NCBI GenBank assembly: GCA_003249035.1
Contig: QBMK01000002.1
Span: 189,588-253,587 of the forward strand
Length of the DNA stretch: 64,000 nucleotides
DNA from: Pseudanabaena sp.
GTDB taxonomy: Bacteria > Cyanobacteriota > Cyanobacteriia > Pseudanabaenales > Pseudanabaenaceae
Direction: 5' to 3'
In this document: positions 1 to 64,000 of the stretch, in pieces
How the letters are laid out: every line of letters begins with the position of its first letter
How positions within the stretch are numbered: position 1 is the first letter of the stretch
Made by a program: the position numbers and the translations under genes
Notes under the pieces: model-generated
Seen by the model: the letters and a program-made list of their open reading frames with translations, nothing else
What the model was told of the DNA's origin: nothing
Databases searched by the model: none

Positions 1-90
1 GCTTCGCCGCGCACGCCTAGTTGTTCACTGGATAACGCCTACTCTTTGGGTGGGAAGGGAGTAGTTGATTAAGTTATTTTTACTCGCTAC

Positions 91-127
91 CTAATAAGTG
101 AGAGGACAATGCCCTCCCACTTATTAG
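91..127. repeat. Intergenic hairpin
   Basis: A 15-base arm beginning CTAATAAGTG pairs with its inverted copy ending at 127, with one mismatch and a short loop. It lies 3' of the secreted-protein gene that ends at 221 on the minus strand, so it could terminate that transcript. The rest of 1-220 shows no supportable gene; a 23-codon stretch open from base 1 to a TAA is too short to call. Confidence 0.5.
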
Positions 128-220
128 CCTTTTGGAATTTTATAAAATAAACAAACTGATGAAATAAGTTTAGATGCCCAATCACCGACCAGTTAACGAA
201 TATTTATGTTTGTCAACCAA

Positions 221-856
221 TCAAAAAGCTGGCTTTGCGTATACGACTTTCCATGAACGCACTGTACCAGTTCCGATCGCAGAGGTTACAGGATGAGTAT
301 AGCCGTCAAAGGTCACTCGGATTAAGGCATCAACTGGTGGAGCGGTAGCGAGAGCTACCGCAAGCTGAGGAGATACAGGAAAGCTTCCACTACCATCTCC
401 TTGAATCCGAAAAATTTGGTTACCTACCTTGATTTCAAGGTAATCTGCTCTTGCCGCAACTAAGTTATTGGCACAGGATAAAAAGAAACCGCAACGTTCT
501 TGCACCCCAATAAATCCAAACACTCGGATAGTATCGCGGCTCCATGAACTAACAACGGATGCTCTTCCACCATAGGCTAAGTCTTTATAATTTCTGTCGA
601 GAACTGCTAGGTAATTCCCATCGAAAGGATCGCTTACGATTACAGGCTGAGACCAAGGAATATTCTGGGGATTTACACTTCTCCAGTCTCCGCTATTGAC
701 GACTGGATAGTTAGGATTCACAGCTTGCGCTACAATCGCAGTCCCTGAGGATAGAGAAGATTCTTTCGCATTTTGAGCAGAGACTGGAGCCTGAAGCAGT
801 CCCGAAAAAGCGACTGAGGCTAACACCAAAAATGTACGCAGGCGGTTGGGAAACAT
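221..856 (-). CDS. Secreted protein of unknown function
   Basis: I do not recognise this family. The protein opens with a clear Sec signal peptide (MFPNRLRTFLVLASVAFSG, then cleavage near PVSA-Q), so it should be exported. The mature part, about 180 residues, has no membrane helix. It contains a Cys pair (RCGFFLSC) that could form a disulfide and looks rich in beta strand. An upstream GTG at 865 extends the frame, but AGGAG sits 8 bases before the ATG at 856 and directly against the GTG, so I chose the ATG. It begins 114 bases after the YrhK-like gene on the same strand. Export is well supported; function is not. Confidence 0.75.
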   Translation of the reverse strand: MFPNRLRTFLVLASVAFSGLLQAPVSAQNAKESSLSSGTAIVAQAVNPNYPVVNSGDWRSVNPQNIPWSQPVIVSDPFDGNYLAVLDRNYKDLAYGGRASVVSSWSRDTIRVFGFIGVQERCGFFLSCANNLVAARADYLEIKVGNQIFRIQGDGSGSFPVSPQLAVALATAPPVDALIRVTFDGYTHPVTSAIGTGTVRSWKVVYAKPAF

Positions 857-970
857 TTCATTCACTCCTAAGTAATTTGCTTTAACATCTAAAAAATTAT
901 ATACCGCAAATCCCAGTCTGCGATCGCATTTTCAGCTTTTTGGATGCTATGGGTTTACAAGCAGAACCCT

Positions 971-1909
971 TCATCGATCCAACATTTCGGGAACCATCAG
1001 GTAACTGCCTCCTAGGAAAAAGAGCGATCCTGCCAAAAAGGAAAAATTCGTTCCCCATTCTTGACAGCACTGAACTAATCCTTGTCCCCAAAAGCCGAAC
1101 AGACTGCCACTCAAAAAGCCAACCGAACCGATTAAATTGAGAATAACAATCCACCAATCAATATCTTGAGGCTTCCAATCCCAATAGCTATGGCAAACTT
1201 CCATCACGGCTAAATAACTAGCCCAACAAAAGCAAAATGAAGCTAATGTACTGGGAAGCCAAACAATTAAATCAATTATTTGCCAAGTTAAACCGCTGAC
1301 CGTTGCAAAGAAACAATTAATGTTAAATAAACATGCTCCAAAGAACTGAATTAAAGTGCTTTGAAATTCAATACGATGGGGTTGCCAGTCAAACCACTTG
1401 ATTTTTGTTAGCGATAAGTTAGGATGCCGCACAGATCCGATTGTCTCTACAAAGATTTCAGCGTCTCGCTCGAGTTTGATATCTAAGTTAAGATTTATCA
1501 CTTCTAGCAAAGCTGCATAGGAACCGATGGTAAAGCAAACCGAACCAATAAAATTGATCTGAGCAATTTCTCGATCTGGTGGATTGGGAAACATTGCTGG
1601 GATCGATCCGATCGCGAATATGAGCGACCCAACTGTAAATATAAAACCAATCCACCAAGTCAAACTTTGCATCTGCCAACCCCAGTATTTCCAAGGTTTT
1701 GGGGAGCTTTTGGTCAGCTTAATTCCTTCGCTCATTCTAATTTCAGAGCTACGCCTCTTTCGGAATCGTCTCGACGACCAAATATGCAAGTTGCCACTCG
1801 GCAACCTATGAATGACCTGAGTAATAAAATTGGCAGCACCACTACTTTTAAGTTGCTGCCAATACTGGGGGAACTTAAAGTCAATCAGGTGAATATTAGC
1901 CATGCTCAT
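971..1909 (-). CDS. Multi-pass membrane protein with three YrhK-like hairpins
   Basis: After a charged cytosolic N-terminus of about 80 residues there are three copies of a two-helix unit. Each has the pattern of a helix with GSxxFxxGS spacing followed by a second helix, seen best as NFIGSVCFTIGSYAALLEV and SFLAGSLFFLGGSYLMVPEM. This pattern resembles the YrhK domain family, which has no established biochemical role; the assignment rests on recognition, not a search. The ATG follows the gadB stop immediately (TAAATG), so the two genes are very likely cotranscribed and translationally coupled. A link to glutamate decarboxylation or acid stress is inferred only from that arrangement. Confidence 0.75.
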   Translation of the reverse strand: MSMANIHLIDFKFPQYWQQLKSSGAANFITQVIHRLPSGNLHIWSSRRFRKRRSSEIRMSEGIKLTKSSPKPWKYWGWQMQSLTWWIGFIFTVGSLIFAIGSIPAMFPNPPDREIAQINFIGSVCFTIGSYAALLEVINLNLDIKLERDAEIFVETIGSVRHPNLSLTKIKWFDWQPHRIEFQSTLIQFFGACLFNINCFFATVSGLTWQIIDLIVWLPSTLASFCFCWASYLAVMEVCHSYWDWKPQDIDWWIVILNLIGSVGFLSGSLFGFWGQGLVQCCQEWGTNFSFLAGSLFFLGGSYLMVPEMLDR

Positions 1910-3313
1910 TTAATGATGGAAGTGAGAGCTTGATTGTTTGGACTGATAATTGGTCTGAGACTTGAAAAAGTCGATCGCAACATGCATATCCTTAAGCAAC
2001 ATATCCGCCATGTCTCGACTGAAGCCCTCTTTGACAACAATTCGCTGCACAATCAAATCCTCTCGATTTTTGGGCATAGTATAAGCAGGAACGAGCCAAC
2101 CCCGTTCACGCAATTTATCTGCCAGATCGAATAGGCTAAAATTTGTCTTAGCGGTAACTGCATCTTTTAATTTCCATGCAAAAACTGGAATATCGCTGCC
2201 GTTCGTAATCAGTTCAAATGGCCCCATTTGGGCAATTTCCCCAGATAGATACATGGCTGTATCTCGACAAGCTTGATGAATCTGACGATAGCCTTCCCGA
2301 CCTAAACGAATAAAATTGTAATATTGGGCTACTACTTGATTGCCCGGACGAGAAAAGTTGAGCGCAAAGTTAGGTAAATCACCCCCTAAATAATTGCAAT
2401 GGAAAATAAGTTCCTCTGGCAATTCATTGCGATCGCGCCAAATAATCCAGCCCACTCCCGGATAGACTAGCCCATATTTATGACCAGATGTATTGATCGA
2501 TTTCACCCATTTAAGACGAAAATCCCATTCCAATTGGGGATCGAGAAAAGGCGCAATAAATCCCCCACTCGCACCATCGACATGCAGAGGAACTTCCCAG
2601 CATGTTTCAGTATTGAGCTTTTCGAGAGCATCGTTAATGTCCTTGACAGGCTCATAACTGCCATCAAAGGTACTGCCCATAATCGCAATGACACCAATAG
2701 TATTCTCATCGATGAGTTTGACTGCCTCCTCGGCGCTGAGATGAAAGCGGTCGCCCTCCACAGGGACAAAGCGCGGTTCGACTTCCCAATAGCGGCAGAA
2801 CTTTTCCCAACACACCTGCACGTTAATGCCCATTACTAAATTTGGTTTGTCGGCGGGTTTGCCCTGTGACTGTCTGCGCTTTCGCCACTTCCATTTTAGC
2901 GCCATCCCTCCTAACATCGCCGCTTCGCTAGAACCAGTAGTAGAGCATCCTGTTGCTGATTCAGTTGGGAGAGCGTTCCACAGCCGCGATAGTATATTGA
3001 TACAGCGTAATTCAATTTCGGCAGTCTGGGGATATTCGTCTTTATCGATCATGTTTTTATCGAATGTTTCTGTCATCAGTTGCCTTGCTTCCGGCTCCAT
3101 CCAAGTAGTGACGAAGGTTGCCAAGTTGAGTCGAGAATTGCCATCAAGGGCGAGTTCGTCGCGGATGAGATTGTAGGCAACTTGGGGAGGTATTTCCCCT
3201 TCGGGAATTTCGTATTTGGCAACAGATGAGTTGAGAGAGCGAGAAGCATAAGTAGGTGTGAGAAGAGCTTCTTCGGAACTTATTTGGCTGAGGTCAATTT
3301 GCTGATGAACCAT
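1910..3313 (-). CDS. gadB: Glutamate decarboxylase (PLP-dependent)
   Basis: Converts L-glutamate to GABA and CO2, consuming a cytosolic proton. The 467-residue length matches GadA/GadB enzymes. PLP-fold landmarks are visible: HVDGASGG with Asp246 to contact the cofactor pyridine nitrogen, and SINTSGHKYGL with Lys279 as the Schiff-base lysine. FSRPGNQVVAQYYNFIRLGR is typical of the family. The C-terminus ends in a short His-rich tail (SSSHFHH). In E. coli GadB a C-terminal His plugs the active site at neutral pH, so a similar pH gate is possible here, by analogy only. It leads a two-gene unit with the YrhK-like gene. In cyanobacteria this enzyme can also feed a GABA shunt. Confidence 0.95.
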   Translation of the reverse strand: MVHQQIDLSQISSEEALLTPTYASRSLNSSVAKYEIPEGEIPPQVAYNLIRDELALDGNSRLNLATFVTTWMEPEARQLMTETFDKNMIDKDEYPQTAEIELRCINILSRLWNALPTESATGCSTTGSSEAAMLGGMALKWKWRKRRQSQGKPADKPNLVMGINVQVCWEKFCRYWEVEPRFVPVEGDRFHLSAEEAVKLIDENTIGVIAIMGSTFDGSYEPVKDINDALEKLNTETCWEVPLHVDGASGGFIAPFLDPQLEWDFRLKWVKSINTSGHKYGLVYPGVGWIIWRDRNELPEELIFHCNYLGGDLPNFALNFSRPGNQVVAQYYNFIRLGREGYRQIHQACRDTAMYLSGEIAQMGPFELITNGSDIPVFAWKLKDAVTAKTNFSLFDLADKLRERGWLVPAYTMPKNREDLIVQRIVVKEGFSRDMADMLLKDMHVAIDFFKSQTNYQSKQSSSHFHH

Positions 3314-3416
3314 GATTTTTTCTAATTAGTGGTAGGAGAAAGAAAACTTTTGAAAAGTTTTAACAAATTTAATCTTAATCTATAGCTAAAATTACTTAGC
3401 TTAGGAAAAATCAAAA

Positions 3417-3463
3417 CCCAAGAATTGATTGGCGGCGCTTAGCGCCGCCAATCAATTCTTGGG
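3417..3463. repeat. Perfect 22-bp hairpin of the AAAACCC-ended class
   Basis: Two perfectly complementary 22-base arms starting CCCAAGAATTG enclose a TTA loop; four A residues precede the left arm. It lies 3' of the DUF1400 hydrolase gene (minus strand) and may act as its terminator. Similar AAAACCCAA-ended hairpins occur at 29805, 36859 and 39143. Confidence 0.8.
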
Positions 3464-3518
3464 ATTACAGCGACAGTTATAAAACCCAAGGCGGGATCTT
3501 GATTAATCAAGCTATTCT

Positions 3519-5381
3519 TCATGGTTTCGATAACTCCTTACCCAATAACTGGCTTAACAGCTCAGATGGAAATGACCGCAGGAGACTAAAATTAGCAGGA
3601 GGGATTTCCAAAGACTGAACATAGGAGGCTGTCAGGTAGGGACGGTATTCCGATCGCCCTGCTACATATACCTGCATAAACGCCAGCCCAAGCCCCCGAA
3701 CATTTTTGAGAAGGATATCCACATTTTCATCCAACTCAGCCTTTGTGTACTTTGGCAGAATAAACCGATCGATCAGTTCCGTAATTTGTACGGTATGAGA
3801 AGCGTCATTAGAGACTAGTAAATATTTGTCAGGAGTTGTGAGCGCAGTGAATGTTCCTAATTGTTCTAGAATCAGCGGCGCAATTGGATCGGCTCCCCCG
3901 CCGAACAGGACGACAGGTAACTGAATTTGGCTCAACCCAGCTCTGCTTAGAATCGTAGTCACAGGACTGATCGCCATTACAAACTTGACCCTGGGATCCC
4001 TTAACTGCCCGCTGGTTAATAACTCCACTGCCTTCGGAGATGACTCCAACTCCAAAGCCTGACATTCTAATAACAGAGACACATCCAGTAATCTGAGAAG
4101 GAAATCCTTTTCGCATTCTTGACGTAATCTCTTAAAATCAACCGTTGCCCCACCTATAACTAGGACGGTGTAACCGCCAAAGGAGTGACCATATGCCCCC
4201 ACATTTTTAAGATTGAGACGGCCGCCAAATTCTGCTTGGTTTTTCTGCTCGAGGATGTCCAGTACAAAACTTACATCTTGGGGGCGATCGTAATACTCAC
4301 TGACTCTGGAAATATCTCGGGCTTTACCTTTCAGAAGGCGTTCTTGCTGATCTTTGTCACTGCCAATATGTTCTGGGGAAATAACGACAAACCCGTTAGC
4401 TGCCAAATGCTCTTGGAAAGGAAGATAGGATTCGCGGGTTTCGCCCAATCCGTGAGACCAAACTGCTACGGGAATGGAAGCTGGTATATTGCCTTGAAAA
4501 TTTGGAACATACAGGTCTGTCGGGATTGGTCTGTCTCGACGGCTATCCTGAAGCATCAATGTTTGTTTTTCAAAAGGGTAGGGCCCTTTCTCAGGAAGAG
4601 GTGGCAGATTCTTAAAGTCGATGAGTCCTTCTGCCGCAGCCGCAGCTTGAGAACGGGACTGGATCGTCTGCACCACCTTGTTAGAGGTATCAATACCTTT
4701 AGATACGCGATCGACCACATTGAGAATCAGCGGCAAATTGATGCGAATATTTGGGGTTGGAAAGTGGCGTAAAAACCCGATTAAGGATAAGCCTTCTGGA
4801 TCTGCGGCGGCTCGGATCGATGCTGCTCGTATGGCGTAAAATCCATTCTGATTATACCCAGTCTGGATCAACTCGCCTATCGACCGTAGTGATGCCTCAC
4901 CAATGAATGAATATAAGATTTGGGATACTGGCAATGGCTTTTCCTGAGTGGAAGCATTGAGGACTTTGCGAGCCACTCCTAGATCCTCTTTACTGAGAAA
5001 GCGGAAATAAAACTCTAAATCCCTGTCAACCGTTCCATTCTTGGCAAAATTCTCTAGGGAGGATATGGGAAGGTAAAACTCTAGTTGCCCATAGGCAAAA
5101 ACAATTTGTTCTGCCGCCTGCACTGGCATCACTGCAAGAAGCGCCGATGCCGCTCCCCAAAGGAGCGATCGCCACCAATTTGCAGGGGTAAATTTAGGCG
5201 ATCGAACAGATGGCTTTAAACTTTTTGGACTAATAGCTTCCGCATCTGAAAGCTTTAAAATTACTGAAGATTTAGACCGCGCGGTAGTCACTGAAGTGCA
5301 TTGCAATTGCGGAAAGAAGGAAGTCTGAGACTCAGGAAATTCGTTTGGCGAATCACTTATGGAAACCCGATCGATTAACAT
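3519..5381 (-). CDS. Exported alpha/beta hydrolase with DUF1400 domain
   Basis: Order: a 68-residue Ser/Pro-rich N-terminus, a hydrophobic export segment (about 69-90, ending VQAA), a DUF1400-type helical domain (about 91-215), then an alpha/beta hydrolase domain resembling dienelactone hydrolase or PAF-acetylhydrolase. The nucleophile is Ser400 in GAYGHSFGG, with an acid candidate in GGGADP and the histidine in NDASHT. DUF1400 plus hydrolase is a fusion typical of cyanobacteria; the substrate is unknown, with lipid or ester hydrolysis likely. The tail before the signal segment is unusually long, but no later ATG precedes the signal, so I kept this start. It stands alone between hairpin-bearing spacers. 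Confidence 0.85.
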   Translation of the reverse strand: MLIDRVSISDSPNEFPESQTSFFPQLQCTSVTTARSKSSVILKLSDAEAISPKSLKPSVRSPKFTPANWWRSLLWGAASALLAVMPVQAAEQIVFAYGQLEFYLPISSLENFAKNGTVDRDLEFYFRFLSKEDLGVARKVLNASTQEKPLPVSQILYSFIGEASLRSIGELIQTGYNQNGFYAIRAASIRAAADPEGLSLIGFLRHFPTPNIRINLPLILNVVDRVSKGIDTSNKVVQTIQSRSQAAAAAEGLIDFKNLPPLPEKGPYPFEKQTLMLQDSRRDRPIPTDLYVPNFQGNIPASIPVAVWSHGLGETRESYLPFQEHLAANGFVVISPEHIGSDKDQQERLLKGKARDISRVSEYYDRPQDVSFVLDILEQKNQAEFGGRLNLKNVGAYGHSFGGYTVLVIGGATVDFKRLRQECEKDFLLRLLDVSLLLECQALELESSPKAVELLTSGQLRDPRVKFVMAISPVTTILSRAGLSQIQLPVVLFGGGADPIAPLILEQLGTFTALTTPDKYLLVSNDASHTVQITELIDRFILPKYTKAELDENVDILLKNVRGLGLAFMQVYVAGRSEYRPYLTASYVQSLEIPPANFSLLRSFPSELLSQLLGKELSKP

Positions 5382-5476
5382 ACGAAAAAATCTCTGATTT
5401 TCTCAAACTTTTTTAATATTTTGTTAAATTATCATGATTTTCCGATCGCTTCAAGTGGAGCGTATATATTTCTTGA

Positions 5477-6157
5477 TTATTTGAGCTTCAAAACTGCTGG
5501 CGCAATATTATTAACAATAATGTTGCTTATTCCCGTAACCATAAATTGAACCCCGATCGCTGCGACAAAGAGTCCTAAAATGCGCTGGATAATGCTCAAT
5601 CCAGTATCTCCTATAAGGGTTTGCAACCATTTACCAGACATGAGGATAATTAAGACCAAAAAAGTCACTAAAATAGTCATTCCAATCAAGCCAAGATACA
5701 GTCCACTTCCTGGTTTGGCTTCCGCTTCACTGGCATAAAGTATAACGTTGGCAATCACACCTGGTCCCACCAACAAAGGCATTGCCATAGGAATCACAAT
5801 TTGGCGATAGATAGATTTAGCTTGAGCTAAATTACCCTCGGTTTCCTTCTCAGCGGCTACTTGCTTTGCGTCAACTCCTGTCCCGTTCACGATGTTGATC
5901 CCAATGATCAGTAGTAAGATGCCACCTGCTACCCGAAATGAATCAAGACTAACACCAAAAAAATTGAGGATGGATGCACCTGTGAACATAAAAAACAGCA
6001 GCAGCCCTAACACGGTGAGAGACACAAAAATAGCCACCCAGCGTTGTACGCCTCGCCGTTCGCGAGCCGTATAGCTGATAAAAAATGGTAGCATCCCTGC
6101 GGGATTTAAGAGGGCAAACAGTGTAATAGCAAAGTTTCTTAAGAATGAAGGATCCAT
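5477..6157 (-). CDS. MarC-family integral membrane protein
   Basis: 226 residues with about six hydrophobic helices and the family start pattern FAITLFALLNPAGMLPFF, plus PLLVGPGVIANVILY in the middle. These are hallmarks of the MarC/UPF0056 family, located in the inner membrane. The family was once tied to multiple antibiotic resistance but that role is not supported, and the transported substrate is unknown. The gene starts at a clear ATG and is followed at a distance by the DUF1400 hydrolase gene on the same strand. Family identity is firm; function is open. Confidence 0.9.
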   Translation of the reverse strand: MDPSFLRNFAITLFALLNPAGMLPFFISYTARERRGVQRWVAIFVSLTVLGLLLFFMFTGASILNFFGVSLDSFRVAGGILLLIIGINIVNGTGVDAKQVAAEKETEGNLAQAKSIYRQIVIPMAMPLLVGPGVIANVILYASEAEAKPGSGLYLGLIGMTILVTFLVLIILMSGKWLQTLIGDTGLSIIQRILGLFVAAIGVQFMVTGISNIIVNNIAPAVLKLK

Positions 6158-6205
6158 GGAATTATTTGATTATCAATTTAGATGAAACATCATAGCAATA
6201 GTTAA

Positions 6206-6308
6206 TACAAAAGCACAAAATGGCGTGGTCATCTTGTGCTTTAAAACTCTTACTGGCTTATCCCAAGTCACAAAAGTGTAGACACACTTTTGTGACTTGG
6301 GATAAGCC
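6206..6308. repeat. Divergent member of the 101-bp two-hairpin repeat family
   Basis: The first hairpin pairs AAGCACAA with TTGTGCTT around an ATGGCGTGGTCAT loop. A short core (AAAACTCTTACTGG) follows, then a 25-bp perfect hairpin (6255-6279 with 6284-6308) containing CACAAAAGTGT. Core and layout match the copies at 19751, 56906 and 61379, but the arm sequences differ and remain complementary. A frame through this element (6173-6379) is not a gene. Confidence 0.8.
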
Positions 6309-6427
6309 AGAATTGCTAGAGATCGCAAATTTAGAGACCTGCATAAAATGATAAACCCCAAAAATGTTGGGCTAAGCATTCCTTAACAGTTTTGGGGTTG
6401 ATTTGGATAGTTTATGGGATGTGTTTC

Positions 6428-6907
6428 TTAATGCACAACCATTATCGAGCAACAGGCGTGTTTGACCACAAAATCGCTCACGCTGCCAGTTATCAAACGG
6501 TCTAAAAAGCCATGTACTTCAGATCCAACAACAATCAGATCTACAGCTTCTTGCTTTGCTACATCGCAAATCAGATGCTTGGGATCTCCAGATTCAGAAC
6601 GAATGGTATATTGAACCCCAGCCTGCTTGCAAGCCCTCTCTGCCCAATTCAGTGCGGCTAGAGTTCGTTCCTGTTCTAGTCTCAGCATTTCGGCTTCCTG
6701 CTGCATGGAAAACACCATGTCTCCACCCAAGACTCCCGGTACAGCCGATATAGCGGGAATCACTATCGATTCTTCAACCGAAAATATCAAAAACTCTGTC
6801 TGCGAGAGATTGACCAGTCGGAAAGTCTTTTCAAGTGTCTTGCGGCTAGATTCGGATGCTTCAACTGCAACAAGAACCTTTAGAGGTTTGAGAGTAATGT
6901 CAGTCAT
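6428..6907 (-). CDS. Universal stress protein (UspA family)
   Basis: A 159-residue single-domain Usp, cytosolic, probably dimeric. The nucleotide-binding loop is visible near the C-terminus as GSEVHGFLDRLITGSVSD, fitting the G-2x-G-9x-G(S/T) pattern of ATP-binding members; the last strand (CCSIMVVH) is also typical. Usp proteins support survival under starvation or stress and have no defined single reaction. It sits between MarC and the sulfatase island on the same strand, with a repeat-filled spacer downstream, so it is probably its own transcript. Confidence 0.9.
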   Translation of the reverse strand: MTDITLKPLKVLVAVEASESSRKTLEKTFRLVNLSQTEFLIFSVEESIVIPAISAVPGVLGGDMVFSMQQEAEMLRLEQERTLAALNWAERACKQAGVQYTIRSESGDPKHLICDVAKQEAVDLIVVGSEVHGFLDRLITGSVSDFVVKHACCSIMVVH

Positions 6908-6991
6908 AATGTCCTCAGAAAGTGAGTGGGTGTAAATTAGAGATTGGCAACCTGAAACTCTAGTTGCTAGTTGCGTCCTGACACTCCGGCG

Positions 6992-8047
6992 TTATCGATC
7001 GAATGCGAAGATATGTTTCCAGTCGTCCTTCATGCTGATCACGATCCAGCCATCCTTCTTCGCCTCGTCGTAGAGTGCTTGAGTAAACGTGCCGATCTTG
7101 GTGTCGGGCAGTCCCGCAGCCGTTCCATAGGCATACTCGCGCTTCGCGTCGTCATGCAGCACCAGCATCGATAGCCTCGCTCCCTCTCCTGCTTTTGTGT
7201 ATTCCAACATCTGGCGATCGCCTGTGGAGTTTCCAAAAGCGGCATAAGGACGGCGACCGATCATCAGGTGGATGGCCTCGGGTTTGCCAGCATTGTTGTC
7301 GTTGAGTAAAAGCTTGGGTTCCTTGGTCAAGAAAGGCTTGCCGCCCTTGTCGTAGCCAAACTTAGTGCCGCCAACAGTGCCGACTACCTGTTCAGGCGGG
7401 ATGCCGTACACGCGCTCGGAGTACACGCGCACGAAATCCTGTCCGCCGCCGGTGGCGATGTAGGTCTTGTAGCCATTGGCGCGAAGGTATTTCAGCAATT
7501 CCTGCATCGGCAGGTAGGTAAGTTCGGTGTAGGGACGCTTCCAGCGAGGGTGTTTAGCCATTGCGAGCCATTTTTTCACTTCGGTGTTGAACTCGTCCAC
7601 CGACATGCCGGTGAGGGTTGCGCCGGCTAGCTTCTCGAGGTCGGGCATCGTTAGCTTGGCAACAGCGGCACGGTCGCCTTTGAGGATATCCAGCACCGTC
7701 GAGTATGGGGCGACATTAGCCAGTTCGGGCTTCGCCCTCACCAGCACTGGCACGCTCTCGAGGATGTACATCACCTGCGTGTAGATAGGATGCTCAACCC
7801 ACAAAGTACCATCCTGGTCGAAGGTGGCGATGCGCTCGGTGGAAGGAACAAATTTTGGGCTAGATTGGCTAGTGGTCTCCCGGACAAACTCGATGATGGC
7901 TTTCTTGGCAGCCCCCTGATTCCAAGAAGGAAGCGGATCGGCGGACTGAGCCGATGCCTTGCCGAAGTTGACATAGCCGCCCAAGAATAACACCAGCAAA
8001 AACATTGACAGAAAAATGAAAAGGGTTTTGCTGGTGAACTTCATCAT
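6992..8047 (-). CDS. Exported HAD-superfamily phosphatase-like hydrolase
   Basis: A signal peptide or N-terminal anchor (hydrophobic 8-28, then KASAQ) precedes a haloacid dehalogenase fold. Motif I is ATFDQDGT (Asp77, Asp79), motif II is near IATGGG (Thr199), and motif IV is GNSTGDRQM with Asp277. The pattern resembles phosphoserine-phosphatase-like HADs, so phosphomonoester hydrolysis in the periplasm is plausible; the substrate is unknown. I start at the ATG at 8047, which has GGAG seven bases upstream; a longer frame to 8089 lacks this. The 3' two thirds are strikingly GC-rich (37 of 60 bases in one line counted by hand), suggesting acquisition. Confidence 0.85.
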   Translation of the reverse strand: MMKFTSKTLFIFLSMFLLVLFLGGYVNFGKASAQSADPLPSWNQGAAKKAIIEFVRETTSQSSPKFVPSTERIATFDQDGTLWVEHPIYTQVMYILESVPVLVRAKPELANVAPYSTVLDILKGDRAAVAKLTMPDLEKLAGATLTGMSVDEFNTEVKKWLAMAKHPRWKRPYTELTYLPMQELLKYLRANGYKTYIATGGGQDFVRVYSERVYGIPPEQVVGTVGGTKFGYDKGGKPFLTKEPKLLLNDNNAGKPEAIHLMIGRRPYAAFGNSTGDRQMLEYTKAGEGARLSMLVLHDDAKREYAYGTAAGLPDTKIGTFTQALYDEAKKDGWIVISMKDDWKHIFAFDR

Positions 8048-8104
8048 GTTTTGACTCCAAGCTTCATTTTTGAGTGATTTGATTGCCATTTCACTTGGTT
8101 GAGT

Positions 8105-8727
8105 TTAGTAGTAGGGGTATGGCGCTGAATAATATGGTGCTGGATAGTAAGCAGCGGGTGGATTATAGTAATAGCTATTACGGCGAGACAGCGCCACTCC
8201 GGCACCAAAGGCAGCCCAACGACCATAAATGTCAATAAACAAAGAAGACTCTTGGAAGGATTTCGGCAAGTCTCCCTTGAGAATCTTGACATTGTAGGTC
8301 AGTGTATTCTTTACTAACTTGGGGTTGCGGAGTTCAATGACTGCACTGTTAACTTTGTCTTTGCCAAAGATTGACAGCGTCGCGTTGGGAGGATCGACTT
8401 CGAAGCTACTATTGTCAGCGCCTTTTGTGAACCAATTGCTGACAAATTCTTTGGTATGAACTTGTCCAGCAACTCGTTTAGGTCGGTCAGTGAAGAAAAT
8501 CGTCGGACCAATGCCATTTAAGGTCAGAGTCTTGCCATCAAAGGTGCCAGAGACAGAATTTTGGACAAATAGAAGTTCGAGTTTCTCCTCTTTGACTGGT
8601 TCTGCATTCGCTGGAGGTAGAGAAATCGTAGCCCCTTTATCAGTGGGTTTTTTAAATGGACTGCTAGCCAAAAGACCGAGAGTTAGCGTTGCTGATGCTA
8701 GAGATGCAGTCAGGTAATTTATCTTCA
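8105..8727 (-). CDS. Exported protein, DRPxRVAG family, copy 1
   Basis: Unknown function. A signal peptide (MKINYLTASLASATLTLGLL) leads into a domain of about 130 residues shared with the protein at 18940-19578. Shared blocks are EKLELLFVQ, FTDRPKRVAG, a Trp-containing stretch, DPPNATLSI and a final LFIDIYG strand. The C-terminus is low-complexity Tyr/Pro/Ala (for example NPPAAYYPAPYY), unlike the Gly-rich tail of copy 2. AAGGAGG nine bases before the ATG at 8727 fixes the start. It lies 57 bases upstream of the HAD gene and probably shares its transcript. The repeated presence beside sulfatases suggests a shared envelope role, which is inference. Confidence 0.8.
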
Positions 8728-8809
8728 TGAGAATCAACCTCCTTGGAGTGATATTGAGAATTTTATAGCGATCGCTGAGAGCGTTCTAATTGTCTAATGA
8801 AAAAAAGAG

Positions 8810-8843
8810 GCGTTGGTTTGCACTAGCTAGTTTAAACCAACGC
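8810..8843 (-). terminator. Rho-independent terminator after hdeD-like gene
   Basis: A 10-bp stem (GCGTTGGTTT) is followed on the minus strand by CTC and seven T residues. It sits just past the stop of the HdeD gene. Confidence 0.75.
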
Positions 8844-8896
8844 TGGTATTTGGGGTTAACAGAACTTTGAGATCGCAGGACTACCCAATAATGAAT

Positions 8897-9490
8897 TTAT
8901 GTTTCGTCGATTCGATTGAGATCGTCCGCTGCACCAATGGATTTCTTTGCTGCCCTGAGAACAATCATGATGCCAACACCTGTGGTTACAAGGTTGATGC
9001 CTGTCAGCAACCCAAGCATATACAGAGAGTCTAACGGCCAGTTACTCCAGAGCAAAATTCCTAGAATAATGCTGATGATGCCACTGACCAACATCCAAAT
9101 CCGGTTTTTAGAGGGATGGATTTCTAAGGCATTGATCACTTGAATCGTACCTTCGATAAAGAATAGAATCCCGACGATTAGAGTCAGGTCTACCATAGCA
9201 AAAACAGGATGTCTCAATATCCAAAAACCAACTGCTAAGTAAAAAAGACCGACTAGGATATTGAGTACAAACTGCCCCACTTTAGCGTTGCGGGTTTGGA
9301 ATCCATAGAAAAGTTGTAAAGTTCCAAACAGCATAAGCACAAAGCCAATGATGTTGAACGTGACAATCGTGGCAAAAAACGGATAGAAGATCGCGATTAC
9401 CCCCAGAACGATCATGAGGATGCCGATCGAGATCGCGGCTTTATAGCTCTGGTGTAATTCCCGACGAGTTTCGGGATCGAGGTTAAACAT
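8897..9490 (-). CDS. HdeD-family membrane protein
   Basis: About 197 residues with six predicted helices in the HdeD (DUF308) pattern: a cytosolic N-terminus (MFNLDPETRRELHQ), helices such as AISIGILMIVLGVIAIFYP, and paired hairpins. In E. coli HdeD belongs to the acid-fitness island and helps at high cell density and low pH; that role is borrowed, not shown here. GGAGA upstream of the ATG at 9490 supports this start over one 12 codons earlier. It lies between the exported paralogue and the first sulfatase, with hairpins on both sides, so it may be monocistronic. Confidence 0.88.
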   Translation of the reverse strand: MFNLDPETRRELHQSYKAAISIGILMIVLGVIAIFYPFFATIVTFNIIGFVLMLFGTLQLFYGFQTRNAKVGQFVLNILVGLFYLAVGFWILRHPVFAMVDLTLIVGILFFIEGTIQVINALEIHPSKNRIWMLVSGIISIILGILLWSNWPLDSLYMLGLLTGINLVTTGVGIMIVLRAAKKSIGAADDLNRIDET

Positions 9491-9539
9491 GATGATGGAT
9501 TCTCCATGCGATGGATTACTAAACATTTCTAAAAAATGA

Positions 9540-9570
9540 AAGCAGGCACTCCAGCGCGGTGCGCCTGCTT
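9540..9570 (-). terminator. Hairpin 3' of first sulfatase gene
   Basis: AAGCAGGC pairs with GCCTGCTT, with further G/C-rich pairing inside. It lies 24 bases past the stop of the sulfatase gene on the minus strand. There is no strong T tract, so termination is only likely. Confidence 0.5.
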
Positions 9571-9593
9571 CGTGACATTAAGCTTGTATCCTG

Positions 9594-11432
9594 CTACTGG
9601 CCCGGATGCTTGTCGTTCATCGCCTTGACTTGTGCAAGCACCTGGTCGAGGTTGTAGGTTTCAGGAGCCTGTAGAGGCGGGAACTCTACGAAGGATTCGA
9701 GTTCCTTCAACCACAATTGCTGTCCAATGGGTAGCATGTTCCAGTTGTAGAGGTAAGCGGTGCTGGGCGATGCGATCGCGCCACCCCAGCTTAGCAAGGA
9801 CTTTTGCTCCGCGCCGACCGCCTGCTCGAAGGGATCGCGCCTGATGTTCTGGACCTGCGCCCAGCCCAGCTTCTGCACGCCGTCAAACGAGGATGCGGGG
9901 GTCGAGCCCACCATCGAGAAGTAAAGCTTCCAGTTCTTGTACCGCACCGCCGATGGAGTCGCTCCGGTGTAGTACAGGAAGGTATCGCGCGCGGATTTTT
10001 CCGATTTGCCAGTCAAGTAGTCGAGCTGATTGACGCCCTGAAGCTTGGTCTTAACGATGCCTGGGTAATTGCCCGACATGATCTGCTTGTTGAGGTCGTT
10101 ACCCTTGGCTCCACCAGCGACTTCCACCAACGTAGGCAACCAATCATAGGATGCGAAGATATCGTCTAAAACCGTGCCGGGTTTGATGTGCCCGGGCCAG
10201 CGCACGACCATGGGCACGCGCATGCCGCCTTCCCAGGTGGTCAGCTTGGTGGCTTTAAACGGCGTGATGCCGCCGTCCGGGAAGCTCTGGGTCTGCGTGC
10301 CATTATCGGTGGTGAAGGCGATGATCGTGTTGTCGAGTTGGCCCATCTCCTCCAGCTTCTTCATCACGACGCCGATGTTGTCGTCCATCTGCTTCATGCC
10401 GACTTCCTGGATGCCCCAGTCCTTGCCGCCTTCTTCACCAAGCATCGCTAGGTATTTTGGTGGCAGCACAGTAGTGACGTGCATGCGTGCTGGGTTATAC
10501 CAAGCGAAGAAGGGTTTCTTGGTATTTTTGGGATCGTTACGGTCGAGGAAGTCAACCACCTTGGCGGAGATTTCCTCATCCACGGTTTCCGAGCGTTTGA
10601 GTGTCAGCGGGCCTTCATCCTTGCAGATCTGGTTCTTCGACGTGCCATCGGAGGACTTACACGCGAGCATCGGGCGCGGCGGCGTTAAGCAAGTCGTGGT
10701 CTTCGGATCCACGGAGCCGGGAACCTCGGGAACGCCCGGAATCGGTGTGTTCTTGCATGGCGGGGCAAAGCCTTGCTTCAGTGGGCTCTTGTTGATGTCG
10801 GGGAAGGACACCTGCTGCATCGCATCAAGGTGATAGAGGTAGCCCCAGAACTCTTGGAAGCCATGCGCGGTAGGCAGTGCATCGGTGTGGTCACCAAGGT
10901 GGTTCTTGCCGAATTCACCGGTAGTGTAACCCTGATCCAGTAGGAACTTTGCCATCGCCGGGGTGCCGGGTCTGAGGTAGGACGGGCTGCCGGGCAGTTG
11001 CGGCGGGATCATGCCGGTGCGCAGCGGTGTCATGCCGGTAAAGAAGGCGTTGCGCCCCGCCGTGCAGCTTTGCTCGGCGTAGTAGGTCATGAGCTTGGCG
11101 CCTTCGTTGGCGATGCGGTCGATGTTGGGCGTGGTGTTGTTATAGCTCAGTCCGTTCTGATAGGCGCCAACCTGCATCCAACCGATGTCATCGCCCATGA
11201 TGAACAGGATGTTCGGTTTTTCAGTAGATCCCTTGCTAGGAGGCTCTTTCGGCTTCTCAGTTGGCTTCTCAGCTTGCGCAACTACATCCGCAGCTATAGC
11301 CATATCTGGCGAGGGATTTGAGGCAGCCTTTGTTTGAGGGAGTTTCCCTACCAAAGCAAACACGAAAATGCCTATTAGGCTTATCCCTAGAAGCATGGTT
11401 GCTAATCGCTTCAATAAGTTTCGATTTCTCAT
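9594..11432 (-). CDS. Exported sulfatase (formylglycine type)
   Basis: A signal peptide or anchor (hydrophobic 10-30) and a Pro/Lys/Glu-rich linker precede a sulfatase domain from about residue 73. Visible catalytic features: paired Asp81-Asp82 for calcium, Cys123 in CTAGR (the C-x-A-x-R motif oxidised to formylglycine), FGKNHLGDH, and FTTDNG. It should cleave sulfate esters outside the cytoplasm; the substrate is unknown. The body is GC-rich (39 of 60 bases in one counted line) while the signal and linker look like host DNA, as if a foreign enzyme had received a local export segment. The FGE gene just upstream on the same strand also encodes a signal peptide. Confidence 0.92.
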   Translation of the reverse strand: MRNRNLLKRLATMLLGISLIGIFVFALVGKLPQTKAASNPSPDMAIAADVVAQAEKPTEKPKEPPSKGSTEKPNILFIMGDDIGWMQVGAYQNGLSYNNTTPNIDRIANEGAKLMTYYAEQSCTAGRNAFFTGMTPLRTGMIPPQLPGSPSYLRPGTPAMAKFLLDQGYTTGEFGKNHLGDHTDALPTAHGFQEFWGYLYHLDAMQQVSFPDINKSPLKQGFAPPCKNTPIPGVPEVPGSVDPKTTTCLTPPRPMLACKSSDGTSKNQICKDEGPLTLKRSETVDEEISAKVVDFLDRNDPKNTKKPFFAWYNPARMHVTTVLPPKYLAMLGEEGGKDWGIQEVGMKQMDDNIGVVMKKLEEMGQLDNTIIAFTTDNGTQTQSFPDGGITPFKATKLTTWEGGMRVPMVVRWPGHIKPGTVLDDIFASYDWLPTLVEVAGGAKGNDLNKQIMSGNYPGIVKTKLQGVNQLDYLTGKSEKSARDTFLYYTGATPSAVRYKNWKLYFSMVGSTPASSFDGVQKLGWAQVQNIRRDPFEQAVGAEQKSLLSWGGAIASPSTAYLYNWNMLPIGQQLWLKELESFVEFPPLQAPETYNLDQVLAQVKAMNDKHPGQ

Positions 11433-11488
11433 TTTTACAAATTACTCCGGTAAAATTCATTGCCGTTTTATATAGATTTCTATTGAAT

Positions 11489-12550
11489 TCAGGATTGCTT
11501 CAATAGGGAATTGTTGGGATTTGCTACGAGACGGAACCCGATATGAGCCATGCCTGTCTCTGGTTCCAGTGCCTCCCTTGCCGCCGGTCGGTATCGGCTG
11601 CAATAGTTGCGAGCGCACAAAAACGATCCTCCCTTAACTACGTGTTTGGGGACATCGGGTTCGCGAGGATCGAAGCTTTGTTCGGGTTTAGACACAACGG
11701 GATTGACTTGGTGTTCCATGACTTGGTGTCCGGGAATATACCAATCCACCGTCCATTCCCAAACATTGCCAGTCATGTCGTACAACCCATAACCGTTCGG
11801 CGGGAAGGTTCCCACCGGAGCGGTACCAATATATCCGTCTTCCTTGGTGTTCGCGATCGGAAACTCTCCCTGCCAGGTGTTGGCTTTCTTGGGGGAATAG
11901 GTGTTTCCCCAACTGAAGATCGCATCTTTCAACTTGCCTCGAGCGGCAAATTCCCACTGCGCTTCGGTAGGGAGAGACTTACCCGCCCATGCGGCGTATG
12001 CTTGGGCGTCTTTATAGGCGATATGGACGACTGGATAGTTTTCTCTCCCTTTGAGACTGCTGCTGGGGCCTTCTGGCTGTTGCCAATTTGCACCCTGCGT
12101 CCAGTGCCACCAGCTCATATAGGGTGCCGGAACCTTAGTTCCTTCGGCTGGAGGCTCAAATGTCAGGGAACCCGGAGATCGCTCTGCATCGGATAAATTA
12201 GGGAATTGTTCTTTGGGTATTGGGCGTTCGGCGATCGTGACATAGCCAGTCTCCTTCACAAACTGGGCAAACTGGGCATTGGTAATTTCATACTTGTCCA
12301 TGCAGAAGCCATCAACAGTGACATCTTCGATGGATTTCTCTTCGGGGTAGTGGTCATCGGCTCCGATGCGAAAGGTTCCGCCAGTAATGGCAACCATGCC
12401 CTCGGGGCACCGTTGAGAACTCGCCACAAAGCGCTCAAGCTTGGAAGATTGTTTCAACTGTTGAGAGATCGTATCACTCTTAGCTAAAACCTCTCGGCTA
12501 TCCATAAATATGAACAAAATCAGCAAAAAGATTGTCCAGAAATGTTTCAC
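11489..12550 (-). CDS. Formylglycine-generating enzyme with signal peptide
   Basis: Oxidises the sulfatase motif cysteine to formylglycine using oxygen and copper. The FGE fold spans about 50-345 (MVAITGGTFRIG, LPTEAQWEFAARG, GLYDMTGNVWEWT). Both catalytic cysteines are present in LCARNYC, Cys312 and Cys317, spaced as in human SUMF1 (Cys336/Cys341). A GTG start gives a good signal peptide (MKHFWTIFLLILFIF); the next Met (residue 16) lacks a ribosome site, so I kept the GTG. Export would let it act on unfolded secreted sulfatase, as the ER enzyme does. Its stop lies 56 bases before the sulfatase start, an operon-like spacing. Confidence 0.92.
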   Translation of the reverse strand: MKHFWTIFLLILFIFMDSREVLAKSDTISQQLKQSSKLERFVASSQRCPEGMVAITGGTFRIGADDHYPEEKSIEDVTVDGFCMDKYEITNAQFAQFVKETGYVTIAERPIPKEQFPNLSDAERSPGSLTFEPPAEGTKVPAPYMSWWHWTQGANWQQPEGPSSSLKGRENYPVVHIAYKDAQAYAAWAGKSLPTEAQWEFAARGKLKDAIFSWGNTYSPKKANTWQGEFPIANTKEDGYIGTAPVGTFPPNGYGLYDMTGNVWEWTVDWYIPGHQVMEHQVNPVVSKPEQSFDPREPDVPKHVVKGGSFLCARNYCSRYRPAAREALEPETGMAHIGFRLVANPNNSLLKQS

Positions 12551-12648
12551 ATCACTCTCAAACGTATATTTGGTAAATATGATTTTTTATCGCACCTTGG
12601 AAATGCGAATCGCTTGGTTTTTTGACTTTTCACTTCCGCGCAGCGTTA

Positions 12649-13140
12649 CTAGGAGTGACCGCTAAAGTTTTCACGCAATTGAGACTCTTGTTCATGGGTC
12701 AAATTGGAGCGAATCAGTTCAGCGGTTTCTCCCTTAAAAGCTTCTTCTACTTTATCTAACGTCACATTACCCGTGAGCAGAAAAAGTGCCGAAGTTCCTT
12801 CGCTAACTTGGTCTTGGATGCTCTTAATGAAGTTGTCGTCAATGCCGTAATCAGCCAAAGAGCCGTTTAAAGCTCCCATTGCCGCACCAAGAGCCATACC
12901 AATTAATGGCATGAAAAAGATAAGACCAAACAGCAAACCCCAAAAAGCACCATCTAGGGTTCCACCGCCAACTAAATCAACAGCCTGCTTAGTTCTAGGC
13001 TTCTTTTTCCCCAATTGCCAAGAAACCGTAGCCGCATCCTGAACTTCGATTAGGCGTTCTTTTTGTAGTTTGGCTAACTTAACCAATGCAAGTTCAGCGC
13101 CTTCAGGGGTATTAAATTTCCAAACAGTTAAAGCAGACAT
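12649..13140 (-). CDS. DUF1269 protein with glycine-zipper membrane segment
   Basis: 163 residues. The N-terminus resembles DUF1269 (SALTVWKFNTPEGAELAL, then a Lys-rich stretch). Residues about 70-100 form a Gly/Ala-rich hydrophobic hairpin (GLIFFMPLIGMALGAAMGAL) followed by a soluble helical tail. DUF1269 proteins appear in stress-related clusters but have no proved function. The ATG at 13140 is preceded by AGGTGATGG, giving a better start than the upstream GTG. It is followed by the FGE gene on the same strand after about 100 bases. Confidence 0.8.
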   Translation of the reverse strand: MSALTVWKFNTPEGAELALVKLAKLQKERLIEVQDAATVSWQLGKKKPRTKQAVDLVGGGTLDGAFWGLLFGLIFFMPLIGMALGAAMGALNGSLADYGIDDNFIKSIQDQVSEGTSALFLLTGNVTLDKVEEAFKGETAELIRSNLTHEQESQLRENFSGHS

Positions 13141-13190
13141 AATGTCCATCACCTAGCAACGTAAACTTCTGCAATACACTCTAAAAATAT

Positions 13191-13230
13191 CATTGAATTC
13201 AGAAAAAAAATTTTTTTTCTGAATTCAATG
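13191..13230. repeat. Perfect 40-bp palindrome
   Basis: The left half CATTGAATTCAGAAAAAAAA is the exact inverse complement of the right half, with no loop bases. It lies 3' of the membrane-protein gene ending at 13426 and upstream of the DUF1269 gene. As RNA the outer bases could pair around an A/U centre. The rest of 13141-13425 shows no gene. Confidence 0.9.
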
Positions 13231-13425
13231 ACTTAATAATGATTTCATTTTTTTTTTACATTGATAAGGAAATAATAATTAAAATTCCACAGCAGATGCA
13301 GTATCATCGCAAAATTTCAATGCAAAGAGGTATGTAAATGCTCACTAAAGAAGCATCCACTAGAATTGCGACGATTGGAGATTAAGGCTGGGGAGACCAT
13401 GAGACTTATCCCGCATCTTTCCGCA

Positions 13426-14109
13426 TCATTGATCAGACTCCGGCTTCTTGCGGAAGTTATCCATCAAGATATGTATGCTAATCAGTAGTACCCAAATTGG
13501 AAAACCCAAGGAAGGCCAAGCCAACCGATCTAGATGACTAATTCTGATCAACATAAGCGCCGCCAATGCATAACCCAGCAAAGCCATCCACCGAGGAATT
13601 ACCCGCGAACGGATAAAGAGAGTGGAGGAAGAAATCATAAAGACCCCCGCCATTTTGAAGGCGTAGGTATTAATAATCTCGCGTCCAGTAGTAAATCCAA
13701 AATCGAACAAACCAGTTGCTAACGGAAGGTTAGATAAAGATAGAGATAAGTACAGAAAAATGACGCTTCCCGTCATTCCGGCAAAGACGAACAGCATGGC
13801 AAGGAATAACAGTCCGCTACCTAGAAAGACAGTGGAAAAAAACTTGTCTTCATACTCACCTAAATAATCACGCATTACACCAATGAACCATAGGAAAGCA
13901 ATTCCGGAGAAGGGAATCAAGTTTAGCGCTAGTAAGATGGAGTTTTTGCTTGCGAAAAGCCAGTCATTACCCTCGCGGGGATTTGTGGGCACGGAAAACA
14001 AAAGGAGCGATAGACTAATTATCAGCAAAACTGAAAATATTATGCCAGCGATCGCAGCCGCTTTCGGAGCTTTCGGACGTATACGGGGCAATGACTCTTC
14101 TTGCTTCAT
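13426..14109 (-). CDS. Multi-pass membrane protein of unknown function
   Basis: Not recognised. About 227 residues with six hydrophobic helices after a charged N-terminus (MKQEESLPRIRPKAPK). The frame continues upstream to 14139, but that adds an implausible MFLILFPEKD; the ATG at 14109 has only a weak AGAGA ahead. An acidic loop (GEYEDKFF) separates helices 2 and 3. It begins 31 bases after the SulP transporter stop on the same strand, so the two probably share a message and may work together, which is inference. No motif points to a substrate. Confidence 0.7.
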   Translation of the reverse strand: MKQEESLPRIRPKAPKAAAIAGIIFSVLLIISLSLLLFSVPTNPREGNDWLFASKNSILLALNLIPFSGIAFLWFIGVMRDYLGEYEDKFFSTVFLGSGLLFLAMLFVFAGMTGSVIFLYLSLSLSNLPLATGLFDFGFTTGREIINTYAFKMAGVFMISSSTLFIRSRVIPRWMALLGYALAALMLIRISHLDRLAWPSLGFPIWVLLISIHILMDNFRKKPESDQ

Positions 14110-14140
14110 GTCTTTCTCTGGAAATAAAATTAAAAACAAT

Positions 14141-15862
14141 TTAAAATGGGAAGCTGTCTTCCCTCATCCGTTCAAATTTTTCAACTGCTTGTGCAACATT
14201 AAAAAATAGACGTTCATCTCCTAAGGTTTTGCCCAAAGAAGATCGTCGGATTGCTTTAAGAACTTGTGGATTTAAGTGGCATAACCAGAGTATTACACCA
14301 TCTTGCTGGCGCATTTTTTCTTCAGCATTAATCAACATTTGTAAAGCTGTGTATTCAATATCAGGAACAGCACCTAAATCGATCAAAACGATCCGATGCG
14401 ATGATTCTGAACGTAGGGATTTCATTTGGCTGGCAACTTGAGGAGCGCTGGCAAAAGTCATTCTCCCTTCCGTCCTGAGTATCAATAGTTCGGGGAAAGT
14501 TTCATCATCTGGATGATCGCCGATAGGGCGAAATATATTAGTTCCCGCCTTTCGTCCCAGTTGGTATAGAAGCGGATGATTGGATTGGTACATCAGCGTC
14601 ATCAGCGAGACCACGATCGCAACCAAAATTCCTTGTAGAGTTCCCAATACTACTACACCGACTAGAGCGACGATTGCCCATGCCAATTCAGGCTTATGGA
14701 TCTTGGCGATATCTCGGAAGCCTTTAATATTCACCAGTCCTGCGGCTGCCACTAGGACAAGAGAGCCCAAGGTGGATTGAGGCATCAGACTAAGCCAAGG
14801 AGACAGAAATAAAAGCGTCAAAGCGACGACGATCGCAGTTACGATCTCCGCCATTTGGGATTTGGCTCTAGCTTGATCGTTAACGGCAGTTTGAGAAGTT
14901 CCACCTCCAGATGGCATAGATTGAAAAAGACCGCCAACTAGATTTGCTATGCCTAAGGCTCGGAGTTCCTGATTAGCTTTGGGCGATTGTTCTCCACGTT
15001 GAGTAAAGGCGCGTCCAGCGGAGATGGATTCGGTCACTGCCATGAGTGCAATTCCTAGGGCATGGGGCCAAAGGGGAAGGCTCTCTCGGAGATTTGGTAA
15101 GGCAAATGCAGGGAATCCGGGGGGGATACTTCCTACTAACTTCACGCCTTGAGCTTGCAGTTGGAAGATAGCAGATATGGCGATCGCCAAAATCACGGCA
15201 ATGACTGGTGCGGGTATTTTGGGCAGAAAGCGGGGTATTACTAACAGAATTGCGATCGTGCCTAGTCCCACGGCAAATGTCATCGGGTGAGTGTTTGGTA
15301 TGCCTGTGGCAACGGCAGTGAGAGTGGCAAAGAAACCAGAACCACCTGCAATTCCTAGAATCTTGGGTAATTGACTGACAAGAATGACCAACCCAATCCC
15401 CGCCTTGAAGCCAGTTAGTACTGGTAGAGAGATAAAATTAGCCAGAAAGCCCAAACGCAAAATGCCTCCCACCAGAAGAAATCCTCCCACCATCAATGTT
15501 AGTGCGGATGCGCTGCCTAATAATTCTGCGGGCTGGGCATTGGGAAGTAGTGACAGAGAGGAAGCTGTGAGGATAGCGATCGTTGAGGTTGTACTGACAC
15601 TCAAGGGGCGAGAAGTCCCCAAGACAGCATAGATTAGCATCGGCACTAGCGAGGTGTATAGACCCACCTCCACTGGTAGCCCAGCGATCGCAGCATATGC
15701 CATCGATTGAGGAATTACTACAGCAGCAGTAGTTAAACCAGCGACAATGTCTGCTTGCCACCATTGACGAGAATATTGAGGCAACCATCCCAAAATTGGT
15801 AGGAATTGCTTTAATGTTCCGCGTTGCGATCGCTGACTCGAAGGGGAAGAATGATTCGCCAT
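14141..15862 (-). CDS. SulP-family anion transporter with STAS domain
   Basis: 573 residues. The membrane domain carries SulP landmarks: ADIVAGLTTAAVVIPQSMAY near the N-terminus, GLYTSLVPMLIYAVLGTS, and LPVLTGFKAGIGLVIL. A C-terminal STAS domain (about 450-560) includes RIVLIDLGAVPDIEYTALQ. Members move sulfate, bicarbonate or other anions across the inner membrane; cyanobacterial BicA is a relative, so specificity cannot be read here. Its place among sulfatases favours sulfate, by context only. The unknown membrane gene follows 31 bases later. Confidence 0.92.
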   Translation of the reverse strand: MANHSSPSSQRSQRGTLKQFLPILGWLPQYSRQWWQADIVAGLTTAAVVIPQSMAYAAIAGLPVEVGLYTSLVPMLIYAVLGTSRPLSVSTTSTIAILTASSLSLLPNAQPAELLGSASALTLMVGGFLLVGGILRLGFLANFISLPVLTGFKAGIGLVILVSQLPKILGIAGGSGFFATLTAVATGIPNTHPMTFAVGLGTIAILLVIPRFLPKIPAPVIAVILAIAISAIFQLQAQGVKLVGSIPPGFPAFALPNLRESLPLWPHALGIALMAVTESISAGRAFTQRGEQSPKANQELRALGIANLVGGLFQSMPSGGGTSQTAVNDQARAKSQMAEIVTAIVVALTLLFLSPWLSLMPQSTLGSLVLVAAAGLVNIKGFRDIAKIHKPELAWAIVALVGVVVLGTLQGILVAIVVSLMTLMYQSNHPLLYQLGRKAGTNIFRPIGDHPDDETFPELLILRTEGRMTFASAPQVASQMKSLRSESSHRIVLIDLGAVPDIEYTALQMLINAEEKMRQQDGVILWLCHLNPQVLKAIRRSSLGKTLGDERLFFNVAQAVEKFERMREDSFPF

Positions 15863-15930
15863 TTTTAGTTACTGATTGTCCAGATTAGCGGATTGAAAGG
15901 ATTTGTCATGAGTTATTGTTATTCCAATTC

Positions 15931-16039
15931 AGAAACCATTTAAGGATTACTTTTTGCGTTCAAAAGCCCTAAGAGTTCCCCCTCAATCCCCCTTTTTAAG
16001 GGGGGCTGGGGGGATCTAGACAATTCTTAAATGATTTCT
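15931..16039. repeat. MITE-like element, family B, copy 1
   Basis: About 109 bp bounded by near-perfect inverted ends (AGAAACCATTTAAGGATT with AATTCTTAAATGATTTCT). The interior is CCCCCTCAATCCCCC facing GGGGGGCTGGGGGG. A second, longer copy lies at 25149-25289. It has no coding capacity and fills the spacer upstream of SulP. Confidence 0.8.
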
Positions 16040-16124
16040 CGGAGAGAGTAGCGGCAATCCTGATTCTTCCATAACTTGAATCGATATTGTCATTTTTTCA
16101 GCGCAAGAAAAACGATGCTTCAGT

Positions 16125-16793
16125 CTAACTGCCGAGAATATTGATTGCGCGCGCGGCTACTACCGCGAAAGTCGTGAGGGCAATCGAACTCTCAACCATC
16201 ATCATTAGCTTGGCTCGAGATGTCATCGGCAATGTATCAGTAGGACTGAAAGCGGTTGCCGTTGTATATGATAGAAACAGGTAGTCAACAAATGTGGGTC
16301 GCCAGTCAAGTGGAGCCTCATCAGGGGCGCCAGTTTGGGGAAATAGAAAATCTGGTCTCTTGCCTATGTCATTCATTCGAGCTTCAGACCCGCCGCGATC
16401 GATCTGCCAGAACAGCAGGGAGAAGGTAAGAACGTTGGAGACCCACATTCCCACGCTTGAAGAAAGCAACAGAAGTCCGTCAAGATCCCTCGACGGAGTG
16501 ACCATTTCACGGATCAGAGATGCCACGCTCATGGTAGTAGCACTCCCTAAAATCGCAACTATAACCAGCATAACTATGTGCTCAATCCTTCGCCACCGCT
16601 TTGCCGCACCAGAAATCGGGACAGCAGCGATCGCTGTTAGCGCGGCGATTGCAATGATGAAAACAAACCACTGAGGGAACAATCTAACGCGAACGGGTAA
16701 CTCTGCCGTCAAGCCAAATACCACGAGGATCGTGAGGAAAACTGGCCAGCGTGGCTCAATACGGAGTATTTGGGGCGGTTCGTTCTTGTTCAT
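16125..16793 (-). CDS. Membrane protein with channel-like C-terminal pore segment
   Basis: About 222 residues. Four hydrophobic helices lie in the first two thirds, then a helix-loop-helix (FVDYLFLSYTTATAFSPTDT followed by a final membrane helix). The overall plan recalls DUF1345 proteins. The last part also lines up with potassium-channel pore hairpins, but FSP stands where GYG should be, so potassium selectivity is not expected. I start at the ATG at 16793; a 30-codon extension to 16883 would run through an inverted repeat and looks spurious. It is the only gene between the SulP and sulfatase genes. Function unknown. Confidence 0.75.
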   Translation of the reverse strand: MNKNEPPQILRIEPRWPVFLTILVVFGLTAELPVRVRLFPQWFVFIIAIAALTAIAAVPISGAAKRWRRIEHIVMLVIVAILGSATTMSVASLIREMVTPSRDLDGLLLLSSSVGMWVSNVLTFSLLFWQIDRGGSEARMNDIGKRPDFLFPQTGAPDEAPLDWRPTFVDYLFLSYTTATAFSPTDTLPMTSRAKLMMMVESSIALTTFAVVAARAINILGS

Positions 16794-16823
16794 TGTTATA
16801 TCCCAATAAGGTTCAATTAAGCA

Positions 16824-16960
16824 GCAATTCTCATTATGAAAAATTTGGCTTGATCTGATATGAGCTATTGAGAATAGTCGCAATAGATGCCCTTAAAAAG
16901 CCTATACCCTCGTTCAAAATTTGATGGACTAAGCAAATCAAAAGTCATAATGAGAATTGC
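16824..16960. repeat. 137-bp inverted-repeat element
   Basis: Perfect 16-base ends (GCAATTCTCATTATGA at 16824-16839 and its inverse at 16945-16960) flank 105 bases without coding capacity. A further inverted pair (CTATTGAGAATA and TATTCTCAATAG) straddles the right end. It could be a MITE or a folded leader of the gene starting at 16793. Confidence 0.65.
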
Positions 16961-17018
16961 TTTCAATTAAGGTCGTTAATTGACATTATTCTCAATAGAT
17001 AAGCCTAAGAATAAGTCT

Positions 17019-17060
17019 TTCAGCATTAGAAAAATTGGATTTAATTCTTCTAATGCTGAA
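17019..17060 (-). terminator. Hairpin 3' of the third-type sulfatase gene
   Basis: A 13-bp stem (TTCAGCATTAGAA with TTCTAATGCTGAA) lies about 45 bases past the sulfatase stop at 17104. There is no T tract, so it is a probable 3'-end structure only. Confidence 0.5.
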
Positions 17061-17103
17061 CCGTATTGTGTTATTAGGGGCAAACGGGGCAATGGGGATC
17101 GTT

Positions 17104-18747
17104 CTAATCCAGAATGGCCGCGTTTCCACTGGTGCGAAGCTCCCAGGAGACACCCTCCAGATTGGGCAGTTCGCGACCGTTGTCCTGACCGATCTCATCC
17201 TCGATCAGGGCGTTGAGTTTGGCGTTCATCGTTGTCACAAGTTCCATGTTCTCGCCCTGTGTCATGGCTAGATTCTGCATTTCATTAGGGTCATTCTGGA
17301 GATCGAATAGTTCGACATCATTGTACTTGTATAGGTCTTCGATCGACTTCGGGGTATTGTGCTGCAAGGGAGCAAAATAGCGCGTGAATTTGTACCTACC
17401 ATCGACAATGGTTCTTAAACTTCCTCGCTTTGTTAGGTTCGGCTTGCCGCCGCCCTTGAGAGCTTCAGAAAATTCCATCCCTCCCTCCATGAGCTTCGCC
17501 GAGTTTGCCAAAGGATCGCTGTCGACCATCGCAAGCCCACTGTATGTAAATAGTGCCCCGTCACGGAGGTCATTCGTCTTCGCCGCAGATGGGTTTGCGA
17601 GCAGTTTTGTCATATCCTTGCCGGGCAGATCTCGACCGGCGAATTCGGAAACCTGTCCAACACTAGCCCCCGCCATTGAGAGAAGCGTCGGAGCAATATC
17701 TATATGGCTTGTCAGAGCTTCACAGTTCTGACCGCCTTTTACATCCGGATGCACGATCATCAATGGCAAGTGGATGCACTCTTCATAGGGCGTTGGACCT
17801 TTGCCGCGCATTCCGCCGTGAGCGCCGCCCATTTCGCCATGATCCGAAGTAAAGACTATGATCGTGCGATCGCTTAGTCTCAGATCGTCTAGCTCCTTGA
17901 GGATGGACAGAATTTGCAGATCAACTCCGCGAATGCTATTCAGATAAAAATTATTAAGCCGCAGCCACCGCTCGGCATCGGGGCGAATCTGCCCGAGGTA
18001 GTAATCCCAAGCTTTCACATATTCGAGATGGGTACCCGGACGTCCGGGCTCGGTGAGAGACTGCTTCAGGCTCACCGGCACCTCGATATCCCATTCCTTC
18101 TTATAGAACTCGTGATCTGGGGCACGGACAGCCTTTGCCATTAGGCGCCCGTTATCCTGAGTGTTCTCGCCAGGGGCATCCGTATTGAAATACATCACGT
18201 CGTGCGGATTGACTAAGCTTACAGTCAACGCCCATGGCTTGCCATCGTCGGTCAAAGGACGGCCACGTCTCCGCAGCCAAGTAATAGCGCTTTGGGCGAT
18301 CAGTCCGTCGAATTCATACCCGCCTAGCTGATGCCCAACGAGGTCGCCTGGTGAATTGTAGTCGGCAAAGCCATACTTTTCCATTTCGGGAGTCAGGAAG
18401 CCAGTGGGCTGTTCCTGATCAAACGAACGAGTCAGGTGCCATTTGCCTTTGTATGCGGTGTAGTAGTCAGCTTTCCTGAGCATATGACCGATCGTCGGGA
18501 TGTCGGTCGATAGGTCTGTAACCCATGGAAGATCCAGATTCTCATACATTCCAGTGTTGGCTGTTTGGAGCCCTGTCATGAGCACAGACCTAGAAGAAGT
18601 ACATTGTGTGGCAGGACAGTAGTGTTTATGGAAGTTCACTCCTGTTTCTTGAAGCCTTTCGATGCCGGGAAGCGAGAAACCAGTCGGCCATTTCTTGAAG
18701 TAGGCTTGCTGGTCGGTGAAAATGAACAGGATATTTAAATGTTTCAT
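17104..18747 (-). CDS. Cytosolic sulfatase with variant CTSSR motif
   Basis: 547 residues, no signal peptide. The N-terminus ILFIFTDQQAY carries the single-Asp TDQQ variant common in choline-sulfatase-like members. The formylglycine site is Cys49 in CTSSR, where Ser replaces the usual Pro or Ala. KGKWHL and FTSDHGEMGGAHG supply further active-site residues. It hydrolyses a sulfate ester or a related phosphate/phosphonate ester; the substrate is unknown. The Ser variant may affect recognition by FGE. It is followed downstream by a hairpin. The family is certain, the specificity open. Confidence 0.9.
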   Translation of the reverse strand: MKHLNILFIFTDQQAYFKKWPTGFSLPGIERLQETGVNFHKHYCPATQCTSSRSVLMTGLQTANTGMYENLDLPWVTDLSTDIPTIGHMLRKADYYTAYKGKWHLTRSFDQEQPTGFLTPEMEKYGFADYNSPGDLVGHQLGGYEFDGLIAQSAITWLRRRGRPLTDDGKPWALTVSLVNPHDVMYFNTDAPGENTQDNGRLMAKAVRAPDHEFYKKEWDIEVPVSLKQSLTEPGRPGTHLEYVKAWDYYLGQIRPDAERWLRLNNFYLNSIRGVDLQILSILKELDDLRLSDRTIIVFTSDHGEMGGAHGGMRGKGPTPYEECIHLPLMIVHPDVKGGQNCEALTSHIDIAPTLLSMAGASVGQVSEFAGRDLPGKDMTKLLANPSAAKTNDLRDGALFTYSGLAMVDSDPLANSAKLMEGGMEFSEALKGGGKPNLTKRGSLRTIVDGRYKFTRYFAPLQHNTPKSIEDLYKYNDVELFDLQNDPNEMQNLAMTQGENMELVTTMNAKLNALIEDEIGQDNGRELPNLEGVSWELRTSGNAAILD

Positions 18748-18939
18748 GTTTATCTGAAATTAATCTTTTCAAGGTGACTAGTGAATTTCCTGTAATTGCT
18801 CAACTCAGAGGAAATGGGAATTTAGCCGATTTAGTGTGACAGGAATCGACTAAAAAGCACCTAAACTATGATTTTTAATAAAAAAATAAAAATCAGGTAA
18901 AAACAATCCTCAAGCCATCGATCCTACTAGGTTGGGCAA

Positions 18940-19578
18940 TTAGCGTGCTGGACCGCCGTAACCACCGTAAACACCTACCCCACGGGTACCGACACCAACG
19001 CCATGATAGCCAGGTCCAACACCACCGCCGACACCGACCCAATCAATGAATATCGTTGTTTTACCACCGTTCTTGGGCATAGTTCCATCGATGAGTTTGT
19101 AGGTATAAATTAGATCTTTACCTGCAACCACTGGCTTACTAATCTCTACGACCACAAGGGTGTTCTTCTTTTGTCCTGGCTCGTTGATGGAGAGAGTTGC
19201 ATTGGGAGGATCGGCGGCAAAGCTGTCGGGATTTGATCCCGCTTTCCAGCTTTCAAGATAGACATTCATGGGGATATTTCCCGCAACCCGATCGGGGCGA
19301 TCGGAAAAGTACAGAGTTTGCGAACCCACGTTGACCAATCGAATCGTTTTCTTTGCAGTGTCTACCTTTATGTCATCCGAAATCTGCACAAACATGAGTT
19401 CCAGTTTCTCTGAGGAAGTTTTAGACTGAGGGGAAGTGGCAGGCTTAGACTGACTAGTTGGTGATTTAGTAGTTGAAGTTTGAGCATACCCTGCGTTCGC
19501 CAGCAAAACTGTCGCCGAAAATAGCAGCATTGAGAGGAAGTAGGTTTTGAAATTTCTAGGTTGTTTTGAGGATTTCAT
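18940..19578 (-). CDS. Exported protein, DRPxRVAG family, copy 2
   Basis: Paralogue of the protein at 8105-8727. A signal peptide (TYFLSMLLFSATVLLANAG, cleavage near GYAQ) is followed by a Thr/Ser/Lys linker. The shared domain then carries EKLELMFVQ, YFSDRPDRVAG, a Trp region, DPPNATLSI and IFIDWVG. The C-terminal 30 residues are Gly-rich with repeated GVGxxGVG-like units, not Tyr/Pro-rich as in copy 1. AAGGAG eight bases before the ATG fixes the start. It sits between the CTSSR sulfatase and the 791-residue sulfatase. No known function; envelope association is inferred. Confidence 0.8.
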   Translation of the reverse strand: MKSSKQPRNFKTYFLSMLLFSATVLLANAGYAQTSTTKSPTSQSKPATSPQSKTSSEKLELMFVQISDDIKVDTAKKTIRLVNVGSQTLYFSDRPDRVAGNIPMNVYLESWKAGSNPDSFAADPPNATLSINEPGQKKNTLVVVEISKPVVAGKDLIYTYKLIDGTMPKNGGKTTIFIDWVGVGGGVGPGYHGVGVGTRGVGVYGGYGGPAR

Positions 19579-19750
19579 ATTTGATTCTCCTTAGGAGTTG
19601 CTAATGACTATTAAAGATTTGTGTTGGCTTATGAATCTCCAAGACTCCTTTCTGACAATAAGCAGGCTGGAGCTTTTAATACGAAGATGAGAAGAAAATT
19701 TTACAACTCAGGAAACACAGCTATTAATCTTAGCAAAAATATCTTTGATA

Positions 19751-19851
19751 TACCAAAACACCAAATGGCTACGCCATTTGGTGTTTTTAAAACCCTTACT
19801 GGATTTGGTTTTTAATTCACAAAAGTGTGGCAACACTTTTGTGAATTGGTA
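19751..19851. repeat. 101-bp two-hairpin repeat, family A
   Basis: It begins TACCAA and ends TTGGTA. Hairpin 1 is AACACCAAATGG with its inverse, the core is AAAACCCTTACTGGATTTGG, and hairpin 2 is AATTCACAAAAGTGT with its inverse. Length matches the copies at 56906-57006 and 61379-61479. It occupies the spacer 19579-19948; a short frame through it (19621-19815) is not a gene. Confidence 0.9.
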
Positions 19852-19899
19852 TTACATAGGATTAGGTAAATAGCTAAGCAAAATTAAATTGAAAATCTC

Positions 19900-19938
19900 A
19901 AAATCTGCACCGCCTGCGCAACGAGCAGTGCAGATTTT
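19900..19938 (-). terminator. Hairpin 3' of 791-residue sulfatase gene
   Basis: AAAATCTGCAC pairs with GTGCAGATTTT 11 bases past the stop at 19949. It resembles the hairpin at 39259-39301 (AAAATCTGTACCGCC). Confidence 0.6.
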
Positions 19939-19948
19939 GGAAATTTGC

Positions 19949-22324
19949 CTACTGCCGCGCCATTGCAAGCTGCATAGCCAAAGCAGGATCGACTAGGTGA
20001 TCTGAGCTTTCGGCATCCTCAGCGATCGCAAGCTGAACGCCCTTGACTCGACCGTTAAAGGCATTGCCGCGCGAGCCGTAGTCTTCCGAAACGGGAGCAC
20101 CGGAATCTTCACCCACGTCACAGCCGTCGTCGGCAGAGAAGACACTGGCAAGCGTGGCAGCAACTTCTCCCTCACCGACTTTTTGACCGTCGGTGTAAAG
20201 GGTCACCTTGCCGCCCTTCCCCAATCCGCCGCCAGCATAGGCAAACTCCATCCGTACTTGATGCTCACCTGCGGGAATCGGTGTAGTCGCCTCGACATAG
20301 AAGTGTTTAAATCCGCCCCAGTTGTAGCAGTACTTCAACTTGCCATCCTTGGCGTAAAGGCTCCAGCCACCAATGTTTGCACCCTGAGAAATGATCACGC
20401 CCTCAGCACCATTTTCTGGTACCACGATTTCGGCGGTGACCGAGTGTGACTTATTCTTGATGTTCAGCACGCAGTTTTCCGACAGGCGACCCATGCTCCC
20501 GAATAGGATCTGGCTATTACCCTTAATCAGCACTGGACGGCCAGCAGTGTCCGGATTAAACTTCTCAATCATTCGGTCGTCTAGTGGAAGTACCTTGTAG
20601 CGAGTTGCCTCGATCAACCAGAGTCGCTGAAGCTTGTGTAGCTTCTCTGGCATCTCTTTTGACAGGTCTTTCGACTGACTCCAGTCTTTGGTTGTATCGT
20701 AAAGCTCCCAGACATCATCATCGAATGCGGGCACTTTTGCCGTCAATGCAGCCCATGGAGTTCGATGCTTTGTCACAGCAGTCCAGCCCTTATGATAGAT
20801 GCCACGATTGCCGAACATCTCAAAGTACTGCGTCTCGTGCTGCTCGGCAGCAGCAGCGTCGTTAAATGAGTAGAGCATACTCACTCCCTCGATCGGATCT
20901 TGATGTACGCCGTTTACTGAGACAGGCTCTGGCAAACCCGCCGCCTCAAGAATAGTTGGTGCCACGTCGATCACATGTGTGAACTGGGAGCGGATCTCGC
21001 CCTTGCTCTTGATGCCGTTCGGCCAGTGAACGATCGTGCCGTTGCGCGTGCCGCCAAAGTGGGACGCAACTTGCTTAGTCCATTGGTAGGGCGCGTTCAT
21101 TGCATGTGCCCAGCCCACTGCATAGTGGTTGTAAGACTCTGGTCCACCGAGCTTATCGAGTCGTGCTGATAAGTACTCGGGTGTTTCTAATGCCTGAAGA
21201 CCGTTGAAGTAGCTCATCTCATTGAAGCAGCCGTTGATGCCTCCCTCTGCAGAAGCTCCGTTGTCGCCGATGATGTAATAGATAAGGGTGTCGTCGAGAA
21301 TTCCCAATTTCTCTATTCCGTCGATCATACGCCCAACGTTGTGATCAGTATACTCCATAAAGCCTGCGTAAACTTCCATTTCACGACGCAGAAATGGTTT
21401 GAAATCCTCTGGCATATCGTCCCAAGCTGGAACTTCTTCATGACGTGCAGTAAGTTCGCAATCCGCAGGAATAACGCCAAGTTCCTTTTGTCGAGCTAAG
21501 GTCTCTTCGCGCAGCTTGTCCCAGCCGGCATCAAATTTGCCTTTGTACTTGTCAGCCCATTCCTCTGGTACGTGGTGAGGGGCATGGGTTGCCCCGGGGG
21601 CAAAGTATACAAAGAAAGGTTTGTCCGGAGCCAGTGCCTTTTGCTGCCCTATCCATGACATAGCCTTTTCGGTCATGTCATCCATCAGGTGGTAGCCCTC
21701 TTCGGGTGTCTTATCTGGCTCAACTGGCGAGGTGCCCTCATAAAGTGATGGATACCACTGGTTTGCTTCGCCGCCAACAAACCCGTAGAAATACTCGAAG
21801 CCACCGCCGCCCGTCGGCCAAGCATCAAAAGGACCGACCGCACTTGTTTCCCAGACGGGCACTTCATGGCACTTCCCAAACTGTGCTGTGGAATAACCGT
21901 TGAGCTTCAGCGTTTTTGCTAGCGGCGACATGGAGTTTGGCAGCACTGAGCAGTAGCCCGGTGCTCCAGTGGCGATCTCGGTGATGCCACCCATGCCAGC
22001 CGAGTGGTGGTTGCGCCCAGTTAGCAGCGCCTGCCGCGTCGGTGAGCAAAGGGCGGTGGTGTGAAAACGGTTGAATTTTAATCCGTTTGCTGCCAGCTTC
22101 TCTGCTGCTGGTGTCTGGCAGGGTCCACCAAAGGCGCTTGAGGAGCCAAAACCAGCATCGTCAATAAGGACGATCAGCACGTTGGGTGCCCCCTTAGGCG
22201 GGCGCAACTGCTCGATCGGTGGAAACTTGGTGTCCGGATCCTTAGCGTCGTAGGTGATTAGTCTAGGGCGTGACGTATTCGGCATCGGAAGATGGAAACG
22301 GTTCTTCTTGTCTTGTCCGCTCAT
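19949..22324 (-). CDS. Large AtsA-type arylsulfatase, cytosolic (copy 1)
   Basis: 791 residues, the usual size of AtsA-type arylsulfatases. There is no signal peptide. The catalytic domain spans about 45-560: Asp55-Asp56 for the metal, Cys93 in CSPTR as the formylglycine precursor, and GDNGASAEGG for further metal and base residues. The C-terminal 170 residues form a beta-rich module (GVIISQGANIGGWSLYAKDG) found in this subfamily. It cleaves aryl or alkyl sulfate esters, so it may release sulfate for assimilation. AAGGAG seven bases before the ATG supports the start. It lies 207 bases from its paralogue at 22532 on the same strand. Confidence 0.93.
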   Translation of the reverse strand: MSGQDKKNRFHLPMPNTSRPRLITYDAKDPDTKFPPIEQLRPPKGAPNVLIVLIDDAGFGSSSAFGGPCQTPAAEKLAANGLKFNRFHTTALCSPTRQALLTGRNHHSAGMGGITEIATGAPGYCSVLPNSMSPLAKTLKLNGYSTAQFGKCHEVPVWETSAVGPFDAWPTGGGGFEYFYGFVGGEANQWYPSLYEGTSPVEPDKTPEEGYHLMDDMTEKAMSWIGQQKALAPDKPFFVYFAPGATHAPHHVPEEWADKYKGKFDAGWDKLREETLARQKELGVIPADCELTARHEEVPAWDDMPEDFKPFLRREMEVYAGFMEYTDHNVGRMIDGIEKLGILDDTLIYYIIGDNGASAEGGINGCFNEMSYFNGLQALETPEYLSARLDKLGGPESYNHYAVGWAHAMNAPYQWTKQVASHFGGTRNGTIVHWPNGIKSKGEIRSQFTHVIDVAPTILEAAGLPEPVSVNGVHQDPIEGVSMLYSFNDAAAAEQHETQYFEMFGNRGIYHKGWTAVTKHRTPWAALTAKVPAFDDDVWELYDTTKDWSQSKDLSKEMPEKLHKLQRLWLIEATRYKVLPLDDRMIEKFNPDTAGRPVLIKGNSQILFGSMGRLSENCVLNIKNKSHSVTAEIVVPENGAEGVIISQGANIGGWSLYAKDGKLKYCYNWGGFKHFYVEATTPIPAGEHQVRMEFAYAGGGLGKGGKVTLYTDGQKVGEGEVAATLASVFSADDGCDVGEDSGAPVSEDYGSRGNAFNGRVKGVQLAIAEDAESSDHLVDPALAMQLAMARQ

Positions 22325-22384
22325 ATTGTCTCTCCTTAATTTGACGAGTTCGTCTACTGATTAGCTTATATATTAAGATTTAAG

Positions 22385-22399
22385 CAATGTAATACATTG
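22385..22399. promoter_or_regulatory. Candidate operator dyad upstream of sulfatase
   Basis: CAATGTAATACATTG is a perfect dyad around one base. It lies 61-75 bases upstream of the sulfatase ATG at 22324, with TA-rich -10-like sequence between. This is a plausible repressor or activator site; no regulator is encoded nearby. Confidence 0.35.
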
Positions 22400-22531
22400 T
22401 AATCAATAGATATTAAGGGCAAAATTTATCTTTATTAATCTTTAGGATCTATATCGCTAGATTATTCGCTTTATTGCGGCAGAAGGAACTTAACGATCGC
22501 ACCTTATTATCAGCGCGATCGCACATTAGTT

Positions 22532-24883
22532 TTACTGCCTTGCCATCACGATCCGCATTTCTGCTTCCGAATCCTGAATCAAGTCACCGCTTACATCAAA
22601 TTTAACGGTGTAAATCTTGCCAGTAAACGCGAATATACCGCTATATTCTTCAGTTACAGGCGAACCAAGGTCAACCCCGATCGCAATCCCACAAGCAAGC
22701 CCGAACATGATCGGACTAGTTACAGGCATCTCCACCTGACCGACTAATTTACCGTCAATATAGAGTTGCCCTCGACCAGCAGCTCCCTTGCCTTTGAGGA
22801 TTTCTGGTTCGCCAGTCTTCTCAAACTCATAGCGCAATTGGTGACGACCCTCTGGCACAGATACATTGGACTCAAGATAATAGAAAGTGCGAGCCACATA
22901 GTTATAGGTGTAGCGCAATTTGCCATCCTTGACAAAGAAACTATAACCACCATCAATACCACCTTGGGAAATCAATACGCCCTCATCGCCTGATTTGAAA
23001 TCGACATCGGCGGTGATACTGTAGGAACGGTTGAGGATAACCGCTCCAGCATTGAATGGTACTTCCTGAGTATTTGGATAGTAGGTATAGCTGGTGCGAG
23101 GCAGGGCGATCGTCGGCCGTTCATCGCCAAATCGTTGTGTGCCTCGTCCATCCACTGGCAAGACGTTATATTTACCTGCTTCCACATACCACTGAGCAAT
23201 CATTTCGATCAGTCGAGATCGGTTCTCGGCGGCAACATTGTGATTTTCGGCAAAGTCTTCATCCACATGATAAAGCTCCCATTTGGTAGCATCCAATTCC
23301 GTTAATTTCTCCGCCGAAATTGGCATTCCAAAACCCTGTCCCGCTTCCGTAAAAGAAGGACCTGGCCAAGGACATACCGCACGCCAACCATTGTGATAGA
23401 TCGAGCGATGCCCCAACATTTCAAAGTATTGGGTGATATGGTTACCAGTTGCTTCAGCATTTTTCAACGTATGCGCGAAGCTTACACCCTCAATCGGCGC
23501 TTGAGTTACGCCCTTGACGCTCTCTGGCGGCTCTAGCCCAAGCAGATCTAGCACCGTCGGAACCATATCGATCGCATGGGCATACTGAGTGCGGACTTCT
23601 CCTTTTATCTCAATCCCATTCGGCCAATGGACAATAAACGGATCGCTAATACCGCCGCGATAGGTTTCGCGCTTCCAGCGACGGAAGGGAGTATTGCCAG
23701 CCCAAGTCCAACCCCAAGGATAGTGGTTGAAATATTTGGGCCCACCCAATTCATCAATTGCGGCGAGATTTTCTTCCAATGATTCTGGGACGTAGTTAAA
23801 GAACAGGTTTTCGTTGACCGAACCCGTAGGACCGCCTTCAGAACTTGCCCCATTGTCTGAAATCACCATAATCAAGGTGTTATCGAACTGGTCAATGCTC
23901 TTTAAGAAGTCCAATAAACGACCAATGTGATAATCAGTATGGCTCAAGAAACCAGCAAACACCTCCATCATTCGCGCATAGAGTTTTTTCTCTTCTGCCG
24001 AACAATCATCCCAAGGCTTCACATCAGGATCGTGACGGGATAGTGCCGCCTCTGGCGGCACAATTCCCAATTCCTTTTGACGCGCAAAGGTATATTCGCG
24101 ATAAGCATCCCAACCACCATCAAATTTACCCTTATACTTGTCAGCCCATTCTTTAGGAACATGATGTGGTGCGTGCATTGCACCTGTGCAGAAGTACATA
24201 AAGAATGGCTTGGTGTCCGCAACCTGTTTAGCATCAGCAATAAAGGAAATCGCCTTATCTACCAAATCTTCGGTCAAGTGATAGCCTTCTTCAGGAGTCT
24301 TTTCGGGCTCGACGCGGTGGTTGTCATAGGTAAGATCTGGATAGTATTGGTGAGTATCGCCTCCCATAAAGCCGTAATAACGCTCAAAACCTCGTCCCAA
24401 TGGCCAGCGCTCGTAAGGACCCGCCGCCGATATCTGATCGGCTGGGGTCAAGTGCCATTTACCGACTGCGTAGGTGTTATATCCCTGTTGCAGCAGCATT
24501 TCTGACAAAAAGCCATTCTCAAAGGGAATGTTGCCGTTAGCTCCGGGGAAACCCGTCGAGCCTTCGGTGATACAGGACATGGCGTTGGAATGGTGGTTGC
24601 GTCCAGTCAAAATGCAACTTCGGGTTGGCGAGCACAAAGCAGTTGTGTGCATATTGCTGTAGCGTATTCCATTGGCAGCTAGGCTATCGAGAACGGGCGT
24701 TTCAATCGGACTGCCGTAGCACCCCAGTTGCCCGAAGCCAGTATCATCAAGTACAATGAACAAGACGTTGGGTGCGTCTTCTTTAGCTCGTAATGGTTTC
24801 GGCCATGCAGGGCTAGATTGATCGACAGTTCGACCAATCACGCCATTGAAAGCTGTGCCGGGTTTATATTCTCGCAATGTCAT
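22532..24883 (-). CDS. Large AtsA-type arylsulfatase, cytosolic (copy 2)
   Basis: 783 residues, clearly related to the 791-residue neighbour along its whole length but well diverged, so an old duplication or separate arrival. No signal peptide. Asp46-Asp47 bind metal, Cys84 in CSPTR becomes formylglycine, and SDNGASSEGG matches the second metal region. The C-terminal beta module (about 620-770) includes GVLISQGGIDGGYSFFVKDG. The upstream AAGG before the ATG is modest. The second FGE gene lies about 410 bases upstream on the same strand, behind two MITE-like elements, and lacks a signal peptide, so it probably matures this enzyme in the cytosol. Confidence 0.93.
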   Translation of the reverse strand: MTLREYKPGTAFNGVIGRTVDQSSPAWPKPLRAKEDAPNVLFIVLDDTGFGQLGCYGSPIETPVLDSLAANGIRYSNMHTTALCSPTRSCILTGRNHHSNAMSCITEGSTGFPGANGNIPFENGFLSEMLLQQGYNTYAVGKWHLTPADQISAAGPYERWPLGRGFERYYGFMGGDTHQYYPDLTYDNHRVEPEKTPEEGYHLTEDLVDKAISFIADAKQVADTKPFFMYFCTGAMHAPHHVPKEWADKYKGKFDGGWDAYREYTFARQKELGIVPPEAALSRHDPDVKPWDDCSAEEKKLYARMMEVFAGFLSHTDYHIGRLLDFLKSIDQFDNTLIMVISDNGASSEGGPTGSVNENLFFNYVPESLEENLAAIDELGGPKYFNHYPWGWTWAGNTPFRRWKRETYRGGISDPFIVHWPNGIEIKGEVRTQYAHAIDMVPTVLDLLGLEPPESVKGVTQAPIEGVSFAHTLKNAEATGNHITQYFEMLGHRSIYHNGWRAVCPWPGPSFTEAGQGFGMPISAEKLTELDATKWELYHVDEDFAENHNVAAENRSRLIEMIAQWYVEAGKYNVLPVDGRGTQRFGDERPTIALPRTSYTYYPNTQEVPFNAGAVILNRSYSITADVDFKSGDEGVLISQGGIDGGYSFFVKDGKLRYTYNYVARTFYYLESNVSVPEGRHQLRYEFEKTGEPEILKGKGAAGRGQLYIDGKLVGQVEMPVTSPIMFGLACGIAIGVDLGSPVTEEYSGIFAFTGKIYTVKFDVSGDLIQDSEAEMRIVMARQ

Positions 24884-25013
24884 AATATTTGAACCTTATA
24901 GCTTTTAATGAAGATACTAATTTTCGATCTTTTTTTAGCGATCTTCTCTTCAATTTTAGGCTGGGGGAAAAGCATTAAAACATTATGATTACAAATCTTT
25001 TCTTTGAAAATTT

Positions 25014-25149
25014 AGAGCGTGTTTGAGAAGTCAATACTTGCGAAATGCTCTTGCCTTCTAAATCTCCCAATTCTGGGGGGCTTGAATCTGGTTCCCCCAG
25101 AATTGGGGGTCTGGGGGGGCAGAAACAAAACTTCTCAAACAATCTCTTA
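25014..25149. mobile_element. MITE-like element with IS5-type ends
   Basis: The inverted ends read AGAGCGTGTTTGAGAAGT at left and, inverted, AGAGATTGTTTGAGAAGT at right. The left end differs at one base from the end left by the IS5-family remnant at 61805-61824. The interior holds an inverted pair (CCCAATTCTGGGGG with CCCCCAGAATTGGG) and no gene. It was probably mobilised by that IS family. Confidence 0.75.
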
Positions 25150-25289
25150 GAAACCATTTAAGAATTACTTTTTGCGTTCAAAAGCCCTAAGAGATCCCCC
25201 TCAATCCCCCTTAAAAAGGGGGAAGAATTTAATTCTCCCCCCTTTTTAAGGAGGGCTGGGGGGATCTAGACAATTCTTAAATGTTTTCT
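25149..25289. repeat. MITE-like element, family B, copy 2
   Basis: It has the same ends as 15931-16039 (AGAAACCATTTAAG with CTTAAATGTTTTCT), with an extra CCCCCTTAAAAAGGGGG hairpin inside. It abuts the preceding element with no spacer. Together they fill most of the 414-base gap 24884-25297. Confidence 0.8.
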
Positions 25290-25297
25290 TATGGCTA

Positions 25298-26305
25298 TTA
25301 ATTTTCTGATTCCTGTAGCTGAGAATCGACTCGCACCACACATCGAAATCCCACATGACTCATCCCAGTATCCACCATTTGAGGACGGCGTGCCGAGGGA
25401 CGATAGCGCTCGCAATACTCAGGCGAACAGAGATAAGAACCTCCCTTCACTACTTTACGCGGGACTGGGAACTTTGGTTGAGATGGATCGTAGCTATTTT
25501 CCATCGAACCACCGCGAGGATTGTTTGGGATGCAGCAGGGCTTGTCCGCATCTTCAGGATGCTGGGATGTATACCAATCACAAGTCCATTCCCACGCATT
25601 CCCTGTCATATCGTACAGTCCATAACCATTAGGCGGATAAGAACCAACAGCTTCAGGAGAAGGAGGATGAGATTTGAGATATTTCCAAGGGAACTCTCCT
25701 TGCCAAGTATTTGCCATGCGTTTGCCTTGCACCAAAACTTCATTCCCCCAAGCAAAAACGGCGTTTTCTAGTCCACCTCGCGCCGCAAATTCCCATTCTG
25801 CTTCCGTTGGTAAGGCTTTGCCAGCCCATTGAGCATAGGCTTCCGCATCTTCATAGGCAATATGAACAACGGGCAACTTCTGTTTCTGTTTGATCGAACT
25901 GCCCACACCCTCAGGTCGTCGCCAACAAGCACCAGGAATCCAATTCCACCATAGGTTCATTTTCTTGAGATCGACTGGGCCCTCAGTCATGTGAAAAACC
26001 AGCGAGCCCGGCACTAGATTTTCGGGCGGCGCACCGGGATAGTCAGCAGGATTGAGCGGACGTTCGGCAACAGTCACATAACCAGTTTCTTTGACAAACT
26101 TTTGAAACTGCTGGTTGGTAACTTGATATTTATCCATCCAAAAACCATCGACGGTAACTCGATGCAAGGGTTTTTCTTCGGCATAGAAGTCATTCGATCC
26201 CATGCCAAAAGTGCCGCCAGCAATCCAAACCATATCAGGTTTTGGTGGTCTACCCGATCGCTTAGGCTGGGATGAAGAATTTGGTAATGTTGACGATCGC
26301 ACCAT
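25298..26305 (-). CDS. Formylglycine-generating enzyme without signal peptide
   Basis: 335 residues, FGE fold from about residue 25 (MVWIAGGTFGMGSNDFYAEE). Landmarks are LPTEAEWEFAARGG, GLYDMTGNAWEWT and the catalytic pair in LCSPEYC, Cys293 and Cys298, which bind copper and activate oxygen. The N-terminus is polar and Pro/Lys-rich with no export signal, in contrast to the FGE at 11489-12550. The cytosolic sulfatases downstream on the same strand are its likely clients. The two FGEs share the same architecture and most core motifs but not their N-termini. Confidence 0.92.
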   Translation of the reverse strand: MVRSSTLPNSSSQPKRSGRPPKPDMVWIAGGTFGMGSNDFYAEEKPLHRVTVDGFWMDKYQVTNQQFQKFVKETGYVTVAERPLNPADYPGAPPENLVPGSLVFHMTEGPVDLKKMNLWWNWIPGACWRRPEGVGSSIKQKQKLPVVHIAYEDAEAYAQWAGKALPTEAEWEFAARGGLENAVFAWGNEVLVQGKRMANTWQGEFPWKYLKSHPPSPEAVGSYPPNGYGLYDMTGNAWEWTCDWYTSQHPEDADKPCCIPNNPRGGSMENSYDPSQPKFPVPRKVVKGGSYLCSPEYCERYRPSARRPQMVDTGMSHVGFRCVVRVDSQLQESEN

Positions 26306-26463
26306 GGTTAATTTCCAGCAGGTTTACTTACAAAACTAAAGATTACTTTAAAATCATCTTTCATACTCACGACTTGCCAAATTTCCACAATCAAAAATTG
26401 GTCTACGACCGATTTGCAGTTCTAAATTTAAGGGTTTATCCATCATCTCGGTATTAGAAAAAT

Positions 26464-27735
26464 TCACGACGCATCAAATACAATTTGATCGTATTGCCAG
26501 AGCCGCTTAAAGAATTTCAGAGATCGCTTCTCATTAACTCCTCCTGCGGCAATCTGGATAATCTCGTTGAGCGTGCGTTTACCATCGATCGCATTCAAGA
26601 GAAGTTCCTGTTCTGCATCAATGGGAAGGATCAGGTCAGGGTATGTATGCGCTCGGTTGATGGCAATCGCAACCGCACCAAGGGGCAGGCGTTCCCGAAT
26701 ACTCATAGTCCAAGGTAGACGCAGTGGAATATATTGCCGCCAGCGATAGCGAGAACGAGAAGAAGATTTAGCTTCGTCAAACTGGATGGGTTGACTTTCA
26801 TTTGGATAATCATCGCGATAAGCAATGAAGTTATGCTTCGTTATCGTGCCCCGAAATAGTTCAACGGCGGCATACTGCGATCGCATAGGAAGCTTACCAA
26901 TATGGGCAGTATGGGGACTTTTTGCGACCATGCCACATTGCGTTAGGTATGTAGCTTGCTCAAACCATCGCCCAAAGGACATCCCACAGCGATCGAGCCA
27001 TTCAAACAATTGCGGCACGCTATAGGCGCGATCTTGGGGATGCAACAGAGCATCAGCTAGAGCATCGGGATGTTTGAAATCCTTAGTTTGATGCAATACA
27101 TTCGAGATCGGGTGATCGCTAGGTAGGACATCGAGCATCGTGCTGAGATCTTGCAGATCGCGATCGGAAGTACCGACTTTTAATAAGCGGCAATACTCTT
27201 GGAGCATGTAGATCCCAGTACGTCCGTAGAGCGCATAGACCATCAAGTGCATTGCACCTGTGGGCTTGAGAACTTCACGTAGCGATCGCAAACCCAGATC
27301 GGGATCGCTTAGGTGATGCAGTACCCCTGTACAGATAATTTGATCGAATTGGCGATCGAGATCTTGGACATTGGCGATCGCTAATTGATGCAGTTCTAAG
27401 TTCTCTAATTTGTACTTGTGCTGGAGGTTGCGCGTATGGGACAGACTGGTTTCGCTAATGTCGATCGCTGTCACTTGAGCATCTGGTTCGCGCAAAGCGA
27501 TGGTGGCAGCTTGGGATGTGCCACAACCTGCCACCAAAATCTGCTGACCGCTCCGAGGTTTCTCTGTCGGAAACATCAAATGAAATAAGGCTCGCTTTCG
27601 TTCTGGATTTTGGTACAGTTCGAGATGGCGATCCAAGTTAGTTAGAGGTGCGGGATAGGGCATCCGCTCGTAAAAAGAGCGAACCTCCTTCGCATCATTC
27701 ACCTCAGAAATTTCTGGCTTCATTGTCGATTTCAC
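26464..27735 (-). CDS. Class I SAM-dependent methyltransferase with extra C-terminal domain
   Basis: 423 residues. The methyltransferase domain (about 55-200) has the SAM loop ILVAGCGTSQAA, an acidic strand end (VTAIDIS) and GVLHHLSDPDLGLRSLREVL. The remaining 220 residues are not a methyltransferase fold. The last 60 (DAEQELLLNAIDGKRTLNEI) resemble a small winged-helix or PqqD-like unit. The substrate is unknown. It lies between the FGE gene and the nucleotidase gene on the same strand, with about 160 and 57 bases of spacing. Similar long methyltransferases are common in cyanobacteria; the pathway is open. Confidence 0.8.
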   Translation of the reverse strand: MKSTMKPEISEVNDAKEVRSFYERMPYPAPLTNLDRHLELYQNPERKRALFHLMFPTEKPRSGQQILVAGCGTSQAATIALREPDAQVTAIDISETSLSHTRNLQHKYKLENLELHQLAIANVQDLDRQFDQIICTGVLHHLSDPDLGLRSLREVLKPTGAMHLMVYALYGRTGIYMLQEYCRLLKVGTSDRDLQDLSTMLDVLPSDHPISNVLHQTKDFKHPDALADALLHPQDRAYSVPQLFEWLDRCGMSFGRWFEQATYLTQCGMVAKSPHTAHIGKLPMRSQYAAVELFRGTITKHNFIAYRDDYPNESQPIQFDEAKSSSRSRYRWRQYIPLRLPWTMSIRERLPLGAVAIAINRAHTYPDLILPIDAEQELLLNAIDGKRTLNEIIQIAAGGVNEKRSLKFFKRLWQYDQIVFDAS

Positions 27736-27792
27736 TTAAAATTTTACCTTTGCCAAGAAGTCACCCTTGCGATCGAAAACATCAAAGCCCCA

Positions 27793-29652
27793 TTAGACCT
27801 TGATCGCACGAACTTCTCTAATGCGATCGTCCTTCTCTAGGATTGAGATGCCATCTTTGTTTTTGTTGGGCAAGCTGACCAGATAATCCATAATCGCTTG
27901 CCACTCTTTCACTTCCTTCTGGGCTGCACTGGTAACGGCACTGTCGGTTTCCATTGCGCCACCGCTACCATGGATAACGTAAGGTCCAGAAGATTCGCGT
28001 GGGTCAACCACCGCATCCGTCCGAGTCTCGATCGGTGTGCCGTCTGCCTTTTTTGGAACCAGTTGTATTGCGCCTTTGCTGAGTCTGGGAAGGGCTGCAA
28101 TAATGACTCCAACATAGAGACTACAGGTGAAACTGTATAGCCTGGAGGCACTTTCGGAAAGATCGATCGGAACATAGCCCCTGTCTAAGTCGCCCAATTC
28201 GATCGCAGTGATTTGAGCAAATTTGGGACGAGCTGGATCGTAGAATAAGCGCATCCCCGATACCCTTGGGAAATATTCACCGGGATGGTTAGGGTCATCA
28301 ATCAAGAAAAACTCCAGCATATTCTTGAGTTCTCGCCCCGTGAAGTAAGCCTGCACCATGGCACTACCTGCCGTGGGATCGACAATGCCGCTGCCCAACG
28401 GCGCAAGAGAGAACACATCATAGACAGTTTGAATTCCTGAATTGCCCTTGATTAAAGCAGCCCGAATCGTGCCATTCCCCGTGCAGGCAATATCGGCTCC
28501 CGTGGCTTTGCGAAACGCATCCGTGACCAAGTTTGCCAGTGGCGTACCTGACTCAATATCTTTGTAATTCATGAGCCAATCTTCGGAAATCACTGCCAAG
28601 GGCTGTGTCACGCTGTAGCCACGCGACGCAAATACAATCTGGCTGGATTCCTTCAGGAAACGATCGACTTCTTGCTGGATGGTGCGATCGCCCATCACCT
28701 TGTTATCTACGGGAATTAAACGATAGGACTCGACCTTGACTTTCCCACCTTCCAGACTAATCACCAACTCGCCGAGATTTTCTCCATATTTGCCCGTTTG
28801 CACCGCAGGTCTACCGTCTACTAGCAGCGGTTTGGTGAGGGCGGTGTGGGTATGTCCTCCAATCACGATGTCTATGCTTGGAACTGCCTTGAGTAAGTTG
28901 ACATCTTCGCCAACATAAGAATTCCCATCTTTAGCTTCGAGCGCACCGCCGTGACTCAGCACAATCACCACATCTACCTTTTCGCGATCGCGTAACAGAT
29001 CGGCAGTCTTTTGAGCCGTAGCGATCGGGTCATCGAAGGTGACACCCCCTGGATCGGTGGCATATTTAAAAGCGTCGTAGCCAATTATGCCGATAATGCC
29101 GAAGCGTAACCCACCGCGCTCAATTACCTGATAGGGAAGCAGAATGTTTTCCGATGCTAACTTTTTGAGCGTAGCTAATCGAGGTTCATCGGCACTGAGA
29201 TTAGTGTTAGAAACTATCACAGCGGGGACAAATCCAGCTTCCGCAGCTTTGGCGATCGCACTACCCAATCCATCGGGACCGAGATCGAACTCATGATTGC
29301 CAAAGGTGGTGGCATCGTAGCCCATGCGCGACATCAGTTGCAGTTCTGCCCCAAGTTCCCTCGTTGCCGCTGCCACAGCCGTACCCATGCTAAAGTCACC
29401 CGCATCCAGCACCAATACTGCTCCCAATTGACCGAGTTCTTTTTTCCTCTGGGCAATCAACGTTCCCAGTCGCGAATAGCCACCTCTGGTGGCATCATCA
29501 TTCAGACTCATTGGCTTGTAGTCAGTGAAGGGTGATAAGCCAATCAAGTTAGAGTGCATATCGTTAGTGTGCAGGATGGTGAATACCTGCTTACTTGGAG
29601 TTGCGGCGACGGCTTTCAAGGCATCGAGCGAAGCAATAGCGGCGGTAGTCAT
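27793..29652 (-). CDS. 5'-nucleotidase/metallophosphatase (UshA-like)
   Basis: The N-terminal metallophosphatase domain has the full two-metal set: HTNDMHSN, VLDAGDF, FGNHEFD, VLSHGG and IGGHTHT. The C-terminal 5'-nucleotidase domain follows (PLGSGIVDPT, YFTGRELKNML). It removes phosphate from nucleotides or related esters, usually in the periplasm, scavenging phosphate and nucleosides. The ATG at 29652 has AGGAG seven bases ahead but encodes a weak export signal. In frame upstream are TRRKFLRRAL codons, which would complete a Tat signal, yet no ATG, GTG or TTG precedes them before a stop. Either a rare codon (ATC at 29694) starts translation or export has been lost. Confidence 0.9.
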   Translation of the reverse strand: MTTAAIASLDALKAVAATPSKQVFTILHTNDMHSNLIGLSPFTDYKPMSLNDDATRGGYSRLGTLIAQRKKELGQLGAVLVLDAGDFSMGTAVAAATRELGAELQLMSRMGYDATTFGNHEFDLGPDGLGSAIAKAAEAGFVPAVIVSNTNLSADEPRLATLKKLASENILLPYQVIERGGLRFGIIGIIGYDAFKYATDPGGVTFDDPIATAQKTADLLRDREKVDVVIVLSHGGALEAKDGNSYVGEDVNLLKAVPSIDIVIGGHTHTALTKPLLVDGRPAVQTGKYGENLGELVISLEGGKVKVESYRLIPVDNKVMGDRTIQQEVDRFLKESSQIVFASRGYSVTQPLAVISEDWLMNYKDIESGTPLANLVTDAFRKATGADIACTGNGTIRAALIKGNSGIQTVYDVFSLAPLGSGIVDPTAGSAMVQAYFTGRELKNMLEFFLIDDPNHPGEYFPRVSGMRLFYDPARPKFAQITAIELGDLDRGYVPIDLSESASRLYSFTCSLYVGVIIAALPRLSKGAIQLVPKKADGTPIETRTDAVVDPRESSGPYVIHGSGGAMETDSAVTSAAQKEVKEWQAIMDYLVSLPNKNKDGISILEKDDRIREVRAIKV

Positions 29653-30084
29653 GAGTGCTCTCCTGAGAAATTTACGGCGGGTATAATTTGCGATCGTTTT
29701 AGAATTATAAAAAGTTAGTAAGTTTCAGCTTCATTTTACAAGACTTACATCTTAAGCCCTATAGAGTCAGCTATAGCTGTAGCCTGCCAGTCAAGTCTGG
29801 ACATAAAACCCAAGAGAGAGTTGCAGCGCTTTTCGCCGCAACTCTCTCTTGGGTTTTAGCTTTGTCCTAAACATTGATGGCTATAGGTATACATAACAGA
29901 CCTATTGAGAAATAGTGAATAAAGCCGCTGAAATTCTTACGATAGACTAGATTTTAAGATACTTGCTGAAATTCTTGAAACTCTTGCCTAAACCCTATTA
30001 CAAGACTTTTGGAGCTTGTTGAAAAGAATTCGAGCGCTATCATAATAGCCAACAGTTATAAGTTACTTGTAAGTCAATAAGACA
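29653..30084. other. Divergent intergenic region
   Basis: This 432-base gap separates the minus-strand nucleotidase and plus-strand receptor genes. The first 70 bases contain in-frame Tat-like codons (see the nucleotidase). A long hairpin sits at 29805-29857. The rest is AT-rich with no coding signal; both promoters must lie here. Confidence 0.6.
29805..29857. repeat. AAAACCC-ended hairpin, 20-bp stem
   Basis: Perfect 20-base arms start AAAACCCAAGAGAGAG and enclose a 13-base loop. It lies between divergent genes, so it cannot be a transcription terminator for either. Confidence 0.85.
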
Positions 30085-31308
30085 ATGAAACACAATAGAT
30101 CTTTTTTAGGATATATACATCGATATTCGAGCAATTTGATTATTTTGCTAACAATTATCATTACTACACTTACTCTCATCTTTAATATCAATATATTCAC
30201 TTTTTCACACAGCAACCTTTTTGGAGAACTACCTGCTAATGCCCAAATCAAACCGTCACCAGTAGTTACAGCCACACCTACCTCCAAACCTGCCTCGCCA
30301 GACATTAGTGGTAAAACTATTAAAATAGCAACCCGAATTGTTGCGCCTTTCGTGATTGAAGAAAATGGAGAGTTAGGCGGGTTTAGTATCGAATTATGGA
30401 AAAATATTGCCCAAGAATTAAATGTTATATCAGATTTCAAAAAGACTGAAAACATCTCAGACCTTCTGAATGCAGTCCAATCGAATCAGGCTGATATCGC
30501 TGTTGCAGCGATTTCAGTCACCGCGCAACGAGAACAAGATGTTGATTTTTCACAACCAATTTTTGAGTCGGGTCTACAAATTTTAGTGCGTAATCAAGGC
30601 TCTCAAAGTTCAATCGGGCGATTGCTGGGTTCAATTTTCTCACTGACGTTATTCCAATTATTAGGAATTATGGTGCTAATAATTCTAATTCCCGCTCATG
30701 TTGTCTGGTTTGTAGAGCGCAATCATAAGGGCGGATTCCTACAAAATAGCGCCTATTTCCCTGGTATTTTTAAAGCCTGTTGGTGGGCATCAGCTACCTT
30801 GGCAACTCAAGCAGAGGAAATGCCGAAAAGTCCTTGGGGAAGAATGATGGCAGTGATTTGGATGTTTATCAGTGTGGTATTTATTGCTTATTTTACGGCA
30901 ACGGTTACTACTTCACTCACTGTCGAACGGCTTCAGAACAATATTAGAGGAATTCAAGATCTTGCTGGTAAACAAGTAGCAACTATAGCAGGTAGTACTT
31001 CGGCAACCTATCTCAAACAACAAAAGATTGAGACCAAAGAATTTGCGCAGGTTGATGAACTTTACAGTGCTTTAAATAATTCTGATGTGGATGCGGTAGT
31101 CTTTGATGCACCGATTTTGCTCTATTATGCTGCTCATGAAGGTAAGGGGAAAGTGCAAGTGGTTGGTAGCATTTTTAGGAAAGAAAGCTATGCGATCGCT
31201 CTACCAAATGGCAGTCCGTATCGTAAACCAATTAACAATGCCTTATTATCACTTCAGGAAAAAGGAACTTATCAAAATATCTACGACAAGTGGTTTAGCG
31301 ATAAATAA
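30085..31308 (+). CDS. Ionotropic glutamate receptor-like channel
   Basis: Order: N-terminal membrane segment (17-36), ligand-binding lobe S1 (about 78-175), membrane helix M1 (190-210), re-entrant pore segment (228-252), helix M2 (254-278), lobe S2 (283-404). This is the GluR0 layout: a periplasmic amino-acid-binding domain split by a two-helix pore. Arg149 (TAQRE), GSTS at 303-306 and Asp341 are placed like the ligand residues of the family. The pore reads ATLATQAEEMPKSPWGR, without the TVGYG filter of GluR0 and closer in layout to eukaryotic receptors. Ligand and ion are unknown. uppP begins two bases after the stop. Confidence 0.85.
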   Translation: MKHNRSFLGYIHRYSSNLIILLTIIITTLTLIFNINIFTFSHSNLFGELPANAQIKPSPVVTATPTSKPASPDISGKTIKIATRIVAPFVIEENGELGGFSIELWKNIAQELNVISDFKKTENISDLLNAVQSNQADIAVAAISVTAQREQDVDFSQPIFESGLQILVRNQGSQSSIGRLLGSIFSLTLFQLLGIMVLIILIPAHVVWFVERNHKGGFLQNSAYFPGIFKACWWASATLATQAEEMPKSPWGRMMAVIWMFISVVFIAYFTATVTTSLTVERLQNNIRGIQDLAGKQVATIAGSTSATYLKQQKIETKEFAQVDELYSALNNSDVDAVVFDAPILLYYAAHEGKGKVQVVGSIFRKESYAIALPNGSPYRKPINNALLSLQEKGTYQNIYDKWFSDK

Positions 31309-31310
31309 TT

Positions 31311-32192
31311 ATGTTTTTAACTGCAATAGCTTCGTCTGAGGCGATCGACCTTGGGTTTGTGGAGTTAGGTTGGCTGAAGGTGATTTTTTTGGGAATTGTA
31401 CAGGGAATCACCGAGCTATTACCAATTAGTAGCACTGCTCACCTCCGTATTGTTCCCAGTCTGTTGGGATGGAAAGACCCTGGCACAGCTTTTTCCGCCG
31501 CTATGCAGCTTGCTAGTTTAGGCGCAGTTTTAGCGTACTTTTGGCATGACATCAAAAGCTTAGTCGGTAGTTCTATAAAGGCGATCTCCCATCAAGACTA
31601 TCAATCTAAATCTCTGCGCTTAACTTTAGGATTATTAATTGGGACAGTACCGCTCGCGATCGGAGGGCTCTTGCTAAAAAAGACCCTAGATGCTCCTAAC
31701 TCTCCTCTGCGAAGCCTTGCAGTAATTGGAACAGCCTCTATTTTTATGTCCTTACTCTTAGCGATCGCTGAATTACGTGGCAACAGAAAACGGGATTTTA
31801 AAAAACTAACACTTTTAGATGGACTACTAGTAGGAATAGCCCAAGCATTTGCCTTAATCCCTGGAGTATCTCGTTCTGGTTCTACTCTAACCGCAGGGCT
31901 ATTCCTCAATATGGAGCGCGAAACTGCGGCTCGATTCTCATTTCTGTTGGGACTACCAGCAATTATGCTCACAGGGGCTGTGGAGTTATACACTTTAAGC
32001 AAGTCAGGATTAGATTTTAATGGTTGGTTGGTTCTTGGAGCAGGTTTGACATCAGCTTGTATTTCAGCATTTCTGGCTATTTTTGGACTACTACGCTATT
32101 TAGAAAAGCAGAGTACTTGGATCTTTGTTTGGTATCGCTTAGTTATGGGAATATTCTTATTAATTGGCTCAGCATTGGGTTTTCTGCGCTAA
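31311..32192 (+). CDS. uppP: Undecaprenyl-diphosphatase
   Basis: Removes a phosphate from undecaprenyl diphosphate to recycle the lipid carrier for peptidoglycan and other envelope polymers. 293 residues with about eight membrane helices. Both conserved family segments are present: GIVQGITELLPISSTAHLR near the N-terminus and ALIPGVSRSGSTLTAGLF in the second half, which together form the active site. It starts two bases after the receptor-like channel gene and ends before a strong terminator, so it is the second gene of a two-gene message. The reason for pairing with a ligand-gated channel is not evident. Confidence 0.95.
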   Translation: MFLTAIASSEAIDLGFVELGWLKVIFLGIVQGITELLPISSTAHLRIVPSLLGWKDPGTAFSAAMQLASLGAVLAYFWHDIKSLVGSSIKAISHQDYQSKSLRLTLGLLIGTVPLAIGGLLLKKTLDAPNSPLRSLAVIGTASIFMSLLLAIAELRGNRKRDFKKLTLLDGLLVGIAQAFALIPGVSRSGSTLTAGLFLNMERETAARFSFLLGLPAIMLTGAVELYTLSKSGLDFNGWLVLGAGLTSACISAFLAIFGLLRYLEKQSTWIFVWYRLVMGIFLLIGSALGFLR

Positions 32193-32196
32193 TCAT

Positions 32197-32227
32197 CAAA
32201 AAGGTGGCGCAATGCGCCACCTTTTTG
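32197..32227. terminator. Terminator between uppP and DUF1501 gene
   Basis: The hairpin CAAAAAGGTGGCG pairs with its inverse, with A and T runs at its flanks. It can terminate both converging transcripts. Confidence 0.85.
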
Positions 32228-32236
32228 GTTTTACCT

Positions 32237-33382
32237 TTATACGATCCCGATTTTTGGAAAATCTTGATCCAGAATCATTGCTGCGTTAAATCCTTCCCAA
32301 TGATTGAGAATCTCCGCATAAATGCTACGGAAATCTACTTGCATTGGTAAATTACCCTGAACCAGACTATCTAATGCAGGACTACCACCATACAAACCAC
32401 CGCGTACATTTCCTAACAAAATTATTGGTGCAGCCGTGCCGTGATCGGTTCCACCATTACCATTTTCCACAGGACGACGACCAAACTCACTTTGTACCAT
32501 GACTAAAACATTTTTCTGCATATTATGTGATTGAATATCCCGATCAAGAGCAGCTAGGCTAGAGCCAAGGTCGTTCAATAATTGTTGATGACGACGCACC
32601 TGACCAGTATGGGTATCCCAACCGCCAATCGTGAGATAGACTACTTTGGGTTGCGATTCGAGAACACGAGCAAGCAAGGCGAACTGTTTACCGATCGCTG
32701 TTTTGGGATAGCTATGATCGTCAACCCGCTTATCAATATCTTTGGTCAGTTGCTTGACTGCAGCTTCGCTCTCTAGCACCGAGCGACGGACTTGCTCAGC
32801 CAATTCTGAACCTTGAGGAGTGTTATATACTACGCGCATGGCTTCACCAAGTTTGCCCCGCTGCTGCACTGCTAGACGGGGTGATAGTTGCAGGTAGCGA
32901 TCGCCATCACCTGTGAGTGCTAGAGGATATTCTTCACCGAGAAAGATGGCATCTGCGTTTTTTGATTGGACATTGGTGAGATATCTTGCTAACCAGCCCG
33001 TATCCGATGCCCCTTGAGGATGAGCGCTTTGCCAAATTTCTTTAGAACGGAAGTGGGATAGATTGGGATTAGGATAGCTCACATTCTGAACGATCGCCAT
33101 TTGCCCTTTATCGAAAATAGGTTTTAATTCTTTGAGAGCAGGATGGAAAGCCGCCTGATTGGAAATAGGAATACCATCTTTAATCGCAATAGTGGGACGC
33201 AATTTGCGGTAATTAGGGTCATTGTAAGGAATGATCGTATTTAAGCCATCATTGCCCCCTGCAAGCTCAATAACTACAAGGGTTTTGCGATCGCTACTTT
33301 GAGCGGCACTAGTACAACTAGGAGCAAGGATCGCCATCGCTGCCGTGCTAGACATCAAGGCGAGAAAATCTCTTCTATTCAT
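32237..33382 (-). CDS. DUF1501 protein with Tat signal
   Basis: 381 residues. The N-terminus MNRRDFLALMSSTAAMAILA is a twin-arginine signal, so the folded protein should be exported. The body matches the DUF1501 family, whose fold belongs to the alkaline phosphatase/sulfatase superfamily: VVIELAGGNDGLNTIIPYND, TIGGWDTHTGQ and NGGTDHGTAAP. No biochemical activity is established for the family. It lies downstream of the DUF1800 gene on the same strand (71-base gap), the usual pairing. Joint export and shared function of the pair are inferred from recurrent co-occurrence. Confidence 0.92.
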   Translation of the reverse strand: MNRRDFLALMSSTAAMAILAPSCTSAAQSSDRKTLVVIELAGGNDGLNTIIPYNDPNYRKLRPTIAIKDGIPISNQAAFHPALKELKPIFDKGQMAIVQNVSYPNPNLSHFRSKEIWQSAHPQGASDTGWLARYLTNVQSKNADAIFLGEEYPLALTGDGDRYLQLSPRLAVQQRGKLGEAMRVVYNTPQGSELAEQVRRSVLESEAAVKQLTKDIDKRVDDHSYPKTAIGKQFALLARVLESQPKVVYLTIGGWDTHTGQVRRHQQLLNDLGSSLAALDRDIQSHNMQKNVLVMVQSEFGRRPVENGNGGTDHGTAAPIILLGNVRGGLYGGSPALDSLVQGNLPMQVDFRSIYAEILNHWEGFNAAMILDQDFPKIGIV

Positions 33383-33453
33383 AATCTTCCATTAGTAAAT
33401 TGAGAGTTAGTGATAAGAATCTTCAGGGGAACAAGCATTAATCTTGTCTATGT

Positions 33454-34689
33454 TTAAACCAGTTGATAGATTGGTGAAGATAGAATCAAAGCGGCAATTT
33501 CGCGTTTAGATAAACCTGTAAACTGTTTTTCTAAACGATCGCTATTTCCATCTAATAAAACTGTGACTAGATCTTTGGCACTATAGCGATCGGGATTGAA
33601 CTTAAATCCTCCATCGTCACCATACTCTTTAGTAAACTGCTGAGCGACATTGATCCTCGTTAGTAAAGAAGGCGCAGTCAACCAACCCTGATCACCTTGC
33701 CAACCTTTAACAGATGGAGCATTGTACGGCACTTGTCCCATGGCGCGTAAATCACCTAGCACGCGATCGCTATCTGCTTCAATTTGCAATTGGCGCAAAC
33801 TGCTCAAAATAAAATAGAGTGGTGTTTTCAGACGACTGAGATATGCCTTGTCACTATAAAATTCAGGACTATTAAAAACTGCGGCAACCACGGCTCTGAT
33901 GCTGCGATTGTTCTGTTTATACACCTGTGCAAGGCGATCGACGAGCGCAGGTTCAGGATCGCGGTAGGCGAAAGTACTCCATAGATCAACGGCTAATTTT
34001 CTGGCAGTACTGGGATGATTGGCTAAAATTTCCACCACATCTTGGGTGCTAAGTTTGCCTGAATGTCCCAAATAATTCTTGATTCCGTCATCATGGCGAC
34101 GCTTTACGAATGTGACATCAGCAATGCCCATCTCAGGACGTAATTTCACTTGCCATCCCGTCAGCGCTCTAGCCCCCTCTTGAATATCCTTTTCGTTATA
34201 TTGCCCTTGCCCAAGGGTAAAGAGTTCCATCACCTCTCGGCTATAGTTTTCGTTAATTTTCCCAGCCCGATTTTGGGCATTGTCTAAATAGTTGAGCATA
34301 GCGGGGCTGGTAGTCACCTGCATTAGCAATTCCTGAAAGTCTCCCATCGCATAGGTTCGCAATCTTATTTCGTAATCTAGCAACAATTGGGCTCTACCAA
34401 GTTTGCGAAGGGATACGACAAAGCGATCGCGCCAAAAATTGACCATACGTTCATGTAATGGATTATTAGCACTCAACATTTGCTTCAACAACCAGTGCCA
34501 CATTTCCCTCGATTGTTCTTGTTTACCTTTTTTGACTATGGGCAGAGGTGCGGGGACATTTATTGCTGGTGATTCGTTGAGCCAAGTTGACAACAATTTT
34601 TCAGGGGAATTATCGCTATGCAGTTCGTCGAGGGTTGCCCCAAAACCTGCCCGTCTGAAAAAATGAGCTTTCTGTACGATGCGATCCAT
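33454..34689 (-). CDS. DUF1800 family protein
   Basis: 411 residues, helical, no clear signal peptide. Family patterns include HFFRRAGFGATLDEL at the start, NPLHERMVNFWRDRF, NENYSREVMELFTLGQGQYN and DVVEILANHPSTARKLA. The biochemical role is unknown. It is the upstream partner of the DUF1501 gene, a pairing common in bacteria. Since the partner carries a Tat signal and this protein does not, it may ride along or stay in the cytosol; the sequence does not say which. Confidence 0.9.
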   Translation of the reverse strand: MDRIVQKAHFFRRAGFGATLDELHSDNSPEKLLSTWLNESPAINVPAPLPIVKKGKQEQSREMWHWLLKQMLSANNPLHERMVNFWRDRFVVSLRKLGRAQLLLDYEIRLRTYAMGDFQELLMQVTTSPAMLNYLDNAQNRAGKINENYSREVMELFTLGQGQYNEKDIQEGARALTGWQVKLRPEMGIADVTFVKRRHDDGIKNYLGHSGKLSTQDVVEILANHPSTARKLAVDLWSTFAYRDPEPALVDRLAQVYKQNNRSIRAVVAAVFNSPEFYSDKAYLSRLKTPLYFILSSLRQLQIEADSDRVLGDLRAMGQVPYNAPSVKGWQGDQGWLTAPSLLTRINVAQQFTKEYGDDGGFKFNPDRYSAKDLVTVLLDGNSDRLEKQFTGLSKREIAALILSSPIYQLV

Positions 34690-34805
34690 AGAATTAGTTC
34701 CATAAAGTCAAGTTGCGCGAGGACAACCTTGATGACTTTTGTTTAGACTAGCGATCGCTATTTTAGGTTCTATTTTGCAAAATTTTGGTAGAGATTAAGA
34801 TTGCA

Positions 34806-36119
34806 TTAGGATCTGATTATGAATTGTGGTAAGTGGGGAGCAGAGATACAGAATCCTGTCAAGAAGCCCATGATTGTTGAGAAAGCCACAGAACCACCAC
34901 CTAATTCATAGGCTTCAGGCATCATGGTGCTGGCTAACATAGCTAACAATGCGCCTCCAGATACCGACTGAGCTAGAGCCACCCAAAAATCGGAGATGTT
35001 AACTGCTAGTACATTCCCTAAAAGAGCGCAGACACCACTTAACACTATCACACCAATCCAGAGCATCATAATTCTGGAGCTTTTAGTGCCTGCTTGTTTC
35101 ATCCCAATTGAGCTAGAAAGAGCTTCAGGGAAGTTAGAAATAAATACAGCTAGCAAAAAAGACCAACCTATATGTCCAGGGTGAACGGTCATTCCAATCA
35201 CGGTTGATTCAGGAATACCATCAATTAATGTGCCAACCAAAATCGCTAAGGGAGCCGAACTTTTTGCTAATCCTTGAATCATTTGTTGCTCTTCAGAGGG
35301 AGAAAGGTCTATTTCCACACTATCGATCGCCTGTTGTCGCCACAAATCTAAATTTTGTTCTGCTTCAGCTTGAGAAGTCGTCGTTGTGCGGAGCCTCTTT
35401 GCTAAAGCGTGACTTAGCGAATTAGCAATACTGGGAGACTTAAGCAATACATCATCAAAATGTTCTTGTTTTAGTTGATAGACTTCCATATCTGTATGGG
35501 CGACTAATGTTGCCGATCGCGTTTCGCTATTAAGAAGAGCCATCTCACCAAAGACTTCACCTGCATTCAGTATTGTCATAACTTTTTCTCCTTTCTTGAC
35601 CTCGGCTTCCCCCGAAACGATCATATAAAATGAGTCGCCTTGATCTCCTTCATTAAAGATTGCCTCTCCTTTTTTGATAGAAATTGGTTTAAGTAAGGGG
35701 ACGATCGCCTGTGCTTCCGAAGGTGGCAAATTTTTCATTACCTCGACATTAGCAATGCGATCGAGTACATCTCCAGTTTCACCTTGACGATGTTCAAACA
35801 AATAGCGACGACGGGAAGAAACTTTACGCAAAAAACCACCCTTGTCATCAACAAAACGGGTAATGATAATAAATAACCATCCACCAATTAAGAAACCAGT
35901 AAATAAAGGTATAAAGCCACTTTCTTGATAAGCGCTGATTGTAATTTCAAAGGCAAGTGCCGAAAGCAATGTACCACTGCCAAATGCCATTATTGCCGCT
36001 GACAGAGCCCGACTTGGTTGCCAAAAAATACCTAATAACGCGCCTAGTCCGGAACTCGATGCTGCTAATAGTCCTTGAAGAAAAGCATCTAGCATAGATA
36101 TCATCGTAACTACATACAT
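34806..36119 (-). CDS. ZIP-like membrane transporter with inserted cyclic-nucleotide-binding domain
   Basis: Three N-terminal helices (about 12-90) with a ZIP-like pattern (AAIMAFGSGTLLSALAFEI) are followed by a soluble insert (about 115-245). The insert is a cNMP-binding domain: GEAIFNEGDQGDSFYMIVSG and the phosphate cassette FGEMALLNSETRSATL. Five further helices (about 288-435) carry DGIPES (300-305) and SNFPEALSSS (328-337), which stand where ZIP metal-site helices have HNxPEG-type motifs. A metal transporter gated by a nucleotide or second messenger is a reasonable reading, but the metal-site residues differ. The start is uncertain between residues 1, 6 and 9. Confidence 0.8.
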   Translation of the reverse strand: MYVVTMISMLDAFLQGLLAASSSGLGALLGIFWQPSRALSAAIMAFGSGTLLSALAFEITISAYQESGFIPLFTGFLIGGWLFIIITRFVDDKGGFLRKVSSRRRYLFEHRQGETGDVLDRIANVEVMKNLPPSEAQAIVPLLKPISIKKGEAIFNEGDQGDSFYMIVSGEAEVKKGEKVMTILNAGEVFGEMALLNSETRSATLVAHTDMEVYQLKQEHFDDVLLKSPSIANSLSHALAKRLRTTTTSQAEAEQNLDLWRQQAIDSVEIDLSPSEEQQMIQGLAKSSAPLAILVGTLIDGIPESTVIGMTVHPGHIGWSFLLAVFISNFPEALSSSIGMKQAGTKSSRIMMLWIGVIVLSGVCALLGNVLAVNISDFWVALAQSVSGGALLAMLASTMMPEAYELGGGSVAFSTIMGFLTGFCISAPHLPQFIIRS

Positions 36120-36270
36120 ACTCTATCGTGAGTTCTGCCTGATTTTCAGTTTGTTCAGTTCTATACTTGTGTCAAAACTGTTTGTCTTTCACCCAAAATA
36201 TAGTACGTCGCATATATTCACAAACTGCCCGATCAATAAATTTACCCTCAGATTTTAGATTTAAACAATT

Positions 36271-36732
36271 ATGGAAATGTCAACCAGATCTAAACGCTCT
36301 CGCCCATCAACAGGAGAAAAAATTGCTGATATTGTTACTGCTACCGTAGGCTCCTGGAGGTTTATTCTCATTCAGAGCTTTCTGCTAGGTTTGTGGATTG
36401 TTCTGAATGTCATTGGCTGGATCAAACATTGGGATGAATACCCTTTTATTCTTTTAAATCTTGCCTTAAGTTTTCAAGCAGCCTATGCTACTCCATTCAT
36501 CTTAATGAGTCAAAATCGACAATCTGAAGTTGACCGATTGAAGGCTCAACAAGACCTTGATGTTGATACCAAAGCAGAAATAGAAATCGAGTCTTTACAT
36601 CAAAAGATTGATAGCTTAAAGGACAGAGAGATAGCCGATCTTAGTCGAGTGTTGGCGATACAAAATGACTCAATTAAACGTTTAGAAGAAATGCTTGCAA
36701 GGGAGATTGCCGCTAATCATCCTAATGTTTAA
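36271..36732 (+). CDS. DUF1003 membrane protein
   Basis: 153 residues. Two membrane helices (about 29-50 and 61-80) have the DUF1003 pattern (GSWRFILIQSFLLGLW and FILLNLALSFQAAYATPFI). A cytosolic amphipathic coiled-coil tail follows (SEVDRLKAQQDLDVDTKAE). The family is widespread with no known function. Two ATGs lie close together at the start; the first is used. It is transcribed alone and faces the LTXXQ gene across a spacer with three hairpins. Confidence 0.88.
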   Translation: MEMSTRSKRSRPSTGEKIADIVTATVGSWRFILIQSFLLGLWIVLNVIGWIKHWDEYPFILLNLALSFQAAYATPFILMSQNRQSEVDRLKAQQDLDVDTKAEIEIESLHQKIDSLKDREIADLSRVLAIQNDSIKRLEEMLAREIAANHPNV

Positions 36733-36858
36733 GAAAATATCCCTTGAGATTAAACAAGTATGTTTAAAAGAGGAAGGAAAAAGCACCCTTTGTTATTGCA
36801 TAATTCAATAAGTCTGGAACAATACCTTAGGAATGAAAATTAAATAACATGCGTGTAT

Positions 36859-36911
36859 AAAACCCAAAATCGTTTCGGTGGGCGAAGCCCACCGAAACGA
36901 TTTTGGGTTTT
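36859..36911. repeat. AAAACCC-ended hairpin, 25-bp stem
   Basis: Perfect 25-base arms start AAAACCCAAAATCG and enclose a GAA loop. It sits in the 424-base spacer 36733-37156 between converging genes. It is near-identical in plan to 39143-39195. Confidence 0.9.
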
Positions 36912-36955
36912 ATTAAATTATCAATCCTTATCAAACATTTTGGCTACAGATATTA

Positions 36956-37008
36956 TTTTGGTATGGAATTATGGTTTAAGTGATTTACGCCATAATTCCA
37001 TGCCAAAA
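36956..37008. repeat. Intergenic hairpin, 19-bp stem
   Basis: TTTTGGTATGGAATTATGG pairs with its inverse at one mismatch, around a 15-base loop. It is the second of three hairpins in this spacer. Confidence 0.75.
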
Positions 37009-37108
37009 GTATGGATCGTTTTTTCCTTGGAGGTGTCTAAGTGATTGATCTTCTTCAATTACTGGAAACCGAATGCTGAGTCTTAATAAGCATCAGCGCA
37101 AAATGTTT

Positions 37109-37155
37109 CTTAAAGTAAAAAAAGACTCCGTATGCGAGTCTTTTTTTACTTTAAG
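37109..37155 (-). terminator. Terminator of LTXXQ gene
   Basis: A perfect 20-bp stem (CTTAAAGTAAAAAAAGACTC) with a 7-base loop directly follows the stop at 37157. A/T runs within the arms give U tracts in both directions. Confidence 0.85.
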
Positions 37156-37156
37156 A

Positions 37157-37600
37157 TTACTTCTTCATCGGAGCAAAGGCTTCTTCAAATTTTTTCCTTT
37201 GCTCAGGAGTCAAAACTGCTTTCAATTGCTCTCTACGCACTTTCACAATCTCACCTATCTTTTTCCGTTGATCGGCAGTCAGATTAAGCGATTGAAGTGC
37301 TGATCTCATGGGCTCCTTTGCTTTTAAACTTGCTTCTAATTTTTTGCGCTGATCAGTATTAAGGATACTTACTATTTTGGGGTTACTCTCTGCAAAAATT
37401 TTGGCAATCTGTTTCTTCTGAGCGGTAGACAAATTCAACTTTTGAGAAAGTGTCTCTGGAGCAATATCTCCTTCAGCCTTAACATTTCCCATAGTGGAGG
37501 AGTTGTTTACAGATTCAGCACTAGCTGGTGGAGCTTTCAAAGCAAAGCCTGAACCGAATAGCAAGCAAGTTGCAAGAATAAGAGAATTTAATCTTTTCAT
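37157..37600 (-). CDS. Periplasmic LTXXQ/Spy-like protein
   Basis: A signal peptide (MKRLNSLILATCLLFGSGFA, cleavage near ASA-E) precedes about 115 residues of helix. Repeated LTxxQ-type units are visible: LNLSTAQKKQIAKI, LNLTADQRKKIGEI and LTPEQRKKFEEA. Spy/CpxP-like proteins of this pattern act as ATP-independent periplasmic chaperones or envelope-stress sensors; the match is by pattern. I prefer the ATG at 37600, which begins the signal; a frame to 37618 adds six residues. It is transcribed alone and ends in a strong hairpin. Confidence 0.82.
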   Translation of the reverse strand: MKRLNSLILATCLLFGSGFALKAPPASAESVNNSSTMGNVKAEGDIAPETLSQKLNLSTAQKKQIAKIFAESNPKIVSILNTDQRKKLEASLKAKEPMRSALQSLNLTADQRKKIGEIVKVRREQLKAVLTPEQRKKFEEAFAPMKK

Positions 37601-37743
37601 GGGTAAGTTATTTAGCATCTTTGTAATTTAGCATATTTGTAATCGAAGTAATCTAAGATTATTAGCCAATAAATCAATCTCTAAAAGATGAACTTGACTT
37701 TTCTCATATTCTCTAAAACTTATAAAATTATATTTAAGCCATT

Positions 37744-37902
37744 GGCTCTATAAGTGTTTCGGGGAGTTCAAACATGACAAATGGCTCAATGCTTTTAATG
37801 ACAGGTGTTTCAAACATCAAAGTGATCCGAGGCTAAAACTATTGCACATCAAGCATTTTAGCTATCTAAGCTAAAGCACCTCCCCGAAACATCTATTGAG
37901 CC
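37744..37902 (+). ncRNA. Candidate structured RNA (159 nt)
   Basis: A 23-base closing stem pairs GGCTCTATAAGTGTTTCGGG with its inverse at 37880-37902 (20 Watson-Crick pairs plus one G-U). An inner hairpin at 37857-37875 (TTTAGCT/AGCTAAA) lies on the 3' side. A TATAAAAT box lies at 37721-37728, so transcription could start near the stem; a TTGACT lies upstream at wide spacing. A long closing stem, open centre and 3'-side hairpin recall 6S RNA, but I cannot align it to one. A folded repeat is the alternative, and the strand is a guess. Elsewhere 37619-38028 shows no gene. Confidence 0.35.
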
Positions 37903-38028
37903 GAAGTTTCAACTTAGAGGCTGTTTGAGAATAGAAGTAGTTAAGCTCAACGGTTGGACATGATGCGAACCAGACATAAATAAATAAAAGTTTAAAACAT
38001 TTGCTTAGACGCTATCTGAAGGAAACCT

Positions 38029-38268
38029 ATGAATTCAGACAGTGGATTAAAGAGATTAAATAAGCTATTCTGCAATGTGAACAGTCAGTTAAAGACGCAT
38101 AGTTATGCAAGATTAGAGAATCTCAGTTCCGGCGTGAGTTTGGCTCCCTTGAACCGAAAACCTTCTCCTCAGGACATAGACCAAGCCATCCGCGATGCCG
38201 TATTTGCTGTCGATAGCCTTGACTGTCTCCAGCCCGGTGACACAGTATTAAACTATAGTGGCAATTAA
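38029..38268 (+). CDS. Small protein of unknown function
   Basis: 79 residues, not recognised. AAGGAA four bases before the ATG is a reasonable ribosome site. The C-terminal half (QDIDQAIRDAVFAVDSLDC) looks like an ordered acidic helix and the end (LQPGDTVLNYSGN) like a strand. No signal, membrane helix or metal motif. It faces pcyA across about 50 bases. It might be a real lineage-specific gene or chance. Confidence 0.45.
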   Translation: MNSDSGLKRLNKLFCNVNSQLKTHSYARLENLSSGVSLAPLNRKPSPQDIDQAIRDAVFAVDSLDCLQPGDTVLNYSGN

Positions 38269-38316
38269 ATATAAATAAGCTTCGCGCCACTTTCATTTTT
38301 TACAGAAGTTGCGCTC

Positions 38317-39048
38317 TTATGCAACCGAATCAAATAACATTGTGGTCATATATCGATCAGCCCATTCTGTACCAAAGGATTTTTCTAGCACCCGACGAGT
38401 TTTGTCGTTTTGTTGTTGCTTTTCGCAATAGTATTGCTGACCTGCGATCGAGCTTGCCACTTCAAGCTCAGAAGTCAGAGGCTTAGTCGCACTAGCAAGT
38501 TGGCAATGGATTGTCAAAACGTCGCGAACCCGTTGCAAAAACGCCTGCTCTTCCAGTTCGCCCATTGGGCGCACAAACAAGCAAAATTCCGAGAAAATAT
38601 CCGCCCATTCTGGCAAAGTTCGAGGCTGCGAAAAATTGAGATTAGGTAAGGCGGATAGGGCTTGACTGTATCTCATAGGGAGCGATCGCTCAACATTTAC
38701 AGGTGAAAGATCAGCGATCGCGGCACTAATTGCACCGCCACGACCACCAACAATATCAGCACCAAATATAGGCAAAGCATATTCGGGATTTGGAAACATC
38801 ACACAATGCAAAATATCTAGCCCGTTACCAACTTGAGCCAGTTCTAGATGCAGCTTACGAAATTGGGGCGCTTGATAGCAAAGATTTTCGATCACCAGCT
38901 TTTCACCTTCTAGATGCCCCTCAATATAGCCAAGTCCCTCTGGAACTCTATAGGGAGACAGATCTAAGTTGGTCTGCCATACTTTTTCAATGCATTCAGC
39001 TAACTGGCAAATTAAAGTATGTTGGCGATTTCGCAATGATGCTGGCAT
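38317..39048 (-). CDS. pcyA: Phycocyanobilin:ferredoxin oxidoreductase
   Basis: Reduces biliverdin IXalpha in two two-electron steps, using ferredoxin, to phycocyanobilin, the chromophore of phycobilisomes and phytochromes. 243 residues, the normal length. Active-site residues are visible: Glu69 in HLELAQ, His81 in LHCVMFP and Asp98 in PIFGADIVGG, corresponding to Glu76, His88 and Asp105 of the Synechocystis enzyme. Its substrate is made by heme oxygenase, encoded at 54817. The ATG is clear but the ribosome site weak. It is transcribed alone, with hairpin repeats in the upstream spacer. Confidence 0.96.
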   Translation of the reverse strand: MPASLRNRQHTLICQLAECIEKVWQTNLDLSPYRVPEGLGYIEGHLEGEKLVIENLCYQAPQFRKLHLELAQVGNGLDILHCVMFPNPEYALPIFGADIVGGRGGAISAAIADLSPVNVERSLPMRYSQALSALPNLNFSQPRTLPEWADIFSEFCLFVRPMGELEEQAFLQRVRDVLTIHCQLASATKPLTSELEVASSIAGQQYYCEKQQQNDKTRRVLEKSFGTEWADRYMTTMLFDSVA

Positions 39049-39142
39049 AAACTTAGATATACGTTGCTATTTGAGTATAGAACGGTGCCCGTAAAAACCC
39101 TACAAGAAATAAAAAGCTTTGCAAAGTAAAGTTTTTTAAAAT

Positions 39143-39195
39143 AAAACCCAAAATTGTGTCGGCGGGCAAAGCCCGCCGACACAATTTTGGGTTTT
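39143..39195. repeat. AAAACCC-ended hairpin, 25-bp stem
   Basis: Perfect 25-base arms start AAAACCCAAAATTG and enclose an AAA loop. It lies in the 338-base divergent spacer between pcyA and the M48-like gene, so it is not a terminator. Confidence 0.9.
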
Positions 39196-39258
39196 ATATG
39201 CTGCACATGTTATTTAATCTTCATTCCTAAGTACTTTAAAATAATCAATTAGCCAGAG

Positions 39259-39301
39259 CCAAAATCTGTACCGCCTGCTGCGCGGGCGGTACAGATTTTG
39301 G
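39259..39301. repeat. Intergenic hairpin, 17-bp stem
   Basis: CCAAAATCTGTACCGCC pairs perfectly with its inverse around a 9-base loop. It lies upstream of the M48-like gene and resembles the hairpin at 19900-19938. Confidence 0.8.
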
Positions 39302-39386
39302 GATTTTACATTTAATTATGTCTAGCTACTAATTAGTGCGGTAAGTGTCAAAATAAGTTCTAACATTGCGAGATTGAGGCGAAAAG

Positions 39387-41447
39387 ATGTCACTTAAAGC
39401 TGGCAAAGCAGCCTTGCTGCGAAAGCATTACACTGAAGCGATCGCCATCTTGACTGAATATAGCCAAGAGATTAACGATCCAACCGCTAAAGGCTATATG
39501 CAAGCTCAAATATGGCTTGTTTCAGCATACAAAAAAACGGGGCGTGCCGATAAAGCGATCGCAATTTGTGAACAATTAGAAACAACTTCCGATCCACAGT
39601 TGCAAGAATGGGTACAAAAATCCCTAATTACACTTCGAGCGGTGCTTGATGCCCCAACTGATGATCGGATCAGGCGGAATGATGATGTCGCTTCGGTCAT
39701 CAAATCAGATCCTCGCCGCTATCGCAAAAAAAACGTCACCTTATCGCTTCCCTCTCGTTATACATATTTTCTGATTGCGGCGATTGTGTTGACGATTTTA
39801 GCAATTATCGGTTTGCAATTCTTAATCGGCTATGCCATTTCCCTAATTTTCACAACAACTTTTACGGGTGCATGGCTGACAACAATTGCAATCGTTACGA
39901 CTATATTCAGTATTTTGCTGTTTTTCATGTCGCCTTGGATTATCGATATTACTCAAAAGCAATATCACCGAATTCAATGGATTACGCTTGCTGATTTAGA
40001 TGAAAAAAGTCCTGAATCTGTTGAGATTATTGAAAACTTTTGTGAAAAGTATAATATTTTTGTGCCTCGACTGGGATGGATTGAAGATGATGCCCCTGTC
40101 GCTTTTGCCTATGGCGTAATCTCTAACTCAGCGAGAATTGTGGTCAGTCGTGGACTATTTGAATGTCTCGATGATGATGAAATAGCTGCGGTTTATGCCT
40201 ATCAGCTAGGTCGGATTCGGAACAAAAGCTTTGCTGTTTTGACCTTTGTTTCTGCTCCCGTTCAGGTTCTCTATTACATCTATGTTGTGTTGAGTCGCCA
40301 AAGTTATCGCGCCAAAAGTGCTAAGCAAATCTGGCAAGTTGTTGCTACCTTTGCCAATGTTTTCTACTCCCTGAGTAATTATTTGTTGGTTTGGCTTTCT
40401 CATGCGAGTACGATTGTCAGCGATCGCTTCGCCTCAGAAATAACTGGAAACCCCAATGCCTTAGCCAGGGCGCTCCCGAAAATGGCGCGGCAAATGTTGC
40501 CCTACAATCAGCCAGCCATGCCCACAAATCGTCTTTTAGAATCGACAAGAGCAATTGGCATATGCGATCGCCAAACGATGACGGCGATCGGGCTAGCGAT
40601 GGAAATCGCCCTTTCAGGACAGACCGATCAAGATCCCTATCGAGTATTTCTGTGGGAGCTATTTAATCCTTGGCGGCGTTGGCTTGAGATTCATTCTACA
40701 CACCCCTTAGTTGGGAAACGGATGAGATTTTTAGCTGGATATTCCAAACAATTGGGGCTATCTACAGAATATGATTTTGCGGAACTATTAAAGGAAGAGA
40801 AGAAACTTAATAAAAAGCTTTTATATCGAAATTTCTGGCGCGATTTATTGATTCAAGTCTCTCCAGTTGTCGGTGTTGCGATCACTGTAATTGCGGCGAT
40901 GTTATTATCTCAACTTTATAACCGTTGGTTATTACTAAGCCTATCCATGATTGGATTGGGTTTAGGATTTATGTTTCAAGGTAGCCTACGATACCCAGAC
41001 TTTCGTAAAGTTGCCGATACCGATCTAGTTAGTTTACTAATCGATCCCTATGCAAGCTATGTCCAAGGTATTCCCGTGCAGATCCCCGGCGAATTGCTCG
41101 GCTATGGTACTGATGAATTCCATATTGGCTATTCAATGAGACTAGAGGACCAAGGCGGTTTGGCTTTTATTAACTACATTCCCAACTTTCGCCAATGGCT
41201 AATCGATCCCTCGAATACGATTAAAAATTTAGAGATGCTATGCGATCGCTCAGTAATTGCGACAGGTTGGTTTCGGCGCGGTAAGTTCCCCATCATCGAT
41301 CTATCGACATTGCAACCAATCATGGAGCATCGCCCCAAGCAACGTGCCTCCCTCACAAGTTATCACCAGTTTTGGAATAACATCGGTAGTTCAATTCTAG
41401 TTTTGATAGGTTTATCAATTTTACTTCTAACTTCAAGGTTATTCTAG
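39387..41447 (+). CDS. M48-peptidase-like membrane protein lacking the zinc motif
   Basis: Order: a TPR-like helical N-terminus (about 1-90), two membrane helices (about 127-155 and 160-185), an M48/HtpX-like domain (about 195-430), two more helices (about 485-530) and a C-terminal cytosolic domain. At the zinc site LDDDEIAAVYAYQLGRIRN aligns with M48 proteins, but Tyr272-Gln273 and Arg276 replace the His-Glu and second His of HExxH. It should therefore not bind zinc or cut peptides in the usual way; a scaffold or regulator is more likely. The flanking alignment is still good, so loss of catalysis looks settled rather than recent. Confidence 0.8.
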   Translation: MSLKAGKAALLRKHYTEAIAILTEYSQEINDPTAKGYMQAQIWLVSAYKKTGRADKAIAICEQLETTSDPQLQEWVQKSLITLRAVLDAPTDDRIRRNDDVASVIKSDPRRYRKKNVTLSLPSRYTYFLIAAIVLTILAIIGLQFLIGYAISLIFTTTFTGAWLTTIAIVTTIFSILLFFMSPWIIDITQKQYHRIQWITLADLDEKSPESVEIIENFCEKYNIFVPRLGWIEDDAPVAFAYGVISNSARIVVSRGLFECLDDDEIAAVYAYQLGRIRNKSFAVLTFVSAPVQVLYYIYVVLSRQSYRAKSAKQIWQVVATFANVFYSLSNYLLVWLSHASTIVSDRFASEITGNPNALARALPKMARQMLPYNQPAMPTNRLLESTRAIGICDRQTMTAIGLAMEIALSGQTDQDPYRVFLWELFNPWRRWLEIHSTHPLVGKRMRFLAGYSKQLGLSTEYDFAELLKEEKKLNKKLLYRNFWRDLLIQVSPVVGVAITVIAAMLLSQLYNRWLLLSLSMIGLGLGFMFQGSLRYPDFRKVADTDLVSLLIDPYASYVQGIPVQIPGELLGYGTDEFHIGYSMRLEDQGGLAFINYIPNFRQWLIDPSNTIKNLEMLCDRSVIATGWFRRGKFPIIDLSTLQPIMEHRPKQRASLTSYHQFWNNIGSSILVLIGLSILLLTSRLF

Positions 41448-41448
41448 A

Positions 41449-41488
41449 ATCAAAACACAAAAGTGTCGTCACACTTTTGTGTTTTGAT
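41449..41488. repeat. Solo hairpin 2 of family A repeat
   Basis: ATCAAAACACAAAAGTGT pairs perfectly around CGTC, next to the stop at 41447. It matches the second half of the 101-bp repeats and may terminate the M48-like transcript. Confidence 0.8.
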
Positions 41489-41559
41489 ATTAGTTATACC
41501 AAAATACAAAGTAGAGACTACAGATGGTAAAAAAGAAGAGATAAAAAGGAGGAGGCAAA

Positions 41560-41970
41560 ATGGCAGGAGTATATAAGCTGGAGATCAGGGAAAGTGAAGA
41601 AGAGCTAAAAGAGAAGCTAGGAAAACAAAAAACAGCATCAGATAAAGAAAGAGTACAAGTATTGTATTTGCTGAAAAGTAAGCAAGCAAAGACAGTACAA
41701 ACAGCAGCCCAACTAGTCGGCAGAAAGCGAGTGACAGTGCAAGAGTGGTTGAAAGAATATAGAAAGGGAGGAATTAGCGGCATACTAAGGCACAAGCCAA
41801 GAGTAGGTCGAAATTCAAAAATCCCAGACTGGGTGCAAAAAGCATTGCACAAGCAATTGCAACAAGAGCAAGGGTTTAATAGCTACGGAGAGATACGACA
41901 ATGGTAGCAAGAAAAACTGGGAATCGAAATCTCATATAAAAATGTGCATGACTTGGTGCAGAGATTGTAA
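41560..41970 (+). pseudogene. IS630-family transposase N-terminal remnant
   Basis: A helix-turn-helix half of an IS630/Tc1-type transposase: LLKSKQAKTVQTAAQLVGRK, VQEWLKEYRKGGISG and HKPRVGRNSKIP. A TAG at 41905-41907 interrupts it, after which the same frame continues as QEKLGIEISYKNVHDLVQRL to a TAA at 41970. The DDE catalytic half is absent. It is followed at once by the IS256 derivative, which may have landed in it. It is inactive. Confidence 0.8.
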
Positions 41971-41973
41971 ATT

Positions 41974-42617
41974 AGATAGTGTCAGAGAGAAAAGCAGAAA
42001 AAAACCTCGAACAATCCACACAAGAAAAAGCCATGACTATCCGTACCGAACTACTAGACGAACTGCTAAAAGAATCCAAGAAACCTGAAGATCTGATGAG
42101 GGAAGGAGGTATCCTCAAAGAATTGACCAAAGCATTGGTAGAAAGGTGTTTAAACGGCGAAATCGATTACCAGATGCAAGAAGAGAAAGTCAACCCGACC
42201 CAAGAGGGACCCAACAATCGTCTCTGCGGAAAATCTATACAGCGCTCAATGCCGTCGAGGCAGAACAAGCTTTAGTTGATTTTGCCGAGCAATGGGACAA
42301 CCTTTACCCCACGATTAGCAAGTCTTGGCTGAGCCACTGGACACAGGTGATTCCTTTCTTTGCTTTTCCCTTGGATATTCGCAAGGCGATTTATACCACC
42401 AATGCGATTGAATCCTTGAATATGACTTTGCGTATGGTCTTACGCAATCATCGTTCTTTTCCCTCTGATGATTCGGCTCTCAAGGTCGTTTTCTTGGCAA
42501 TTAACAATATTGCTAAAAAATGGACGATGCCCATCAAGGATTGGAAAGCTGCTCTCAATCGTTTTGCTATTGAGTTTGGCGATCGCTTTCCTCTCTGATT
42601 TTTTCTTGACACAATCT
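41974..42617 (+). mobile_element. IS256-family internal-deletion derivative
   Basis: The left end AGATAGTGTCAGAGAGAAAA and right end (inverted AGATTGTGTCAAGAAAAAA) form imperfect inverted repeats. Between them is a transposase with its centre deleted. Both ends are retained, so it could still move if a full-length copy exists elsewhere. Confidence 0.7.
42033..42598 (+). pseudogene. IS256-family transposase, internally deleted and frameshifted
   Basis: The N-terminal part reads MTIRTELLDELLKE, then LTKALVERCLNGEIDYQM, as in IS256/MULE-type transposases. Near 42200 the frame changes and the C-terminal part begins (TALNAVEAEQALVDFAEQW). It includes YTTNAIESLN, which carries the last acidic residue of the DDE triad, and ends GDRFPL. 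Roughly 200 residues between are missing, including the first two catalytic Asp. It cannot encode a working enzyme. Confidence 0.85.
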
Positions 42618-42689
42618 TATTGACAAGCCTTTTTTCCTTTCATATTGATTCATTTCATTAGCAAAGATGTCTAGTATCATCGTTATAAT

Positions 42690-45600
42690 TTAAAGATCGT
42701 GGGTTTCTAAATAGTCTTGAATCCAGTTGCTACCCATTTCCATCAGATGTTCCAAGTTGAAATCCCATAGAATGATCTTTCCATTAATACTAGCTGAGGC
42801 AATCGTTTCACCATCAGGACTAAAACAAACATTTTTAACAGGAGATTGATGTCCTTGGAGAGTTAAGAGTTCTTTCCCATCAAGACTCCATATCTTAACT
42901 GTGCGATCGCTACTGCCCGATGCTAATGCATTTCCATCAGGACTAAAACAAACGCTTCTAACTTCAGCAGTATGTTCATTTAGTGTTCTTAACAATTTGC
43001 CATCAAGTTTCCATAATTTCATACTGCCATCCTTACTGCCACTGGCAATAATCTGACTATCTGGACTAAAGCAAACACTGTATACTTCGCCTGTATGACC
43101 GCTCAAAGTATTTAGCAATGTTCCATCCCAATACCATATTTTTACAGTTTTATCTTGACTTGCCGTCGCTAGCATATTGCCATCAGGACTAAAGCAGACT
43201 TGATAAACAGCATTAGCATGACCAATTAATGTATGTATCCATTCCCCTTCTTTATTCCATAACTTGACTGTACAATCAGCACTAGCAGTGGCAAATAGCT
43301 CACCATCACTACGGTAGGCTACACTATAAATCGATGCTTCATGTTCGTTGTATATACTTTTAAGCAAAACGCCTTTAGCGTTCCACATTCTGATGGACCG
43401 ATCGCCACTAACAGATATTAAGGAGCGATCATCTGGACTAAAACAGACACTATGCACGCTCTCTTTATGTCCTACGAGAGAGGTAATCAATTTAGTATTT
43501 GATAGCCAAATTTTAATTGTGCTATCGCTTCCAGCTGAAACAATAAATCGACTATCCGCACTAAAGGCAAGGCAGTTTACCTCGGATGTATGCCCAACTA
43601 GACAAGGTGGTGAGTTGCCATTAGTACGCCAAAATTTGAGCGTGGTATCCAGACTACCTGTGATCATCGTACTGCCATTAGCCGTGAAATTAACACAATG
43701 GACCCCACCTTTGTGTCCATGTAAAACTTTCAGTAAATTACCTTTTATATCCCAGATTTTGATTGTGCGATCGCTACTAACTGATGCAAGGGATTTCCCA
43801 CTTGGATGAAAGTGAAGTCCCAACACCTTGTCAGTGTGACCTTCCAGAAAAGCGATCATATTGCCCTGCATATTCCAAAGCTTGATATCACGACCACGGC
43901 TTGCGGATGCAATAATCCAGCCAGAAGGAGAAATATCGATATCTTCGATAAAACTATCATGGGCTTTGAAGGATTTAATTAAAGTTCCATTAATATTCCA
44001 AATAATTAATGAGCGATCGGCACTTCCAGTAACAATTCTTTGCCCATCTGGACTGAAACAGAGACAAGTTACCCATTTGTGATGTCCCCCATTAAAGGTA
44101 TTGAATAGAGTTCCATCTTCTTTCCATAGCCTAATTTTGGTGTCTTCGCCACAGGATGCAAATATAGCTTCAGTGGGACTAAATTTTACTGATAAAACTG
44201 GAGCTTCATGCTCCTTCAAGATTTTAATCGGCTGATCTACGTACAATCTTGTAGATCGATCCATTTTCCAAAGCCTAATCGTTCCATCACGACTAGCTGA
44301 AACGAGATATTGCCCATTACGATTAAAACTAAGACTCGTTACCCAATGCGAATGGCCAGTTAGGGTTTGCTTAAGGTTCCCTTGAGTATCCCAAATTTTA
44401 ATTGTGCGATCGCTGCTTCCTGATGCAATGAGATGGTCGCTTGCTTGGATCGCAACACAGGTGACAATATCAAGATGTCCCATCAGGTGATTATATTCAT
44501 GGACATTGTAAACAGCTTGGTTTAGTGCTGTAATCCCATGCATTCGGAGGCTCGCCTTTTCACCCGTAGCGAATTCTAAGTCCTGCAATTGCTGACCAGC
44601 TTCTATTGATTCTATGAGCGCCTCAAATTGCTGATTGAGGATAAATGTTGCCTTAGCAGAAGCACTTTTAAGAACAACTTCTGCTTGCATTAAACTCGCT
44701 TGCAGTCTTTCCTGCATTTCCACCAATCTAGTTTTAGCTTCCTGTTCTGCTTCTAATGTTTTTTCTAGTTGTCGTTTCGCTCTCGAAAGAATTTCATTTG
44801 CTTCGGATTGGGCAAAGAGAGCGACTTCCACTTCTCGCTTTTCGAGATCTTGACTGGCTGAGAAAAATTGATAGTCATGATTGCTCAAATTCTTATCTGC
44901 TGACCATAAAAGAGCATCTTGTAATGCTTGACCGCGCAACAAACGTGACTCATCTTGATAGTCAGAATCCGTCCAAGCCTTGAATGTCTCACCATAGGGA
45001 CGCAAATTTGCTAAGGCTTGATTTACCCAGTTTTGATTAAAAATTGCTGCATAAACTGGGTTGTAAACCCGCAGTCTTCCATCTCGTTTGACAACTAGCC
45101 CTGTAATCCGTAACTCAGTTTGTTCAGGACTATCATCGGCAATAATTCCACATTCGATTTTGTGTAAAGTTGGCTCAGAAGCCAAAATTTGTTGGTATAA
45201 GCCAAGCAGTTTACCTTGACGGTTTTCGCTGCTCCAGAGAATACGATCGCGAATTGTCTTGAAATGTTCTGGCTGATCCTGTATCTCCCAGTTGTCGATT
45301 AGTCGCGATCGCACTAAATTATTTACCCAGACAAGTTCGTGATTTAGAGGGATCGACTCTGGCGAAGTCAGAATGATTTGACATAGTTTTTGGGTGAGAA
45401 ATGGTTGTCCACCAGTATAGGCAAGGATTGCTTTGATTACCGCAACAGGATTTTGAGATTTTGTTAATAACCCGCGCATTAAGGGTTTTGCTTCCTTTAA
45501 CTGAAAGCCCCTTAACTCGATCGCTCGACCAATGTTAAAGGGAGTGCGCTGTTTATCGCGGATCAGGTCAGCAGGAGTAGCTACGCCAAAGAGCGCAAAT

Positions 45601-46145
45601 GTTAGCCGATTATAGGCAATGCGATCGGCGCGACGATTAAATAATTCTCGAATCAATGCAAAAAAGTCATCAACAGCGAAATTCAAACTGAGAATACTAT
45701 CAATTTCATCAACAAACAGAATTACTGGCGAAGAGATTTTTTTAAGCAATCCTTCGTCAAGAAACTTCCCAAAGCGTTGCACTGGTGATATCAAGCGGTT
45801 ACGTTCCCACCACTCCTCTAGATCGAAGGAATCATACAAATCTAGGCTACTGATAATGCTATCAATTAGCCCCGCATACCATTGATCTGGTGAAATGTCT
45901 GATGTACCGATCGCAGTAATATCGATTGCTGCACAGGCATAGTTTTCCTCCTGCAAGCGTTTCATTGTGCGGACTCTTAAGCTAGACTTACCCATCTGCC
46001 GTGAATTGAGAACGTAACAAAACTCTCCAGATTTCAAGCCTTCATACAGATCGTTGTCAGCTTGCCGCGCGACATAGGTAGGCGCATCAATAGCTAGACT
46101 GCCACCAACTTGATATAGATAATTTGTAGTTCTTTCTGCCAGCAT
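42690..46145 (-). CDS. AAA-like (STAND-type) ATPase with coiled coil and 14 WD40 repeats
   Basis: 1151 residues. The ATPase domain (about 25-390) is of the AAA_35 kind: Walker [13 protein letters not shown] with Lys53, Walker [14 protein letters not shown] coiled coil (about 430-515, rich in Glu/Ala/Leu) follows, then 14 WD40 repeats by my count, each ending in IKIW-type strands and starting with GH, enough for two seven-bladed propellers. This is the plan of a STAND switch: ligand binding by the propeller drives ATP-dependent assembly. No effector domain is recognised. The kinase fused to the same ATPase type is the next gene upstream, 65 bases away. Confidence 0.88.
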
Positions 46146-46210
46146 CGGTTACCTAACGCAAGATGTAAAATCTGCAGATTAAGAGGCAGTGCAATGCGCT
46201 GCTTCCTACT

Positions 46211-48157
46211 CTACGGGGTTGGTTTTGTATTTAATGAAGTTTGTCGAAAATTTTGTCGGAAATATTGATAATACAGATCGCACATAGGCACTACCTCATT
46301 GCCAACTAGCTTTACTAAGCCGATACTTCGCAGCTTAAAGGCTAACTGACTATCTAACTGCAAAGGGCGATCGCTTGTCACCAAATCTCTATAAGCTTCA
46401 AGTATTTCAGGATCTTCCTTTAAGCTACCAAGTTGGCGACGGAGATGATCGCCATAAATCCCTTCTTCGGTGGGAGCTAATTGCAATAAACTTTCCCAAT
46501 TAATCCTTCCTCTTGCAATTTGATAGAGCGCTTGTCTGACTAAATAGGGGTGACCGCCAGTGAGCACTAGCAATTGTTCTATTTGGGCAGGTTGCCAATT
46601 TAGTTGATGACGCTGCACTAAATTGGCAATTTGCGCTAGATTAAACTCAGGTAATTCGATTGGCAATCCTACATTAAACGGAGATTGATTGATATTTAAG
46701 GGAATATATACTTCTTTGGAATGAACAATTACTAATCTCAATTTTTTCCAGACATCCTCATTTTTTGCCTTTTCATGCCAAGCTCTAAGCAATCCAAAAA
46801 AATCGGAAGCAATTTTAGGATACTGAAAAATTAAATCTACCTCATCCAGCCCTAAAACTAGAGGAGTTTCCTTAGCTGTCAGCAAATAACGCTGAAAATA
46901 TTTTGTACATTTGTTCTTGCTGCCTAGAACTCCCTGCCAATATTGCTCTAAATTGTCTTCCAGATCTAGCTCCGAAGCAATACTCGCGCAAAACCATTTT
47001 AAGAATAAATCTAGGTCATCAAATATCTCGCTATCGGCTTGCTGAAAATATAAGTGCGCGACTTGGTATCCCTTATATTTAGCAAATGCTAATGTCCTTG
47101 ATAGTAATGAAGACTTACCCATTTGGCGAGGGGCTTTAATGCGAATGAGAGAACCTGGTCGCAGCATTGTTTCACAGCAATCTTTCTCAACAGGAGGACG
47201 TTGAATATAAAACTGAGATTTTATTCCTATTTGTCCTTCAGGCTCTTCTAATTGAAATTGTGGTTGAGTTGTTGGAGGTATGATTCTAGTGACTGAGGTG
47301 GAAATATTGAGGAGTTTTTCTAGCGCATGCAAAGCTTCTGTGGCATCGTTATAACGCTGGCGATAGTCATAGCGCACCATTTTATCAATGATTGCTGCTA
47401 GCCCTCTATTAATTTGCATTTTGACTTTAGCAACAGCTAAAGAAGATAAATATTCATTGGTCTGCTCATCTTTAGGCAGCTCTTTCATTGAGAGCCCAGT
47501 ATAAGCTTGCAAGCACATTATCCCCAACGCATAAACATCGCTACAAAACTTTGGTTGGCCTGCTAATTGCTCACTGGGCATATATACCAGTGAACCAACC
47601 ACAACCGTGCGAGTAGAGTTGTCTGGGCTTCTTAAAAAATCTAGAGGATCTTGAGATAAAGCTTTGACAGCACCAAAGTCAATCAAAACGATTTTACGAT
47701 CGCGCTTGCGGCGGATCAGGTTAGGGGGTTTGATATCGCGATGAATTACCTGTGATTTATGCACAAAGGCTAGCACATGCAATATATCCCACAATGCAGA
47801 AATTAATTCTTTTTGATTCCACTTGCGACCGTTGCTGAGTTCTCGATCTAAAGTGTGACCTTCGATAAACTCTTGCACAAGATAAAATTCACCATTTTGC
47901 TCAAAGTGAGCAAATAGTCTAGGGATCTGATCGTGGCTACCTAACTCATGTAAAGTTTTGGCTTCGCTCTCAAATAGTCGTTTCGCGATCGCGAGTTCTT
48001 GGGGATTATGCAATTGAAGCTTGAGTTGCTTCACAACGCAAGCAGGTTGGTTTGGCAGTTGTAAATCCCGCGCCAAAAAAGTCTGCCCAAAACCACCACC
48101 ACCAAGCGGTTTTACAATTTGATATCTGCCTGCAAGGATTGCTTCAGCATTGGTCAT
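46211..48157 (-). CDS. Ser/Thr protein kinase fused to AAA-like ATPase
   Basis: 648 residues. The Hanks-type kinase domain (about 11-285) is complete: GGGGFGQTFLAR glycine loop, VVKQLK with Lys43, VIHRDIKPPNL catalytic loop, LIDFGAV magnesium loop and YMPSEQ activation end. From about 320 there is an AAA_35-type ATPase: [11 protein letters not shown] Walker A and PLVLGLDEVDLIF Walker B, the same type as in the neighbouring WD40 protein. It probably phosphorylates partner proteins in the cytosol when the ATPase part senses a cue. It is the first gene of a likely two-gene message with the WD40 protein. Confidence 0.9.
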   Translation of the reverse strand: MTNAEAILAGRYQIVKPLGGGGFGQTFLARDLQLPNQPACVVKQLKLQLHNPQELAIAKRLFESEAKTLHELGSHDQIPRLFAHFEQNGEFYLVQEFIEGHTLDRELSNGRKWNQKELISALWDILHVLAFVHKSQVIHRDIKPPNLIRRKRDRKIVLIDFGAVKALSQDPLDFLRSPDNSTRTVVVGSLVYMPSEQLAGQPKFCSDVYALGIMCLQAYTGLSMKELPKDEQTNEYLSSLAVAKVKMQINRGLAAIIDKMVRYDYRQRYNDATEALHALEKLLNISTSVTRIIPPTTQPQFQLEEPEGQIGIKSQFYIQRPPVEKDCCETMLRPGSLIRIKAPRQMGKSSLLSRTLAFAKYKGYQVAHLYFQQADSEIFDDLDLFLKWFCASIASELDLEDNLEQYWQGVLGSKNKCTKYFQRYLLTAKETPLVLGLDEVDLIFQYPKIASDFFGLLRAWHEKAKNEDVWKKLRLVIVHSKEVYIPLNINQSPFNVGLPIELPEFNLAQIANLVQRHQLNWQPAQIEQLLVLTGGHPYLVRQALYQIARGRINWESLLQLAPTEEGIYGDHLRRQLGSLKEDPEILEAYRDLVTSDRPLQLDSQLAFKLRSIGLVKLVGNEVVPMCDLYYQYFRQNFRQTSLNTKPTP

Positions 48158-48430
48158 GGTGGTAGCGATCAGTCTTAAATGTTAGTTAATCAATTCTATT
48201 CATAATAACTAGGCAAGTAGAATGAAAGTTTCAATGATTTCCATTCATAGCAACAGGATGGTGGACATATATAATAACCTTTAATTTATCTCACCTAATT
48301 TATAACGCTTATTAATTTTTATCGCGATCATTAATTAATAAAAAATTCCTTAGACAACGACTAAAAACAGAAAATTACTTTCACATAATAGCTTGAGTTT
48401 GCTGATATCTTGACAAAAATATCGCAAAAA

Positions 48431-48467
48431 ACAATTAAAATCCTTGCTGTGCAAGGATTTTAATTGT
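48431..48467 (-). terminator. Terminator of mdh
   Basis: A perfect 16-bp stem (ACAATTAAAATCCTTG) is followed on the minus strand by a T run. It lies nine bases past the mdh stop. Apart from it, 48158-48475 shows no gene. Confidence 0.9.
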
Positions 48468-48475
48468 TTGGCATG

Positions 48476-49414
48476 TTACAACATATTAATATTCTCTTGG
48501 ATAGATGTTGCTGAAGCATGGAGAGCAGCATGCTCATCGTCTGTAAGTTGAAGTTCGATAACCTTTTCAACACCTTGTCTTCCTAACTTTGCAGGTACCC
48601 CTATAAATATATCTTTTAAGCCGTATTCACCCGAGAGATAGGCTGCAGCAGGGAAAATTCGATGCCGATTGCTTATGATAGCTTCCACCATCACATAGGC
48701 AGCCGCCGATGGAGCAAAATAAGCACTACCATTTTGCAGCAACTTAACGATTTCCGCGCCGCCATTGCGAGTTCGCTCTACTAATCTGGCGATCGATTCC
48801 TCAGGCAATAGTTCTGTAATCGGTACTCCATTCACCGTCGATAGGCGAGGTAAAGGCAGCATCAAATCACCATGCCCACCCAATACGGTGGTATAGATAT
48901 CCGCAGTGGATATGCCCAATTCCATCGCAATAAAAGTTTGAAATCTGGCGGCATCCAGAACTCCAGCCATCCCAATTACCCTCTGGGGTGGTAAACCACT
49001 TGCTTGCCAAGCCAAATAGGTCATCACATCAAGAGGATTAGTGACCACGAGCAAAATAGCATGAGGAGATAGGGCGATCGCCTTCTGGACGACATCCTTT
49101 ACGATTGCTGCATTTATCCTGAGTAGATCGTTGCGACTCATACCCTCTTTGCGCGGCAACCCTGCAGTAATGACAATCACATCTGAATCTTTGGTGTCGC
49201 TATAGTCATTTGTCCCGACAATTTGGCGATCGTGATTAGATATTGTGTGGGCTTGAGCCAGATCGAGAGAAATCCCCTGAGGTTTACCTTGGACAATATC
49301 GCACAACACCACATCGGCTAAATTTTCCTTGGCGATACGCTGCGTCAACATGCCGCCAACATTACCAGCTCCGATGACAGTGACTTTAGGCGATCGATAA
49401 TCCTGTATTTGCAT
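48476..49414 (-). CDS. mdh: Malate dehydrogenase (NAD-dependent, LDH-like)
   Basis: Interconverts malate and oxaloacetate with NAD(H). 312 residues. The Rossmann loop is VIGAGNVGG; the substrate loop GLPRKEGMSRNDLL has the Arg that selects the malate carboxylate; TNPLDVMTYL and VLGGHGDLMLPLPR (catalytic His) are canonical for this LDH-like class. AAAGGAG seven bases before the ATG at 49414 fixes the start over one two codons earlier. It is transcribed alone, ending at a strong terminator. Confidence 0.96.
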   Translation of the reverse strand: MQIQDYRSPKVTVIGAGNVGGMLTQRIAKENLADVVLCDIVQGKPQGISLDLAQAHTISNHDRQIVGTNDYSDTKDSDVIVITAGLPRKEGMSRNDLLRINAAIVKDVVQKAIALSPHAILLVVTNPLDVMTYLAWQASGLPPQRVIGMAGVLDAARFQTFIAMELGISTADIYTTVLGGHGDLMLPLPRLSTVNGVPITELLPEESIARLVERTRNGGAEIVKLLQNGSAYFAPSAAAYVMVEAIISNRHRIFPAAAYLSGEYGLKDIFIGVPAKLGRQGVEKVIELQLTDDEHAALHASATSIQENINML

Positions 49415-49466
49415 TGACACACTCCTTTCCCAGTGAATAATTACAGCGTTTTGCGCTCTCGTAACA

Positions 49467-49517
49467 CAAGAACAATATTAAAAGGCTCTCAAAGCAAACC
49501 TTTTAATATTGTTCTTG
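49467..49517. repeat. Perfect 19-bp hairpin between hypothetical gene and mdh
   Basis: CAAGAACAATATTAAAAGG pairs perfectly around a 13-base loop. It lies 3' of the secreted-protein gene ending at 49564 and may terminate the rodA message. Confidence 0.8.
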
Positions 49518-49563
49518 CAAGATGTCTATAGTGATGAGCGGCTTTGCCGACAACCACTACCAA

Positions 49564-50073
49564 CTATTGAGAAACATGAAATTTACTGTAGTAATACAGC
49601 AGAGCTTCGGCTCTTCCCTGTTTCGTTTTAGTGTTGTAAGACTCCAGATAAGCATTTATTAGCTGTGGGTTTCGTCCATCACGGTAGATATTCACTTGAT
49701 AATCTCCACTAGTCCATGCAGATGGTTGACTATTTGGTAGATCTAGCGCCGTTAAACGTAGAACTGAACCTGTTTTCTTGTTTTTCTGAATCCAATATTT
49801 TTGCAATTCATTTTTTTTGTCTCGACAAATCATGACCAAAAAACTTGTGCTTTCGGCAAAGTCTTGGAGCGAAGATTTGGCAGGACATATCGCGAAAAGA
49901 CTCTTAGCCGGTAAATCTTTAATCGGTTTACGGATTGTGACTTTCCCAGTTGCTGGAATGGGCGTAGAAAAACCATAGTCTCGCTTAAAAACTTCATCTG
50001 CGATCGCTAAAGGTTGATAGCTAGCGACTATCAAAGCTCCGAGAATAACATTCCAGAAATTTTTTGATTTCAT
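49564..50073 (-). CDS. Secreted protein of unknown function
   Basis: About 169 residues. Signal peptide NFWNVILGALIVASYQPLAIA, then a mature domain with two Cys (FAICPAKSS and MICRDKK) that may form a disulfide. The region IRKPIKDLPAKSLFAI and later QVNIYRDGRNPQLINAY look like strands. Not recognised. It starts 27 bases after the rodA stop, so it is probably cotranscribed and may have an envelope role, which is inference. I chose the ATG at 50073 over a TTG two codons upstream; neither has a good ribosome site. Confidence 0.7.
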   Translation of the reverse strand: MKSKNFWNVILGALIVASYQPLAIADEVFKRDYGFSTPIPATGKVTIRKPIKDLPAKSLFAICPAKSSLQDFAESTSFLVMICRDKKNELQKYWIQKNKKTGSVLRLTALDLPNSQPSAWTSGDYQVNIYRDGRNPQLINAYLESYNTKTKQGRAEALLYYYSKFHVSQ

Positions 50074-50100
50074 ATACAAAAAGATAGTTACTGTAATTTC

Positions 50101-51357
50101 TTAGAATTTGATCGTGCGTCGATGGGCAGCAACAGACTCGACTAAGCCGATCGCCATACAATTAGCAAGTAAAGCTGATCGTCCATAGCTGAGCCAAGGC
50201 AAAGGAATCCCAGTTACGGGTGCAACGTTGATATTCATGCCGATATTGACAAAGGTCTGAAACAGCACGAATGAAAATACGCCGATCGCTAATAATGAGC
50301 CGAAATTGTCCCGCGCATTGACGGCAATAACCAATAATCGCCAGCAAATTCCTACAAACAATAACAAAACAAAGATACAGCCAACAAAGCCAAACTCTTC
50401 ACCGATCGCCGAAAATATGAAATCGGTATGTTGCTCAGGAATAAAATTTAACTGCGTCTGCGTACCCTTGAGCCAACCTTGACCAAATAATTGCCCAGCC
50501 CCGATCGCAATTTTGGACTGAATGACGTGATAACCAGCACCGAGAGGATCTTGATTAGGATCGATAAATAGCAATAGGCGCTTTTTTTGATAATCATGGA
50601 GAATATTCCACAATAAAACCCCTGCTTGTCCAGACACCAAATTGACAACTAATGCAATTACAGTACTGACAATCCGAAACCAAGGTAACGATACCCATGC
50701 CGCGATACCCATCAGGATCACCCAGACAATCCATGCGGGTAAATAAATCGAAAATAGAACTGCCGAGACAATCGGAGAAAATATTAGTAATAGCCAACCC
50801 AAACTGGCTCCAGCCCAATAGAGCATCCCTATTGTGATCGCTGCGAATACCAGAGACGTGCCAAGGTTGGGTTGTAAAAAGATCAAAACCCAAGGCGGCA
50901 CGGTTACCCATGCGACTTTAAATGCATCAATCGGACTCTGAATCGGGCGATCGTGCATCACAGCCGCTAAAGAAATAATTATTCCTACCTTGGCAAATTC
51001 CGAAGGCTGAATATTGAACCCACCAATTGTGATCCAGCGTTCTGCGCCCAGTGCCGTTGTGCCAATAACCATTACCAAAATCAAAGATATATTGGTGATC
51101 GCATAAGTAATCCAGTGCAAGCGCAATAATTGATCGTAATGAAAACGAGCGACCGAAAACATTACCACCAATCCTACGCCTCCTGTCAGCCAATGCTGCC
51201 ACCACTCAGCACGCTGAGAGCGAAAGTCTGAACTATAGATGGCAATACCACCCAGAATCATCAATAGGATTGGGAAAATGAGCAATAACGGATCGGCATC
51301 GCGCCACTCGCGTTTAATATTTTCCCAATTGGGTAGTTCTAAACCTTTTACAATCAT
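50101..51357 (-). CDS. rodA: Rod-shape protein RodA (SEDS glycosyltransferase)
   Basis: 418 residues with about ten membrane helices, SEDS family. Polymerises lipid II glycan strands during side-wall peptidoglycan growth, usually with a class B penicillin-binding protein. Family segments: RWITIGGFNIQPSEFAKVGI, QPNLGTSLVF, FIPEQHTDFIFSAIGEEFGF and GIPLPWLSYGRSAL. The conserved Asp of the last periplasmic loop is in PEQHTDF. No mreBCD or PBP gene lies beside it in this window. A small secreted protein gene follows in the same unit. Confidence 0.95.
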   Translation of the reverse strand: MIVKGLELPNWENIKREWRDADPLLLIFPILLMILGGIAIYSSDFRSQRAEWWQHWLTGGVGLVVMFSVARFHYDQLLRLHWITYAITNISLILVMVIGTTALGAERWITIGGFNIQPSEFAKVGIIISLAAVMHDRPIQSPIDAFKVAWVTVPPWVLIFLQPNLGTSLVFAAITIGMLYWAGASLGWLLLIFSPIVSAVLFSIYLPAWIVWVILMGIAAWVSLPWFRIVSTVIALVVNLVSGQAGVLLWNILHDYQKKRLLLFIDPNQDPLGAGYHVIQSKIAIGAGQLFGQGWLKGTQTQLNFIPEQHTDFIFSAIGEEFGFVGCIFVLLLFVGICWRLLVIAVNARDNFGSLLAIGVFSFVLFQTFVNIGMNINVAPVTGIPLPWLSYGRSALLANCMAIGLVESVAAHRRTIKF

Positions 51358-51686
51358 AAATTCAGCTGATTCGGCATGGAAGCTTTACTAGTACTTATTA
51401 CTTCTGTAGGGAAAGCAATTTGCAAAACTTGTATCAATTCATATTATGAAACTAATTTAAGGATTTTCGCCAATGCCTATGGTGAAATCCTTAAAATCAT
51501 AATTTAGAGATGCAGTCCTTAGTTGCTTAGCTTTACGGGTTGCTCTACCTCACAAACATCACCCTGATCGTCGATGCAATGGCATACTGAAGGTACTAAA
51601 CAAGTATGCAAATCCATAATGCATCTGCTCCAAACCTTGTAACTACTCTATCTACTTTTTATCTCTAGGCAGGAAAAGCTAAATTA
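51358..51686. other. Divergent intergenic region upstream of rodA
   Basis: 329 bases without a gene. An imperfect hairpin (51456-51495, TTTAAGGATTT with its inverse) is the only structure I see. Promoters for rodA and the UPF0367 gene must lie here. Confidence 0.6.
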
Positions 51687-51950
51687 ATGCTGATGTATAC
51701 AGTTGAAATCACCCTCAAAAACAACCCGATCGCTTTGTCTGTGCAGCGCAAGGAGCAAGAAAATGCAGAGGCGCTATATCGCGAAATTGCTAATGCGATC
51801 GCTGACGGTAATACCAAAATTTTGGAATTAACCTGCGAAAAACAAGAAGGCAAAAAAGTTTCTGTACTTGTTGGCGAGATCTCTGCCGTGCAAGTCTCTG
51901 AGAAGTCAGGAGCTTCTGCGAATATGGGCGCAGGCTTTATTCGAGCTTAA
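51687..51950 (+). CDS. UPF0367 family protein
   Basis: 87 residues, cytosolic, beta-rich start (YTVEITLKNNPIALSVQRK) then a helix and KKVSVLVGEISAVQVSEKSG. This matches the UPF0367 family, found in cyanobacteria and of unknown role. ATGs lie at 51687 and 51693; the second gives the usual MYTVEI start. A terminator hairpin follows the stop directly. Confidence 0.85.
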   Translation: MLMYTVEITLKNNPIALSVQRKEQENAEALYREIANAIADGNTKILELTCEKQEGKKVSVLVGEISAVQVSEKSGASANMGAGFIRA

Positions 51951-51956
51951 TCATTA

Positions 51957-51995
51957 AACAGCCTTGTCGCAAGCTACTTGCGCGACAAGGCTGTT
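51957..51995 (+). terminator. Terminator of UPF0367 gene
   Basis: A perfect 14-bp stem (AACAGCCTTGTCGC) with an 11-base loop, six bases past the stop. A frame through it would extend the next gene upstream; its presence argues for the later start at 52026. Confidence 0.8.
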
Positions 51996-52025
51996 CATCT
52001 TTTCTGTAATTACCTGCAATTAACA

Positions 52026-52706
52026 ATGCCCATCGATCAATCCGTAGCAACTGCCATAAATGTTCGCGATCTTAACTTTGCGTGGGCATCGGGCGAAACT
52101 GTCCTCGATCACTGTACTTTATCTGTCCCAAAAGGGGAATTTTGGATGCTGTTGGGTACTAATGGAAGCGGCAAATCAACATTACTTAGGCTCCTGGCAG
52201 GTTTGCTTAAACCTAAATCTGGTGATATAGAGATCGGTGCTCGCATTGGCTTTGTATTTCAAAATCCCGATCATCAATTGGTGATGCCTAGCGTTGGCGC
52301 AGATATTGCCTTTGGCTTGGCATCAGAAAATCTTTCCTACGTAGAAACTCTGCATCGAGTCAAAGAATCACTCAGAGCAGTTAATCTAGAGCAAATGCTT
52401 CGTCGTCCCATCTATGCTCTCAGTGGTGGGCAAAAACAACGGGTAGCGATCGCTGGTGCGATCGCGCGTCATGCCGAAATTTTATTATTAGATGAGCCAA
52501 CAGCTTTGTTAGATGGCGAAAATCAGCTTGATCTAGTCGCTTCAGTTCGCGATCTCGTTAAACAAAAAAATCTCACTGCCCTATGGGTAACCCATCGATT
52601 GAACGAGCTTGATTATGCTGATGGTGCATTTTTGTTAGAGCATGGTCAAGTCATCGATAAAGGCGATCCACTCCGACTAAAACAAGTACTTCTTGAACGC
52701 AGTTAA
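52026..52706 (+). CDS. ABC transporter ATP-binding protein (CbiO/EcfA-like)
   Basis: 226 residues. Walker A LGTNGSGKSTLLRLL, Q-loop FVFQNPDHQLV, signature ALSGGQKQRVAI, Walker B ILLLDEPTALLD and switch His in VTHRL are all intact, so it should hydrolyse ATP. The QNPDHQLV Q-loop is typical of energy-coupling-factor ATPases that power vitamin or cobalt/nickel uptake. No membrane partner is encoded next to it, so the substrate is unknown. I start at MPIDQS because the upstream extension runs through the preceding terminator. Confidence 0.9.
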   Translation: MPIDQSVATAINVRDLNFAWASGETVLDHCTLSVPKGEFWMLLGTNGSGKSTLLRLLAGLLKPKSGDIEIGARIGFVFQNPDHQLVMPSVGADIAFGLASENLSYVETLHRVKESLRAVNLEQMLRRPIYALSGGQKQRVAIAGAIARHAEILLLDEPTALLDGENQLDLVASVRDLVKQKNLTALWVTHRLNELDYADGAFLLEHGQVIDKGDPLRLKQVLLERS

Positions 52707-52762
52707 ATTATTGTCTTGCAATCTTTACATACTGCTTCCCACCCAAACAATCCTTGACAGAG

Positions 52763-52817
52763 AAGACGCATATTAAAAAAAAGCACCCAATGGGTGCTTT
52801 TTTTTAATATGCGTCTT
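52763..52817. terminator. Bidirectional terminator overlapping the ndhJ 3' end
   Basis: A perfect 26-bp stem (AAGACGCATATTAAAAAAAA and on, with its inverse) around an AAT loop. The right arm includes the last codons and stop of ndhJ (52804-52817), so the left arm is an inverted copy of ndhJ coding sequence. A and T tracts serve both converging transcripts. Confidence 0.9.
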
Positions 52818-53340
52818 GTAACTCGTAAAAGTCTGGAGTAACGTAATCCTTTCGCATCGGATAGCCGATCCAGTCCTCAGGCATTAGAATCCGCTTAAGG
52901 TTTGGATGTCCTTCGTAGATGATGCCATACATATCGAAGGTTTCGCGCTCTTGCCAATCAGCGGTTTTCCAGATCCAGTAGACCGATGGGCAACGAGGAT
53001 CGGTGCGAGGGAGAAATACTTTGATGCGCACTTCGTCAAGGCGATCGCTTTTATTAATGCCCTCATCAGTCAGCTTAGCAAGGTGGTACATACTCACCAA
53101 ACTATCGCCAGCGCCAGCATCATAACCACATTGACACATCATGTAGTTAAATCCATAGGCATATAGCGCTGTTGAGAAGGGCAGAAGGAACTGGCGATCA
53201 ATTTTTAGAATTGGTACGCCTTGCTTATCCAGCCCCAAAAACTCATGTTCAAAGCCATTGCTAGTTAACCATTGCGAAACTGGCGCAGTTACTTCGGTAG
53301 TAGCTAAGGGTGCTTCTTGGTTTTCTTGATTATCTGCCAA
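52804..53340 (-). CDS. ndhJ: NAD(P)H-quinone oxidoreductase subunit J
   Basis: Peripheral-arm subunit of thylakoid NDH-1 (the 30-kDa type of complex I), which drives cyclic electron flow and respiration. Typical sequences are [35 protein letters not shown] and [13 protein letters not shown]. No ATG is available near the N-terminus. AAGGAGG inside the ndhK end lies nine bases before a TTG at 53340; another TTG at 53349 is too close to it. Translation is therefore from TTG and overlaps ndhK by about 11 bases. It is last in the ndhC-K-J unit, closed by a strong terminator. Confidence 0.93.
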
Positions 53341-54076
53341 CGGTTTCAACCTCCTTCTGAGCCATTTGCAAAGCGGGTAAAGGAATTCCAGATTCCACCA
53401 ATTCCTTGGGTGGAGCCATACGACTAGGCATTTCTAGGTATTGTCCAGTAAGGATTGGACTTACTACTTTCATTTCATGCTTAACGGCATAGTAGCGATG
53501 AGTACGGTTAAGATTAGCTCTTTCGTTAAATCCTTCAGTACCGATCTTTTTCCGCAATTTAATGATTGCGTCCATAATCGCTTCAGGGCGAGGAGGGCAG
53601 CCTGGGATATACACATCCACAGGGATTAGCTTATCAACACCACGAACTGTCGTGTATGAGTCAGTACTAAACATTCCGCCAGTAATTGTGCAAGCGCCCA
53701 TCGCAATTACATATTTCGGTTCTTGCATCTGCTCATAGAGACGTACTAACGCAGGAGCCATTTTCATCGTGACTGTCCCTGCAGTAATGATCAGATCAGC
53801 TTGGCGAGGGCTAGAACGGGGCAATAGTCCAAAGCGATCGAAGTCAAATCTGGAGCCAATCATTGCAGCAAACTCAATGAAGCAACAGCTTGTGCCATAG
53901 AGCATTGGCCAAAGACTAGACATTCTCGACCAGTTATAGAGGTCATTGAGAGTTGTTAAAACGACATTATTCGATAAGTCTTGGGTAACTTGAGGAGTTG
54001 CCGCAGGATTGATGAGTCGTTGAGTTTGTTCTTCGATGCTAAAGTCCAAACCAACGTTTTCGGATTTCATGACCAT
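53330..54076 (-). CDS. ndhK: NAD(P)H-quinone oxidoreductase subunit K
   Basis: Carries the N2-type 4Fe-4S cluster next to the quinone site in NDH-1. Cluster cysteines are visible in [10 protein letters not shown] (adjacent pair), MGACTITGG and [11 protein letters not shown]. About 248 residues, with a short C-terminal extension after the conserved core. AAGGAG seven bases before the ATG at 54076 fixes the start, which overlaps the ndhC stop by 10 bases. It is the middle gene of three that overlap end to end, so translation is probably coupled. Confidence 0.95.
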
Positions 54077-54426
54077 TCTAAGGCTCCTTTTCTCCAAGCG
54101 TAGACTAGACCTAATACAAGAATACTAATAAAAATAAGTGCTTCCACAAAGGCAAGCAAGCCTAGTTTACTAAATGCAACTGCCCAAGGGTATAGAAATA
54201 CCGTTTCTACGTCAAAAATAACGAAGGCAAGCGCGAACATATAATAACGAATATTAAACTGTATCCAAGCTCCGCCAATGGGTTCACAGCCTGATTCGTA
54301 GGTGGTACGGCCTGCGGCTCCTGACTGTTTTGGGCTTAATAGAGCAGACAGTCCTAGCCCCGATAGAGGGACTAGAGTACAAACAATTATGAATACCAGT
54401 AAGTATTCGTATCCGCTTAAAACCAA
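54067..54426 (-). CDS. ndhC: NAD(P)H-quinone oxidoreductase subunit 3
   Basis: Membrane subunit of NDH-1 (NuoA/ND3 homologue), 119 residues, three helices. The conserved loop [27 protein letters not shown] region is intact, including the Cys known to be mobile in complex [13 protein letters not shown] follows in helix 2. It is first in the ndhC-K-J unit. Its promoter must lie in the 390-base upstream gap shared with heme oxygenase. Confidence 0.95.
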
Positions 54427-54816
54427 AATTTATTACCTCTTCAAGCTAGCTTGACTAAAATCTAATTTGTGATGAACCATAGCCCTTCAGCAAATTAGGA
54501 GATGCTAGTTATATATTATATGGGAGGGATGGTAGATGAAAATTTGTTACAGACTAGAAATTTTTCTATGACTTGACTTATATAATTGAAACTTATGTTA
54601 AATGCTGTGGATTTTGAGGCTTTAGCAGTGATCGCAGTTTTTTGGTTCACCTGCAATTATCTGGATTAATTTATCCCAGCATATATTTCTTTAATCGTTT
54701 TTATTGCTGTTTTTACTACTAATTTTAAATTCATGTGAAGTGGTGCAAAGCACTGCCTAATATGAGCAATCACGTCACTTTAAATTAAAAATAATTAAAA
54801 AAATTTAGGAGAACTC
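54427..54816. other. Divergent intergenic region, ndhC and heme oxygenase
   Basis: 390 bases with no gene and no strong hairpin. The sequence is AT-rich, especially near 54780-54805. Both promoters must lie here; I could not place a convincing box for either. Confidence 0.6.
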
Positions 54817-55554
54817 ATGAGTCAAGGTTTAGCGACACTCTTGCGTGTAGGCACACAAAAATCTCATTCAGCAGCAGAGAGTACCGATTTTATCAAATGC
54901 TTTTTAAAGGGCGTGGTTGACAAGACCTCCTATAGCAGACTTGTTGGAAATCTTTATTTTGTTTATAAAGCGATCGAAGCTGAATTTGAAGTCCACAAAA
55001 ATGATCCAGTTCTTAGTAAGCTTTATTACCGTGAACTATGGCGTGAAAAGAGTCTAGAACTTGATATGTTGTTCTACTTTGGCTCCAATTGGCGTGAAGA
55101 GTTTAAGCCTACACCTGCTTGTGAGAAATATCTTGCTCGTATCCGCGAGATTTCGGCTAATGACCCTGTATTGCTAGTTGCTCATGCTTATACTCGCTAT
55201 ATGGGCGATCTTTCAGGCGGTCAGATCCTGAAGAAAATTGCTAAAGAGGCAATGGGTTTACAAGACGACAAGGGAACAGCTTTCTATGAATTTGATGACA
55301 TTCGTAATCATGGTGAATTCAAAAAGCGCTATCGTGAGGCTCTTGACACCTTGCCTGTAGATCCTGCCACTGCTGAACGCATTGTTGATGAAGCCAATGC
55401 TTCATTCCATATGAATATGGCAATGTTCCGTGAGTTAGAAGGTAACTGGTTTGTGGCTCTGACCAAGTTTGGTTGGAACTCTCTACTCACCAAGATCAAG
55501 GGTGAGCCAAAAGAGAATGGATCTGTCCGTCGTGAAACTAAAGCGGCTAGTTAG
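54817..55554 (+). CDS. ho1: Heme oxygenase
   Basis: Opens heme to biliverdin IXalpha, CO and iron using reduced ferredoxin and oxygen, the first step to phycocyanobilin. 245 residues. The heme ligand is His17 in GTQKSHSAAE, and the distal helix is TRYMGDLSGGQILKKIA. A Glu/Arg/Lys-rich tail ends the protein. AGGAG five bases before the ATG supports the start. It supplies pcyA (38317) and converges on hemH, which makes its substrate, across a shared terminator. Confidence 0.96.
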   Translation: MSQGLATLLRVGTQKSHSAAESTDFIKCFLKGVVDKTSYSRLVGNLYFVYKAIEAEFEVHKNDPVLSKLYYRELWREKSLELDMLFYFGSNWREEFKPTPACEKYLARIREISANDPVLLVAHAYTRYMGDLSGGQILKKIAKEAMGLQDDKGTAFYEFDDIRNHGEFKKRYREALDTLPVDPATAERIVDEANASFHMNMAMFRELEGNWFVALTKFGWNSLLTKIKGEPKENGSVRRETKAAS

Positions 55555-55560
55555 CTTTTA

Positions 55561-55615
55561 GCAAACCCAAAAAGAAAAGCGCTCGCTACGCGGGCGCTTT
55601 TCTTTTTGGGTTTGC
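55561..55615. terminator. Bidirectional terminator between ho1 and hemH
   Basis: A perfect 22-bp stem (GCAAACCCAAAAAGAAAAGC and on) with an 11-base loop. Its right arm touches the hemH stop codon. A and T runs in the arms suit both directions. Confidence 0.9.
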
Positions 55616-56766
55616 TATTGCACCAACATTCCTCTTCCTAGCCAAAGCTCTAGTAACAAGATCAGGAAACCAAGCATTGCTAAGCGTCCATTCCATACTT
55701 CAGCAGATTGGGTCATTCCCCATTCCCAACGCTCTTGAGGATAGAGTTTAGTGTCCTTTTGAGGCTGGATAGTTTCAGCAAAGGTAATGGGGTGATCGCT
55801 TAAAGCTTTTGTCACCACATCAGCTAAAGCTTGAATAAAAGTGGGGTCAGTATCAGGCGCAGGAACTCTAGCAAAAGTCTCAATCCCAGCATGTTCGGCA
55901 ATTTCACGGTACTCCATATCGATTTCTTCGAGGGTTTCGATATGCTCAGACACAAAGCTGATCGGTACTACTACCAATTCTTTTACGCCCTGCTCTGCAA
56001 GCTCGACGATCGCAACATCTGTATATGGCTGTAGCCATTCGACAGGACCAACACGACTTTGGTAGGCAAGCTTATAGGGATTAGAGCGATTAAGTTTTTG
56101 CATGATCAGAGCCGCGCAAGTTTCGATCTCTTTTTGATAAGGATCACCTGCTTCTTCGATGTAGCTGACAGGTACACCGTGGGCGCTAAAGAATATATGG
56201 GCTGCACTGGGATTTTTAACTTGATCGAGCTTGGTGGCGATCAGATTTGCCATTGCTTGCAAATAACCTGCATTGTCGTACCAAGAAGGTACAACTGTAT
56301 ATTTAATTTTTTGTAATTCTGGATCGCGTTGCCAAATACGATTTAGTAATCTAAAGCTAGAACCTGTGGTACTAATTGAAAATTGAGGATACAAAGGCAA
56401 AATCACTAATTCTTCGATCTTGTCCCGTTTGATTTGGGCGATCGCTTCTTCGGTGAAGGGATTCCAGTAACGCATTCCAATATAAACATTTACATCATGA
56501 CCGTTTTGCTGAAGCTGCGATCGCAATGCTTGTCCCTGAGCTTCGGTGATGCGCCTAAGGGGTGAACCGCCGCCAATTTTTTTGTAGTTTTCCTGAGATT
56601 TTTTAAAGCGTAGGGACGAAATTAACCATGCCAAAGGTGCTTGGAGCAATGGCGAAGGCAAGCGAATAATTTCTGGGTCAGAAAATAAGTTATACAAAAA
56701 TGGGCGGACATCTTCTAATTTGTCTGGTCCACCGAGGTTTAGCAGTAAAACGCCTAATCGCCCCAT
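55615..56766 (-). CDS. hemH: Ferrochelatase with C-terminal CAB-like helix
   Basis: Inserts iron into protoporphyrin IX to make heme. 383 residues: the catalytic domain (about 1-320) has LLLNLGGPD, the His of [19 protein letters not shown] and the acidic pair in [18 protein letters not shown] linker is followed by a chlorophyll-binding-type helix at the end ([20 protein letters not shown]), where ExxNxRxAM is the ligand motif. This tail is characteristic of cyanobacterial and plastid ferrochelatases and ties the enzyme to thylakoids and pigment balance. The gene ends at a terminator shared with ho1. Confidence 0.97.
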
Positions 56767-56905
56767 ATCAATCGCTATATCCTTTTATGATTTGGATTTA
56801 TTATCTAGATCAAGAGATCAAATTTCACTAATTATAGCTAGCGCTAGGTTCGTTACACCGTTTTCATTAGAGATTAAAGCCATCTTCTCGCATATGCTCC
56901 AATAA

Positions 56906-57006
56906 TACCAATTCACGAAAGTGTGACAACACTTTTGTGAATTAAAAAACAAACCCAGTAAGGGTTTTAAAAACTAAAAATGGCGTAGCCATTTTTAGTT
57001 TTGGTA
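56906..57006. repeat. 101-bp two-hairpin repeat, family A, inverted copy
   Basis: It begins TACCAATTCACGAAAGTGT and ends TTTTAGTTTTGGTA, the reverse orientation of 19751 and 61379. The central core is CAAACCCAGTAAGGGTTTT. It fills much of the 314-base spacer 56767-57080, which has no gene. Confidence 0.9.
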
Positions 57007-57080
57007 TAAATTGTATAAAACCTTTTCAAGGCAACACTTTTACACAATTTATTGGGCGCCTCTGACTTGATTGGCTATAG

Positions 57081-57836
57081 CTACAATTTTGAGGTTTTTA
57101 GTTTCACCCACGCGATCGCATCTTCGATACTTGTCACCTTTTTGCCTTCAGGCATGGCAGGGCGTTGCACCATAATAATCGGAATTCCTAATTCTCTTGC
57201 AGCGATAATTTTGGCATAGGTAGCATCACCTCCACTATTCTTACTAACGATCGCTTGAATCCGATAATTTTGCAATAATTGATATTCCTGTTCGAAACTA
57301 AATGGCCCGCGATCAAGTAGAACTTCACTATTGGGTAATTCAATATCAGGAGGATCGATAGAGCGCATTAAATACCAAGTCTCTGGATAAACTTGCGATC
57401 GCTGTAAAAATGGCTTTAGTTGCTGTCTGCCAGATGTAATAAACACTCGATTTATCGAATTAGGAATTGCTGTTGCCGCAAACTCCAAGCTTTCTACTTC
57501 AATCCAATTGTCTCCAGACATCTTTTCCCATTGTGGACGAACGAGCATTAGATGGGGAATATTCGTAGCTTTGGCAGCAATCGAGCCATTAATTGTGATT
57601 TGTCCAGCGCAAGGATGGGTTACATCAATCAGGAAATCAATAGAATTTTCTTGTAAATAGTTAGCTAATCCCTCTGCACCGCCAAATCCACCAATGCGCA
57701 CTTGCCCAACGAGAGCAGAGGGCTTTTTGGTACGTCCTGCAAGAGAGCTAATTACTTCTATTTTGGGAATGGTTGCCAATTTAGCGGCGAGTTTAACTGC
57801 ATCACCAGTGCCTCCTAAGATGAGAATTTTTTTCAT
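57081..57836 (-). CDS. cobK: Precorrin-6A reductase (CobK/CbiJ)
   Basis: Reduces precorrin-6A, or its cobalt form, in corrin ring synthesis, using NADPH. 251 residues. The N-terminal nucleotide loop is ILILGGTGDAVKLAAKLA; VRIGGFGGAEGLANYL, DVTHPCAGQITINGS and FITSGRQQLKPFL are family signatures. Near the end SKNSGGDATYAKIIAARELG is also conserved. The ATG at 57836 has AGG upstream and lies 10 bases past the kinase stop; a frame to 57866 overlaps the kinase and is rejected. No other cobalamin gene lies nearby. Confidence 0.93.
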   Translation of the reverse strand: MKKILILGGTGDAVKLAAKLATIPKIEVISSLAGRTKKPSALVGQVRIGGFGGAEGLANYLQENSIDFLIDVTHPCAGQITINGSIAAKATNIPHLMLVRPQWEKMSGDNWIEVESLEFAATAIPNSINRVFITSGRQQLKPFLQRSQVYPETWYLMRSIDPPDIELPNSEVLLDRGPFSFEQEYQLLQNYRIQAIVSKNSGGDATYAKIIAARELGIPIIMVQRPAMPEGKKVTSIEDAIAWVKLKTSKL

Positions 57837-57846
57837 GATTGACCTG

Positions 57847-59763
57847 CTACTTATTGGTTGGCGCATGTTCTAGAGTCACGGCAATGCGAAAACCTGTGAT
57901 GCGATCGCCTTGACTGACTGCATTTTTAGAACGCTTAGCCGAGCGACAATAATGCGCAGGATCGCGCCAAGAGCCGCCACGTATTACTCGACAACTACAA
58001 TCGCCGCCTTGAGTCCAAGCGCTGCCATCCTTGGGCAGAAGGTCATAATCGTCATGCCAATTATCCGCACACCATTCCCAAACATTACCATGCATATCAT
58101 GCAAGCCAAAGCCATTGGCTGGGTAAGTCCCAACTTCTGTTGTAGAGGAATTACTGATACCTTGCGGAGCATATTTGTAAGGACTTGCACCATTATAGTT
58201 AGCTAGATTTGCAGCGATCGTTTCACCAAAACCAAAAGCAGTTAACGTTCCTGCTCGGCAAGCATATTCCCATTCCGATTCACTGGGCAAGCGATAGGGT
58301 CTTCCAGTTCGCTCTGCTAGTTTCTGACAAAAGACCTGTGTATCATACCAAGTGACAGTTTCCACAGGGCGATCGCCATTGCCTATAAAAATTGCAGGAT
58401 TATTATCCATCAAGATTTTCCATTGCCTTTGTGTAATTGGGAAACGAGACATAAAGAATGGGGAGATATTCACGATATGGCGTGGACTTTCTTCCTCACT
58501 GCGTTCAAACTCATTGATCGGCGATCCAATCTGAAGTCTTCCTGCTGGAATAAATACCATCTCCAACCCAATCGGTCTACCTTGGACATTGCCGAGAGTC
58601 TCGATATAGATTTTGCCTGTTTTTTGTCGCGTGTTAATTTGCAACTGATTTTTGGTTGATTTACCAATGATGGCGTTTCGATTAACACTAACTATGGCAG
58701 TCTCATAGGAAAATTGCGATAACTGTGGTGCGATCGCTGGAGTTTGTTGAGATTTGGGTAGATTGATCGGAGTAATCTGTGTCTTCACACCTGCTTTTAG
58801 GTAAGTTGACCGTTGAAATATTGGTCTATTAGATTGCGAGGAGGATGAAGTTGAAGTTAAATTCTTTAGATCATTTAATACTGCCTGAGCTGTCTGATAA
58901 CGCTGACTTGGTGCTGAGACAATCATGCGATCTAGAACCTGACCAAGAACAGGACTAATGGATGTATTTCCTAGAAAATTACGCCATATCCAAGTTCCAT
59001 CCATATCCATTAACTCGAATGGTGAGACATCGGTTAGCAGATGAATACAGGTTACGCCCAAACTATAGAGATCGCTAGCAAAGATTGCTTTCCCGCGCAC
59101 TTGTTCTGGGGCAACATACACTGCACTCCCAATGTGGGTTCCCGTCTCCATCATTGCGGCAGCTGTCACAAATTTTGCTGCGCCAAAATCAACTAACACA
59201 TGATTGCCAGCCGCCATTGAACCAGCTAAAGAGCCAGAGATGCTAGGCGATCGCCTACGGATAATATTTTCGGGCTTGATGTCACGATGGATCACAGTGC
59301 GATCGTGAATAAATTGCAGAACTGGCAGTAAGTCTGCTAACAATAGCCGAATCTTCGATTCACTAAAAGCTCCCTGCTCTTGTAGTTCTTTTAGCAGATC
59401 CTGTCCATCTATAAATTCTTGGATCAGATATTGCTGCCCCTCGTGCTCAAGGTGAGCGAATAATGCTGGTATTTGCGGATGTTTGCCCAAATCATCGAGG
59501 CGAATTGCTTCTTGTTGAAATAATTCGGCTGCTTTCACTGCACTACTAAGATCGGCGGGAAAGAACTGCTTAATCACACAGCGAGGCTGCGAAGGGAGTG
59601 CCTCATCAATACCAATAAAAGCTCTGCCAAAACCGCCTTGACCAAGAATTTTAATTGCCCGATAGCGATCGCCTATCTTAAGTCTTGAGCCACATTGACT
59701 ACAGAAACTTAGGATGGGATCTGGATTTAAATAATTGCAGTGAGGATTGAGGCATTGACTCAT
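57847..59763 (-). CDS. Zinc-ribbon Ser/Thr kinase with FGE-like C-terminal domain
   Basis: 638 residues. Cys4, Cys9, Cys21 and Cys24 form an N-terminal zinc ribbon. The kinase domain (about 34-305) is complete: GQGGFGRAFIG, CVIKQFF, VIHRDIKPENIIRR, LVDFGAAKF and YVAPEQVRG. A Ser/Thr/Gln-rich linker leads to an FGE-like domain (about 400-632: GRLQIGSPINEFERSEEE, LPSESEWEYACRAG, GLHDMHGNVWEWC). Where true FGE has C-x4-C, this reads RDPAHYC, so the first catalytic Cys is gone and it should not make formylglycine. It may bind ligand or target protein instead. cobK follows 10 bases later. Confidence 0.92.
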   Translation of the reverse strand: MSQCLNPHCNYLNPDPILSFCSQCGSRLKIGDRYRAIKILGQGGFGRAFIGIDEALPSQPRCVIKQFFPADLSSAVKAAELFQQEAIRLDDLGKHPQIPALFAHLEHEGQQYLIQEFIDGQDLLKELQEQGAFSESKIRLLLADLLPVLQFIHDRTVIHRDIKPENIIRRRSPSISGSLAGSMAAGNHVLVDFGAAKFVTAAAMMETGTHIGSAVYVAPEQVRGKAIFASDLYSLGVTCIHLLTDVSPFELMDMDGTWIWRNFLGNTSISPVLGQVLDRMIVSAPSQRYQTAQAVLNDLKNLTSTSSSSQSNRPIFQRSTYLKAGVKTQITPINLPKSQQTPAIAPQLSQFSYETAIVSVNRNAIIGKSTKNQLQINTRQKTGKIYIETLGNVQGRPIGLEMVFIPAGRLQIGSPINEFERSEEESPRHIVNISPFFMSRFPITQRQWKILMDNNPAIFIGNGDRPVETVTWYDTQVFCQKLAERTGRPYRLPSESEWEYACRAGTLTAFGFGETIAANLANYNGASPYKYAPQGISNSSTTEVGTYPANGFGLHDMHGNVWEWCADNWHDDYDLLPKDGSAWTQGGDCSCRVIRGGSWRDPAHYCRSAKRSKNAVSQGDRITGFRIAVTLEHAPTNK

Positions 59764-59775
59764 GATTGCATCAAT

Positions 59776-60570
59776 TTAATCAGGAATAGAATCCATCTTG
59801 GCAAAACCAATCAATTGCATTTTACCTTCCGTAAGCTCAAGTTTCAGAACTCTCGCTGTGATGCCTTTACTTTCTAATTGCCGTAAATCTAAGACTTTAT
59901 TCAATCCATCTGTAAAAGCTTTGGCAATTCGATCGGGGAGAGGAGTTCCGGCTAATTCGATTTTTGGATTGATTATTTGCAGTTTTGTACCACCAATGGT
60001 TTTTAGTTCAGCATTCACCGCAACATCTAGATTTGTGGGTTTAGGCTTATTTGGTGTTGGTTGTGACGTTAATGTAGCCGAAAGTCGGATGCGATCGCCT
60101 GCCAAAAAAGTTACTTCTGGATTGGTCAGATTAAGAATTTCGGGATTTTTATTTGTTCCAGAAATATCAATGCTGAGATTTTTAAAGGAAGATTGGATAG
60201 TAGGCGATCGCAAGGCTTTATTAACATCTTCAGAACGCAAAACAATGCGCACAGCTGCCTGTAATGGGCGACGCAAAATTATTTTGCCTGATTGCAGTGC
60301 GCTAGGATCGATGCTAATCGGATCAGTTTCTAGATCGACCTGATCAATTCGCAAAAATTCTAAGACGTAAACTCCACGACCTGCGACACGGATGCGATCG
60401 ACGTTACCCAAAAGAATTTGATAATTAGGAGCATTGTCAACGCGCACTTCTAGGACATCAGCCCGAACTATTTGCCCACGCAAAAAGTCCGTCGCGATTT
60501 TATCAATCGCAATCCCTGGTGCGCCCGCTAAACCTAAAACCGTCGTGAGTAACCCGGCAAATAATTCCAT
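59776..60570 (-). CDS. DUF2993 protein
   Basis: 264 residues with a hydrophobic N-terminus (MELFAGLLTTVLGLAGAPG), then a beta-rich body resembling DUF2993 (VRVDNAPNYQILLGNVDRIR and VYVLEFLRIDQVDLETDPI). Members recall lipid-binding tubular folds and are common in cyanobacteria; the role is unproved. A helical segment (FTDGLNKVLDLRQLESKGI) near the end is conserved. The stop lies 12 bases before the kinase gene on the same strand, so the DUF2993, kinase and cobK genes probably share one message. Confidence 0.85.
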   Translation of the reverse strand: MELFAGLLTTVLGLAGAPGIAIDKIATDFLRGQIVRADVLEVRVDNAPNYQILLGNVDRIRVAGRGVYVLEFLRIDQVDLETDPISIDPSALQSGKIILRRPLQAAVRIVLRSEDVNKALRSPTIQSSFKNLSIDISGTNKNPEILNLTNPEVTFLAGDRIRLSATLTSQPTPNKPKPTNLDVAVNAELKTIGGTKLQIINPKIELAGTPLPDRIAKAFTDGLNKVLDLRQLESKGITARVLKLELTEGKMQLIGFAKMDSIPD

Positions 60571-60604
60571 AAAAAGGAGATGAGTTTATCTGCAATCATA
60601 GACC

Positions 60605-60657
60605 AAAACCTAGAAATTAAAAGCGCCGTATAGCATGGCTTTTAATTTCTAGGTTTT
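60605..60657. repeat. AAAACC-ended hairpin, 20-bp stem
   Basis: Perfect arms start AAAACCTAGAAATT and enclose a 13-base loop. It lies in the divergent spacer between the DUF2993 and GNAT genes, so it is not a terminator. Confidence 0.85.
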
Positions 60658-60852
60658 AATTAAGATCAAAGCGCTATATTTTTTCTATAAGTAAATAGAC
60701 ATGATTAAATATAGAATCCTAAAAGTTATTGCGTCCGCTACTCGGGCAGTAAAACTTTTTGGGCTGTTTTTTAATTGTGCTGTGAGACTTTGCTCTTTAG
60801 GTGGGCGGCACAATTTTTTGGAATAACTTAAAAAGTTTAGGAATATAAGTCT

Positions 60853-61365
60853 ATGCAAATTCGGTTGGCAATAGAGGCAGATTTACCCGCAATCATTGAA
60901 ATTTATAATGCTGCTATTCCTAGTCGTCTTGCAACTGCCGATCTTGAACCAATCTCTGTTGAGAGCCGCCGCACTTGGTTTCGATCGCATGATGATCGCT
61001 ATCCTGTCTGGGTGATCACAATCGGCGATCGCAATATTCAAAGCGATCAAAATGAGAAGATCATTGGGTGGCTGAGCTTGCAAATGTTTTATGGTCGCCC
61101 CGCTTATCACAAAACTGCCGAAGTCAGTATTTACATAGATCCTAGATCTCAAGGCAATGGAATCGGCAAGGAGTTGCTTGGGTATGCGATCGCCCAATGT
61201 CCTAAGTTGAATATTACTAAATTAGTCGGGTTTGTATTTGCTCACAATGCTGCTAGTCGTCGTCTATTTGAAAGATTTGGCTTTACGGAATGGGGCTTTT
61301 TACCGGAAATTGCCGAATTAGATGGAATAGATCAAAGTTTAGTGATTTTTGGCAAAATTATTTAA
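60853..61365 (+). CDS. GNAT N-acetyltransferase (phosphinothricin/methionine-derivative type)
   Basis: 170 residues, single GNAT domain. The start MQIRLAIEADLPAIIEIYN and the acetyl-CoA loop DPRSQGNGIGKELLGYAI fit the subfamily that acetylates phosphinothricin, methionine sulfone or related amino groups. The C-terminal GFVFAHNAASRRLFERFGF is also typical. The natural substrate is unknown and resistance should not be assumed. It is transcribed alone and followed by a family A repeat. Confidence 0.88.
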   Translation: MQIRLAIEADLPAIIEIYNAAIPSRLATADLEPISVESRRTWFRSHDDRYPVWVITIGDRNIQSDQNEKIIGWLSLQMFYGRPAYHKTAEVSIYIDPRSQGNGIGKELLGYAIAQCPKLNITKLVGFVFAHNAASRRLFERFGFTEWGFLPEIAELDGIDQSLVIFGKII

Positions 61366-61378
61366 AAAAGTAGAATAA

Positions 61379-61479
61379 TACCAAAACTAAAAATGGCTAC
61401 GCCATTTTTAGTTTTGAAAACCCTTACTGGGTTTGGTTTTTAATTCACGAAAGTGTTGTCACACTTTCGTGAATTGGTA
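61379..61479. repeat. 101-bp two-hairpin repeat, family A
   Basis: TACCAAAACTAAAAATGG opens hairpin 1, the core is AAAACCCTTACTGGGTTTGG, and hairpin 2 is AATTCACGAAAGTGT with its inverse, ending TTGGTA. It begins 13 bases after the GNAT stop. Confidence 0.9.
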
Positions 61480-61523
61480 TAATTGTGTTGTGAAGGGGGT
61501 GCGACCTCAATACAGTACAGTTA

Positions 61524-61757
61524 TTAGACAGCAAGGCAAACTTCTTCGGGTGAAGCTAATCGACTAGCGATTTTAGTTGATTGACTGTCAATACATCCTG
61601 CACTGGTCGTGGCTTCTCTTCCTTCACTGACTCGATACCATTGCTGCAATTTAGCGTTGATCTCTTGCCATGTGTTGGTAATGCGCCAATATCGAAAGTA
61701 ACCATAGACAGTCTGTCATACAGGAAAATCATGAGGTAACATTCGCCACGCACAGCC
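61524..61757 (-). pseudogene. IS5-family transposase remnant
   Basis: Read on the minus strand from 61757: GCAWRMLPHDFPV, a TGA stop, then QTVYGYFRYWRITNTWQEIN and on to AGCIDSQSTKIASRLAS before a TAA. This is the N-terminal middle of an IS5/IS1031-type transposase up to the first catalytic Asp (DSQS). The first about 50 residues and everything beyond are missing. The spacer 61366-62058 holds this, a family A repeat and otherwise no gene. Confidence 0.85.
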
Positions 61758-61804
61758 TGCGGCGTTAATTTGGAAGCTTTTTTGCGCTTTTTTGATTACC
61801 AAAA

Positions 61805-61824
61805 ACTTCTCAAACACTCTCTAA
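61805..61824 (-). mobile_element. Terminal repeat of IS5-family remnant
   Basis: Inverted it reads TTAGAGAGTGTTTGAGAAGT, differing at one base from the left end of the MITE-like element at 25014. It marks the start side of the broken transposase. Confidence 0.7.
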
Positions 61825-62058
61825 GTTCCGCTAATCTTACCCATCGATTTTCTCATGACAGTTTTCCACTAAATGGAAGATAGAAATTCTCGAATGATAG
61901 TTGTCCTTTTGCGGAACGTCGGCACATAAAATTTTATTGGTGCAAGGTTTTTTCTTGTTTTTGTGCTTTTCTCTTGCATTTAATCAGTTTTTTCTACCCT
62001 TGAAAACTACTAATTTCAACTGTTTCTGCCTTTTTCAGGAAGCCTTAAGTAAATGTGA

Positions 62059-64000
62059 TTATTTTTGATCGGCAAGAATTACTGCAATTTTATTAATCGC
62101 AATGCTATACCATTTTTGCATTCTGAGAAGTTCTCCTCCAAGAGGCAATGTCGGTGGGAAATCGCAGATGTAGTTTAATTCGCGCAAAGCCGAGACGATC
62201 GCACTTGGAGAAATCCACCATTGCTGGGCTAAATCTAAGAGATTGAGAATCTTGATATTCTCTAAATCGAGAGATTGAATTTGGGAGCGAAATTCGTCGA
62301 TGGAAGGGACTGGGGGAATATTGGAGCCGAGATAGATATAGTCAGGTTGCGCGATCGCAATTAGCCATTGTAGATGGGTGAAAGATGGTGGCAAAGTCCA
62401 AAGCACGATTGCTTCGTAATTGCGATCGCGGTTTGGGCGATCGCAATCGACATCACCTTTAAATTTATCGGCAGGGCGATCGCAGCCATATAGCAATAAT
62501 GGACGAGGTAGAGGTCTTGGCGCTTCGATGAGTTTCTGCCATTGAGGAAACTTCGTAATTATCGGAGCAGGGTTATATTGCAATTGCAATTGCTTAGGCG
62601 AATTTTGAGAACTTTTCATCGCTGTACCTGTTGCTTCGCGAATGCCAACTACTTCTAATTCTACTGAAGTTGTATCTTGCCATTGATTCGCACGTAGCTT
62701 ATAAGCAATATCCACATAATCAGGCACAGGACAATATTCTCCCCACCGCCATGCAATCGCTTTCAGCTTTTCTCCACTCCCAGTATCGAGTGTAAGCGAA
62801 AGATGTTTGACTTTATCCTTGCCGCGAGTTTGTTGAGCAAGTACTCGCACATTTTCGCTATAAAACACAGGATCGGGATTACCAAGACCACAGGGTTGGA
62901 GGCGATCGCAAGCTTGCAGCATCGTCATCGATATATCATTGAGATCGGCAAGCACATCGACATTAATCAGCGGCATGATGTGGCTAGGAAGAAGATTTTC
63001 GCGATCGGCGAATTCTCTCAATCCGCTTCGCAATTTTTCCATGTTCTCCGCAGGAAGTGTAAAACCTCCTGCCGCCTTATGTCCTCCGCCTTTATTCCTT
63101 ATATTCGCGATATATTCTAGGGAATGGAAGACATGGAATTCAGGAATACCACGAACTGAGAAGCGTACAGTTGCACCTTGATGTTTGGATTCTAAATCTT
63201 CTTCATGAGCATCTTCATAACTACCAATAAAAACGGGTGCTCCATAACGCTCAACTAGACGTGAAGCCACGATACCGATTACGCCGTGATGCCAGCCATT
63301 GCCCTTTGGTAAATCTTGATCGCCGCTAGGCAATGTAGATTTCTTCTTTTTAGTTTTAGCAGGGGTGAGTGCATTTTGAACTTCTCGATCAACAATCACC
63401 AAAACGCGCTCTTGAGTAATATCAAAACCATCTAAACGCCTCTTAGTCATATAGGCGATCGCCTCTTCTTCAATCTCTTTACAAAGATCTTGGCGCTTGC
63501 GATTAGTTGCCTCGCATTCTTGGGCTAATCTTCCCGCCTCTATTACATCACTGGAAGTCAAAAGATCAATGATTATTTTGGGATCGCCAATTCTACCAAT
63601 CGCATTAATGCGCGGTCCCAAGCCAAAACCGATTGCTTCAGGTTTCATCCCAATTTTTTTGTCTTTGTGAATCTCTGATGCCTCAATCAGAGCAATAATT
63701 CCAATTACTTTGGAACGAGATAGCAAGCGCAAACCTTTTTTGACAAGGCGGCGATTAATACCTGTGAGTGAGGCAAGATCGGCGATCGTGCCAAGGGTAA
63801 ATAATTCTAATAAAGGATTTTCTAATTCAGCGCGTTTGCCAAAGCGATCGCTTAATTCTAGAGCCAGAACATAAGCAACACCGACACCAGCGATCGCTGC
63901 ATAGGGTGAATTGGGATCAACCTGATATTTCGGATTGAGGATCGCCGTTGCAGGAGGGATTTTGCAAGGGGCTTCAGGTACTTCGTGATGATCTGTAACA
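62059..64000 (-). CDS. recJ: Single-strand DNA exonuclease RecJ (5' end outside window)
   Basis: 5'-3' single-strand exonuclease of recombination and mismatch or base-excision repair. The reading frame is open to the window edge and enters as VTDHHEVPE, the DHH metal motif, so the start lies beyond 64000. Then come GLGPRINAIGRIGDP, a linker, the DHHA1 region with NKGGGHKAAGGFTLP, and an OB-like part (DKVKHLSLTLDTGSGEKLKA). The last about 170 residues, after the OB part, look like a cyanobacterial extension. An ATG at 63732 is internal, not the start. Confidence 0.92.
   Translation of the reverse strand, partial: VTDHHEVPEAPCKIPPATAILNPKYQVDPNSPYAAIAGVGVAYVLALELSDRFGKRAELENPLLELFTLGTIADLASLTGINRRLVKKGLRLLSRSKVIGIIALIEASEIHKDKKIGMKPEAIGFGLGPRINAIGRIGDPKIIIDLLTSSDVIEAGRLAQECEATNRKRQDLCKEIEEEAIAYMTKRRLDGFDITQERVLVIVDREVQNALTPAKTKKKKSTLPSGDQDLPKGNGWHHGVIGIVASRLVERYGAPVFIGSYEDAHEEDLESKHQGATVRFSVRGIPEFHVFHSLEYIANIRNKGGGHKAAGGFTLPAENMEKLRSGLREFADRENLLPSHIMPLINVDVLADLNDISMTMLQACDRLQPCGLGNPDPVFYSENVRVLAQQTRGKDKVKHLSLTLDTGSGEKLKAIAWRWGEYCPVPDYVDIAYKLRANQWQDTTSVELEVVGIREATGTAMKSSQNSPKQLQLQYNPAPIITKFPQWQKLIEAPRPLPRPLLLYGCDRPADKFKGDVDCDRPNRDRNYEAIVLWTLPPSFTHLQWLIAIAQPDYIYLGSNIPPVPSIDEFRSQIQSLDLENIKILNLLDLAQQWWISPSAIVSALRELNYICDFPPTLPLGGELLRMQKWYSIAINKIAVILADQK

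Follow-up and report, generated by a model that had tools for sequence, protein, structure and literature searches.

Sulfatase and FGE genes of the island

The window, by which we mean the whole 64,000-nucleotide stretch of DNA analyzed here, carries four sulfatase genes and two genes for formylglycine-generating enzymes (FGEs) in one island. All six open reading frames of the initial annotation were recovered in place, every one on the minus strand. Pfam places PF00884 in four of them (E 3.1e-66 to 1.2e-41) and PF03781 in FGE1 and FGE2 (E 3e-78 and 4.9e-82, respectively), and the two FGEs score 263.5 and 275.8 bits against a PF03781 cut-off of 23.3 bits. FGE1 (11489–12550; 353 aa, GTG start) is separated by only 56 bp from the start of sulfatase 1 (9594–11432; 612 aa; PF00884 E 4.9e-43), whose formylglycine motif CTAGR contains Cys123 (11064–11066) and whose closest solved structure is the 7aj0 arylsulfatase (E 9.1e-48). 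Among the loci that we fetched, both proteins find their best match in the same one, the cyanobacterial L014, at 72% identity for sulfatase 1 (next 41%) and, barely ahead of the next at 70.1–70.2%, at 70.6% for FGE1. FGE2 (25298–26305; 335 aa) is adjoined by sulfatase 4 (22532–24883; 783 aa, eight Cys, CSPTR with Cys84; E 2.6e-65) and sulfatase 3 (19949–22324; 791 aa, nine Cys, CSPTR with Cys93; E 3.1e-66); sulfatase 2 (17104–18747; 547 aa, CTSSR with Cys49; E 1.2e-41) completes the group. Each FGE of the island has a sulfatase with a Cys-type motif in its vicinity.

As initially proposed, the catalytic C-x4-C pair is kept in both FGEs, as Cys312 (11615–11617) and Cys317 (11600–11602) in FGE1 and as Cys293 and Cys298 in FGE2; the region comprising this pair and the subsequent R-Y-R reads FLCARNYCSRYRP and YLCSPEYCERYRP, respectively. 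Both FGE1 cysteines are invariant in our FGE alignment (A1) and align with those of solved FGEs. The closest of these is 6s07 (E 1.4e-79), which, like 5nxl, is the Thermomonospora curvata enzyme; 2q17 and 6muj represent that of Streptomyces coelicolor. FGE1 shares with all four the fold, the catalytic pair and a near full-length alignment, but it differs in possessing a signal peptide and an extra cysteine pair; 6s07 itself groups with FGEs called non-exported.

Inspection of the N-termini bears out the assignment of signal peptides to FGE1 and sulfatase 1, Sec-type in both cases. That of FGE1, MKHFWTIFLLILFIFMDSREVLA followed by KSD, shows the tripartite n-h-c build together with a V-L-A site; residues 1–23 (12482–12550) form a predicted signal peptide cleaved between VLA and KSD. 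The N-terminus of sulfatase 1, MRNRNLLKRLATMLLGISLIGIFVFALVGKLPQTKA (residues 1–36; 11325–11432), likewise has the n-h-c build with an A-x-A-like site and is predicted to be either cleaved or retained as an anchor. A hydrophobic N-terminus is absent from sulfatases 2, 3, and 4 and from FGE2, in agreement with their annotation as proteins without signal peptide. These and all further calls were made by our own rules and hand curation rather than by SignalP, and the caller also labels 128 of 386 genes of at least 250 aa, about one third, as exported or membrane proteins.

FGE type and the export route of neighboring sulfatases

Apart from the three FGE loci of the genome under study, we fetched 52 of 52 cyanobacterial FGE places and 20 of 22, 15 of 16, 13 of 80, and 12 of 47 further ones, the last two sets being picked by hand along the list. 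Ten of the 196 FGEs collected were dropped before counting because they were incomplete (L059, L272, one L262 piece), duplicated (L300, a copy of L021), unclear at the N-terminus (L049, L093, L274) or devoid of C-x4-C (L263, L279, the other L262 piece), leaving 107 exported and 79 non-exported FGEs, 186 in all. Hand overrides affected the FGEs of L039 (to cytosolic) and of L304, L273, and L082 (to exported), as well as the sulfatases of L164 (to cytosolic), L069, L265, and L271 (to Sec), L283 and L273 (to Tat), and L072 and L167, which were set to Sec against our own reading. A sulfatase with a formylglycine motif lies within 10 kb of 138 FGEs (many of the loci end short of this distance), and for these FGEs we scored the nearest sulfatase.

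The nearest neighbor of an exported FGE is a Sec sulfatase in 68 of 69 cases; the single Tat sulfatase (L273) lies 3.1 kb away, and no cytosolic one was found. The 69 non-exported FGEs have 17 Sec, 17 Tat, and 35 cytosolic sulfatases as nearest neighbors (Fisher's exact test over the 138 pairs, p = 1.4e-21). Within 1 kb, the Sec/Tat/cytosolic counts are 52/0/0 for exported vs. 15/17/28 for non-exported FGEs. The association is also seen within the cyanobacteria (31 Sec and no other for exported, nine Sec and 32 other for non-exported FGEs) and, with p = 0.0043, among the 22 clusters that remain after collapse at 60% identity. The agreement in the Planctomycetota and Bacteroidota says little, as all nearest sulfatases but one in their pairs are Sec proteins. 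All five sampled genomes with both FGE types, our own and four other cyanobacterial ones (G149, G175, G304, G314), contain matched sets.

A simple matching by compartment had to be dropped, as Tat sulfatases sit with non-exported FGEs in 17 of 18 pairs; we therefore restate the rule in terms of the export route, under which 52 of the 53 nearest Tat or cytosolic sulfatases accompany a non-exported FGE. The rule is one-sided, since the 17 Sec sulfatases beside non-exported FGEs (nine in a single cyanobacterial family, f20, and eight in Pseudomonadota) imply that cytosolic maturation prior to Sec export must be possible.

Exceptions exist on the cytosolic side as well. We considered whether every cytosolic sulfatase is accompanied by a cytosolic maturase, either a second FGE or anSME (TIGR03942), which also generates formylglycine on sulfatases but, unlike FGE, is an oxygen-independent radical-SAM enzyme for which no signal peptide was called. 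This holds in G036 and G080, where the only close FGE is exported and an anSME gene lies within 3 kb of the cytosolic sulfatase. No such maturase was recognized in G014, G145, G078, and G338, which combine a cytosolic sulfatase with exported FGEs only and contain no anSME over the cut-off; radical-SAM matches in three of them reach 129–162 bits vs. the 349 bits called for. None of the 23 other PF03781 reading frames checked in five genomes (one G338 match was left out) carries C-x4-C. Four more genomes (G103, G153, G245, G376), judged apart from their other PF03781 reading frames, are candidates for the G014 type.

Phylogeny and cysteine content of FGEs

The signal-peptide label changes only twice on the tree of the 186 FGEs and two references, as compared to 60.2 times when labels are shuffled. 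Independent contrasts on this tree yield just two pairs, too few changes for a test, and we therefore turned to the sulfatase tree. Of its 12 independent pairs, 9.0 point the same way, 0.0 the opposite way, and 3.0 reveal no difference (median p = 0.0039). Sec vs. Tat alone gives five pairs, 3.9 to 0, which is not significant.

The initial annotation had likened the arrangement to the FGE of the animal endoplasmic reticulum (ER). Human FGE/SUMF1 (1y1e, 5ssy) does meet its sulfatases outside the cytosol after a Sec-type entry, as we propose for FGE1, but the likeness does not extend to descent. In a quick tree, the human enzyme falls outside the FGE1 branch and forms a clade with 6s07 and seven bacterial FGEs called non-exported (SH-aLRT 100); this group is nested in a larger set of 56 rows, 47 of which are called exported. 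Moreover, the structural disulfides of human FGE, 218–365 and 235–346 (given in the excerpted text of PMC4505483), occupy other positions than the cysteines from which we deduce a disulfide in FGE1.

These cysteines are Cys48 (12407–12409) and Cys83 (12302–12304, in GFCMD), and FGE1 has no spare cysteine beyond them and the catalytic pair. In the structure model (mean pLDDT 89.5), Cys83 is placed in a predicted strand. Both extra cysteines recur in all 36 cyanobacterial FGEs called exported, which account for every occurrence among the 107 exported FGEs, and in none of the 79 non-exported ones; 39 of the 41 cyanobacterial non-exported FGEs lack both, L168 and L170 having the first only, and FGE2 is without the pair. 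Judged from this distribution, a Cys48–Cys83 disulfide probably stabilizes the exported FGE1. In counts that ignore kinship, non-catalytic cysteines average 2.48 in the exported vs. 4.89 in the non-exported FGEs, and the formylglycine cysteine is the sole cysteine in 61 of 104 Sec vs. four of 68 cytosolic sulfatases. Exactly two non-catalytic cysteines are present in 66 of the 107 exported FGEs; an even cysteine number, a weak sign only, was found in 82 of them and in 41 of the 79 others.

Models for sulfatase maturation

We consider it likely that bacteria possess exported and cytosolic FGE lineages matched, albeit not absolutely, to the export route of the sulfatases (Sec vs. Tat or none). 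The sequences reveal N-termini resembling signal peptides, catalytic residues, gene pairing, cysteine patterns and phylogeny, and from these we infer how location, catalysis, substrate choice and timing might fit together in the island. FGE1 would enter the periplasm or thylakoid lumen via Sec, where sulfatase 1 would arrive unfolded by the same route, and would convert the cysteine of CTAGR into formylglycine before folding. FGE2 would remain in the cytosol and mature the signal-less sulfatases 2 to 4. Maturation outside the cytosol would be open to Sec sulfatases, while Tat sulfatases, which cross the membrane folded, and cytosolic ones would need it to occur inside; both activation sets of the island would depend on oxygen. 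Separate maturation of exported and cytosolic sulfatases, as initially suggested, is thereby supported insofar as FGE1 and sulfatase 1 adjoin and share their best-matching locus, genomes with both FGE types hold matched sets, and FGE type tracks the route; yet route rather than compartment is the better rule, and the exclusivity of each set is unproven, with counter-examples at hand.

A broader evolutionary reading strikes us as evenly poised. It envisages two old FGE lineages divided by translocation route: an exported one that acts outside the cytosol by copper/oxygen chemistry on Sec substrates still unfolded and whose disulfides originated independently in different clades, and a cytosolic one serving cytosolic and Tat sulfatases. 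The animal ER enzyme would sit on a branch whose sampled bacterial FGEs are not exported but which lies amid exported ones.

The two FGEs might instead be redundant copies, either of them modifying all sulfatases in the cytosol prior to export, with the FGE1 signal peptide serving only for disposal or storage, or with the precursor acting before translocation. The Sec sulfatases beside non-exported FGEs would fit this, as would the cytosolic sulfatases in at least four genomes whose sole recognized maturase is an exported FGE, and a cytosolic anSME matures exported sulfatases in Bacteroides. We nevertheless regard redundancy as unlikely, given the nearly uniform Sec partners of the exported lineage, its stable signal-peptide label, and its cysteine loss and clade-specific new pairs, which fit an oxidizing compartment. 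It is very improbable that FGE1, as an exported protein of FGE fold, does something other than mature sulfatases, in the manner of PvdO, GldK, or OCTIN. A periplasmic bacterial OCTIN does exist that has an FGE domain like FGE1 and also the export and disulfides predicted for the latter, but it lacks the key catalytic cysteines, and the excerpted text of PMC5915273 gives it no sulfatase link. The GldK and PvdO models match FGE1 weakly, far under their cut-offs (153 of 350 and 80 of 500), whereas FGE1 keeps C-x4-C, matches solved FGEs (E 1e-79 to 1e-63) in alignments that cover most of residues 42–345, and belongs to a cyanobacterial group called exported in which 31 of 36 members have a sulfatase within 10 kb. 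That FGE1 begins at Met16 and stays cytosolic, the pairing being an accident of gene transfer, is scarcely credible: Met16 is an ATG, the annotated start being GTG, and was chosen by our first automatic start picker, which overweighted ATG, but it lies inside the h-region and no Shine-Dalgarno-like sequence was seen before it, whereas GAGAG closely precedes the GTG, and every member of the supported clade of 36 FGEs to which FGE1 belongs received an exported call, their N-termini varying in sequence yet being alike in build.

Our literature search retrieved no description of exported and cytosolic FGE sets matched to sulfatase route. Prokaryotic FGEs are indeed regarded as cytosolic, as the initial annotation noted; the excerpted text of PMC4505483 states so in print, and our preferred reading, route-matched FGE lineages, would contradict this if true. 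It would also make directly testable whether activation of Sec-exported sulfatases precedes or follows their passage through the membrane, would allow the activation site to be guessed from a sulfatase's own signal peptide and the neighboring FGE, and would predict a class of FGEs tolerating an oxidizing setting (in cyanobacteria with two spare cysteines forming one putative disulfide), of potential use in aldehyde-tag chemistry.

The exported and cytosolic sets of the island are not the only ones of this genome. Elsewhere it encodes a third FGE (FGE3) with a signal peptide, an anSME above the NCBIfam cut-off, one more exported sulfatase (sulfatase 5) and one more cytosolic one; FGE3 apart, its four other PF03781 proteins lack C-x4-C at the catalytic place. 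No sulfatase gene lies near FGE3, but each locus of its five closest relatives also holds a relative of sulfatase 5 (67–93% identical).

Export signals of the FGEs and sulfatases

The N-terminal sequences, classified by our own rules and hand curation, divide the island as the initial annotation had proposed: Sec-type N-termini are present on FGE1 (11489-12550) and sulfatase 1 (9594-11432), and are missing from FGE2 (25298-26305) and from sulfatases 2, 3 and 4 (17104-18747, 19949-22324 and 22532-24883). Both FGEs indeed retain the catalytic C-x4-C pair, and FGE1 can be aligned with solved FGEs (6s07, E 1.4e-79; human 5ssy, E 1e-73). Initiation of FGE1 at Met16, which could have left it cytosolic, is improbable: Met16 lies within the hydrophobic core and has no GAGAG-like site ahead of it, while GAGAG precedes the GTG start. 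In reading direction, all on the minus strand, the order is FGE2, sulfatases 4, 3 and 2, a transporter that we take to be of the SulP type, FGE1 and sulfatase 1, with other genes interspersed; 56 bp separate the end of FGE1 from the start of sulfatase 1. Among the loci examined, sulfatase 1 has its best match in locus L014 (72%, the next at 41%), as does FGE1 (70.6%, barely above L015 and L141 at 70.1-70.2%).

A cytosolic location of prokaryotic FGE, the usual view according to the initial annotation, is stated in excerpts of PMC4505483, which assign the eukaryotic enzyme to the ER and report that copper and oxygen are used by FGE; excerpts of PMC9723792 describe cyanobacterial sulfatases with Sec or Tat signals and do not deal with where FGE is located. 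In the open-access literature, as far as its excerpts go, we found neither a bacterial account of a periplasmic or exported FGE (the matches concern human multiple sulfatase deficiency) nor a description of exported and cytosolic FGE sets matched to sulfatase route, although subscription papers may hold either. No open-access account was found that ties FGE maturation to twin-arginine export of sulfatases.

Elsewhere, the window's genome (4.55 Mb, 60 contigs) encodes FGE3 (contig C57) and sulfatase 5 (854 aa, contig C44), both with a signal peptide, sulfatase 6 (500 aa) without one, and a radical-SAM anaerobic sulfatase maturase, anSME (locus L230, 7380-8693, contig C57; TIGR03942 501 bits, cut-off 349); C-x4-C is absent from its remaining four PF03781 proteins. 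Small membrane proteins, presumably DUF202-like, adjoin this anSME, and L232, L233 and L234 have small proteins of similar kind close to sulfatases. Judged by their relatives, FGE3 appears to have formed, with sulfatase 5, a second exported pair that later separated, because every examined locus of the five closest FGE3 relatives also holds a sulfatase 5 relative, at 92-93% in genomes G014 and G080 and at 67-84% in G145, G187 and G036. Loci of G175, G304 and G314 hold sulfatase 5 relatives of 84-86%; their FGEs fall outside FGE3's nine best.

Pairing of FGE and sulfatase routes across genomes

Loci were drawn from a scan of genome contigs (the best 80 among the matches listed) and from samples of the window's phylum (386 genomes, match in 46), the classes of a Bradyrhizobium (385, match in 20) and an Aquabacterium (350, match in 15), and the phyla of a planctomycete (372, match in 73) and a Flavobacterium (355, match in 44). 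The counts rest on a subset of the FGE places found in the surveyed genomes: 186 of 196 FGEs were kept after curation, and 138 have a formylglycine-motif sulfatase within 10 kb, all distances being counted from where the conserved domain begins. In these 138 pairs, the sulfatase nearest to an exported FGE is of the Sec type in 68 cases, Tat in one and cytosolic in none; for non-exported FGEs the corresponding numbers are 17, 17 and 35. Within 1 kb, they are 52, 0 and 0 versus 15, 17 and 28. Cyanobacteria have 31 Sec and no other nearest sulfatases for exported FGEs versus 9 and 32 for non-exported ones; the Pseudomonadota loci of the contig scan, the best among the matches listed, have 8 and 0 versus 5 and 9. 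The small alphaproteobacterial set (Bradyrhizobium class) gave no split (7 and 1 versus 3 and 1, p 1). Both FGE types occur in five sampled cyanobacterial genomes, the window's own, G149, G175, G304 and G314; in the latter four, three of which share genus code g54, every exported FGE stands beside a Sec sulfatase and every non-exported one beside a cytosolic sulfatase. In G036 and G080 the only close FGE is an exported one, and at most 3 kb separate an anSME from a cytosolic sulfatase.

Since relatives are not independent, we used trees, all of them quick trees, for the pairing test. The signal-peptide label changes only twice on the FGE tree (shuffled mean 60.2), which therefore cannot test the link between FGE and sulfatase. 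On the sulfatase tree, 12 independent pairs differ in Sec status; the FGE type follows this difference in 9.0 of them, runs counter to it in 0.0 and is unchanged in 3.0 (p between 0.001 and 0.016, median 0.0039). For Sec versus Tat alone, 3.9 of 5 pairs go the same way and 0 the opposite way, which is not significant at this sample size. The human ER enzyme, 6s07 and seven bacterial FGEs that are called non-exported form one group (SH-aLRT 100), nested in a starred set in which 47 of 56 rows are called exported; the clade of 36 to which FGE1 belongs is placed apart from it.

Proposed maturation routes and their exceptions

In cells, FGE acts best on accessible, unfolded substrate. In the most likely mechanism, Sec would carry FGE1 and sulfatase 1 out of the cytosol, and there FGE1 would modify the still-unfolded sulfatase at Cys123; FGE2 would modify sulfatases 2-4 in the cytosol. 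Tat transports folded proteins, and its substrates should therefore be modified beforehand; modification of Tat sulfatases before crossing would explain why they sit with non-exported FGEs.

Because three kinds of counter-example exist, matching by route should be seen as a strong tendency rather than a fixed rule. A Sec sulfatase is nearest to 17 of the 69 non-exported FGEs, nine in cyanobacterial family f20 and eight in Pseudomonadota. The only exported FGE with a Tat sulfatase nearest, at L273, lies 3.1 kb from it, and both are lipoprotein-like. Eight cyanobacterial genomes (G014, G145, G078, G103, G153, whose sulfatase is truncated, G245, G338 and G376) combine intact-motif cytosolic sulfatases with close FGEs that are all exported and no anSME over the cut-off; other PF03781 reading frames of G014, G145, G078 and G338 contained no C-x4-C (23 ORFs, five genomes, one G338 match left out). 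Part of the modification by an exported FGE may precede its export, or these genomes may have a further maturase; excerpts of PMC6189696 cite a third prokaryotic system proposed from E. coli mutants.

The f20 loci L165-L175 encode short FGEs (domain of about 266-285 aa, C-x4-C kept, 5-8 Cys, no signal peptide), with a single-Cys Sec sulfatase nearest in 9/11 and a cytosolic one in 2/11. Non-proline formylglycine motifs are seen in 17104-18747 (CTSSR), 9594-11432 and L011 (both CTAGR). In G239 and G364 about 58 bp separate the domain of the single close FGE from the sole listed sulfatase, of CTAGR type, a pairing that suggests acceptance of C-x-A-x-R by FGE.

Cysteine content and surroundings of the island

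FGE1 and FGE3 contain exactly four cysteines each, the catalytic two and an extra pair (C48/C83 in FGE1) that is absent from FGE2. Cyanobacterial exported FGEs have four domain cysteines in 34/36 cases and five in 2/36; their non-exported counterparts (n=41) have 5-12. Uncorrected for kinship, non-catalytic cysteines among the 186 FGEs average 2.48 in exported (n=107) versus 4.89 in non-exported ones (n=79; p 1.2e-23), and the complete FGE1-type pair is confined, among these FGEs, to 36 exported ones, each from cyanobacteria; two non-exported FGEs have its first cysteine alone. Another cysteine (APVGC-F) is found, likewise uncorrected, in 24 exported FGEs versus one non-exported; 21 of the 24 have exactly one cysteine upstream of the domain. 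Different exported clades thus seem to have acquired different, putative disulfides. Exported sulfatases, too, tend to lack cysteines: the formylglycine cysteine is the sole cysteine in 61/104 Sec, 8/20 Tat and 4/68 cytosolic sulfatases, again without kinship correction. A C-x-P-x-R-like motif, often CC-x-P-x-x-R, precedes the domain in 15/186 FGEs (2.2% in shuffles), among them L036, L052, L062-L064, L085-L087, L090 and L092, and is reminiscent of the cysteines at the N-terminus of human FGE; of the 15 FGEs, six are called non-exported (L085-L087, L090, L092 and L265).

The island may have been acquired, because its GC content (7-29 kb, mostly 0.46-0.57, a few kilobases at 0.41-0.44) contrasts with that of the window's second half (about 0.42), and only one of the four genomes listed for the genus, the window's own, has a close FGE. 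The best named matches of FGE1, among those listed, are cyanobacterial. Two mutually similar, exported-looking proteins (8105-8737 and 18940-19578) lie near sulfatases, have no matches in Pfam or NCBIfam and share the stretches KLEL.FVQ and FSDRP.RVAG; a likely relative is found near sulfatases in L234 (14334-14945). The HAD-type hydrolase encoded at 6992-8089, near sulfatase 1, has a hydrophobic stretch at its N-terminus; between anSME and sulfatase in L232, a protein (9467-10462) combines a Tat-like signal with a stretch resembling it (LPSW..G). A further PF03781 domain at 57880-58563, inside a 642-aa open frame, lacks C-x4-C, and such reading frames are also present in the other cyanobacterial genomes checked.
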